Positions 1-64,000 of a DNA stretch of 64,000 nucleotides are shown one piece after another (the first letter of the stretch is position 1; each line of letters begins with the position of its first letter). The notes below the pieces were generated by a model, which saw only the letters and a list, made by a program, of their open reading frames with translations, was not told where the DNA came from and searched no databases. The stretch lies in assembly GCA_037043015.1 (NCBI GenBank), contig CM073324.1, forward strand, positions 24,010,097-24,074,096. Reading direction: 5' to 3'. Made by a program: the position numbers and the translations under genes. The stretch is from Bryum argenteum (taxonomy: Eukaryota; Streptophyta; Bryopsida; Bryales; Bryaceae).

Positions 1-3000
1 CGAGATACACAAAAATCCACACAGTCAGACTCTAGAAATGTTCTCATAAGTTGGTGGAACTAGTTTTGATTCGGGAGTTAGACTATAATTATAACATGAC
101 CATCGTGACATGTTCTTCCCATTCCTTTGTGACCGTATCTCTGATCGCTCAAAGAACTCTATCGTACTAGGAGTGTAGATAATCAAGATCATTTCCAAGA
201 GATACAAAAGTCGGACCAATCATCCTCACATTGTAAGTAATTCACTTCATAACTGAAATTACAGTCACAATAAGACACGAGTATAGTACTATTCTTCTAT
301 TTCTCGCAAGTGCTAATGGAGATTTCAGAATCAATCGATTTGATGGGCATGCAGCCCATGCAGCCCATCTTCAAACATCCTCGTGAGCTCATTGCACGAA
401 AATTTCACACAATCATACGTACTCAGCCTCGTGATGACTGAGTAACGTACAGATTAGTCACACACGGTCGTGTCTGAATGCAAAGAAACCGCTCTAATTT
501 CTATTTAACCATCTGAATGAAGAGTGAATGAGAAGCCAAACCTGGATATTAATACTCCACCGGTGATCATAGAGCTAGATCCTCTGGCTCAGGTCTTCAT
601 AGGATCGACCACCACTGTCTGGTTGATAATCCCCGTCGCTACAAGAATAGAGCAAAAGCTCTCTCTGCCAGAAGTCGGGGCTACAGAATGATCGAGACCT
701 TCTGTCAGTCGTATGACACAATTTCAGAAGCTACGAGTTCACAAAGAGTTGATCGATCATGCATTTGATGCTCCGGCATCCCTCTCACTGCAACTTATTT
801 CTACATGTATGATCATTCTGCAATTCTGTACGTATGCATCACACAACCTCAGCTCACTCATGGGCATGCTCGCTCGAGAATGATCTGCCAAGGCTGCTTA
901 ACTTCCCGAGTCCGAAACAGTCTGTGACACTCACTCACTCCAGGCTGAATTAGCGAAAGTTAACCCAAACAACGGAATGGTTCTGCAGCACAAGTACATG
1001 CTTGTAACCTACAATTGTCCGATCCCCTTTCAGTTGCATGCATCAACGTCTCAATACAATCAAACAATCATCACCCACAGAGTACTGGTCACATTCTCAT
1101 CTTGTCAAGTTCCACCTGAACCGTGACTTTTCAATGCATCATAACCTGGAACTTGGATATGAATTATCCAACCGGTGATCACTGAGATTGAACCTTAGTC
1201 CGGCACGTACGTCCACCAATATCGACCTTCAATCTGAGTGTCAACGTGTAACTAAATCGATCTCAGGAGCTAGCTACTCAGTCACGAAGTTAGAGTTGAT
1301 GGTTCAGCATCATTCTGCATCTGCATGCAGTGAGTGGCACTATTTGACCATGGATACATCTCGTACCATCACAACCTTCTTGCACCTCAAGCGATGTCCA
1401 CTTGTTCAACCGCGATGATTGTGAAGGTTCAACGCTTATCGCCCATCTCGCTCGTTCATGTGAAAGTCTTTCGGGTAAGAAACACATTCAACCAGCAGAT
1501 TAGATTAGCGTAACTATGGATTGAATAGAAATCATAAGTCTCCTGGGGGTACGTTGCTTTGAAAATCCATGCCACACTTCACAGCTCAGGACTGCTCACA
1601 AATCCCCTCCATCCTGCACGCGGCTTCTGGAACTCAACACCCTTTATCGTCCCTCCTGGACTTGTACCGATTCCCCTTCCGCACGCGCCTTCCTTTTCCA
1701 AGCAAATTGAAGTCATATCTTTGCCAGTCAAGGCACGGGATATCAAGTACTCGGTCTTGATTCGTCATTCATTGGTTGCGAGTCCACCTCATTCTTGAGA
1801 GTACTTGCAGCCACGTACAGTTACTTCCGAGCTCAGCCCGTCGAGATCGATCTAGCCTGGCAAGTACGAAAAATAGTGCGCCTGATTTGCACACAATCTG
1901 CATGATGAAGATTCTATTCGAGACGTAGCCGGCCTTGGGAGTGAGGCCTTCACAGACAAGGAGAAGCCGCGACAATAAGAGCTCCTATTCGATATAATCT
2001 GTGAACTCAAGAGCTTCCTCGAACAGAACGTAACAAGTTTCGCTTCGGTAGCATCAGACTTCCGCAACTTAATCGCACGCAGCCACGCATTGGTGAAAGG
2101 GCATCTCCATGCAATCATGTCAACCCTGGATGCACTAATTGCCCCGCCGTATCATTCTCATGAATTGCCTGTCATTCTGATGCTTGGATCTTAAACTAGG
2201 GTTTCCATGCAGTCCTGGGCTCACGTAAAAGCTTCACCTCTGTCATCATCGAGCGAACCTCATTAATAGTGGACTAAAGAGTGCGTGCGAATGCGTGCGG
2301 AGTTGGTGACTATGCACTGCTCGCAATTGAACGGAATTGAATCGGATCCAATCACAGTGGCAACCTGCACAATTCCCCTCGAAACCCTACGAGAGGTGGT
2401 CCCGCCTTGTTTAACCAGCCGAGTGACTGAGCCTCGACAAGCGACGATGACATAGCTAACAAATTGATGCTCACATTCAAGCACTCGTGAATGCATATTA
2501 AACGTTGTTAGTACGACTTTTCTCGCTCGTGAGTGTTCGATTGTAAGTCTACATCATGCTAGTCTCTTAGTCCCGCAAGCGATCCTTGTAATCGAGCCAC
2601 ACTGCGTTCCTGCACTCCTCATAATCTAAAGCATCAAAGGGCTCCCCCGCCCCTTACCAAAGAAACCTTCACCTCATCATCACATGCATATCGGATTTGA
2701 GAATAAAAGCGTGAAGAGGTCCTGCTTCATGATTGCTCCCAAGGAATCGCGATTGAGTTGAATTTCATGGACTCACGCAATCAGACCTCCCGAGTATCAC
2801 TCTCGTCGCGTGTCCTTCTGATGCTTGTATCTTAAGATCACGGGGTTTTCACACTGACAGGTCCATGCAAACAAAACCTTCACCGCATCGATCACTAAGC
2901 AAACTTAACAGTAGACTAATCATGCGATGCGCTTGAACGGAATTGATCGGCGAGACCTGGTGAATCCCGTCGAAAACCAAACCCTAAGTGGTCACGTAGG

Positions 3001-3588
3001 CCTTGAATGACCGGCCGAGTGAGTGGCAAGCGACAATGACAGACATGACGAAATGATACTACATAATAATCAAGCACTCATGAGTGGCTACTGCATTTGT
3101 GTACACATTACTTGGTCATTCCATTTCATGAGTGTACAAATTCGTATCCAGAGCGTGCTTAGTGATGCGAGTGATTATCATTAAGATGAGAGGAAGTGAC
3201 TCTCAGTCTGCAATAGTACTTTTTGTGTCTTGAAACGCACAGTCACCTCTCAAGCATCATACTTAGCCTGGCTCCCCTACAAACAATGAATCCCAGGCCC
3301 CAAAGAAGCCTTCCCGAAGTTCCTGAGGGGCCACATCATCATCATGCGTAATTATTTGGTTGAAACCTCCTAAAAGCGTGAATTCCATATCCTGCTTCAT
3401 TGATGCTCCCAAGTAATTGCGACTGAGTCGGATCCTGGCTCAAAATGGCATCCTCAGGCAATCTATTCTAAAACGCTAAGCCTTGGTAACGTCGCTCTTT
3501 CATTGAGACGTACAATGCATAATTCATTGATTCAGATCCTCTCTCTTGTCAGGAAATCATTATTAAGAACATACACTTCACGCTTCCT
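1..3588. other. Left part of the repeat unit, no gene recognised
   Basis: Non-AT-rich DNA present in all three units (also 17,406-20,995 and 34,583-38,190). It contains short open frames but none that I recognise. Two short stretches near 541-590 and 1,147-1,195 resemble each other (both contain an ACCGGTGATCA core after a TGGATAT start), which suggests an old internal duplication. The most protein-like segment is described separately at 18,977-19,270. Another plus-strand reading near 19,400-19,500 (ICELKSFLEQNV) also looks protein-like but has a stop just upstream. Confidence 0.5.
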
Positions 3589-4669
3589 CTATACGAGCCA
3601 GCCCTGGAATTTTGATCGTATTGTGATAAGCCTGTGTTTACATGCTTCTTCCATGTTTTGAGCTGTGGCAGCTTGCGACGTAAGTTCTGGACGTAAGCAT
3701 GATCGTATATACATAACAAAAGGCATTTGCGACGTAAGTTCTGGACAAATGAATTGAATTGCAGTTTCCCACAACCATTTCATTTTCACACCCTCCCAGA
3801 TGCCATGTATACATACTACATCAAAGCAAACAATTGTCCCAACTCCCCTCCAACAACGATCATTACATTCCATTCATCATTTACAGCCTAGTCCTGGCTA
3901 TGGCAGCACACGCAGTTTTATCAGGGGTGTGGGAGCTTGCATGAGAGAGGCATACGTCCATCCCGGGTGAATGTATCGGCTTGCATTGCATCACTTGGCC
4001 TGGCCTCTGCCTTACTGATTTGTATATAACTTATTGATTTGTAGATAAGCTCAATTTCGGCAGTCGTCACAACCAGTGTCCATACAGAAGGACAGGAGGA
4101 GCCATGGCCTTGTGGAGACACCACAAGCACCTCGCTCTTTGTTCGATTCATGTCTTTCATCAATTCATGCCGTGTATGGACTGAGTTACTAGCCTGGCTG
4201 CCTAACTTAAACCTTCAATGCTCTTTCAAGCGCTTTCAGCCTGCAAGCGATGGAGCAGAATCTTTCGTTCTTCAGCTTCATTGAGCATGCATGCAAGCGG
4301 AGATATTCGGGAACCATCCTCCATTCCTTCTGTTTCCATTCGTCGGGGATCCTCTATTTACGCAGCGTTCATCCGTCTACCGAGCAACAGCAGCCCATAC
4401 CGCCGAAGTCCTCACTTCCTTCCCTCACTCGGAAATCAGGAAATCAAGTTTGCCGAAGGTGTTTCTGAACGACTGGAGATGCTCAGCGTTGATGAGGGCA
4501 CCTCCGCGCACAGTGAGCGTCATGACGATGCGAACGAGTAGTAATTACGCGATCATTCTGCTCAAACAGGATTGGATACCATGAGTTCTCCAACACGGAA
4601 GTGTAACTATGTTCCTGCTCCGGGGTTTGATGTCGTTCAAACAGGTTGACCTCTGAACCCAAGTAACGA
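3589..4669. other. Region downstream of the helicase fragment, no gene recognised
   Basis: Present in all units (also about 20,996-22,071 and 38,190-39,243). A 20-bp motif around GACGTAAGTTCTGGAC occurs twice, 56 bp apart (about 3,675 and 3,728). Overlapping short open frames occur on both strands, but none continues consistently between copies or resembles a family I know. It may contain the 3' untranslated region of the helicase gene from which the fragment came. Confidence 0.5.
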
Positions 4670-5960
<1,291 letters not shown>

Positions 5961-6348
5961 CTGTAACCATGAATAACACATGTTACTCAATTACTAAGCA
6001 GATTTCAGCTATGGAGCACCTTAAGAAGAACTGGAACTCATCTCCTGACTGCAATGGCACTTTCTACTGCATGGTGAACGGAAGCGAGTTTCCGCAGACT
6101 TGCAGCCTGAACAATTAGCTATGATGAGGAGGCTGGTCAGTGGAACGAAACAGAAGATTGGACCCGAACTCCCGAAGTAGCGTATTCACAACAACCTCCC
6201 TGGGCTCTGGCACTCACTATTACCTTGATTCTTTACTCAATTCCATACGCAAGGAGAAGAACCAGAACTAGGCCTTACCTGACGTCCTTCTGGCTCGAAA
6301 GTCTGGTGGCAGTGGCCTTGCTGATCATATGGTTATGGTGATGACCAG
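5961..6348. other. Gap between the head-to-head helicase and RBOH fragments
   Basis: The helicase fragment (minus) and the RBOH fragment (plus) point away from each other across this segment of about 390 bp. An open frame on the plus strand (to 6,118) overlaps the helicase exon and is not supported by any family. Upstream exons of either gene are not seen here, so the junction between the two captured genes probably lies in this interval. Equivalent intervals are 23,368-23,756 and 40,546-40,938. Confidence 0.45.
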
Positions 6349-6870
6349 AAGAAATCGGGGAAGAGAGTTGAGGAGCGTTTCCAATCACTCGCGGAGCTTG
6401 ATGGCATGCTATCTCGCTCTAACTTCGCCGAATGCATCGGTACGTGCTCGCTCTATCACTTCTCCATCAACCGATCCGACTTCAGTGACTAACCAGCGTG
6501 GTGCTCGCTGCCTGCATGGATGAAAGACTCGAAAGAGTTCAGAATGGAGCTGTACGACGCGGCCGTGCGCAGGAAAGGTCGTGAGCACGCCACCAGCATC
6601 ACCAAGGAAGAGTTGTACGAGTATTGGCTACTGACAACAGGGAGCGGCTTCGACGCGAAGATGCGGCTACTCTTCGATTTGAGCGACAAGGATTCAGACG
6701 GGCGGATCACAAGTAAAGAGGTGAAGCAAGTGATCATGTTGAGCGCGAGCGCGAACAAGCTCTCCAAGCTAAAAGAACCGGCGTCAGAATACGCAACGCT
6801 CATCATGGAAGAGCTCGACACTGAGGTGAACGAGCTAAGTCAGTTGGAAACGCCGAGATCCGTGCCGATG
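6349..6870 (+). pseudogene. RBOH (NADPH oxidase) EF-hand region fragment, unit 0
   Basis: A plus-strand fragment of a respiratory burst oxidase gene. Exon 6,349-6,439 encodes KRVEERFQSLAELDG and SNFAECIG and ends at a GTACGT donor. The next exon, from about 6,496 or 6,520, encodes KDSKEFRMELYDAAVRRKG, SITKEELYEYW, the EF-hand loop DKDSDGRITSKE, and LSASANKLSKLKEPASEYA followed by IMEELDTE and SQLET. This order matches the cytosolic regulatory part of plant RBOH proteins, where Ca2+ binding activates superoxide production. After SQLET the frame leaves the family and becomes acidic and Arg/Gly-rich. No transmembrane, FAD or NADPH domain follows before the AT-rich spacer. The usual GCAG acceptor before the second exon is not seen (TGCATGG here); an upstream CCAG keeps frame in this copy. 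Confidence 0.85.
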
Positions 6871-7112
6871 TCGCTGCTTCCGTGCATTCTCTCCTGGACC
6901 TCTGATCAAAATCATTGGAGCCGCCAACGAAGGCCCCGAGGAAGACGAAGGCCCCGAGGAAGACGAAGGCGCCGAGGAAATGGATGCTCTGGATCACTGC
7001 GCTCTAGGTCCTCGCCATGGCCATATTTCCACCTTGACCTACAAACATCGAAAAATCGTCAAAACTCACAGCAGTACTACCGAGGTAAGCGTTGTAACTT
7101 CAAAGAAGATTA

Positions 7113-7559
7113 GAAGCGACCTCTACTACCAGCCGCAAGTCGAGTTTTGCAAACGCTTGACCACATTCTCAAGCGATACAAAGTCGGGACTTGAAGGTGA
7201 CGAACTTCGGCGTAAGGGTCATTTTTTTTCACGCACTTCTCTCGCAAGACGCCGGGATTGCAAACAGGAGCCGGCTCAAGTTTGGCGGACAAGGGTCTGA
7301 GTATGTGATCGCATGAGACTTCCAAATGAAGTCACGAAGCAGCTCAAGTTAGAGAGAATGGGCCCACCATTCGATTGGGGAGCGACCTTTCAGCGTGAAT
7401 ACCAAACACTCACCGCTTTGTCGCAACCTTCGGCTCTCGGCTTCCACAGATCCCGAACCTGTCTCCCATAGGTTTCGGGACAAACCTACCCATGGTACCT
7501 ACCTAAATTCAAAAGAACTTCCCGCCCACATGTGACCTTCCCGAGTTCCCGCCATTTCA
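7113..7559. other. Tail of the gene-fragment region, unit 0
   Basis: Between the RBOH fragment and the AT-rich spacer; equivalents at 24,529-24,969 and 41,679-42,149. No oxidase sequence continues here. The copies differ by many small indels, then become almost identical once the AT-rich spacer starts near 7,600, so the change in divergence is abrupt. No gene recognised. Confidence 0.45.
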
Positions 7560-8925
7560 GCCGTCAAAGCGATATTGTAATTAGTACAATATACTAATTA
7601 ATCCATGCATCACTAAAATGACGGTCACAAATATTCTCTTGAAAAGCGTAATGTAATAATCAATTGAGCCATTTGTTTAAAGTACATTGTAAATCACTTA
7701 TTCTCAAATTTGGAATACTATGAACATTGCTTTACTATTGTTTGACTTTCATCAAATGTATTAGTAGGTTTATCAACCCTAAGCATACCTTGCCCCTTTG
7801 TTTTTGAAGGTCAAAAGTGAACAATCTACAATTCCAAACATGATGTAGTTCCGCATAAACTTACCAAAGGCTCATAAAATAAGAAGTTTATTCTAAAGTG
7901 CTTGGTACCACTCACAATTTGTAATCAACCTCAACATGGTTAATTGGGCTTTTAGAGCTATTTATGGGTAAAATTTTGTGACAAACTTACCAAAGTCACA
8001 TAAAAAGTATATTCTACAATTCTTGGTACCACTCACAATTTGTAATGATCCATAAAATGGTTGATTGGGCTTTTAGAGCTATTTAACAAAGTACTCTCTC
8101 ATTTCTTTAAATGGTGGATGTGGAAGATTCAAATAGGTTAAGTTTTTGGATACATGTTTTTTTTTTCAAAATACATGTGGAGTATCAATAGTACTAGAAA
8201 GTGTTAGTACTAATTTCTATTGATTTCCAAAGTTTTAGTCTCGTTGATTCATTACAAAATAATAGTTGAACATGTTACTATTTTAAGTGATTCAACAATA
8301 TTATTCAATTTAAGCATCAAGGCCTTCATATTTTCTTTAAAAAAACTTCATGATAGTTATGGAATGCGCATGTATTTTCTAACACATCCAAGTTTTCCTC
8401 GGATTCCCTTGAGCATGTAGGTGGGTTAAATTGCCCTAAATCCTCAATATTCAAAATTCCAAATTGGGTATAAAAAAATAAGAAATAAAACCTGGGGGGG
8501 GGGTAAGAGTTAAGCTTCAAGAATACATAAATTAAACCTCTCTATTTCTCACATAGGAAATGACACATTTAGAACGATCAAAAGAAAGATTCAACACAAA
8601 TGAACAAAAGTATTTTCTGGATGTTTAAGAATAGGAGAATGCCTTATTTCAATATAAACTGTTGCAATTTCGTCGGAATCTGCCCCTCTGGATGACATTA
8701 TCATATCCACAGCAATACAACCAAATATAATTAATATGGACAAATACAAGAAAAAAATAAAATTAAAAAGATATAAAAAAATCACAAGTACTTCTTTGGC
8801 ATTAGTCCTGAAAAGGAGTTTTTGTGCAAATTTGATAGAAATGCATTGCTTTTATGACATTTATTCTATTTAAAGTATGTTCAAATTTTACAAATTCAAC
8901 AACCCAATCATTGTAATGTGCAATA
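7560..8925. other. AT-rich spacer before the minisatellite, unit 0
   Basis: AT-rich non-coding DNA, almost identical in units 1 (24,970-26,342) and 2 (42,150-43,518). It contains a direct duplication of period about 126 bp at 7,859-8,085 (each half has GGTACCACTCACAATTTGTA and then a TTGGGCTTTTAGAGCTATTTA stretch) and a run of about ten G near 8,493. No gene recognised. The sharp drop in copy-to-copy differences here, compared with the gene-fragment part, is notable. Confidence 0.6.
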
Positions 8926-11595
8926 CTTCAAAATTTTCTAGATCCCTTCAAAGTTTTGTAGATCCCTTCAAAGTTTTGTACATCCCTTCAAAGTTTTGTA
9001 GATCCCTTAAAAGTTTTGTAGATTCCTCCAAAGTTTTGTAGATCCCTTCAAATTTTTGTAGATCCCTTCAAATTTTTGTAGATCCCTTCAAAGTTTTGTA
9101 GATCTCTTCAAAGTTTTGTAGATCCCTTCAAAGTTTTGTGGATCCCTTCAAAGTTTTGTAGATTCCTCAAAAGTTTTGTACATCCCTTCAAAGTTTTGTA
9201 CATCCCTTCAAAGTTTTGTAGATCCCTTCAAAGTTTTGTAGATTCCTCCAAAGTTTTGTAGATCCCTTCAAAGTTTTGTACATCCCTTCAAAGTTTTGTA
9301 GATCCCTTAAAAGTTTTGTAGATTCCTCCAAAGTTTTGTAGATCCCTTCAAATTTTTGTAGATCCCTTCAAAGTTTTGTAGATCTCTTCAAATTTTTCTA
9401 GATCCCTTCAAAGTTTTGTAGATCCCTTTAAAGTTTTGTAGATCCCTCCAAAGTTTTGTAGATCCCTTCAAAGTTTTGTACATCCCTTCAAAGTTTTGTA
9501 GATCCCTTAAAAGTTTTGTAGATTCCTACAAAGTTTTGTAGATCCCTTCAAATTTTTGTAGATCCCTTCAAAGTTTTGTAGATCTCTTCAAAGTTTCGTA
9601 GATCCCTTCAAATTTTTGTAGATCCCTTCAAAGTTTTGTAGATCTCTTCAAATTTTTGTAGATCCCTCCAAAGTTTTGTAGATCTCTTCAAATTTTTGTA
9701 GATCCCTTCAAAGTTTTGTAGATCCCTTCAAAGTTTAGTAAATCCCTTCAAAGTTTTGTAGATCCCTTCAAAGTTTTGTAGATCCCTTCAAAGTTTTGTT
9801 CATCCCTTCAAAGTTTTGTAGATCCCTTCAAAGTTTTGTAGATCCCTTAAAAGTATTGTAGATCCCTTCAAATTTTTGTAGATCCCTTCAAAGTTTTGTA
9901 CATCCCTTCAAAGTTTTGTAGATCCCTCCAAAGTTTTGTAGATCCCTTCAAAGTTTTGTAGATCTCTTCAAATTTTTGTGGATCCCTCCAAAGTATTGTA
10001 GATCCCTTCAAAGTTTTGTAGATCCCTTCAAAGTTTTGTAAATCCCTTCAAAGTTTTGTAGATCCCTTCAAAGTTTTGTACATCCCTTCAAAGTTTTGTA
10101 GATCCCTTCAAAGTTTTGTAGATACCTTCAAAGTTTTGTACATGGATCCCTTCAAAGTTTTGTAGATCCCTTCAAAGTTTTGTAAATCCCTTCAAAGTTT
10201 TGTAGATCCCTTCAAAGTTTTGTAGATCTCTTCAAATTTTTGTAGATCCCTCCAAAGTTTTGTAGATCCCTTCAAAGTTTTGTAAATCCCTTCAAAGTTT
10301 TGTAGATCCCTTCAAAGTTTTGTAAATCCCTTCAAAGTTTTGTACATCCCTTCAAAGTTTTGTAGATCTCTTCAAATTTTGTAGATCCCTCAAAGTTTTG
10401 TAGATCCTTCAAAGTTTTGTAGATCCCTTCAAAGTTTTGTAAATCCCTTCAAAGTTTTGTAGATCCCTTCAAAGTTTTGTACATCCCTTCAAAGTTTTGT
10501 AGATACCTTCAAAGTTTTGTACATGGATCCCTTCAAAGTTTTGTAGATCCCTTCAAAGTTTTGTAGATCCCTTCAAAGTTTTGTTCATGGATCCCTTCAA
10601 AGTTTTGTACATGGATCCCTTCAAAGTTTTGTAGATCCCTTCAAAGTTTTGTAAATCCCTTCAAAGTTTTGTAGATCCCTTCAAAGTTTTGTAGATCTCT
10701 TCAAATTTTTGTAGATCCCTCCAAAGTATTGTAGATCCCTTCAAAGTTTTGTAGATCCCTTCAAAGTTTTGTAAATCCCTTCAAAGTTTTGTAGATCCCT
10801 TCAAAGTTTTGTACATCCCTTCAAAGTTTTGTACATCCCTTCAAAGTTTTGTGGATCCCTCCAAAGTATTGTAGATCCCTTCAAAGTTTTGTAGATCCCT
10901 TCAAAGTTTTGTAAATCCCTTCAAAGTTTTGTAGATCCCTTCAAAGTTTTGTAGATCTCTTCAAATTTTTGTAGATCCCTCCAAAGTATTGTAGATCCCT
11001 TCAAAGTTTTGTAGATCCCTTCAAAGTTTTGTAAATCCCTTCAAAGTTTTGTAGATCCCTTCAAAGTTTTGTACATCCCTTCAAAGTTTTGTAGATACCT
11101 TCAAAGTTTTGTACATGGATCCCTTCAAAGTTTTGTAGATCCCTTCAAAGTTTTGTAGATCCCTTCAAAGTTTTGTTCATGGATCCCTTCAAAGTTTTGT
11201 ACATGGATCCCTTCAAAGTTTTGTAGATCCCTTCAAAGTTTTGTAGATCCCTTCAAAGTTTTGTAGATCTCTCCAAAGTTTTCTAGATCCCTTCAAAGTT
11301 TTGTACATGGATCCCTTCAAAGTTTTGTACATGGATCCCTTCAAAGTTTTGTAGATCCCTTCAAAGTTTTGTAAATCCCTTCAAAGTTTTGTAGATCCCT
11401 TCAAAGTTTTGTAGATCCCTTCAAAGTTTTGTAGATCCCTTCAAAGTTTTGTAGATCCCTTCAAAGTTTTGTAGATCCCTTCAAAGTTTTGTAGATCCCT
11501 TCAAAGTTTTGTAGATCCCTTCAAAGTCTTGTGGTACCTTCAAAGTTTTGTGATCATACGTTCAAAGTTTTGTAATCATACCTTCAAAGTTTTGT
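8926..11595. repeat. 20-bp minisatellite array, unit 0 (about 133 repeats)
   Basis: Tandem array of gatcccttcaaagttttgta with point variants (acatccc, gattcctcc, gatctcttcaaatttt, gtggatccc) and 24-bp forms that insert CATG (gtacatggatccc). The last three units decay through GGTACC, GATCATACG and AATCATACC forms. Because 20 is not a multiple of three, frames through it give a 20-residue periodic peptide in all frames; I treat it as non-coding. The repeat contains GATC, so it would be cut throughout by Sau3A-type enzymes. Confidence 0.97.
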
Positions 11596-12376
11596 TATAG
11601 GTTGTGAGCAATCTTGCATGAGGTTAGCATAAAGTTTAGATATACCTCAAAAAGATAAACCCATAAAGTCAAAATTGATGGGAATGGACCAAAAAAGATA
11701 TGTTGCTTTTGCAAAATTGCAATTTTGAGTGAATATGACTCAAGATCCGTATGATCAAATTTTATCAAAATGGGAGGATAGACTAATCACATAGCTATAA
11801 ACAACAAAAGAACATGATCTTGCATATTTGGTAATGAGACGAAGGATTATTGTTGTTGGATTCGAACAAGTTGTACAAAAATGTAATAAACTAAGGTGCT
11901 ATTCTTTGGCATCAATCCTTTACAAAATTTAGCTCTAAAAACCCCCACATCATGAATTTCAAGTGAACCCAATTTAGGTGAGACAATAGTACTTACAAAT
12001 AGGTCATTCACATAGATGCCGTCATTAAGGATGAGAACATTTACTTCCTTCTTCATTCACATACATTTACATTATTTTGCCTCAAAATTTGCCACAACAT
12101 TAAATTACAACATCACACCTCTAACACACTTCAAAATACTCACCATGAAACAATTGAAGATATATTCTTCATCATAATATGCTTAATAATTGATTGAAAG
12201 AACTGCACAATTCTAGAATTTTGTTAGCATATTTGAAAATGTCGGAGACTTTACTACGTAAGCGATTGTAAGGTTAACAATTTTTTTCATATCTACAAAG
12301 TACATGTTAAATGCTAAAAAAAACCAAGAAAAAGAGAAAATTGGTCAATCAATCACATGGAAGGAGAGAGCAAAGT
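11596..12376. other. AT-rich segment between minisatellite and COP1 3' end, unit 0
   Basis: Almost identical to 28,766-29,546 and 45,268-46,048. The part next to the COP1 stop codon would be the 3' untranslated region. A 69-codon minus-strand frame (12,056-11,847) is kept in all copies with one residue change, but all the surrounding non-coding DNA is equally conserved, so this is no evidence of coding. No family recognised. Confidence 0.55.
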
Positions 12377-14290
12377 TCAAGGAGCCAGAACAAGAACTTT
12401 AATGGTTCCTTGCGAGTTAGCGGCTATCATGGTGGGGCTCTCACTCTTCCAACACACTGCACTAATAAAATGGGAGCTAGCATCATCATCACTGTCTTCC
12501 GGGTTTTCAGACCCAAATCTATAACATGCTGCTGGTCTTGACATTGCCTGCCAATCACACAATCCAACATTCAGATCCGGGAACAAGCCATTGTTGCTAC
12601 AATGTTGAAAAAGAGAACAAAGCGATGTTGAAAGAGAGCACATTTGGGTGCCACTGAAAAGAAAGCGAAAATGCATACCTTATGATAAACAACGACTTCA
12701 TTTCTTTCACTGCCGCATGCGATATACTCACTGTTGACACTCAGTCCTACGAAGTTCTTCTCATTTGTGTGTCCTCTGAGTGTTCGTATCTGTAGTCAAT
12801 GCATACTTATTAGTGGTGGGATCTCTTGGAAATTGCAATTAGCAAAGGAAGAGAAGATTTTCAGATGCAAGGCTCAGGTTACAAGAATGAAGGCGTACCG
12901 AGCAGTCTCTTTGCACATCCCAAAGCCGAAGTGTGCTGTCGGTAGATGCCGAGGCTAATTCAGTCGGTGAAATGAACTTCACGTATGATACTGCCTTCCG
13001 ATGTCCCTTGAATGAGTACAGTGGCATGCTTGCATTCCGCAAATCGAAGTACTGGATGTGATGATCAGCTGAACCAACCTATCAACGAAGGAACAAATCA
13101 TGCTCTTAATGATCTGAAAGAGTATCCAAATAACACAGGAAACATGTTCAAGAGAGTATTATTTCGAATGCTGAAGTTTATGAACTCACTGCAATGTGGT
13201 GACTGGAACCAGGATTGTATTTCACACAACAGATGTTGGCTCGCATGTCCAGGCTCAGTACGCTTGACTCTTGCCTTGTACACCACACCTTCACCTGCAA
13301 GAACCCCAAAACTTAAACGTCAGATAACAGCACTTGATTATTGATTCCAATAGTAGGTTACTTACCAATACCGAAATCTATGATGCTATTTATAACGATG
13401 TACTGATGCAAGTGAGAAGTAAGTGTAAGTCGAAATTACTTGGCTATGTTCCATGCCATCTACGAATATTGCTTCAAATAAGTACCTTTCCATCGTCACT
13501 TCCAGACACTAGCATGGATGGCTCGGTTCGAGAAAAGTCCACACTCCAGGCTCGCTTCTCATGCTCCTCATATTCCATGATACTCTGTAATCAACAAGAA
13601 AAAGTGCAACCAATCTTAGCTGGTCATTCATAGAAGATGTTAAGTGATTGTAGAATTGGTGTAGGAACCAACATGTACCTGTCTTGTGTTGACATCCCAA
13701 ACTGTAACTATGCCTTCATAGTCACTGCTGGCAATGAGTGGCTTCGCACACTTATTCCAGCTCAAGCAGCTCAGCTTGGACCTCGTCGGTATTTCCGCCA
13801 CTGGACAATGAACATCTGCTACCTCATTTACAACCTGCTCCATTCGAGTCAATCAGTCAGATGAGAGATTTGAGGATAATATCAAGCTTGAATTCAAATG
13901 ATAGCGGGGTAACGTACCGTTGCAAAATCAAAACCTTGATCCGCCTTGATACACCCGCCGTTGCGAAGAATTCATCATCTCGATCAAATTCGATACTGCA
14001 AAGAAAAGAAGGAACTTGATACTTCAGAAAACTGCATTGGTAGATGATTTAAGGGTTTATGATCGGAATCTGTGAGGTTTTGTCTCTCACCTGGATACTA
14101 TGTTCGAGCTGTTAAATAAGTCGCCTTGGTGAAGCTCAGCAACAACATCAAGACGACTGTAGCGAGTGAATGCTGTCAACACAGACTCAAAATCTTCTAA
14201 CCCATCCTGGTAGCTCTCCGATCCTTTACATGCCTCATCTTGGGTGCCAGCTAATGGAACAGCTAAATCCCGGGCGGCATGATTGAACAT
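12377..14290 (-). pseudogene. COP1 WD40-half fragment with alternative 5' end, unit 0
   Basis: Exons 5-12 of a COP1 gene, lacking the RING finger and coiled coil. Exons: 14,290-14,091 (5' part novel), 13,995-13,918, 13,834-13,679, 13,584-13,486, 13,294-13,190, 13,078-12,899, 12,789-12,679, 12,547-12,377. WD-repeat signatures such as [10 protein letters not shown] and [12 protein letters not shown] are intact. Exon 5 opens with an in-frame ATG and MFNHAARDLAVPLAGTQ in place of the intact gene's sequence, then joins the common EACK stretch. The sixth exon lacks one A/T (a run of four instead of five near 13,930), giving a frameshift before the third WD blade, unless this is a homopolymer error. 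COP1 WD40 domains bind substrates with V-P motifs and SPA proteins; a fragment without RING could not be a ligase. Confidence 0.88.
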
Positions 14291-15910
14291 TCATGAATGT
14301 TTGACATTATTTTCTCCCACCTGATCAATGCCTCAATGTCGAGCATTTTTTCTTTTTCTTTTTCTTTTTTTTTTTGACATTTCTGCTTCGCAATGTCCAC
14401 AGTGAGAAGATTCGTTGTGACTGAAATGTCCCGATTTTTCCCAAACATGAAAATGGACTTGTGTGCATGATCGGTGCAGGGACGAGAAGAAAGTGCGATG
14501 CAAAGCAATCTGTGTCGAGAAGGTGTCTCCGAGAAAAGTTTGAGATCTAGGAAATCTTGAAGAAAGTCGAGGCGAGAATTGCGGAATCCACGGATTTGGA
14601 GATTGCATGTAGGTGTGGAGGGGATTGGGTGAGCGCAGAAGTGGGGTGAATGTCTGGAAGTGGAGACGTTGGAAAATACGGCATGCCTACGGCGTAGGCT
14701 GTTAGGTCACCTACCTGACTTGCCTGCCATGGCGACAGCCTGCCGGGGTGACAGTTCTAAGAACTTTTGTCTCTGACAATCGTCGTCAGTCAATCTCAAA
14801 ATCGTGCATGCATGGAAATTTTTTTGAGCGTCGTAGTATTCTGATCAAAGGCAAGGTACAAGCGTTTCCAAGATCATTTGGATCCAGGCTTCATCACAAA
14901 CAATTCAACTACAAAAATCAAAGTCTTAGCATTCCTAAATCTGTCTCCCACTCTCAGCTAGCTACCTTTGTTGCTGTAGATCTAGCATGAGACACTCTTA
15001 GCTAGATGCCTTTGTTGTTGCCTTTGTTGTTGTAGATCTTGCACTCATGCTAGACTCCACTTCCGGCACTTCACGCTTACTTACGCATGGTCCTCCTTGA
15101 ATGAGTTTCCGAGTACTCCTCACAGTCGTAAACTCGATGAATGTTATCTGTTTCTTGAGATTCATAGAGATCGTTCTGTTGTAACAACCCTCTGAAGTTG
15201 ATCAGAACTTGTGTCTAACAAAAAAGAATCATATTTACTGCTTATACTAAGTATTAATTAGCAATGATCAAAACCGGCAGACCAATGTCACTCTTTAAAT
15301 CTCATGCTATATCAACTCTTTCAAGCCCTAGTATATACATACTAGGGTTTAATTTATAAGAAGGTAATCAACTTCAACCCAAAAAACTGTCAAATGAACT
15401 TACTCCTCAATTTCTCACTAGCACGTATGGTAGTCGAAAGTACTCAGTAGTATTGTTATTGATCAACTCAGAGCTGAAAACTAAATTACTCTTGAGTGAG
15501 TCGCAACTCGCAAGAATAGGATATGAAGAGGAACCAATTAATTCTCATGAATCATATTTAAGGCATTAGTCAGTCTCTAAAAGTGCCGCAAATCAATTAA
15601 GCTTGATAAGCTATTAGGATCGCCCATAATTCAGGTTTCTATGGCATGATCAAGTTCCAGTGAGCTTAAGATCATTGGAATTATAGCTCCAGTGAGGCTA
15701 TTAAGATCATCAGTTCACTAATCAGTTGAGTTTTTCTCATTTATCACATCACTTTACAGTGAGAATTGATCATGATTCGTTTATTTGTAGAGATTCAGAG
15801 AAAACCAACAAAAATAACCCATACGGCACTTTTATTCTGAAAATGATCAAATAAAAGTAGGATTTACTTTCTCTCAGACAACTCTAATCATGGTGGAGTT
15901 TGAAAAAAAA
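14291..15910. other. Start of the repeat unit beyond the COP1 break, unit 1
   Basis: Sequence that replaces the 5' half of COP1 in units 0 and 1; the copy beginning unit 2 is at 31,467-33,085. It holds a C/T-rich run (TTTTTCTTTTTCTTTTTT near 14,346), a GC-richer patch at 14,600-14,760, and CTTTGTTGTTG words near 15,010-15,040. Minus-strand frames at 14,263-14,608 are not COP1-like and I do not recognise them. If the truncated COP1 is transcribed, its promoter would lie here. Confidence 0.45.
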
Positions 15911-16703
15911 TAAAAAATCATGATATCGTGTCGTGATCTCAGAATTTGGGAATTATTCAATTCATGGATTTCATGAAATTCGCTGAAAATGACCACAATC
16001 ATTTTACTTTACAATTGACCGATTGTGTAACTTTTGCTAATATCATAATAATTTTGCGTAATTTTTTGAAAGCAATAAATTTTGACACTCAATTATGTTT
16101 TTATCTTATTTCATTACCATGATAGCCCATTGCAGGGGATTTCGGAACTCTCCACCGTGGGCATGATCAATATTCCTTAAGTCTCTTAAGATTCATTGAT
16201 TCAGAAAAAAATCACAAAAAAGAAAAAGTAAAAGGAAAGAAAAGTCCAGAGCTTACTTGTGATGGTTGTGAGAGTCCATGCCAAATGTGCAGCAGCACCT
16301 CCAACGCCCACGTCATAGAATGGCGAGGACCCTGCTTTTTAACAAAGAATGTGACTCATAAACAAATAAAAAGTTATTCAGGTCTACACCAACTCAAGCC
16401 TATGTCAAGCTTTATCGAGATGTGTCCAAAATCCACACAATGTGACTCTAATTATGCGAATCAGAGAGTCAAGAGACACAGAAGTCAATTATTTTCAGTT
16501 ATGAGTAATGAAACCACTAGTTATTTATCACAATTTGTCGAGAAAGAACTCCTTTTCTAAAAATCGACCAATTTATTGTCTTTTCTCCTCGGAAACCATT
16601 CATTTCAAAATCTCAGAACAATGATTAAAACATGGGTTTAATACTTTTCTTCAATTTTTTACACTAATGGAGTCAGATTTTAGAATCGATTGATTTGATG
16701 GGC

Positions 16704-16730
16704 ATGCAGCCCATGCAGCCCATGCAGCCC
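16704..16730. repeat. (ATGCAGCCC)3 short tandem repeat
   Basis: Three perfect 9-bp units, also three in the equivalent place in unit 2 (about 33,881). The related half of the 1-kb duplication has two units (about 349, 17,752, 34,930). It is a useful marker that the two halves share descent. Confidence 0.85.
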
Positions 16731-17084
16731 ATCTTCAGGGACACCCACGTAAGCTCATCATTTGCACGAACAATTCACACTGTAAGCATAGTTACAGACG
16801 GAGCATTAACGTGATGATTGAGTAAGCGTACAAATTAGTCAAGTTTCATAACACTCCCTATTCAACATACTTTGAAACAGTTTGAAAAACTCAAGAAACT
16901 CATGATCTGAGAAGTCAGAATGATATTTGTAATTTCGGAATTCCGGAATTCATGGATTTTCATATCATTCGTAGAAAATTAATGACCACAATCATCCATT
17001 TTACTTCATAATTGACCAATGAATTGCCTTCTGATAAGTACTATCATAATATTGACAGAGTAATTTAGTAATTTTATTACCATG

Positions 17085-17325
17085 TTAGCCCATTGCAGGA
17101 GATTCTGGAACTCTCCACGGGCATGATCAATATTCCTTTTCTTGGAATTCATTAATTCAGAATAAACAAATAAATACATTAAAAATAAATAAAACATAAC
17201 TTACAAAAAATTATAAAAAAAAAAGTCCAGAGCTTACTTGTGATTGTTGTGAGAGTCCATGCCAAGTGTGCAGCTGCACCCCTCAACGCCCATGTCATAG
17301 AATGGCGCTCAAAGACCCCAGGGAT
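17085..17325 (-). pseudogene. Unrecognised two-exon-like segment on the minus strand
   Basis: An exon-like block 17,325-17,238 is bounded by TTTTAG and GTAAGC and reads IPGVFERHSMTWALRGAAAH and then LAWTLTTIT. A second block, about 17,130-17,085, reads DHARGEFQNLLQWANM before GTAATA. The related half of the local duplication has versions of both (16,339-16,257 and about 16,165-16,110; the second reads DHAHGGEFRNPLQWAIM), the first with a one-base frame change. Retention of readable sequence and splice sites in both halves suggests a real ancestral gene, possibly of a membrane protein, but I cannot name it. The unit 2 copy is at about 34,262-34,502. Confidence 0.4.
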
Positions 17326-18976
17326 CTAAAACAAAGAATGTGAGTCACAAACAAATCAATGAAAGTTAAAATTTAACACCAAATCAAGCCTCTGTCAAGC
17401 TATATCGAGATACACAAAAATCCACACAGTCAGACTCTAGAAATGTTCTCATAAGTTGGTGGAACTAGTTTTGATTCGGGAGTTAGACTATAATTATAAC
17501 ATGACCATCGTGACATGTTCTTCCCATTCCTTTGTGACCGTATCTCTGACTGCTCAGCAACTCTATCGTACTAGGAGTGTAGATAATCAAGATCATTTCA
17601 AGAGATACAAAAGTCAGACCAATCATCCTCACATTGTAAGTAATTCACTTCATAACTGAAATTACAGTCACAATAAGACACGAGTATAGTACTATTCTTC
17701 TATTTCTCGCAAGTGCTAATGGAGATTTCAGAATCAACTGATTTGATGGGCATGCAGCCCATGCAGCCCATCTTCAGAACATCCTCGTGAGCTCATTGCA
17801 CGAAAATTTCACACAATCATACGTACTCAGCCTCGTGATGACTGAGTAACGTACAGATTAGTCACACACGGTCGTGTCTGAATGCAAAGAAACCGCTCTA
17901 ATTTCTATTTAACCATCTGAATGAAGAGTGAATGAGAAGCCAAACCTGGATATTAATACTCCACCGGTGATCATAGAGCTAGATCCTCTGGCTCAGGTCT
18001 TCAGTAGGATCGACCACCACTGTCTGGTTGATAATCCCCGTCGCTACAAGAATAGAGCAAAAGCTCTCTCTGCCAGAAGTCGGGGCTACAGAATGATCGA
18101 GACCTTCTGTCAGTCGTATGACACAATTTCAGAAGCTACGAGTTCACAAAGAGTTGATCGATCATGCATTTGATGCTCCGGCATCCCTCTCACTGCAACT
18201 TATTTCTACATGTATGATCATTCTGCAATTCTGTACGTATGCATCACACAACCTCAGCTCACTCATGGGCATGCTCGCTCGAGAATGATCCTTGCCAAGG
18301 CTGCTTAACTTCCCGAGTCCGAAACAGTCTGTGACACTCACTCACTCCAGGCTGAATTAGCGAAAGTTAACCCAAACAACGGAATGGTTCTGCAGCACAA
18401 GTACATGCTTGTAACCTACAATTGTCCGATCCCCTTTCAGTTGCATGCATCAACGTCTCAATACAATCAAACAATCATCACCCACAGAGTACTGGTCACA
18501 TTCTCATCTTGTCAAGTTCCACCTGAACCGTGACTTTTCAATGCATCATAACCTGGAACTTGGATATGAATTATCCAACCGGTGATCACTGAGATTGAAC
18601 CTTAGTCTGGCACGTACGTCCACCAATATCGACCTTCAATCTGAGTGTCAACGTGTAACTAAATCGATCTCAGGAGCTAGCTACTCAGTCACGAAGTTAG
18701 AGTTGATGGTTCAGCATCATTCTGCATCTGCATGCAGTGAGTGGCACTATTTGACCATGGATACATCTCGTACCATCACAACCTTCTTGCACCTCAAGCG
18801 ATGTCCACTTGTTCAACCGCGATGATTGTGAAGGTTCAACGCTTACTGGCCCATCTGCTCTCGTTCATGTGAAAGTCTTTCAGGTAAGAAACACATTCAA
18901 CCAGCAGATTAGATTAGCGTAACTATGGATTGAATAGAAATCATAAGTCTCCCTGGGGTACGTTGCTGAGAAATCC

Positions 18977-19270
18977 ATGCCACACTTCACAGCTCAGGAC
19001 TGCTCACAAATCCCCTCCATCCTGCACGCGGCTTCTGTGGAACTCAACACCCTTTATCAGGTCCTCCTGGACTTGTACCGATTCCCCTTCCGGCACGCGC
19101 CTTCCTTTTCCAAGCAAATTGAAGTCATATCTTTGCCAGTCAAGGCACGGGATATCAAGTACTCGGTCTTCAGTTGCGTCATTCATTGGTTGCGAGTCCA
19201 CCTCATTCTTGAGAGTACTTGCAGCCACGTACAGTTACTTCCGAGCTCAGCCCGTCGAGATCGATCTAGC
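18977..19270 (+). pseudogene. Unrecognised exon-like segment, unit 1
   Basis: An open plus-strand frame of about 85-90 codons with protein-like composition (LYQVLLDLYRFPFRHAPSF and later SCVIHWLRVHLILESTCSH). It is kept in unit 2 (36,156-36,450) and is broken by frameshifts in unit 0 (1,569-1,850), where CTGTGG reads as CTGG and CAGG reads as CG. A second frame near the 3' end (YFRAQPVEIDLAWQ) looks like a continuation after a one-base shift, followed by a possible GT donor. I do not recognise the family. It may be a fragment of a further captured gene. Confidence 0.35.
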
Positions 19271-19928
19271 CTGGCAAGTACGAAAAATAGTGCGCCTGAT
19301 TTGCACACAATCTGCATGATGAAGATTCTATTCGAGACGTAGCCGGCCTTGGGAGTGAGGCCTTCACAGACAAGGAGAAGCCGCGACAATAAGAGCTCCT
19401 ATTCGATATAATCTGTGAACTCAAGAGCTTCCTCGAACAGAACGTAACAAGTTTCGCTTCTGGTAGCATCAGACTTCCGCAACTTAACTGCACGCAGCCA
19501 CGCATTGGTGAAAGGGCATCTCCATGCAATCATGTCAACCCTGGATGCACTAATTGCCCCGCCGTATCATTCTCATGAATTGCCTGTCATTCTGATGCTT
19601 GGATCTTAAACTAGGGTTTCCATGCAGGTCCTGGGCTCACGTAAAAGCTTCACCTCTGTCATCATCGAGCGAACCTCATTAATAGTGGACTAAAGAGTGC
19701 GTGCGAATGCGTGCGGAGTTGGTGACTATGCACTGCTCGCAATTGAACGGAATTGAATCGGATCCAATCACAGTGGCAACCTGCACAATTCCCCTCGAAA
19801 CCCTACAGTAGGTGGTCCCGCCTTGTTTAACCAGCCGAGTGACTGAGCCTCGACAAGCGACGATGACATAGCTAACAAATTGATGCTCACATTCAAGCAC
19901 TCGTGAATGCATATTAAACGTTGTTAGT

Positions 19929-20995
19929 ACAGCTTTCTCGCTCGTGAGTGTTCGATTGTAAGTCTACATCATGCTAGTCTCTTAGTCCCGCAAGCGATCC
20001 TTGTAATCGAGCCACACCGCGTTCCCCGCACTCCTCATAATCTAAAGCATCAAAGGGCTCCCCCGCCCCTTACCAAAGAAACCTTCACCTCATCATCACA
20101 TGCATATCGGATTTGAGAATAAAAGCGTGAAGAGGTCCTGCTTCATGATTGCTCCCAAGGAATCGCGATTGAGTTGAATTTCATGGACTCACGCAATCAG
20201 ACCTCCCGAGTATCACTCTCGTCGCGTGTCCTTCTGATGCTTGTATCTTAAGATCACGGGGTTTTCACACTGACAGGTCCATGCAAACAAAACCTTCACC
20301 GCATCGATCACTAAGCAAACTTAACAGTAGACTAATCATGCGATGCAGTTGAACGGAATTGATCGGCAGTAGACCTGGTGAATCCCCGTCGAAACCAAAC
20401 CCTAAGTGGTCACGTAGGCCTTGAATGACCGGCCGAGTGAGTGGCAAGCGACAATGACAGACATGACGAAATGATACTCACAGTCAACTGAAGCACTCAT
20501 GAGTGGCTACAGACGAGTACACATTACTTGGTCATTCCATTTCATGAGTGTACAAATTCGTATCCAGAGCGTGCTTAGTGATGCGAGTGATTATCATTAA
20601 GATGAGAGGAAGTGACTCTCAGTCTGCAATAGTACTTTTTGTGTCTTGAAACGCACAGTCACCTCTCAAGCATCATACTTAGCCTGGCTCCCCTACAAAC
20701 AATGAATCCCAGGCCCCAAAGAAGCCTTCCTGAAGTGCCACATCATCATCATGCGTAATTATTTGGTTGAAACCTCCTAAAAGCGTGAATTCCATATCCT
20801 GCTTCATTGATGCTCCCAAGTAATTGCGACTGAGTCGGATCCTGGCTCAAAATGGCATCCTCAGGCAATCTATTCTAAAACGCTAAGCCTTGGTAACGTC
20901 GCTCTTTCATTGAGACGTACAATGCATAATTCATTGATTCAGATCCTCTCTCTTGTCAGGAAATCATTATTAAGAACATACACTTCACGCTTCCT
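19929..20995. other. Unit 1 non-coding interval
   Basis: Equivalent to 2,515-3,588 and 37,110-38,190. It contains no recognised gene. Differences between the three copies here are frequent and mostly at CTG/CAG or CCG (for example CACACCGCGTTCCCCGCACT at 20,020 where units 0 and 2 read CACACTGCGTTCCTGCACT). Confidence 0.45.
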
Positions 20996-22071
20996 CTATA
21001 CGAGCCAGCCCTGGAATTTTGATCGTATTGTGATAAGCCTGTGTTTACATGCTTCTTCCATGTTTTGAGCTGTGGCAGCTTGCGACGTAAGTTCTGGACG
21101 TAAGCATGATCGTATATACATAACAAAAGGCATTTGCGACGTAAGTTCTGGACAAATGAATTGAATTGCAGTTTCCCACAACCATTTCATTTTCACACCC
21201 TCCCAGATGCCATGTATACATACTACATCAAAGCAAACAATTGTCCCAACTCCCCTCCAACAACGATCATTACATTCCATTCATCATTTACAGCCTAGTC
21301 CTGGCTATGGCAGCGCAGTTTTATCAGGGTGTGGGAGCTTGCATGAGAGAGGCATACGTCCATCCCGGGTGAATGTATCGGCTTGCATTGCATCACTTGG
21401 CCTGGCCTCTGCCTTACTGATTTGTATATAACTTATTGATTTGTAGATAAGCTCAATTTCGGCAGTCGTCACAACCAGTGTCCATACAGAAGGACAGGAG
21501 GAGCCATGGCCTTGTGGAGACACCACAAGCACCTCGCTCTTTGTTCGATTCATGTCTTTCATCAATTCATGCCGTGTATGGACTGAGTTACTAGCCTGGC
21601 TGCCTAACTTAAACCTTCAATGCTCTTTCAAGCGCTTTCAGCCTGCAAGCGATGGAGCAGAATCTTTCGTTCTTCAGCTTCATTGAGCATGCATGCAAGC
21701 GGAGATATTCGGGAACCATCCTCCATTCCTTCTGTTTCCATTCGTCGGGGATCCTCTATTTACGCAGCGTTCATCCGTCTACCGAGCAACAAAGCAATTT
21801 CCATACCGCCAAGTCCTCACTTCCTTCCTCACTCGAAATCGTGAAATCAAGTTTGCCGAAGGTGTTTACAACGACCGGAGATGCTCGGCGTTGATGAGGG
21901 CACCTCCGCGCACAAAGAGCGTCATGACGATGCGAACGAGTAGTAATTACGCGATCATTCTGCTCAAACAGGATTGGATACCATGAGTTCTCCAACACGG
22001 AAGTGTAACTATGTTCCTGCTCCGGGGTTTGATGTCGTTCAAACAGGTTGACCTCTGAACCCAAGTAACGA

Positions 22072-23367
<1,296 letters not shown>

Positions 23368-23756
23368 TCAGTAACCATGAATAACACATGTTACTCAATT
23401 ACTAAGCAGATTTCAGCTATGGAGCACCTTAAGAAGAACTGGAACTCATCTCCTGACTGCAATGGCACTTTCTACTGCATGGTGAACGGAAGCGAGTTTC
23501 CGCAGACTTGCAGCCTGAACAATTAGCTATGATGAGGAGGCTGGTCAGTGGAACGAAACAGAAGATTGGACCCGAACTCCCGAAGTAGCGTATTCACAAC
23601 AACCTCCCTGGGCTCTGGCACTCACTATTACCTTGATTCTTTACTCAATTCCATACGCAAGGAGAAGAACCAGAACTAGGCCTTACCTGACGTCCTTCTG
23701 GCTCGAAAGTCTGGTGGCAGTGGCCTTGCTGATCATATGGTTATGGTGATGACCAG

Positions 23757-24262
23757 AAGAAATCGGGGAAGAGAGTTGAGGAGCGTTTCCAATCACTCGC
23801 GGAGCTTGATGGCATGCTATCTCGCTCTAACTTCGCCGAATGCATCGGTACGTGCTCGCTCTATCACTTCTCCATCAACCGATCCGACTTCAGTGACTAA
23901 CCAGCGTGGTGCTCACGCTGCGTGGATGAAAGACTCGAAAGAGTTCAGAATGGAGCTGTACGACGCGGCCGTGCGCAGGAAAGGTCGTGAGCACGCCACC
24001 AGCATCACCAAGGAAGAGTTGTACGAGTATTGGCTACTGACAACAGGGAGCGGCTTCGACGCGAAGATGCGGCTACTCTTCGATTTGAGCGACAAGGATT
24101 CAGACGGGCGGATCACAAGTAAAGAGGTGAAGCAAGTGATCATGTTGAGCGCGAGCGCGAACAAGCTCTCCAAGCTAAAAGAACCGGCGTCAGAATACGC
24201 AACGCTCATCATGGAAGAGCTCGACACTGAGGTGAACGAGCTAAGTCAGTTGGAAACGCCGA
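23757..24262 (+). pseudogene. RBOH EF-hand region fragment, unit 1
   Basis: Second copy of the fragment at 6,349. Exon 23,757-23,847 and the EF-hand exon (about 23,928-24,262) are intact. The open frame continues to 24,528 through an acidic stretch (EGPEEDEGPGEDEGAEEMD) made by near-repeats of an 18-bp GGCCCCGAGGAAGACGAA unit. The intron end differs from the other units (CACGCTGCG against CGCTGCCTGCA), so the acceptor used upstream for unit 0 would shift frame here. The catalytic half of the oxidase is missing. Confidence 0.84.
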
Positions 24263-26342
24263 GATCCGTGCCGATGTCGCTGCTTCCGTGCATTCTCTCC
24301 CTGGACCTCATTGGAGCCAAAATCATTGGAGCCGCCAACGAAGGCCCCGAGGAAGACGAAGGCCCCGGAGAAGACGAAGGCGCCGAGGAAATGGATGCTC
24401 GGATCACTGCGCTCTCTGGTCCTCGCCATGGCCATATTTCCACCTTGACCTACAAACATCGAAAAATCGTCAAAACTCACAAAGAAGATTACCGGCGTAG
24501 TAAGCGTTGTAACTTCAAAGAAGATTAGAAGCGACCTGCTACTGCAGCCGGCAAGTCGAGTTTTGCAAACGCTTGACCACATTCTCAAGCGATACAAAGT
24601 CGGGACTTGAAGGTGACGAACTTCTTCGGCGTAAGGGTCTGCTTTTTTTCACGCACTTCTCTCGCAAGACGGGATTGCAAAATGGAGTCGGCTCAAGTTT
24701 GGCGGACAAGGGTCGAGTATGTATGTGATCGCATGAGACTTCCAAATAAGTCACGGCGCGGCTCAAGTTAGAGAGAATGGGCCCACATTGATTGGGAGCG
24801 ACCTTCAGCGTGAATACCAAACACTCACCGCTTTGTCGCAACCTTCGGCTCTCGGCTTCCACAGGGCCCCGAACCTGTCTCCCATAGGTTCGGTACAAAA
24901 CCTACCCATGGTACCTACCTAAATTCAAAAGAACTTCCCGCCCACATGTGACCTTCCCGAGTTCCCGCCATTTCACCAAAAGCGATATTGTAATTAGTAC
25001 AATATACTAATTAATCCATGCATCACTAAAATGACGGTCACAAATATTCTCTTGAAAAGCGTAATGTAATAATCAATTGAGCCATTTGTTTAAAGTACAT
25101 TGTAAATCACTTATTCTCAAATTTGGAATACTATGAACATTGCTTTACTATTGTTTGACTTTCATCAAATGTATTAGTAGGTTTATCAACCCTAAGCATA
25201 CCTTGCCCCTTTGTTTTTGAAGGTCAAAATGAACAATCTACAATTCCAAACATGATGTAGTTCCAGACAAACTTACCAAAGGCTCATAAAATAAGAAGTT
25301 TATTCTAAAGTGCTTGGTACCACTCACAATTTGTAATCAACCTCAACATGGTTAATTGGGCTTTTAGAGCTATTTATGGGTAAAATTTTGTGACAAACTT
25401 ACCAAAGTCACATAAAAAGTATATTCTACAATTCTTGGTACCACTCACAATTTGTAATGATCCATAAAATGGTTGATTGGGCTTTTAGAGCTATTTAACA
25501 AAGTACTCTCTCATTTCTTTAAATGGTGGATGTGGAAGATTCAAATAGGTTAAGTTTTTGGATACATGCTTTTTTTTTCAAAATACATGTGGAGTATCAA
25601 TAGTACTAGAAAGTGTTAGTACTAATTTCTATTGATTTCCAAAGTTTTAGTCTCGTTGATTCATTACAAAATAATAGTTGAACATGTTACTATTTTAAGT
25701 GATTCAACAATATTATTCAATTTAAGCATCAAGGCCTTCATATTTTCTTTAAAAAAAAACTTCATGATAGTTATGGAATGCGCATGTATTTTCTAACACA
25801 TCCAAGTTTTCCTCGGATTCCCTTGAGCATGTAGGTGGGTTAAATTGCCCTAAATCCTCAATATTCAAAATTCCAAATTGGGTATAAAAAAATAAGAAAT
25901 AAAACCTGGGGGGGGGGTAAGAGTTAAGCTTCAAGAATACATAAATTAAACCTCTCTATTTCTGTTTACATAGGAAATGACACATTTAGAACGATCAAAA
26001 GAAAGATTCAACACAAATGAACAAAAGTATTTTCCGGATGTTTAAGAATAGGAGAATGCCTTATTTCAATATAAACTGTTGCAATTTCGTCGGAATCTGC
26101 CCCTCTGGATGACATTATCATATCCACAGCAATACAACCAAATATAATTAATATGGACAAATACAAGAAAAAAATAAAATTAAAAAGATATAAAAAAATC
26201 ACAAGTACTTCTTTGGCATTAGTCCTGAAAAGGAGTTTTTGTGCAAATTTGATAGAAATGCATTGCTTTTATGACATTTATTCTATTTAAAGTATGTTCA
26301 AATTTTACAAATTCAACAACCCAATCATTGTAATGTGCAATA

Positions 26343-28765
26343 CTTCAAAATTTTCTAGATCCCTTCAAAGTTTTGTAGATCCCTTCAAAGTTTTGTACAT
26401 CCCTTCAAAGTTTTGTAGATCCCTTAAAAGTTTTGTAGATTCCTCCAAAGTTTTGTAGATCCCTTCAAATTTTTGTAGATCCCTTCAAATTTTTGTAGAT
26501 CCCTTCAAAGTTTTGTAGATCTCTTCAAAGTTTTGTAGATCCCTTCAAAGTTTTGTGGATCCCTTCAAAGTTTTGTAGATTCCTCAAAAGTTTTGTACAT
26601 CCCTTCAAAGTTTTGTACATCCCTTCAAAGTTTTGTAGATCCCTTCAAAGTTTTGTAGATTCCTCCAAAGTTTTGTAGATCCCTTCAAAGTTTTGTACAT
26701 CCCTTCAAAGTTTTGTAGATCCCTTCAAAGTTTTGTAGATCTCTTCAAATTTTTCTATATCCCTTCAAAGTTTTGTAGATCCCTTCAAAGTTTTGTAGAT
26801 CCCTTCAAAGTTTTGTAGATCCTTCAAAGTTTTGTAGATCCTTCAAAGTTTTGTAGATCCCTTCAAAGTTTTGTAGATCCCTCCAAAGTTTTGTAGATCC
26901 CTTCAAAGTTTTGTAGATCCCTTCAAAGTTTTGTAGATCCCTCCAAAGTATTGTAGATCCCTTCAAAGTTTTGTAGATCCCTTCAAAGTTTTGTAGATCT
27001 CTTCAAATTTTTGTAGATCCCTCCAAAGTATTGTAGATCCCTTCAAAGTTTTGTAGATCCCTTCAAAGTTTTGTAGATCCCTTCAAAGTTTTGTAGATCC
27101 CTTCAAAGTTTTGTAGATCCTTCAAAGTTTTAGATCCCTCCAAAGTTTTGTAGATCCCTTCAAAGTTTTGTACATCCCTTCAAAGTTTTGTAGATCCCTT
27201 AAAAGTTTTGTAGATCTCTTCAAATTTTTGTAGATCCCTTCAAAGTTTTGTAGATCCCTTCAAAGTTTAGTAAATCCCTTCAAAGTTTTGTAGATCCCTT
27301 CAAAGTTTTGTAGATCCCTTCAAAGTTTTGTAGATCCCTTCAAAGTTTTGTAGATCCCTTCAAAGTTTTGTAGATCCTTCAAAGTTTTGTAGATCCCTTC
27401 AAAGTTTTGTAGATCCCTTCAAAGTTTTGTAGATCCCTTCAAAGTTTTGTAGATCCTCAAAGTTTTGTAGATCCTCTTCAAAGTTTTGTAGATCCTTCAA
27501 AGTTTTGAGATCCCTTCAAAGTTTTGTAGATCCCTTCAAAGTTTTGTAGATCCCTTCAAAGTTTTGTAGATCCCTTCAAAGTTTTGTAGATCCCTTCAAA
27601 GTTTTGTAGATCCCTTCAAAGTTTTGTAGATCCCTTCAAAGTTTTGTAGATCCCTTCAAAGTTTTGTAGATCCCTTCAAAGTTTTGTAGATCCCTTCAAA
27701 GTTTTGTAGATCCCTTCAAAGTTTTGTAGATCCCTTCAAAGTTTTGTAGATCCCTTCAAATTTTTGTAGATCCCTTCAAAGTTTTGTAGATCCTTCAAAG
27801 TTTTGTAGATCCCTTCAAAGTTTTTGTAGATCCCTTCAAAGTTTTGTAGATCCCTTCAAAGTTTTGTAGATCCCTTCAAAGTTTTGTAGATCCTTCAAAG
27901 TTTTGTAGATCCTTCAAAGTTTTGTAGATCCTTCAAAGTTTTGTAGATCCCTTCAAAGTTTTGTTTTGTAGATCCCTTCAAAGTTTTGTAGATCCCTTCA
28001 AAGTTTTGTAGATCCCTTCAAAGTTTTGTAGATCCCTTCAAAGTTTTGTAGATCCCTTCAAAGTTTTGTAGATCCCTTCAAAGTTTTGTAGATCCCTTCA
28101 AAGTTTTGTAGATCCCTTCAAAGTTTTGTAGATCCCTTCAAAGTTTTGTAGATCCTTCAAAGTTTTGTGGATCCCTTCAAAGTTTTGTAGATCCCTTCAA
28201 AGTTTTGTAGATCCCTTCAAAGTTTTGTAGATCCCTTCAAAGTTTTGTAGATCCCTCAAAGTTTTGTAGATCCCTTCAAAGTTTTGTAGATCCCTTCAAA
28301 GTTTTGTAGATCCCTTCAAAGTTTTGTAGATCCCTTCAAAGTTTTGTAGATCCCTTCAAAGTTTTGTAGATCCCTTCAAAGTTTTGTAGATCCCTTCAAA
28401 GTTTTGTAGATCCCTTCAAAGTTTTGTAGATCCCTTCAAAGTTTTGTAGATCCCTTCAAAGTTTTGTAGATCCCTTCAAAGTTTTGTGGATCCCTTCAAA
28501 GTTTTGTAGATCCCTTCAAAAGTTTTGTAGATCCCTCCAAAGTTTTGTAGATCCCTTCAAAGTTTTGTAGATCCCTTTTTGTAGATCCCTTCAAAGTTTT
28601 GTAGATCCCTTCAAAGTTTTGTAGATCCCTTCAAAGTTTTGTAGATCCCTTCAAAGTTTTGTAGATCCCTTCAAAGTTTTGTAGATCCCTTCAAAGTCTT
28701 GTGGTACCTTCAAAGTTTTGTGATCATACGTTCAAAGTTTTGTAATCATACCTTCAAAGTTTTGT
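26343..28765. repeat. 20-bp minisatellite array, unit 1 (about 121 repeats)
   Basis: Same repeat as at 8,926. The first 19 or so units match unit 0 in order, and then the array changes character. From about 27,280 to 28,680 it is nearly all perfect consensus, with scattered 1-bp deletions (gatccttcaaag), and the CATG-insert forms present in units 0 and 2 are absent. The right edge (GGTACC, GATCATACG) is the same as in the other units. Confidence 0.97.
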
Positions 28766-29546
28766 TATAGGTTGTGAGCAATCTTGCATGAGGTTAGCAT
28801 AAAGTTTAGATATACCTCAAAAAGATAAACCCATAAAGTCAAAATTGATGGGAATGGACCAAAAAAGATATGTTGCTTTTGCAAAATTGCAATTTTGAGT
28901 GAATATGACTCAAGATCCGTATGATCAAATTTTATCAAAATGGGAGGATAGACTAATCACATAGCTATAAACAACAAAAGAACATGATCTTGCATATTTG
29001 GTAATGAGACGAAGGATTATTGTTGTTGGATTCGAACAAGTTGTACAAAAATGTAATAAACTAAGGTGCTATTCTTTGGCATCAATCCTTTACAAAATTT
29101 AGCTCTAAAAACCCCCACCTCATGAATTTCAAGTGAACCCAATTTAGGTGAGACAATAGTACTTACAAATAGGTCATTCACATAGATGCCGTCATTAAGG
29201 ATGAGAACATTTACTTCCTTCTTCATTCACATACATTTACATTATTTTGCCTCAAAATTTGCCACAACATTAAATTACAACATCACACCTCTAACACACT
29301 TCAAAATACTCACCATGAAACAATTGAAGATATATTCTTCATCATAATATGCTTAATAATTGATTGAAAGAACTGCACAATTCTAGAATTTTGTTAGCAT
29401 ATTTGAAAATGTCGGAGACTTTACTACGTAAGCGATTGTAAGGTTAACAATTTTTTTCATATCTACAAAGTACATGTTAAATGCTAAAAAAAACCAAGAA
29501 AAAGAGAAAATTGGTCAATCAATCACATGGAAGGAGAGAGCAAAGT

Positions 29547-31466
29547 TCAAGGAGCCAGAACAAGAACTTTAATGGTTCCTTGCGAGTTAGCGGCTATCAT
29601 GGTGGGGCTCTCACTCTTCCAACACACTGCACTAATAAAATGGGAGCTAGCATCATCATCACTGTCTTCCGGGTTTTCAGACCCAAATCTATAACATGCT
29701 GCTGGTCTTGACATTGCCTGCCAATCACACAATCCAACATTCAGATCCGGGAACAAGCCATTGTTGCTACAATGTTGAAAAAGAGAACAAAGCGATGTTG
29801 AAAGAGACTGAGCATTTGGGTGCCACTGAAAAGAAATGAATGCGAAAATGCATACCTTATGATAAACAACGACTTCATTTCTTTCACTGCCGCATGCGAT
29901 ATACTCACTGTTGACACTCAGTCCTACGAAGTTCTTCTCATTTGTGTGTCCTCTGAGTGTTCGTATCTGTAGTCAATGCATACTTATTAGTGGTGGGATC
30001 TCTTGGAAATTGCAATTAGCAAAGGAAGAGAAGATTTTCAGATGCAAGGCTCAGGTTACAAGAATGAAGGCGTACCGAGCAGTCTCTTTGCACATCCCAA
30101 AGCCGAAGTGTGCTGTCGGTAGATGCCGAGGCTAATTCAGTCGGTGAAATGAACTTCACGTATGATACTGCCTTCCGATGTCCCTTGAATGAGTACAGTG
30201 GCATGCTTGCATTCCGCAAATCGAAGTACTGGATGTGATGATCAGCTGAACCAACCTATCAACGAAGGAACAAATCATGCTCTTAATGATCTGAAAGAGT
30301 ATCCAAATAACACAGGAAACATGTTCAAGAGAGTATTATTTCGAATGCTGAAGTTTATGAACTCACTGCAATGTGGTGACTGGAACCAGGATTGTATTTC
30401 ACACAACAGATGTTGGCTCGCATGTCCAGGCTCAGTACGCTTGACTCTTGCCTTGTACACCACACCTTCACCTGCAAGAACCCCAAAACTTAAACGTCAG
30501 ATAACAGCACTTGATTATTGATTCCAATAGTAGGTTACTTACCAATACCGAAATCTATGATGCTATTTATAACGATGTACTGATGCAAGTGAGAAGTAAG
30601 TGTAAGTCGAAATTACTTGGCTATGTTCCATGCCATCTACGAATATTGCTTCAAATAAGTACCTTTCCATCGTCACTTCCAGACACTAGCATGGATGGCT
30701 CGGTTCGAGAAAAGTCCACACTCCAGGCTCGCTTCTCATGCTCCTCATATTCCATGATACTCTGTAATCAACAAGAAAAAGTGCAACCAATCTTAGCTGG
30801 TCATTCATAGAAGATGTTAAGTGATTGTAGAATTGGTGTAGGAACCAACATGTACCTGTCTTGTGTTGACATCCCAAACTGTAACTATGCCTTCATAGTC
30901 ACTGCTGGCAATGAGTGGCTTCGCACACTTATTCCAGCTCAAGCAGCTCAGTGGACCTCGTCGGTATTTCCGCCACTGGACAATGAACATCTGCTACCTC
31001 ATTTACAACCTGCTCCATTCGAGTCAATCAGTCAGATGAGAGATTTGAGGATAATATCAAGCTTGAATTCAAATGATAGCGGGGTAACGTACCGTTGCAA
31101 AATCAAAAACCTTGATCCGCCTTGATACACCCGCCGTTGCGAAGAATTCATCATCTCGATCAAATTCGATACTGCAAAGAAAAGAAGGAACTTGATACTT
31201 CAGAAAACTGCATTGGTAGATGATTTAAGGGTTTATGATCGGAATCTGTGAGGTTTTGTCTCTCACCTGGATACTATGTTCGAGCTGTTAAATAAGTCGC
31301 CTTGGTGAAGCTCAGCAACAACATCAAGACGACTGTAGCGAGTGAATGCTGTCAACACAGACTCAAAATCTTCTAACCCATCCTGGTAGCTCTCCGATCC
31401 TTTACATGCCTCATCTTGGGTGCCAGCTAATGGAACAGCTAAATCCCGGGCGGCATGATTGAACAT
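29547..31466 (-). pseudogene. COP1 WD40-half fragment with alternative 5' end, unit 1
   Basis: Second copy. Exons: 31,466-31,267, 31,171-31,093, 31,009-30,856, 30,761-30,663, 30,471-30,367, 30,255-30,076, 29,966-29,856, 29,717-29,547. The 17-residue alternative start is identical to unit 0. The sixth exon is normal here, but the seventh has lost two bases (CAGCTTGG reads CAGTGG near 30,950), shifting frame at the start of that blade. Thus units 0 and 1 are broken at different places by tiny indels. If both indels were sequence errors, both copies would be open from the alternative ATG to the stop. Confidence 0.88.
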
Positions 31467-34400
31467 TCATGAATGTTTGACATTATTTTCTCCCACCTGA
31501 TCAATGCCTCAATGTCGAGCATTTTTTCTTTTTCTTTTTCTTTTTTTTTTTGACATTTCTGCTTCGCAATGTCCACAGTGAGAAGATTCGTTGTGACTGA
31601 AATGTCCCGATTTTTCCCAAACATGAAAATGGACTTGTGTGCATGATCGGTGCAGGGACGAGAAGAAAGTGCGATGCAAAGCAATCTGTGTCGAGAAGGT
31701 GTCTCCGAGAAAAGTTTGAGATCTAGGAAATCTTGAAGAAAGTCGAGGCGAGAATTGCGGAATCCACGGATTTGGAGATTGCATGTAGGTGTGGAGGGGA
31801 TTGGGTGAGCGCAGAAGTGGGGTGAATGTCTGGAAGTGGAGACGTTGGAAAATACGGCATGCCTACGGCGTAGGCTGTTAGGTCACCTACCTGACTTGCC
31901 TGCCATGGCGACAGCCTGCCGGGGTGACAGTTCTAAGAACTTTTGTCTCTGACAATCGTCGTCAGTCAATCTCAAAATCGTGCATGCATGGAAATTTTTT
32001 TTGAGCGTCGTAGTATTCTGATCAAAGGCAAGGTACAAGCGTTTCCAAGATCATTTGGATCCAGGCTTCATCACAAACAATTCAACTACAAAAATCAAAG
32101 TCTTAGCATTCCTAAATCTGTCTCCCACTCTCAGCTAGCTACCTTTGTTGCTGTAGATCTAGCATGAGACACTCTTAGCTAGATGCCTTTGTTGTTGCCT
32201 TTGTTGTTGTAGATCTTGCACTCATGCTAGACTCCACTTCCGGCACTTCACGCTTACTTACGCATGGTCCTCCTTGAATGAGTTTCCGAGTACTCCTCAC
32301 ATCAAATAAACTCGATGAATGTTATCTGTTTCTTGAGATTCATAGAGATCGTTCATTGTAACAACCCTCCGAAGTTGATCAGAACTTGTGTCTAACAAAA
32401 AAGAATCATATTTACCGCTTATACTAAGTATTAATTAGCAATGATCAAAACCGCACCAATGTCACTCTTTAAATCTCATGCTATATCAACTCTTTTCAAG
32501 CCCTAGTATATACATACTAGGGTTTAATTTATAAGAAGGTAATCAACTTCAACCCAAAAATCAAAATGAACTTACTCCTCAATTTCTCACTAGCACGTAT
32601 GGTAGTCGAAAAAGTACTCATGTATTGTTATTGATCAACTCGGAGCTGAAAACTAAATTACTCTTGAGTGAGTCGCAACTCGCAAATAATAGGATATGAA
32701 GAGGAACCAATTAATTCTCATGAATCATATTTAAGGCATTAGTCAGTCTCTAAAAGTGCCGCAAATCAATTAAGCTTGATAAGCTATTAGGATCGCCCAT
32801 AATTCAGGTTTCTATGGCATGATCAAGTTCCAGTGAGCTTAAGATCATTGGAATTATAGCTCCAGTGAGGCTATTAAGATCATCAGTTCACTAATCAGTT
32901 GAGTTTTTCTCATTTATCACATCACTTTACAGTGAGAATTGATCATGATTCGTTTATTTGTAGAGATTCAGAGAAAACCAACAAAAATAACCCATACGGC
33001 ACTTTTATTCTGAAAATGATCAAATAAAAGTAGGATTTACTTTCTCTCAGACAACTCTAATCATGGTGGAGTTTGAAAAAAAATAAAAAATCATGATATC
33101 AGAAGTCAGGTATCTGTAACTTGGGAATTATTCAATTCATGGATTTCATGAAATTCGCTGAAAATGACCACAATCATTTTACTTTACAATTGACCGATTG
33201 TGTAACTTTTGCTAATATCATAATAATTTTGCGTAATTTTTTGAAAGCAATAAATTTTGACACTCAATTATGTTTTTATCTTATTTCATTACCATGATAG
33301 CCCATTGCAGGGGATTTCGGAACTCTCCACCGTGGGCATGATCAATATTCCTTAAGTCTCTTAAGATTCATTGATTCAGAAAAAAATCACAAAAAAGAAA
33401 AAGTAAAAGGAAAGAAAAGTCCAGAGCTTACTTGTGATGGTTGTGAGAGTCCATGCCAAATGTGCAGCAGCACCTCCAACGCCCACGTCATAGAATGGCG
33501 AGGACCCTGCTTTTTAACAAAGAATGTGACTCATAAACAAATAAAAAGTTATTCAGGTCTACACCAACTCAAGCCTATGTCAAGCTTTATCGAGATGTCC
33601 AAAAATCCACACAGTCAGGACTCTAATTATGTGAACTGTAGGAGTCAAGAGACACAGAAGTCAATTATTTTCAGTTATGAGTAATGAAACCACTAGTTAT
33701 TTATCACAATTTGTCGAGAAAGAACTCCTTTTCTAAAAATCGACCAATTTATTGTCTTTTCTCCTCGGAAACCATTCATTTCAAAATCTCAGAACAATGA
33801 TTAAAACATGGGTTTAATACTTTTCTTCAATTTTTTACACTAATGGAGTCAGATTTTAGAATCGATTGATTTGATGGGCATGCAGCCCATGCAGCCCATG
33901 CAGCCCATCTTCAGGGACACCCACGTAAGCTCATCATTTGCACGAACAATTCACACTGTAAGCATAGTTACAGACGGAGCATTAACGTGATGATTGAGTA
34001 AGCGTACAAATTAGTCAAGTTTCATAACACTCCCTATTCAACATACTTTGAAACAGTTTGAAAAACTCAAGAAACTCATGATCTGAGAAGTCAGAATGAT
34101 ATTTGTAATTTCGGAATTCCGGAATTCATGGATTTTCATATCATTCATAGAAAATTAATGACCACAATCATCCATTTTACTTCATAATTGACCAATGAAT
34201 TGCCTTCTGATAAGTACTATCATAATATTGACAGAGTAATTTAGTAATTTTATTACCATGTTAGCCCATTGCAGGAGATTCTGGAACTCTCCACGGGCAT
34301 GATCAATATTCCTTTTCTTGGAATTCATTAATTCAGAATAAACAAATAAATACATTAAAAATAAATAAAACATAACTTACAAAAAAATTATAAAAAAAAA

Positions 34401-36155
34401 AGTCCAGAGCTTACTTGTGATTGTTGTGAGAGTCCATGCCAAGTGTGCAGCTGCACCCCTCAACGCCCATGTCATAGAATGGCGCTCAAAGACCCCAGGG
34501 ATCTAAAACAAAGAATGTGAGTCACAAACAAATCAATGAAAGTTAAAATTTAACACCAAATCAAGCCTCTGTCAAGCTATATCGAGATACACAAAAATCC
34601 ACACAGTCAGACTCTAGAAATGTTCTCATAAGTTGGTGGAACTAGTTTTGATTCGGGAGTTAGACTATAATTATAACATGACCATCGTGACATGTTCTTC
34701 CCATTCCTTTGTGACCGTATCTCTGACTGCTCAGCAACTCTATCGTACTAGGAGTGTAGATAATCAAGATCATTTCCAAGAGATACAAAAGTCAGACCAA
34801 TCATCCTCACATTGTAAGTAATTCACTTCATAACTGAAATTACAGTCACAATAAGACACGAGTATAGTACTATTCTTCTATTTCTCGCAAGTGCTAATGG
34901 AGATTTCAGAATCAACTGATTTGATGGGCATGCAGCCCATGCAGCCCATCTTCAGAACATCCTCGTGAGCTCATTGCACGAAAATTTCACACAATCATAC
35001 GTACTCAGCCTCGTGATGACTGAGTAACGTACAGATTAGTCACACACGGTCGTGTCTGAATGCAAAGAAACCGCTCTAATTTCTATTTAACCATCTGAAT
35101 GAAGAGTGAATGAGAAGCCAAACCTGGATATTAATACTCCACCGGTGATCATAGAGCTAGATCCTCTGGCTCAGGTCTTCAGTAGGATCGACCACCACTG
35201 TCTGGTTGATAATCCCCGTCGCTACAAGAATAGAGCAAAAGCTCTCTCTGCCAGAAGTCGGGGCTACAGAATGATCGAGACCTTCTGTCAGTCGTATGAC
35301 ACAATTTCAGAAGCTACGAGTTCACAAAGAGTTGATCGATCATGCATTTGATGCTCCGGCATCCCTCTCACTACAACTTATTTCTACATGTATGATCATT
35401 CTGCAATTCTGTACGTATGCATCACACAACCTCAGCTCACTCATGGGCATGCTCGCTCGAGAATGATCCTTGCCAAGGCTGCTTAACTTCCCGAGTCCGA
35501 AACAGTCTGTGACACTCACTCACTCCAGGCTGAATTAGCGAAAGTTAACCCAAACAACGGAATGGTTCTGCAGCACAAGTACATGCTTGTAACCTACAAT
35601 TGTCCGATCCCCCTTTCAGTTGCATGCATCAACGTCTCAATACAATCAAACAATCATCACCCACAGAGTACTGGTCACATTCTCATCTTGTCAAGTTCCA
35701 CCTGAACCGTGACTTTTCAATGCATCATAACCTGGAACTTGGATATGAATTATCCAACCGGTGATCACTGAGATTGAACCTTAGTCTGGCACGTACGTCC
35801 ACCAATATCGACCTTCAATCTGAGTGTCAACGTGTAACTAAATCGATCTCAGGAGCTAGCTACTCAGTCACGAAGTTAGAGTTGATGGTTCAGCATCATT
35901 CTGCATCTGCATGCAGTGAGTGGCACTATTTGACCATGGATACATCTCGTACCATCACAACCTTCTTGCACCTCAAGCGATGTCCACTTGTTCAACCGCG
36001 ATGATTGTGAAGGTTCAACGCTTACTGGCCCATCTGCTCTCGTTCATGTGAAAGTCTTTCAGGTAAGAAACACATTCAACCAGCAGATTAGATTAGCGTA
36101 ACTATGGATTGAATAGAAATCATAAGTCTCCCTGGGGTACGTTGCTGAGAAATCC

Positions 36156-36450
36156 ATGCCACACTTCACAGCTCAGGACTGCTCACAAATCCCCTCCATC
36201 CTGCACGCGGCTTCTGTGGAACTCAACACCCTTTATCAGGTCCTCCTGGACTTGTACCGATTCCCCTTCCGGCACGCGCCTTCCTTTTCCAAGCAAATTG
36301 AAGTCATATCTTTGCCAGTCAAGGCACGGGATATCAAGTACTCGGTCTTCAGTTGCGTCATTCATTGGTTGCGAGTCCACCTCATTCTTGAGAGTACTTG
36401 CAGCCACGTACAGTTACTTCCGAGCTCAGCCCGTCGAGATCGATCTAGCC
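36156..36450 (+). pseudogene. Unrecognised exon-like segment, unit 2
   Basis: Second clear copy of the segment at 18,977. The reading frame is the same, with only minor differences near the 3' end, where unit 2 lacks a few bases before AAAATAGTGCGCC. The function is unknown. Its value is that the frame agrees between two copies whereas the unit 0 copy is broken at CTG/CAG sites. Confidence 0.33.
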
Positions 36451-39243
36451 TGGCAAGTGAAAAATAGTGCGCCTGATTTGCACACAATCTGCATGATGAA
36501 GATTCTATTCGAGACGTAGCCGGCCTTGGGAGTGAGGCCTTCACAGACAAGGAGAAGCCGCGACAATAAGAGCTCCTATTCGATATAATCTGTGAACTCA
36601 AGAGCTTCCTCGAACAGAACGTAACAAGTTTCGCTTCTGGTAGCATCAGACTTCCGCAACTTAACTGCACGCAGCCACGCATTGGTGAAAGGGCATCTCC
36701 ATGCAATCATGTCAACCCTGGATGCACTAATTGCCCCGCCGTATCATTCTCATGAATTGCCTGTCATTCTGATGCTTGGATCTTAAACTAGGGTTTCCAT
36801 GCAGGTCCTGGGCTCACGTAAAAGCTTCACCTCTGTCATCATCGAGCGAACCTCATTAATAGTGGACTAAAGAGTGCGTGCGAATGCGTGCGGAGTTGGT
36901 GACTATGCACTGCTCGCAATTGAACGGAATTGAATCGGATCCAATCACAGTGGCAACCTGCACAATTCCCCTCGAAACCCTACAGTAGGTGGTCCCGCCT
37001 TGTTTAACCAGCCGAGTGACTGAGCCTCGACAAGCGACGATGACATAGCTAACAAATTGATGCTCACATTCAAGCACTCGTGAATGCATATTAAACGTTG
37101 TTAGTACAGCTTTCTCGCTCGTGAGTGTTCGATTGTAAGTCTACATCATGCTAGTCTCTTAGTCCTGCAAGCGATCCTTGTAATCAGAGCCACACTGCGT
37201 TCCTGCACTCCTCATAATCTAAAGCATCAAAGGGCTCCCCCGCCCCTTACCAAAGAAACCTTCACCTCATCATCACATGCATATCGGATTTGAGAATAAA
37301 AGCGTGAAGAGGTCCTGCTTCATGATTGCTCCCAAGGAATCGCGATTGAGTTGAATTTCATGGACTCACGCAATCAGACCTCCCGAGTATCACTCTCGTC
37401 GCGTGTCCTTCTGATGCTTGTATCTTAAGATCACGGGGTTTTCACACTGACAGGTCCATGCAAACAAAACCTTCACCGCATCGATCACTAAGCAAACTTA
37501 ACAGTAGACTAATCATGCGATGCAGTTGAACGGAATTGATCGGCAGTAGACCTGGTGAATCCCCGTCGAAACCAAACCCTAAGTGGTCACGTAGGCCTTG
37601 AATGACCGGCCGAGTGAGTGGCAAGCGACAATGACAGACATGACGAAATGATACTCATTAATCAATCAAGCACTCATGAGTGGCTACGCATTTGAGTACG
37701 CATTACTTGGTCATTCCATTTCATGAGTGTACAAATTCGTATCCAGAGCGTCTTAGTGATGCGAGTGATTATCATTAAGATGAGAGGAAGTGACTCTCGA
37801 TGCCGCAATAGTACTTTTGTGTCTTGAAACGCATCGCCTCTCAAGCATCATACTTAGCCTGGCTCCCCTACAAACAATGAATCCTAGGCCCCAAAGAAGC
37901 CTTCCTGAAGTGCCACATCATCATCATGCGTAATTATTTGGTTGAAACCTCCTAAAAGCGTGAATTCCATATCCCGCTTCATTGATGCTCCCAAGTAATT
38001 GCGGTCGAGTCGGATCCTGGCTCAAAATGGCATCCTCAGGCAATCTATTCTAAAACGCTAAGCCTTGGTAACGTCGCTCTTTCATTGAGACGTACAATGC
38101 ATAATTCATTGATTCAGATCCTCTCTCTTGTCAGGAAATCATTATTAAGAACATACACTTCACGCTTCTCTATACGAGCCCACCGGAATTTTGATCGTAT
38201 TGTGATAAGCTGTGTTTACATGCTTCTTCCATGTTTTGAGTGTGGGCGACTTGACGTAAAGTTACGGACGTAAGCGTGATCGTATATACATAACAAAAGG
38301 CATTTGCGACGTAAGTTACGGACAAATGAATTGAATTGCGCTTTCCACAACCATTTCATTTTCACACCCTCCCAGATGCCATGTATACATACTACATCAA
38401 AGCAAACAATTGTCCCAACTCCCCTCCAACAACGATCATTACATTCCATTCATCATTTACTGACCTAAGTCGCGGCTGGCGGTAGCTTTTTATCGGTGTG
38501 TGGAGCTTGCATGAGAGAGGCATACGTCCATCCCGGGTGAATGTATCGGCTTGCATTGCATCACTTGGCCTGGCCTCTGCCTTACTGATTTGTATATAAC
38601 TTATTGATTTGTAGATAAGCTCAATTTCGGCAGTCGTCACAACCAGTGTCCATACAGAAGGACAGGAGGAGCCATGGCCTTGTGGAGACACCACAAGCAC
38701 CTCGCTCTTTGTTCGATTCATGTCTTTCATCAATTCATGCCGTGTATGGACTGAGTTACTAGCCTGGGCCGCCTAACTTAAACCTTCAATGCTCTTTCAA
38801 GCGCTTTCACCGCAAGCGATGGAGAGCGAGAATCTTTCGTTCTTCAGCTTCATTGAGCATGCATGCAAGCGGAGATATTCGGGAACCATCCTCCATTCCT
38901 TCTGTTTCCATTCGTCGGGGATCCTCTATTTACGCAGCGTTCATCCGTCTACCGAGCAACAACAGCCCATACCGCCGAAGTCCTCACTTCCTTCCCTCAC
39001 TCGGAAATCAGGAAATCAAGTTTGCCGAAGGTGTTTCTGAACGACTGGAGATGCTCGGCGTTGATGAGGGCACCTCCGCGCGCGCATGGCGCGTCGTGAC
39101 GATGCGAACGAGTAGTAATTACGCGATCATTCTGCTCAAACAGGATTGGATACCATGAGTTCTCCAACACGGAAGTGTAACTATGTTCCTGCTCCGGGGT
39201 TTGATGTCGTTCAAACAGGTTGACCTCTGAACCCAAGTAACGA

Positions 39244-40545
<1,302 letters not shown>

Positions 40546-40938
40546 CTGTAACCATGAATAACACATGTTACTCAATTACTAAGCAGATTTCAGCTATGGA
40601 GCACCTTAAGAAGAACTGGAACTCATCTCCTGACTGCAATGGCACTTTCTACTGCATGGTGAACGGAAGCGAGTTTCCGCAGACTTGCAGCCTGAACAAT
40701 TAGCTATGATGAGGAGGCTGGTCAGTGGAACGAAACAGAAGATTGGACCCGAACTCCCGAAGTAGCGTATTCACAACAACCTCCCTGGGCTCTGGCACTC
40801 ACTATTACCTTGATTCTTTACTCAATTCCATACGCAAGGAGAAGAACCTGAACTAGGCCTTACCCGACGTCGTCTTCCGGCTCGAAAGTCCAGTGGCGGC
40901 GTGGCCTTCTTTGATCATATGGTTATGGTGATGACCAG

Positions 40939-41450
40939 AAGAAATCGGGGAAGAGAGTTGAGGAGCGTTTCCAATCACTCGCGGAGCTTGATGGCATGCT
41001 ATCTCGCTCTAACTTCGCCGAATGCATCGGTACGTGCTCGCTCTATCACTTCTCCATCAACCGATCCGACTTCAGTGACTAACCAGCGTGGTGCTCGCTG
41101 CCTGCATGGATGAAAGACTCGAAAGAGTTCGAATGGAGCTGTACGACGCGGCCGTGCGCAGGAAAGGTCGTGAGCACGCCACCAGCATCACCAAGGAAGA
41201 GTTGTACGAGTATTGGCTACGACAACGAGAGGAGCGGCGGGACGCGAAGATGCGGCTACTCTTCGATTTGAGCGACAAGGATTCAGACGGGCGGATCACA
41301 AGTAAAGAGGTGAAGCAAGTGATCATGTTGAGCGCGAGCGCGAACAAGCTCTCCAAGCTAAAAGAACCGGCGTCAGAATACGCAACGCTCATCATGGAAG
41401 AGCTCGACACTGAGGTGAACGAGCTAAGTCAGTTGGAAACGCCGAGATCC
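40939..41450 (+). pseudogene. RBOH EF-hand region fragment, unit 2
   Basis: Third copy. The EF-hand loop DKDSDGRITSKE and SASANKLSKLKEP are intact. The segment just upstream is altered: units 0 and 1 read YWLLTTGSGFDAKMR, as expected for the family, while this copy reads YWLRQREERRDAKMR. At DNA level CTACTGACAACAGG has become CTACGACAACGAGAGG, and CTTCGACG has become GGGACG. Near 41,130 one base is lost (TTCAGAATGG reads TTCGAATGG). These changes sit on CTG/CAG sites and may be sequence errors. Confidence 0.82.
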
Positions 41451-43518
41451 GTGCCGATGTCGCTGCTTCCGTGCATTCTCTCCTGGACCTCTGATCAAAA
41501 TCATTGGAGCCGCCAACGAAGGCCCCGAGGAAGACGAAGGCCCCGAGGAAGACGAAGGCGCCGAGGAAATGGATGCTCTGGATCACTGCGCTCTAGGTCC
41601 TCGCCATGGCCATATTTCCACCTTGACCTACAAACATCGAAAAATCGTCAAAACTCACAAGAAGATACTACCGGGTAAGCGGCAGAATCTTCAAAGCGAC
41701 ATTAGAAGCGACCCTCGCTACCAGGTGGCAAGTCGAGTTTTGCAAACGCTTGACCACATTCTCAAGCGATACAAAGTCGGGACTTGAAGGTGACGAACTT
41801 CGGCGTAAGGGCCATTTCTTTCACGCACTTCTCTGCAAGACGCCGGGATTGCAAACAGAGCTCTCTCAAGTTTGGCGGACAAGGGTGAGTATGTGATCGC
41901 ATACGAGACTTCCAAATAAGTCACGGCGCGGCTCAAGTTAGAGAGAATGGGCCCAGCTGCTGATTGGGGAGCAGCCTTCAGCGTGAATACCAAACACTCA
42001 GCTGCTTTGTCGCAACCTTCGGCTCTCGGCTTCCACAGTCCCGAACCTGTCTCCCATAGGTTCGGGTACAAACCTACCCATGGTACCTACCTAAATTCAA
42101 AAAGAACTTCCCGCCCACATGTGACCTTCCCGAGTTCCCGCCATTTCAGCCGTCAAAGCGATATTGTAATTAGTACAATATACTAATTAATCCATGCATC
42201 ACTAAAATGACGGTCACAAATATTCTCTTGAAAAGCGTAATGTAATAATCAATTGAGCCATTTGTTTAAAGTACATTGTAAATCACTTATTCTCAAATTT
42301 GGAATACTATGAACATTGCTTTACTATTGTTTGACTTTCATCAAATGTATTAGTAGGTTTATCAACCCTAAGCATACCTTGCCCCTTTGTTTTTGAAGGC
42401 TGGTGTGAACAATCTACAATTCCAAACATGATGTAGTTCCAGACAAACTTACCAAAGGCTCATAAAATAAGAAGTTTATTCTAAAGTGCTTGGTACCACT
42501 CACAATTTGTAATCAACCTCAACATGGTTAATTGGGCTTTTAGAGCTATTTATGGGTAAAATTTTGTGACAAACTTACCAAAGTCACATAAAAAGTATAT
42601 TCTACAATTCTTGGTACCACTCACAATTTGTAATGATCCATAAAATGGTTGATTGGGCTTTTAGAGCTATTTAACAAAGTACTCTCTCATTTCTTTAAAT
42701 GGTGGATGTGGAAGATTCAAATAGGTTAAGTTTTTGGATACATGCTTTTTTTTTTCAAAATACATGTGGAGTATCAATAGTACTAGAAAGTGTTAGTACT
42801 AATTTCTATTGATTTCCAAAGTTTTAGTCTCGTTGATTCATTACAAAATAATAGTTGAACATGTTACTATTTTAAGTGATTCAACAATATTATTCAATTT
42901 AAGCATCAAGGCCTTCATATTTTCTTTAAAAAAAAACTTCATGATAGTTATGGAATGCGCATGTATTTTCTAACACATCCAAGTTTTCCTCGGATTCCCT
43001 TGAGCATGTAGGTGGGTTAAATTGCCCTAAATCCTCAATATTCAAAATTCCAAATTGGGTATAAAAAAATAAGAAATAAAACCTGGGGGGGGGTAAGAGT
43101 TAAGCTTCAAGAATACATAAATTAAACCTCTCTATTTCTGTTTACATAGGAAATGACACATTTAGAACGATCAAAAGAAAGATTCAACACAAATGAACAA
43201 AAGTATTTTCTGGATGTTTAAGAATAGGAGAATGCCTTATTTCAATATAAACTGTTGCAATTTCGTCGGAATCTGCCCCTCTGGATGACATTATCATATC
43301 CACAGCAATACAACCAAATATAATTAATATGGACAAATACAAGAAAAAAATAAAATTAAAAAGATATAAAAAAATCACAAGTACTTCTTTGGCATTAGTC
43401 CTGAAAAGGAGTTTTTGTGCAAATTTGATAGAAATGCATTGCTTTTATGACATTTATTCTATTTAAAGTATGTTCAAATTTTACAAATTCAACAACCCAA
43501 TCATTGTAATGTGCAATA

Positions 43519-45267
43519 CTTCAAAATTTTCTAGATCCCTTCAAAGTTTTGTAGATCCCTTCAAAGTTTTGTACATCCCTTCAAAGTTTTGTAGATCCCT
43601 TAAAAGTTTTGTAGATCCCTTCAAATTTTTGTAGATCCCTTCAAATTTTTGTAGATCCCTTCAAAGTTTTGTAGATCTCTTCAAAGTTTTGTAGATCCCT
43701 TCAAAGTTTTGTAGATTCCTCAAAAGTTTTGTACATCCCTTCAAAGTTTTGTACATCCCTTCAAAGTTTTGTAGATCCCTTCAAAGTTTTGTAGATTCCT
43801 CCAAAGTTTTGTAGATCCCTTCAAAGTTTTGTACATCCCTTCAAAGTTTTGTAGATCCCTTCAAAGTTTTGTAGATCTCTTCAAATTTTTGTAGATCCCT
43901 TCAAAGTTTTGTAGATCCCTTCAAAGTTTTGTACATGGATCCCTTCAAAGTTTTGTACATGGATCCCTTCAAAGTTTTGTAGATCCCTTCAAAGTTTTGT
44001 AGATCTCTTCAAATTTTTGTAGATCCCTCCAAAGTTTTGTGAATCCCTTCAAATTTTTGTAGATCCCTTCAAAGTTTTGTAGATCCCTTCAAAGTTTTGT
44101 ACATGGATCCCTTCAAAGTTTTGTACATGGATCCCTTCAAAGTTTTGTAGATCCCTTCAAAGTTTTGTAGATCTCTTCAAATTTTTGTAGATCCCTCCAA
44201 AGTTTTGTGGATCCCTTCAAATTTTTGTAGATCCCTTCAAAGTTTTGTAGATCCCTTCAAAGTTTAGTAAATCCCTTCAAAGTTTTGTAGATCCCTTCAA
44301 AGTTTTGTAGATCTCTTCAAATTTTTCTAGATCCCTTCAAAGTTTTGTAGATCCCTTCAAAGTTTTGTAGATCCCTCCAAAGTTTTGTAGATCCCTTCAA
44401 AGTTTTGTACATCCCTTCAAAGTTTTGTAGATCCCTTAAAAGTTTTGTAGATTCCTCCAAAGTTTTGTAGATCCCTTCAAATTTTTGTAGATCCCTTCAA
44501 AGTTTTGTAGATCTCTTCAAATTTTTGTAGATCCCTCCAAAGTTTTGTGGATCCCTTCAAATTTTTGTAGATCCCTTCAAAGTTTTGTAGATCCCTCCAA
44601 AGTTTTGTAGATCCCTTCAAAGTTTTGTAGATCTCTTCAAATTTTTGTAGATCCCTCCAAAGTATTGTAGATCCCTTCAAAGTTTTGTAGATCCCTTCAA
44701 AGTTTTGTAAATCCCTTCAAAGTTTTGTAGATCCCTTCAAAGTTTTGTAGATCCCTTCAAAGTTTTGTAGATACCTTCAAAGTTTTGTACATGGATCCCT
44801 TCAAAGTTTTGTAGATCCCTCCAAAGTTTTCTAGATCCCTTCAAAGTTTTGTACATGGATCCCTTCAAAGTTTTGTAGATCCCTTCAAAGTTTTGTAGAT
44901 CCCTTCAAATTTTTCTAGATCCCTTCAAAGTTTTGTAGATCCCTTCAAAGTTTTGTAGATCCCTTCAAAGTTTTGTAGATCCCTTCAAAGTTTTGTAGAT
45001 CTCTCCAAAGTTTTCTAGATCCCTTCAAAGTTTTGTACATGGATCCCTTCAAAGTTTTGTACATGGATCCCTTCAAAGTTTTGTAGATCCCTTCAAAGTT
45101 TTGTAGATCCCTTCAAAGTTTTGTAGATCCCTTCAAAGTTTTGTAGATCCCTTCAAAGTTTTGTAGATCCCTTCAAAGTTTTGTAGATCCCTTCAAAGTC
45201 TTGTGGTACCTTCAAAGTTTTGTGATCATACGTTCAAAGTTTTGTAATCATACCTTCAAAGTTTTGT
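43519..45267. repeat. 20-bp minisatellite array, unit 2 (about 87 repeats)
   Basis: Shortest of the three arrays. Left and right edges match the others, with one unit missing near 43,610. It has several CATG-insert forms (near 43,931, 43,962, 44,100) and an internal higher-order duplication: a block of about 200 bp at 43,890-44,060 recurs at about 44,070-44,240. The length difference from unit 1 (674 bp) accounts for the difference between the units. Confidence 0.97.
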
Positions 45268-46048
45268 TATAGGTTGTGAGCAATCTTGCATGAGGTTAGC
45301 ATAAAGTTTAGATATACCTCAAAAAGATAAACCCATATAGTCAAAATTGATGGGAATGGACCAAAAAAGATATGTTGCTTTTGCAAAATTGCAATTTTGA
45401 GTGAATATGACTCAAGATCCGTATGATCAAATTTTATCAAAATGGGAGGATAGACTAATCACATAGCTATAAACAACAAAAGAACATGATCTTGCATATT
45501 TGGTAATGAGACGAAGGATTATTGTTGTTGGATTCGAACAAGTTGTACAAAAATGTAATAAACTAAGGTGCTATTCTTTGGCATCAATCCTTTACAAAAT
45601 TTAGCTCTAAAAACCCCCACCTCATGAATTTCAAGTGAACCCAATTTAGGTGAGACAATAGTACTTACAAATAGGTCATTCACATAGATGCCGTCATTAA
45701 GGATGAGAACATTTACTTCCTTCTTCATTCACATACATTTACATTATTTTGCCTCAAAATTTGCCACAACATTAAATTACAACATCACACCTCTAACACA
45801 CTTCAAAATACTCACCATGAAACAATTGAAGATATATTCTTCATCATAATGTGCTTAATAATTGATTGAAAGAACTGCACAATTCTAGAATTTTGTTAGC
45901 ATATTTGAAAATGTCGGAGACTTTACTATGTAAGCGATTGTAAGGTTAACAATTTTTTTCATATCTACAAAGTACATGTTAAATGCTCAAAAAAACCAAG
46001 AAAAAGAGAAAATTGGTCAATCAATCACATGGAAGGAGAGAGCAAAGT

Positions 46049-49000
46049 TCAAGGAGCCAGAACAAGAACTTTAATGGTTCCTTGCGAGTTAGCGGCTATC
46101 ATGGTGGGGCTCTCACTCTTCCAACACACTGCACTAATAAAATGGGAGCTAGCATCATCATCACTGTCTTCCGGGTTTTCAGACCCAAATCTATAACATG
46201 CTGCTGGTCTTGACATTGCCTGCCAATCACACAATCCAACATTCAGATCCGGGAACAAGCCATTGTTGCTACAATGTTGAAAAAGAGAACAAAGCGATGT
46301 TGAAAGAGACTGAGCACATTTGGGTGCCACTGAAAAGAAATGAATGCGAAAATGCATACCTTATGATAAACAACGACTTCATTTCTTTCACTGCCGCATG
46401 CGATATACTCACTGTTGACACTCAGTCCTACGAAGTTCTTCTCATTTGTGTGTCCTCTGAGTGTTCGTATCTGTAGTCAATGCATACTTATTAGTGGTGG
46501 GATCTCTTGGAAATTGCAATTAGCAAAGGAAGAGAAGATTTTCAGATGCAAGGCTCAGGTTACAAGAATGAAGGCGTACCGAGCAGTCTCTTTGCACATC
46601 CCAAAGCCGAAGTGTGCTGTCGGTAGATGCCGAGGCTAATTCAGTCGGTGAAATGAACTTCACGTATGATACTGCCTTCCGATGTCCCTTGAATGAGTAC
46701 AGTGGCATGCTTGCATTCCGCAAATCGAAGTACTGGATGTGATGATCAGCTGAACCAACCTATCAACGAAGGAACAAATCATGCTCTTAATGATCTGAAA
46801 GAGTATCCAAATAACACAGGAAACATGTTCAAGAGAGTATTATTTCGAATGCTGAAGTTTATGAACTCACTGCAATGTGGTGACTGGAACCAGGATTGTA
46901 TTTCACACAACAGATGTTGGCTCGCATGTCCAGGCTCAGTACGCTTGACTCTTGCCTTGTACACCACACCTTCACCTGCAAGAACCCCAAAACTTAAACG
47001 TCAGATAACAGCACTTGATTATTGATTCCAATAGTAGGTTACTTACCAATACCGAAATCTATGATGCTATTTATAACGATGTACTGATGCAAGTGAGAAG
47101 TAAGTGTAAGTCGAAATTACTTGGCTATGTTCCATGCCATCTACGAATATTGCTTCAAATAAGTACCTTTCCATCGTCACTTCCAGACACTAGCATGGAT
47201 GGCTCGGTTCGAGAAAAGTCCACACTCCAGGCTCGCTTCTCATGCTCCTCATATTCCATGATACTCTGTAATCAACAAGAAAAAGTGCAACCAATCTTAG
47301 CTGGTCATTCATAGAAGATGTTAAGTGATTGTAGAATTGGTGTAGGAACCAACATGTACCTGTCTTGTGTTGACATCCCAAACTGTAACTATGCCTTCAT
47401 AGTCACTGCTGGCAATGAGTGGCTTCGCACACTTATTCCAGCTCAAGCAGCTCAGCTTGGACCTCGTCGGTATTTCCGCCACTGGACAATGAACATCTGC
47501 TACCTCATTTACAACCTGCTCCATTCGAGTCAATCAGTCAGATGAGAGATTTGAGGATAATATCAAGCTTGAATTCAAATGATAGCGGGGTAACGTACCG
47601 TTGCAAAATCAAAAACCTTGATCCGCCTTGATACACCCGCCGTTGCGAAGAATTCATCATCTCGATCAAATTCGATACTGCAAAGAAAAGAAGGAACTTG
47701 ATACTTCAGAAAACTGCATTGGTAGATGATTTAAGGGTTTATGATCGGAATCTGTGAGGTTTTGTCTCTCACCTGGATACTATGTTCGAGCTGTTAAATA
47801 AGTCGCCTTGGTGAAGCTCAGCAACAACATTAAGACGACTGTAGCGAGTGTATGCTGTCAACACAGACTCAAAATCTTCTAACCCATCCTGGTAGCTCTC
47901 CGATTCTTTACATGCCTCATTTATAAGTGTCTCCTGCGTTTGTCGGTGTCGTTGATTTCGTGCAACTTGCCTCCTTCGCTGCAGGTAAGCCTCTTGCAAT
48001 TCTTCGAACTGGAACAATGATAGTGATAAATGAGTTTCCAGGCTCGAAATATGCATCAGAGAGGCAAATGAATTGCAGAGTATGTGTATGTACCTGTGCT
48101 AACACTCGCCGTTTCTTGCTTACACCTTTTGATTCCTTGACGTTGAAACTCTCGTTGAAAAAGCCCCCATCATTCTTAGCAAACGCCGCAGTTCTAGCTT
48201 TCTTCTGTGATGCAAAAGGAAGGTCACTGGGTGGAACAAAGGCACCGCCTTGTCCACCTCGCCACACTGAGATTGCACCTGGCTTGCTTGAGAATTCATC
48301 TAAGTTCTGTGTTGCCAAGTCCCTCGGTATACGAACCGCATACTTGTTTTTTGCTCGCAATAACTCTTGCCGCCTTCTTTCGACCGCGGCTATGTCTTCT
48401 TTCAAAAATTGAAGATCACCTTGTAACTAGATGCAAAGAAAAACAACCGATCGGAATAGGCAGTCAGCTCAATCATTTCAGAATTTATATCGAGATTGCA
48501 CATTCAGATTCATACGTAGATCCGTTCGTTTGAGAGGCCAAAAGGACAAATAGAAACTCACCTCTGTCAGTTCGTCGTGTTTCCGATGTCGTAGCAAGTG
48601 CAGAAAATCAAGTAGAATTTCCATGTTCGATTGGGCTTCCTCTTGTTCGAGTTTCCGTTTCTTGTTACCCAGAAGACGCAGTAAAGCGTCTAGATCCGCC
48701 ATAGGCAAGTCCACGCCCTGCCAAATATTTTGAATTTTTACAGCATGAGACATGCGATCAAACTTACATCAACATAAGAATTTCCAGAAGTGCGAAGGTT
48801 ACCTGCTGAAGTGCAAGGCGCAAGTGCTCTGCAGGAGAGGAGTTGCTCAAGAGTTGCGATACTGTCGCCTTCTTCATCAACTGCATGAAACGTACCACTA
48901 AAGTTGAGCCCTAAAATCCATAGCCAAAGAACACAGTTGATGAATAATGTATTGTGGTGATGATGTTTACCTTCATCAGAAGGAAGTTAGGAATGAGCTG

Positions 49001-49255
49001 ATCGGAAGTGAGGTACCGAGCACAACTAGGGCAGTTGCTCCTGTTACTTAAATGCGTGGTGATGCAAGTGTGACAGAAACTATGCCCGCAACTTGTAAGA
49101 AATGCATCTTCCATTGTTTGAAAACAGATGGGACACAGAAAATCTTTGTCTACATAGCTCTTCCCGGTAACAGTTGAAGCATCAATTTGATTATCCATTC
49201 CCCACGGCGATACTAACTCCTCTTTCACAAATCCCAGTGCTGACAGCATCGCCAT
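46049..49255 (-). CDS. COP1: COP1, RING/WD40 E3 ubiquitin ligase, complete
   Basis: Nuclear repressor of light signalling: the substrate receptor and RING subunit that marks HY5-type factors for degradation in the dark, acting with SPA proteins. Twelve coding exons with GT-AG introns of 83-191 bp: 49,255-48,971; 48,880-48,803; 48,717-48,562; 48,426-48,094; 48,008-47,773; 47,677-47,599; 47,515-47,360; 47,265-47,167; 46,975-46,871; 46,759-46,580; 46,470-46,360; 46,219-46,049. The phases join to 662 residues (Arabidopsis COP1 is 675). RING C3HC4 residues are C41, C44, C56, H58, C61, C64, C75, C78. A coiled coil lies at about 120-195, a basic KKRR near 280, and seven WD blades from about 340 to the end. 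The start at 49,255 is chosen for length; the frame is open to an ATG at 49,489, and an ATG 19 codons downstream is also possible. Exons 5-12 lie in the tandem repeat. Confidence 0.92.
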
Positions 49256-49980
49256 CGCCTCTTCGCATACCAACCTCCCCAATATCTCTCCGAACCACCA
49301 CCTTACTCCTTGCTCTTTCCAACCTTGCTCATATCCCAACCTACCCCTGAGCCCAACTAAAAACCGAACTCTGTATCCAAAAACCTGCCTCCCTTTCACT
49401 TGCTCGAATCCGCAACCAATCCTGAGCCCTTCACAAACCTTCCCAGCCGAGTAAACACAAACTCTGATACCAAATCCAGGCTGCCTCACAAAGCTCGATC
49501 TGATCGAAGTTTCTTGAGCCCTCCGAACCTGTATTAATATTTCTAAATGCTGCTAACCTCCGAAGCCGAACTCAAGCCGACAACCACCTTGAAAATGCAA
49601 ACTCGTGTACAGCAAGAACCTGCGCTTCAGCTATCGATCACCCACAACCTACAGTAGCTATCGATCCGGCGGAGACTTGCAGAAGATATCGATGAAGCAA
49701 AACCAGAAACCTCCAGGAGCTTTCAGTTCCAGTACTTTAGAAGCTACAGTTACAACCGGCGTTCATGGATCGACAAGTTCGGTTTCTAGAAAACTTGAGG
49801 CTCTTGTGGGTCTATGAACAACGGGGGATCTTTCGCAGCAAGCGCAATTGGCCCCATTCGGCATGCAAGACACTCGATAAGCTCCCCCGAAGTCTCCACT
49901 TCGTGACTGTGCTTGGGCCAGCGCGTCCCGCCTCAACACGCACGAGCAGGTTCCCGTGTTCCCGGGGAGCTCGGGAACAG
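49256..49980. promoter_or_regulatory. COP1 upstream / 5' untranslated region
   Basis: Single-copy DNA upstream of COP1. The first 234 bases stay open in the COP1 frame, but the translated sequence (Gly/Arg-rich, no known domain) looks like untranslated leader. No clear TATA box or named element could be assigned. COP1 genes often have leaders with introns, so the transcription start is unknown. Confidence 0.4.
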
Positions 49981-50062
49981 GTGGTGGGGTCCCGGAGGTG
50001 GTGAGCCACGAGATGAATTGGGTGGTGGGGTCCCGGAGGTGGTGAGCCACGAGATGGAATGG
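49981..50062. repeat. 41-bp direct duplication, two copies
   Basis: The block beginning gtggtggggtcccggaggtg occurs at 49,981 and again at 50,022, with changes only at the end (GATGAATTG against GATGGAATG). It lies in a GC-rich patch (49,830-50,160) that stands out from the AT-rich surroundings. No coding assignment. Confidence 0.85.
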
Positions 50063-51665
50063 GGATGTCGATCAACACGTCGTTGTGGTCCACAAGTGAG
50101 ATGGTGGGCGAGTTCTCGTGCTGAGATGGCAAGAGGAACCTGGGCCCACCACTATGGTCTGTTTGTGGTGCGTGTTTGCTGGCTGTTAATGGCCCTGCAG
50201 ACTTCCAGTGGTGAAATTATAGTGACGTTGGTTCATGAATAGCCAGCTCATTACTGCCTTGTGTTTATTTCATGGGGGAAATGATCAAGGATTTAAGGGA
50301 TAAATGAAGCCAAATGAAGATTGTACTTTTCACTTAGTTTTGGATGTATGCTCGAAGGTTATAACATTTAAGGAGTGAGGGGAACTAAGGTAAAGGGACC
50401 CATTCCCGACCGGGGACCCATAACCGATCAAGCCCAATTCCTAGATTTTGAAAGAACATATGTACCTCATTTATATATTTGAGCATGTGATCGGCTTTAG
50501 GTTCCAAGCAACTTTTCACTTTAAACAATTATAACTATTTGAATAATGCAAATAAAATCACGAAACTTTCTGCATTCAACAAGAACCTTATGTTTGCACA
50601 CATGAAAAATTCTTAAAAAAATTTATACCTTAATTTCATATGCTAAAATCCTTAAGTGGTCGGTTATAGGTGCCTCTACCTTAGGCATAGCTTAAATATT
50701 TTCATGCTCAAATTTTCCTATTCTTGGTACACGTAAAATGCATAAAAGTGACAACAATAATGACCGGATTTTCTGTTTTTTTGGTTGTCACTTGTTGTCA
50801 GTGAAATGTCTAATGGCATAAGTTACCTTTGACAAACTGATTGTCACTTGAGACAGTGTCTCTACCTTTGTTTTTCTCACCATAAATGAAGGCTCGTCAT
50901 TTAAAAAGTCAACTTTGACATTCTGTCACTTTGACCCTTAAACGCAAATGGGGTTTGAAACGGGCAACATTGGAACACAACATCTTTTGGACATGGGCAT
51001 CATAAATAGTGCACTTTTTGAACTTGGGCATCATGAATGAACCAATCAATGATGAGCTTGTAACCTCCTGCAAGGTTATGTACAACCCCAACCTACCTAC
51101 CACAATCCTTTCAAAGCACAAAATCACTCATACAAATTGTGACTTGAATTGAAATATTTTACTTTTTGAATGTGAAGAAGATGACAAGTTTGATATGAAC
51201 TTATAAGTGAAAAGTTGAGTACGGTGAAAGCTACAAAGCGCATTCCGCTGGAAAAAAGCCCCTCTCGCTTGCTTAGGCGTTTGAAGGTAAAACAAAATTG
51301 TGATTGTTATCTTTTGTGCACGTTTCTATTAGTATCTAAGGCCCTAGCGGCAACAACCGATAAGCTTAGTTTATTAACTATCAATACCTAATCGTTACCT
51401 AACTAACAAGGATCGTTTGGTTTTATTTTGCACCAGCACCCGCTAGTTAGGGTTTCCGGCTTGCTGCTCCGAGAAATAGTTGTGATGGTAGTTGCAAAGC
51501 ATAAGATCAAATAACTACCAGTAATTGGGGAAGTAGTTTAACAGCTAAGAGTAACTAGAAATTGCTAATGGACTAGTTAAGGGTTGGTAAGGCTAGTTTA
51601 CTAACTGCACATACCAAGCCGCATGCAAACACAATTTAACAACAAGAAAATAGTAAATTGGCCTT
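50063..51665. other. Intergenic, no gene seen
   Basis: Mostly AT-rich, without a convincing open frame. Short G/C-rich words near 50,400-50,430 (GACCGGGGACCCATAACCG) and a cluster of TTGTCAC words near 50,800-50,860 are visible but unexplained. No tRNA or other RNA gene recognised. Confidence 0.5.
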
Positions 51666-51796
51666 ATTAGACTCATGGTTGTCATATCAGACAAATTACT
51701 ATTCATTTCATGTCCTACATTTGATAAATGGTAACTCGTCCTATAGGACATGAAATGGATATTAATTTGTCCAATATGACAACGATGATTAAACTG
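51666..51796. mobile_element. MITE, Mutator-like, copy A (113 bp plus target duplication)
   Basis: Inverted-repeat element at 51,675-51,787. The left end ATGGTTGTCATATCAGACAA pairs with the right end, which on the other strand reads CATCGTTGTCATATTGGACA. The arms extend about 45 bp and nearly meet, so the element is essentially one hairpin. The flanks ATTAGACTC (51,666-51,674) and ATTAAACTG (51,788-51,796) agree at 7 of 9 positions, as expected for an aged 9-bp target duplication. No coding capacity. A related copy lies at 61,516. Confidence 0.82.
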
Positions 51797-52207
51797 GTGC
51801 GGGCTCCGCCCAAGATAATTTAATTTGGTTCAAATAGATTTCCATTCATACCACGTATGTCCTTTCAATCAATCTTGCCATAGAATAAATCATTTGGTGG
51901 CACTTTCCAAAGAAACAATATTGGAAATGCACTACTTTGTTGACTTAATCATTACATATTCTCAAAGAAATTCCTATGCACCAGAGTTGTTAATTAGTGT
52001 TACAAATGTTAATTGCAAGTCATAACACTAAATGTCACACGTCATCATAGTATTACAATACTAATCATTGAACCATATCAACACTAAATGTGAAAGCATG
52101 CAAACCTTCTTGCAAGTAAAAGAATTTATTGGAATTGGTGCAATTGGTGGCTTAAAAAAACAGACAAGGAACATTGATTGTAATGGCGGCCAAAAGTGAA
52201 CACTAAT
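51797..52207. other. Intergenic, no gene seen
   Basis: AT-rich DNA between two candidate mobile elements. One 66-codon plus-strand frame (51,825-52,025) has no recognisable family and no splice-site support. Nothing else can be assigned. Confidence 0.5.
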
Positions 52208-52720
52208 CTTAAGGACGCTTTACATGGGGAGTCAAGGCCAACTAATCTCCAAGCCAATTCACTCACATTTTGAGCCCAATTGGCTCCATGGGCCACTTGG
52301 AGAACACATTAAACAATTAATAAAGTGGGGGTCAATTCCCCCATGTGTAAAGCCCTTGGGGCCGATTTCTAAAAGGAAAAACAAGGCCATGAGGCCAATT
52401 CGTATTATTAGCTACATTCCATGCTTTCGATTTGTTCACATTAAAGTATTTCGGTGAGATACTATTTTTTAAATTGAAATCAAGAGACGGCCTCTAGGCC
52501 ATGAATTGGCCTTCCATTCTTGTATCTCCCAACTTTTGGAGCGCGGGCCGTGTCATAACTTGTCCCCCACCCATTATAATGTAATTTCAGAAAATTGGCC
52601 TTGACTCCCCATGTAAAGCCCTTTGGGCCAATTTCAAGAATTGGACCAATCACAAGAGAGGATTTGACCATGAGTTGGCCCCATCAATGGCTTGGCCCCT
52701 TGTGTAAAGCGGCCCTTAAG
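52208..52720. mobile_element. Compound inverted-repeat element (MITE or foldback), about 500 bp
   Basis: Bounded on both sides by CTTAAG (52,208-52,213 and 52,715-52,720). The left end GACGCTTTACATGGGG matches the right end on the other strand, GGCCGCTTTACACAAGGGG. Internally the motif CCCCATGT(GT)AAAGCCCTT recurs at about 52,338 and 52,605, and GTCAAGGCCAA near the left end is inverted as TTGGCCTTGAC near 52,598. So there are three or four copies of one terminal motif in both orientations. No protein coded. CTTAAG is palindromic, so the exact target duplication (TTAA, TTA or longer) is ambiguous. Confidence 0.7.
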
Positions 52721-53522
52721 AAGTGAGAAGACATTGTTCTTTACCAGAAGTTACCTATGACAATAATTTCCACATAAGACTAATTAACAATTCTTGAATA
52801 TTGATTCTACTATCTATAAAATTTGAAACGTTCAAGATAAACAAAATAAGTATATCAATTCCGAAATGTTCGTATAAAGATGATAGCATATAATATATTG
52901 TTGCATCTTTAATTGATATTTGCCATACAATAGGACCAAAAGTATATGTTATACATTCATTGTTTTACTATGAATAATTTACGGAAAAGGGGGCAAGTAT
53001 TGGTCATATACCTGAAAACCATCTAGTGTACAAAATGTATATATATCCAAAGCTAAGCCCTTGCAACATAGACACATTGAAATATCATCATCTTTTCATA
53101 TGACTTTATAAATGAAGAGAAAACACCTCCTATAACATAAACTTCAAACTTGTACTTAGAGGAACCTGGAATCTAATATCAACAATTAGTTCTCACTACA
53201 TTATTTCTACACTTCAAAAGACATACATGCCTAACATTATTACTACCAACACCTAGCTGTACACACAACACCTAACTAGGTGGACTCTAAAAAGTCAGAA
53301 ATAGTTTCCCGAACTATTCTGCCAGCAGAATTGTCACATGCGCAGACAACATCAACTTAAGTTGTGTTACAAGAACGGGAATCCCCAAAAGATGAGATTG
53401 TTATGTAAAGTGGCTCAATGGTAACATATTGATATGTCCAGGAGGGTCCGAGCTTTTTGCGAGTTCCCGAAGAAAAAAGAATGTGGTAACGGAATAGTAA
53501 TAAATGATTATGAACATTTTAG
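52721..53522. other. Intergenic and 3' flank of the thioesterase gene
   Basis: AT-rich; no gene seen. The part nearest 53,522 probably contains the 3' untranslated region and polyadenylation signal of the minus-strand thioesterase gene. Confidence 0.5.
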
Positions 53523-56368
53523 CTAGTGAGGTGCAGCGGCAGCATATCGGTCTTTCACTCTCCACATGGTTTTGCCCAGCACGATATCAGCTCGCGTGGA
53601 TTGCATCCGCAGCAGATGGGTGTACTGGACGGGCCCCGTCGTGGGGGGGCTCTGAAACGCCTCTGAGAGGCCCGAGCATGAGACCGAGTCGACGGAACCA
53701 TCCAACCCCCCATGCATGTCGATGGATCCCCCGGGGCATGATAGAGATTGTACGATGTCTGAGGGTGTGCACTCGCGCCTGTACTCCAATGTCATGCTCG
53801 CAAGCTCATGTGCCACTAGCAGCGACTGCGGTACACTCTGCACAGCATTCAAAAAAATTCTCTCCGAAAAGTTAACATGGTGTTTCATGTACCCACGAAG
53901 GTTGTTATCATGAAACGGAGAACTTATTTTCTTTCTTAGACCGAGTCCGACTATGTAGTGGTAAAAAAACAATATAACACACTATGTAACAAGCTCAAGA
54001 AGTAGCACATGAATCATGTAATAAACACTAGAAGAAAACCAAGGTGTTTATGACTTGCTTGCAATTGAACAGTTTGAACTAAAAAATGGAAGGTTTTTGT
54101 CTATGAACACCATGGTTTTCTTCTGTTGATTACTTTAGCATGCATAAGTTGTTCATGACAAAATTGAGAGTTGAGTAGGTTTCTGAGTGGAATACACACC
54201 TCAAGAACCCAGCTGATGTATTTGACGTTGTTCACATGTTGATTCATATCCATGTCCCGCAAGCGTGGCTGCATTATCAAAATCCAGAAGAATTTCAATG
54301 AATCAATTAGATGTGGCTAACCTCGGAGACATTCCATGATTGTCGCTACAACAACATTCGATTTACAGCAAAACAACGTTGATGAATCGAAGCTGAAATT
54401 GGAAGTTGTGTTGATTCGACGTGGTTCGATCGGGTCGGCTTAAATACCACGAGGTCAGATCGAGAGTAGGGGGCAGTATTATCATCGAGTTTCTTAATCT
54501 TTTGGCAGGGCTCCGTCTTGATGCACGATTTGTCCAGGTAGTAAGGCGAGATCTCAGCCAGCACTTCTGGAGGCATTTTCGATAGACGCCGTGTGTCTTG
54601 GTTCATCATCACCCATGTGCTGTAAGTATACACACCAAATCATTCAGTAATCGATCCATGCTCATTTGGCATCAAGCAAAGCTAAAAGAAAATAACGAGG
54701 GTTTATAAAGTGGGTGCTTCGTTCCAAGCTTGAAGAGAATGTGGTGACGTACCTAGTAGCTCGGACTATGACCTCGCCAGTAGTGTAATCTCGAACGATG
54801 AAATCGCGCCGCATTCCATTCTTGCCCTCTGCAGCAACCCATGAGTCGATTTCCACCACATCACCCCTGCAAGCAACCACCACGAACGAAGAGTATTAGA
54901 ACCGTGGATGATTCTACCCAGAATGATTGGTTACAAATATCTGAGCATGTGTATTCAAGATGTCCAACTTGCACGGTCGAAATTCAAATAATCTTATTGT
55001 TCAGTTCTGTCTACAAAGCGGTAGCTTACCAGACAGGATAACGATCGACTTCGACGTGCATGCGTGTGACCACCCAGATCAAGCGGTGACGCATCATGGC
55101 GTGCGTGGTGCCCATGCCGTCTCCCTTAAACTTGGACAATCCCACATGATTCAACGCCGTTTCCTGGTGCAAATTTTTTTGTAGGAAAGGTTAATTAGTA
55201 ATTCCAGCATTCAAGTCTTACAAAAAAACCTTCACACTTCGAACTGAAGCGAGAATCTTGATACACCTAATTCTCATGTTTCACTTTTTGGAATCTTAAG
55301 TCATTTTATCCATTCATTTTTTTTTGAAGCTGTTAAATTCGATTCAGTTCTTTGATCTATCGTGTCGCAAGTAACATATCAAGTGAGGTTTGAAGGTTGA
55401 GATGCCCGATTATAATCCATCTCCAATTTCAGTTTTTCAGACTAAGTCGGGGCCACGTGATTTGCACTTCAGGAGGGGAATTTGTTTCAGAAGAAAGTGA
55501 GCAATTGACAAATTCCTTGGAAGAGAGTTCTGTTGTAAGAACATGTTTACAGGGAATTGAAATTTGAGAATAAGAAATGAAGCACTCTGCTTCGGGAAGT
55601 ATGAAGAAGGGAAGAACTTCGGTGGTACCTGAAAAAGGTTGGCAATGGTTTCGATGGAGGCAATTTTATCAAACCCGGCTTCGTAAGAGCGAATGACAAA
55701 CGTCTGGCGATACACGAGGTCATTCTCCACCAGCTTCCCCCGTCGCAAAGAAGCGGCCGATGGAGATGGATCCTCCGATACAACAGCTGCACTCCTACGC
55801 TGCTTCTCAATGGCAAGCACGGCGCTAGCCACTGCTCCTATCCACCCACTCAATGTAACCGCTTCATAAAGCTTCCTGTTCTTCTCCACCGCCTCGGACT
55901 GCTGCTGCTGAATATTGTGAGTGCTAGTCATCAAGTGGTTGTTGATGTTGAGATGACGGCCGTTGCTAGGACTAGTAATCGTCTGTTGTTGCTGCTGCTG
56001 CTGCTGCTTCGTGGCCGCTCCATTGCTCACTTTCGTGAACTCGCTCGCCACTGCTTTCGCCCGAACAATGGCCAGAGTCCCCCCGGCCTCTCTGCAAACC
56101 ATAAAGCCATCAACTCTGTATCCATCTAAATTAATAAATGCTGAGAGAAACTCTTGGATGCAAGCATGGATGAGAAACGAGGTCTGTACCTGGGGCGAAA
56201 AGCTGCTGCAGGCTGAGAGTGACGGAGTCTACCGCTGTGAAGGCCTGACCATGTGGCGAAGCTGGTGCTGGTGCTGCAAGAAGCGGGGTGGGAAGTGGAC
56301 GCAGCAGCTGCAGAGCCAATCCTCATGGCGGTGGTGGCATCTATGCCCTGGAATGTCGCCTTCATCAC
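53523..56368 (-). CDS. FATB: Plastid acyl-ACP thioesterase, FatB type, complete
   Basis: Hydrolyses saturated acyl-ACP in the plastid stroma, ending fatty-acid synthesis and releasing free fatty acid for export. Seven exons with consistent phases: 56,368-56,190; 56,091-55,629; 55,163-55,030; 54,866-54,753; 54,619-54,448; 54,268-54,200; 53,837-53,523, giving 481 residues. The N-terminus (MMKATFQGIDATTAMRIGSA, then rich in Ser, Ala, Thr and Arg) looks like a transit peptide. A Gln tract sits near residue 93, and a hydrophobic segment (SGWIGAVASAVLAIEK) near 143 fits the FatB membrane anchor. Family blocks follow: YRQTFVIRSYEAGFDKIASI, GMGTTHAMMRHRLIWVVTRM, GKNGMRRDFIVRDY, TWVMMNQDTRRLSK. Probable catalytic residues are D361, N363 and H365 in DMNQHVNNVKY and C400 in EYRREC. 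It is longer than usual because of the Gln-rich insert and a Gly/Ser-rich loop before the C-terminus. The start was chosen for the transit peptide; a second ATG follows directly. Confidence 0.93.
55979..56004. repeat. CAG/CTG trinucleotide run in the thioesterase Gln tract
   Basis: Seven to eight Gln codons in a row, almost all CAG (minus strand), within exon 2 of the thioesterase gene. A further short CAG run (four Gln) lies near 55,900. Length variation between individuals is likely. The tract lies between the transit peptide and the anchor, outside the hot-dog domains. Confidence 0.85.
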
Positions 56369-57200
56369 GGGGTTCGATCGATCGATCGATCAATTTCTCG
56401 CAAGCTTCGAAATTCCGGTCTAGCTCAGTGAGAGTGGTAATGAGAGCTTCGGCAAGCTGAGATCGGCTGCATGCTAAGCAAGACTCTGACCGACTCACTC
56501 ACACGACCAGCCACCGCTTGACAGGAGTACTACTATGAGCTCGCTTCAGTCTCCTTTCATGGTCTCAGTCATCCACTGACTGAGCACTATTTCCTTGGAG
56601 TATGAATAATTAACTAACCTCCTGCAATGATTCCTCTAGCTTTAGAGTATTCTATCACGAGCCTTCCGACACGGAGGACAGTTACTGAACCGTGATGGGC
56701 TGGCAGTGTGACGCTCTGCCACCGAAGCGACTAACAGTTCCAGAATAATGTTGACCCGCAGAACGACAGTCAGTAACGATGTCACCAAGCAGCCACGATC
56801 GACCCGCACAAAGGCCTGCTCAGCTCGTATTGATCAGGCTCAGGAGCATTTATACTAGCTTACATATTCATCAGATCGATCAATGCATGTATCCCATCAT
56901 GAATCGTCACACACGCGTCCCTCGAAGTTCTAGATCGGTCGATCGACCTCGGGTCCGAGCTGCTGCTGCAATATAGCCGGCGCGATCGATCGAGCAGCAC
57001 TCAACAACGAGATCGAGATTGGCAGTGGAAGTGCAGAAACGGCAGTTACTGAGTGGGTTCTTAATGCAAATAGCAACCTGAGTCTTCAATCTGGCGTCAT
57101 AAATGCCGAAGTGATGACGACTAATTAAGCAACCGCAGTCAGTCACCCACTTTCCTACAGTCTCGTAAGTTCATACACCGAAGCTAGGTGCAGTGGATTG
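56369..57200. promoter_or_regulatory. Upstream region of the thioesterase gene
   Basis: Contains a (TCGA) run (gatcgatcgatcgatcaatt, 56,376-56,395) just upstream of the start codon, and another GATC-rich patch near 56,930-56,990. Short open frames on the minus strand (for example 56,498-56,229) overlap the first exon in another frame; one could be an upstream ORF in the leader, but there is no support for a protein. No TATA box assigned. Confidence 0.4.
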
Positions 57201-60200
57201 TAGCGCAAATAATGGTTGCGGGGGTGTGAACATGGTTCGGCGGTGGTGATGAAGAGACCTCAACTACCACACGCCGCTGGCTGGCTTGCTAGTGGGTCCT
57301 GCCTGCAACTACTCGCATTCACTCCCATTCATCTCCCCCGGGTATCGCCGGTTCTTAACTTTTTCTCATGTCCTGCAAGTACGTTACTGATGGGAACTAG
57401 GAAAGTTCTTCGGTTGGAGTTACCTGAAGTAAATAAACTCATGCGAGTACTTTTCAATTAAGTCATGATATGGTACTTCTCGGACAAGGGATGCACAGGG
57501 ATTTGATGCACAGGGATGCATAGGCCTATGTAGGTTATTGTAACTTGAGGGTCAGTACGGTAGATCTCCCAGGACTTACGATTCATTCGAAATTTTTGGA
57601 GGATTGCTTGAAGGAGGCGCAGTCATTAATGAGGTTGGCATACCCAAATTACGACAGTTTCAGTCGATACTCGTCACTGTGTGTTTAGCACAGCTCATAT
57701 GAGTGCTACATGTCCTGTTTTCCAGAGCCAAAAAACTAAGGTAGACTTGTAAATACATCATTTATTTAGGTAGATTTATGTCTTAATATGTCTTACTCAG
57801 GCTCATACACATCTGATTGGTGCAAAAGCAAAGTGATCAGATTTGAACATGCCTACCCTATAACGTGGGGTTGCTAAAATCGCACATTCGGCAGCTCTGT
57901 AATATGAAAACCAAGGTTTTAGTGGTACATTTCAGGTTTCTTTTTGCAATGTATTTGTAGTCTGTATTTAAGGGTACTGGTATTTCTTCGTATAGTTGGT
58001 AGCTTGACAGTCGGTAATCGATAGTCGGTAAATTTTTAACTGTCTGGCCAATGTACCGGTATATGTCATTGCCTACCTCACTGTCATCTGGTACCTACAG
58101 TAACTGCTATATATAGTCTGACTGGTCAATATCTCATGAATCTTGTGAATTGTAAGCAACTATATTGTAGAGTTTTCTGGAGACACCATGATTTACTTGC
58201 ACTCACACTTTACGCAAGTAGAAAGTTCTCAACATAAATGACTGATCAATCATAACAAAATGTTCACAATTCATTCAACAACTTCAATGATTCTACGCAA
58301 TAAAACAACGATTTGCCAAAATGGGAGAAAGTAAGTTGTCATTTTCGAGTACTACCAAACTAACTTTTTTTTCTCAGAAACCTATCATTTGGCCTTCTAG
58401 AAAGGAGGCCAGCTCCGACACATGGTGCCAAACTTGTCATTTTCATGCCTCTATGGCAAGGCTAAAAGCTCATCATTGACTGAATATTTTTCGGGCAGCC
58501 TCAAATAATTATGGATTGAAGAAGACAAAAAGGGTGGGGAGGATAAAAAGCACATTATTTATTCATTGGAGTTGTTTTTTTTCGGGCAGCCAGCTCAAAT
58601 AAGGAAAGGAAGCTATGCATGGTGTGAATGATGTTATTTTGTGATTGATTGGTTGCTTCGAAAACATGCCATAAGTTCATCAAATGTGCTTGTTGTTGTT
58701 GTTGTTGTTGTTTGTGGGAATTGTACAGTACACTCGATGATCATGGAACGCCAGAAGGGCCATCCTCATGTTCCTTGTGACTTCCACCAGTTGAGACTTT
58801 GGATCGATCACACTCTAGGTCACTTGTTCGTACATGGGCTATTATCATTCTTGCGCATTCATATCGCCCACTGCAGAGCATGTTAATGGGATGCCTAGCT
58901 AACTAAGTTGGTCATTTGAATTTGAATTCTTCAGGATATGCTAACGAAAGTTGGTGAGTGAGTTGACTGAGTTCAAGTCCTGAAGGACTTCGGAGTTGTC
59001 CGAAAAACAGTCCTCAAGTTGAGCACTCATAGAACATTCTGTTCCTTTCGAAATGTGCTACTACAGAATACAAATGTACCCCTCAAGTGATTGTGTAAAG
59101 CACACTCACTAGATTTGCTTCAGACAAAAATATCTTGGAATGCTATAATTATTGATGATTCTTTATTTCTTTGGGAACAAGTTTTGTATTGCCAAGAGAA
59201 ATTTTAGATGAATATTGGTAATTAAATTTCGAGTAGCGTGCATGAGAAATCAAAGGCACATCGGAGCAGCACCTTTAGAGGTTTCATGCCAATGTGAAGA
59301 GCAACGCCATGGCAATATATTTGACAATGTGAATCGCGACGCTTTGACAAGTAATGGACAAGGCGGGGAGAGAAAATGGGGTGACGACGAATGGCTAGAA
59401 AGGTTTTGGAACCCCAGAACATGGGAACGAGTGACTTGAAAGTGGGAATGAGGGATCTTATACGAGTTCTTATAAAGGGAGCACACAAAGAATGTCGAAG
59501 GAAAAGAAAAGCCCATAGAGCTCAATCACGGGTTGAGCACACATAACTAAACCCTTAACTGTCATTGAAACCCAAAACAGGTTTTCGTATTTTTGAGTAG
59601 CCTAAATGAAGCCATGAAGGGGTTAGGAGTGATATTTTTACCTAAGATTTTTACTAAATGCTCCTTACACTGCTAAGTGCTAACTGTACATGCTGAAATT
59701 TGCAGAGCCGAAATTCAATTCTAAAGCCTTCATCTAGAAATTTTAGGATTGAAGTCTAAAAAGGGCAATTTGGGCCGCTTTGAATTTAGTCTTTTTTCTA
59801 TTTTTTATTTTTATTTTTTAAATAGTTTTTGAACCAATTTACTACTTAAGCGCCAAAAGTGACCCTAGTTAAAAAGTTTAACAATTTTACAAGGGAAACC
59901 TCCAAAAGTTTCAAATACAATCTTCACAATGCCCAAAGAAAGTAGGGAGACATTCTTTGGATGCTATGATCTCTCAAATGTTAAACAAATAACAATCAAC
60001 TATTGAAGCAATATCTTAAAATAGAATTCAATTCAAGATCTTACGATTGGAACTTTAAAAAATTTGGTTTACACCTCCCAAAGTGCATAGAGGTAGAGAA
60101 TCGCAATTTTGAGGTAACTTCGAGCTTCCAAAAACACACAAGGATGGTGAGAGGTTGAAAAACAAACATTATTTCCCCTAAAATTTAGAGTAAGTTTAGT

Positions 60201-61506
60201 TAATAAAAGGTAGGAAAAACCAAGCAAGTACTTCCACCCGTAATGGATATACGGATCTGATTTACTTCGACCATGTATGTAAGGGCATCGTCAATCTACA
60301 CGTTACATTGCCCCATTAACAACACTTTTGCCGAACAACGACAACAACATCGACTCTTCGCCTCAACCCTACAATACAAAGCAATTGAATCCTTCCACGG
60401 CCACCAGAGTTCGATGTGTTTGTCTTCTTTTACAGAGCCTAAAAGCTCGATGGTATAGACAATCAACTACGGATATGGCGGGAACACAAAGGTCATAGGT
60501 GAGTCCTCTTGACTTTTCATTACTTGAAATTAAGTTAGTGAATGAAACCGACCTGAGAAGGAAGAGGGCCAGAGTCCTTGCTCATTCATGGGCAGTTGGA
60601 AGTTAGAGTACATGATGCAGGGAGCAACTAATTTAGTCAAGTGGGTGAAAGTGAGAATCAAACCACCTCCCACTCCATCATCATCATAATTGTGCACATC
60701 AGATCAGATACACCACCAAACACACAAGTCAGCTCTCAGAAGTCAGCTTTTTCTAAATCAATCTCCACCTCAACCAATCCAATCATTCCATAATCTCCTC
60801 TCCTCAGTTGACTAATTCAAATTTGATTCACTAAACATCAATATCATTACTGTATTTCAGTAGAAAATGAGAGATGGTGAAAGTCAATATGGTAAACTCC
60901 TCAACCTAAAATGGACACCATGATTACATTAAAATTCAAAGTTGGAAACTAGAATGTACGGTACATCTTGCATTCTTGCTTGAATAGGATAGTGAGTGCT
61001 TTGTGGTGTTGTGTGGGTGTTAACCCACCTACTATTAATACAAGTTGTTGTTTGGCAATTTTCATCACTGCAAGGCTATTATTTGAGCCAATAAGTTTTT
61101 TTGATGAATGTTTTTGGTACGACAAATTTTTTGTTATGAAGATGAACAGATTCCTTACTGATGATTTTTCGATAGCAAATTTCTTGTTGTTAGAATTTTC
61201 AACTCAAAGTGAAATTGATGGTATTTTATAGCCTGTTTTGTGTAGTAAAATGTTACAATCTCGCAATCTATAAGGTCCCATGAATCAAGGTTTGGTCTAG
61301 GTGATATGCAACAAGTCTATTACAACTTTGTACAGTTGACATCTCAATAGGGTATGTATATTTTCATCTATGACACTTTTTCAAAAATGAGTTTTTGGCT
61401 GAAAGTACACCCGGAGGACGTGTAGGAGTTAAATCCATTCTTTACACTCTCACTCATACCTCTACATGCAAACACATCCTAACACAATCATACACTTTAT
61501 CATCAA
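57201..61506. other. Long intergenic stretch, no gene recognised
   Basis: No conserved protein motif on either strand. Visible details: a (GTT)n microsatellite at about 58,692-58,711; a 21-bp word around TTTTTTCGGGCAGCC repeated at about 58,488 and 58,573; and a CGGTAATCGATAGTCGGTAA patch near 58,011. Open frames of 60-90 codons occur at the density expected by chance. No RNA gene recognised. Confidence 0.5.
58692..58711. repeat. (GTT)n microsatellite
   Basis: Six to seven consecutive GTT units in intergenic DNA. A simple repeat with no associated gene. Confidence 0.9.
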
Positions 61507-61677
61507 CTTTGGTGCACGGTTGTCATATTGGACAAATCACCATTCATTTCATTTCTTATAGGAAAAAGTTACTATATATCAAAAGTACCTTCCTAGTACA
61601 TGTTATGAATGATAACATGTCCTACAAGACATGAAATGTATAATGATTTGTCCAATATGACAACCATGCTTTGGTGC
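61507..61677. mobile_element. MITE, Mutator-like, copy B (153 bp plus 9-bp target duplication)
   Basis: Element at 61,516-61,668 flanked by perfect 9-bp direct repeats CTTTGGTGC (61,507-61,515 and 61,669-61,677). The terminal inverted repeats begin ACGGTTGTCATATTGGACAA on the left and, on the other strand, CATGGTTGTCATATTGGACA on the right, and extend with the same inner words as copy A (ATTCATTTCAT, GACATGAAAT). A 9-bp target duplication is the mark of Mutator-family transposition. No transposase is encoded, so a partner elsewhere in the genome is required. Confidence 0.9.
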
Positions 61678-63060
61678 TATTTTTTATTTTTTTTTGTTTT
61701 TTACCATTTGTAGTTACAATCATCATAGTTGCGTAAACGAACATTCTGGTTTCTGCCAAAACAAACAGAAACGTCCGCCTCATACCACATTCGGAAACAC
61801 AATATTCAAACGTAGTCGCCCAAAAATTGCGCATACTACTGACAGATCACAAGCTCCAAAATCCACCGGCGAATTTGATGTGCATCTGAAACTGCATTCG
61901 AATGCGCAGACGTGGAAGAGATCATGAGATCACAATGTTTCGAACTTTGGATTCACATGATATTCATTGCATTGAGTGGGGAACTTTTTGATCCATAAAA
62001 TCATGTATTCGTGAGCTTTACACATCGAGAACTCAATCACTACAATCAAGAACAATTTTTTCTCAGGTTTCCTCATGAACTAGTTTTCCAGTTGAATTTA
62101 ACCCTATAACGTTGGAGCCCATTATCGTGGATGATGAGGAAGTTGGGAAGATGATTTTGGATGAAATATTGTTGTCTATAGTCCAATATCAGATCCCAAA
62201 TTCATTCATCGGACACTTTGTGTGCGCTTAGACAAAAAGATTTGAAACATCTCAAAACGGACTGAAACATTTTTGAAACTATGGTTACAATGAACAATCA
62301 TGAATACCATTTATTTCTGGTGGTGTACATCACCATCTAGATGCTGGACCATTGACCAATTTTGAATACTGAACTCTGTACTGCCATAACCAATGAGTTT
62401 AAGGAAATGCATAAATATTGGGAAAAATAATGAATGATGGGTTACTGCTCATTAATAAACGTGGTTGTGAGCACTATATAGCAATCTGAGTCAATGACAT
62501 ATAGTACTGTAACTCTAGTTTATTGCCTGTAGAATCATTTATATTCCTGAAAGGAAGATTTGAAAATGATTTGAGTTTTTTTGGCAAACGCACTGAGTGT
62601 TTACAAGACTTAGAGTTGCATTTTATGTTAACTTGTGAGTGCATCAGATAACCGTCATTTTTAGTCTTTTATGCTTACAGCAAAAGACTATTGCAAGGGC
62701 TTACTCTGTCCGTGACACTATTCAGAAAGTAAAAGGAATATATCTTATAATTAATCTAACATAGAAGATGATTTATGCAATGAGACATTCTTGGTGAATG
62801 TCTTATTGTGTTGATAGCGCCCATGCATCTTATTTGGATAGGTAAGTTTTGCTTGTGGAGTGTAACTCATTTCAGTCTTCTCACTATAGTAGGCAAGGTT
62901 GTTATATCGGGCGTGTTGAGGTAATCGGGCGGACAAAACGGACGTACGAGTTGTCCCAAACGGACGGGCGTGCCTGCCCACCTTGATTGTAGGGGGTGTG
63001 TCATTTTTTCATGGGTAACAAACTTTGCAGTAAAAAGCCACGTAGGATGGGATGTGTAAG
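61678..63060. other. Intergenic, no gene seen
   Basis: AT-rich with scattered short frames. A GC-richer island at about 62,892-62,985 begins CAAGGTTG and ends CCACCTTG, which could be very short terminal inverted repeats of a small element, but this is too weak to call. Confidence 0.45.
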
Positions 63061-63436
63061 TCCATTGTGGCGTCGGGGCGGGTGAAATTGTGCGAAAGCG
63101 GGTGAACTTTTCTTAGGCCGGGTGAACTTTTGAGGGGACGGGTGAACTTTTGAGGGGGCGGATTACATTGGTGGCGGGGCGGGTGAGGGAGGGGAGGGAG
63201 GCGGGTGACTAAGGTGTGGGGCGGGTGAGGGGTAGAAGGAGGCGGGGGAGGGGGGGGTGGGTTACGGAGGCGGGGGAGGGGGGGGGTGGGTTACGGGGGC
63301 GGGGGTACGGGAGGGAGGGGCGGGTACGACGGGGGGTAGGGCGGGTACTGGGGCGGTAGGGTGGAGGGGATAAGAAGGAGTGAGGGTAGAGTGAGTGGGG
63401 GGTGAGGGGGGTAGGAGGAAGGGGGGGGGGGTGGGG
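63060..63436. repeat. G-rich imperfect minisatellite
   Basis: About 375 bp with very strong G bias on the plus strand. The left part repeats GCGGGTGAACTTTTGAGGGG-like units; the right part repeats GGAGGCGGGGGAGGGGGGG and GTGGGTTACGG-like units. Runs of three to ten G are densely spaced, so G-quadruplex formation on the plus strand is likely. The proline-rich frame on the minus strand is a by-product of this composition. Confidence 0.85.
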
Positions 63437-64000
63437 TAAAATCTACAATTTAATAGATTTGAGCTTAAGGCATTGCTTATTTTCTTGAGAACGGTGCTAA
63501 AGCATGCCCCAAGACATTGCCCAAGTAAGCAATGTTTACACAAAAAGCAATGTGTGTAACATTGCAAACCCCCCTCTTTTCTAGTAGTGATCATTATTAG
63601 GTATACTCATTTTGGTGACATATCTAATAAGTTTTAGTCTCTAAGAGGCTCCTATCTATATTGTTCAGTTGTACAGAAAGTAAAGGAGTTGCATATTCCT
63701 TAATATTATAAATTATAAATTTTACACGCTTCGTAACTTGGTTGTGATTTATGCTTTTCAAATAATGTTGTCAACATCGAAGTAAGATGTTACATGATTC
63801 AAAGTATTCTAACTAAAAACTGCTGAAGTTATGATTCTTGAATGAAACTGTATATCAGCATCTATTTGTACAAAACCAGATATATGGCATAATTTTATAA
63901 ATTTTTATGAGCACTATCATGGACAAATGTCAATTATACTTCAATTAGGGTTTGGAAGGTTTCTACGCACATTCGAACCCCTTTCGAGATTTCAGTACAC
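63437..64000. other. Intergenic right end, no gene seen
   Basis: AT-rich sequence to the end of the window. A short self-complementary stretch near 63,466-63,550 (GCATTGCTTATTTTCTTGAG and later AAGCAATG words) could form a weak hairpin. No coding or RNA gene recognised. Confidence 0.45.

Follow-up and report, generated by a model that had tools for sequence, protein, structure and literature searches.

Differences between the copies of a tandem repeat on contig C4 fall on CAG and CTG (together CWG) far above chance, and this rule is genuine. We consider it very probable that most of these differences are nanopore errors at CWG sites carrying CHG methylation, and that they stayed in the consensus where polishing could not cope with near-identical copies. 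In plants, CHG methylation is symmetric at CWG and is a mark of silenced DNA.

The window, that is the whole stretch of 64,000 nucleotides that was analysed (C4:24010097-24074096, in a genome of 258.8 Mb), holds three units with an apparent unit-to-unit identity of 96%, and a partial unit copy corresponding to 12174-17405 lies directly upstream of it. Each unit carries, in order, a GC-richer 5' part with a fragment resembling a respiratory burst oxidase (RBOH-like), a 20-bp satellite and a COP1 WD40 domain; an AT-rich spacer is a further component of units A and B. COP1 chains are the best solved relatives of the WD40-exon matches, and that of the RBOH-like fragment is 3a8r. RBOH and COP1 together point to a plant as the source of the DNA. 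The features are as follows.

1-17405: tandem unit A (about 17.2 kb per unit)
17406-34582: tandem unit B
from 34583: tandem unit C, the last unit, truncated
1..8925: 5' part of unit A, with CAG/CTG-linked differences; A is odd mostly up to about 3000
17406..26342: 5' part of unit B; B is odd chiefly at unit positions of about 4400-6000, plus part of 6500-7250
34583..43518: 5' part of unit C; C is odd chiefly at unit positions of about 3150-4250, plus part of 6260-6660
23680..24525, plus strand: RBOH-like fragment of unit B (PF08414 and EF-hand), inside an affected segment
8926..11595, plus strand: 20-bp satellite of unit A, about 132 copies
26343..28765, plus strand: 20-bp satellite of unit B, about 122 copies
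43519..45267, plus strand: 20-bp satellite of unit C, about 86 copies
11596..14600, minus strand: COP1 WD40-exon domain of unit A; likeness to the last unit stops at 14238
28766..31770, minus strand: COP1 WD40-exon domain of unit B, with COP1 matches at 29550-29972 and 30654-30761
45268..47920, minus strand: COP1 domain of unit C
48914-49552, minus strand: COP1 RING exon, beyond the last unit and upstream of its COP1 domain on the minus strand
15000..16500: spacer stretch of unit A, not spared (16/39 CAG/CTG sites differ from unit B)

CAG/CTG sites in the differences between units

The 5' parts of the three units (8.9 kb) were compared, and an event was scored where one copy was odd against two identical copies. 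This comparison gave 142 variant clusters, of which 116 were scorable and 26 were dropped as ambiguous; the 20-bp satellite was excluded from all counts. A CAG or CTG of the agreeing copies was overlapped by 71/116 scored events, against an expectation of 18.5 ± 3.8 (maximum 30) under random placement in 1000 trials. The per-site variant rate was 13.4% at CAG/CTG (84/625), 4.6% in the next class and 2.2% over all trinucleotides. The odd copy had lost a CWG in 60 events and gained one in 13, and its CG count was up in 53 events and down in 15. Outside the CAG/CTG of the agreeing copies lay the other 45/116 events, 13 of them changes of homopolymer length and 12 with a CWG in the odd copy. In total 96/116 events were CWG-linked (71 + 12) or homopolymer (13), and 20 remain. 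At about 7.0-7.5 kb, 23/25 CWG sites were variable.

An earlier note, made by reading the window without database searches, had proposed that differences between the units fall on CTG/CAG sites, and the 71/116 events found against 18.5 ± 3.8 by chance bear this out. All ten strings that it quoted as examples were found, those given with a position lying at most 5 bases from it. The note had also named beforehand, as the result that would speak against its reading, a context count without an excess at CHG sites; the count gave a strong excess.

The same rule held in a second tandem array, on contig C9, with units of about 16.5 kb. A search of this array against the window gave no match of at least 80 bases at an E-value of 1e-20, and the sole similarity seen was 70 bases at 84%. 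In the 4-copy half of the C9 array (74 ambiguous clusters dropped) CWG was involved in 57/101 events (expected 8.7 ± 2.7), and in the 3-copy half (6 dropped) in 44/87 events (expected 12.4 ± 3.3). The first 600 columns of the 3-copy half are a minisatellite; without it the count was 44/64 events (expected 9.4 ± 2.7), and it was omitted from later counts. Because the C9 array repeats the excess, the CWG signature is not peculiar to the window.

Direction and spectrum of the changes

The direction of change was assessed against homologues elsewhere in the genome, omitting from the outgroup tally events whose two forms both have a CWG or both lack one. Against the nearest single-copy homologue, on C5 (92.5% identical), the CWG form was the outgroup state in 13/13 one-sided events, and this homologue differed at 1/15 of the CWG sites common to all three copies. 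When the outgroups on C6, C11 and C8 were pooled, 10 events favoured the CWG form, 2 opposed it and 21 gave no decision; C6, a distant outgroup (78%), accounted for 8, 2 and 17 of these, respectively. A further outgroup (C9b), which overlaps the C6 events, favoured the CWG form in 4 events, opposed it in 0 and gave no decision in 4. Where C6 had a CWG and all three copies another shared state (n = 52), the commonest states were TTG (9) and CAA (5). At about 7.0-7.5 kb, the three copies shared the same altered state at 7/9 CWG sites of the C11 homologue (81%), and at four of these 7 the state was of CG type; here either all copies are wrong or the C11 homologue is truly different.

The outcomes at CWG sites were tallied over pooled events (n = 172) and, for simple cases turned to the CAG orientation, by resulting sequence. 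Multi-base changes or indels with a gain of CG made up 92/172 events and A>G/T>C changes 25, while 49 were multi-base changes or indels without CG gain and 2 lost CG. In the 133 simple cases CAG became CGG in 25, CGA in 12, CG in 11 and CGT in 5, with many rarer or complex outcomes; CCG as an outcome of CAG was found in none of the 133. CWG-to-CG is thus the main outcome and not the sole one. The earlier note's list of outcomes (CTG to TCG, CG or CCG; CAG to CGA or CG) holds in so far as CG gain at CAG/CTG prevails, and has to be widened by deletions and complex changes. An out-of-frame change of length was seen in 86/172 events.

Deamination of a methylated CHG cytosine yields C to T. It shares its context with the unit differences, but the outcomes differ: because CWG changes mostly gain CG and single C>T/G>A changes account for just 2/172 events, deamination was rejected as their explanation. 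As a point against methylation as the cause, the outgroups gave no distinct C>T footprint of past CHG methylation, the CWG/CHH values being 0.097/0.073 for C6, 0.067/0.068 for C9b and 0.010/0.008 for C5.

A broader alternative is that the units have really diverged through a mutational process aimed at CWG, with blocks of odd copies arising by gene conversion between the other two copies. Gene conversion could give blocks, but neither the direction nor the spectrum. Divergence of paralogues homogenised in this way would be expected to run both ways against an outgroup and to have no tie to a single motif, contrary to the motif excess seen. C>T at CWG is almost absent, and the change is one-way against C5, the closest outgroup, though 2/10 resolved events at the distant C6 run opposite. 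Multi-base swaps recur at two arrays, homopolymer differences sit in the same copies, and true homologues differ in another manner, TTG and CAA being commonest at the CWG sites of C6. We regard real divergence of this kind as very improbable.

Spared gene-bearing domains and blocks of odd copies

The CWG changes are unevenly spread within the units. Between A and B, 100/285 CWG sites vary at unit positions 1-8000, and 1/74 varies over the initial 3 kb of the 3' part, where the COP1 exons lie. An expectation matched by 5-mer context for this domain was 26.4 variable CWG sites, with a minimum of 12 over 20000 simulations. Aligning four copies of the COP1 domain over 2075 columns (5 ambiguous clusters dropped) gave 0 CWG events among 5 scored, with 65 CWG sites in copy A. 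Away from CWG, variable columns in the C4 array were also about four-fold fewer in the COP1 domain (7/2368 vs 72/5737), and part of the contrast may be due to something besides CWG.

The C9 array has a comparable stretch of 3 kb with a match to a Vps62 exon, where 0/87 CWG sites vary, as compared with 57/170 in the remaining 3-copy half and 200/252 in the 4-copy half. This stretch is not merely better polished, because homopolymer events are equally dense there (4 over 2901 columns, as against 7 over 5511 outside it).

The earlier note had held both the COP1 exons and the AT-rich spacers to be nearly free of such changes. This stands for the COP1 domain and fails for the spacer, where 16/39 sites vary at 15.0-16.5 kb. 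When the copy upstream of the window was added, CWG was involved in 24/36 scored events at unit positions 14239-17405 (10 ambiguous clusters dropped), and the odd copy was nearly always the upstream one.

These domains bear on a simpler account, in which nanopore reads are misread at CAG/CTG through a plain weakness of the basecalling model at the motif, independently of methylation. A CWG excess accompanied by homopolymer differences would suit nanopore sequencing generally. Against this account, CWG is spared at COP1 with flanking context matched and at Vps62, in the same arrays as the affected segments, and the Vps62 stretch still shows homopolymer errors. A methylation-independent weakness is therefore improbable in our view.

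Odd-copy labels run in blocks. Neighbouring CWG events shared the same odd copy in 50/70 cases on C4 (22.8 ± 3.9 when labels were shuffled), and in 41/56 (18.4 ± 3.3) and 32/43 (13.6 ± 3.1) on C9. In 21/37 cases a homopolymer event had the same odd copy as the CWG event closest to it (13.9 ± 2.5 shuffled), and changes of homopolymer length made up 13/45 of the non-CWG events on C4 and 26/64 on C9.

Proposed origin, related errors and consequences

We favour methylation-linked nanopore errors because the direction, the spectrum, the homopolymer errors and the sparing of gene-bearing domains that have as many copies as the affected segments all fit them. The assembly was most likely built from native-DNA nanopore reads, called by a basecaller that had probably learned 5-methylcytosine mainly before G. 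Such a caller, set to find G behind methyl-C, would turn CAG into CG, so that methylated CAG would be read as CGG, CGA or CG, and CTG as CCG, TCG or CG, with complex errors in addition. Polishing would clear unique sequence of these errors. Among near-identical copies the correcting reads would be drawn to the copy that already matches, which would leave runs of errors in one copy. The gene-bearing COP1 WD40 and Vps62 domains would lack CHG methylation and with it the CWG errors. The use of nanopore reads, the causal role of CHG methylation, the training of the basecaller and the part of polishing in forming the blocks are inferred. The earlier note's reading of the changes as base-calling errors of CHG methylation gains support from the context excess in two arrays, the direction against C5, the spectrum other than C>T, the spared gene domains and the homopolymer errors, with methylation and platform as its conditional parts.

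A base modification at CWG other than 5-methylcytosine could produce the same picture, in that the changes reveal just a misreading of the motif in some domains. CWG is, however, the symmetric CHG site of plant 5-methylcytosine. Moreover, 5-methylcytosine in CCWGG is the cause given for such errors in the available text of PMC6591954. We think it very unlikely that another modification is responsible.

That bacterial case is the closest known system. In Klebsiella pneumoniae, according to the available text of Wick et al. 2019 (PMC6591954), about 70% of the consensus errors of the ONT basecallers then in default use lay in Dcm CCWGG motifs, homopolymers coming next. As far as that text goes, the likeness is that 5-methylcytosine stands in a C-W-G setting, with the motif as the largest class of errors and homopolymer length as the second; unlike there, any CWG is affected here, in certain domains of multi-copy sequence of a plant genome, and CCWGG is not singled out. 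A sparing of CCWGG, as a possible trace of Dcm-trained basecallers, was not seen (13/94 vs 182/1090, p 0.56). Methylation has been proposed as the cause of poor nanopore accuracy in plants (PMC9749173; review PMC7501810), and from their available text both share with our account the cause proposed, models untrained on plant methylation. They differ from it in that the term CHG is absent from the main text of PMC9749173, as available, and that the available text of PMC7501810 describes no CWG-to-CG pattern. In the literature searched (titles, the starts of abstracts and some passages) we found no report of a CHG-specific nanopore error, which is no proof that none has been published. The CWG pattern falls within a type of artefact already known, met in a new setting.

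If this explanation is true, an apparent identity of 96% underrates the likeness of the units, because 96/116 events of the 5' part are CWG-linked or homopolymer and 20 are left. Since half of the CWG events (86/172) shift length out of frame, neither the calling of genes and pseudogenes nor the dating of divergence could be trusted in such repeats. The differences would then inform on sequencing and silencing and not on real mutations or broken genes, and the affected sites would hint at where CHG methylation lies. We give an even chance to a wider reading, that residual CWG errors between near-identical copies are a readable shadow of CHG methylation, that silenced and unsilenced domains in tandem arrays could be mapped with them from the assembly alone, without reads, and that nanopore-based plant assemblies already published contain maps of this sort. 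The context check between paralogues is simple and would be applicable to other nanopore-based plant assemblies. At the RBOH-like fragment, the longest stop-to-stop frame was 282 aa in unit B, 206 aa in A and 199 aa in C.

COP1 content and possible origin of the array

The tandem units carry the WD40 part of COP1 only, and the last unit continues toward the COP1 RING exon (window 45268-49552); the array may therefore derive from a COP1 gene by expansion of its 3' half.

Mosaic appearance of the 5' part

Pieces of the 5' part of the unit (window 1-8925 and its copies) match other loci of the genome, on contig C5 (92.5%), at an RBOH-like locus of contig C8 (88%), on contig C11 (81%) and on contig C6 (78%). 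These matches give the 5' part a mosaic appearance, as if a mobile element had collected gene fragments.

Repeat arrays and 5S rRNA matches

The copy number of a 20-bp satellite was unequal between the units:

8926-11595, 20-bp satellite, ~132 copies
26343-28765, 20-bp satellite, ~122 copies
43519-45267, 20-bp satellite, ~86 copies

The 46 5S rRNA matches listed genome-wide were each single and mutually distant, across contigs C1 to C11, a scatter that would be unexpected in a plant; because just 47 of 8,049 first-look candidates were scored, a 5S rRNA tandem array may still be present.

A second tandem array was found on contig C9 and includes part of a Vps62-like gene:

C9:3549987-3611309 (L011-L018), tandem array, ~16.5-kb units, 3 to 4 copies
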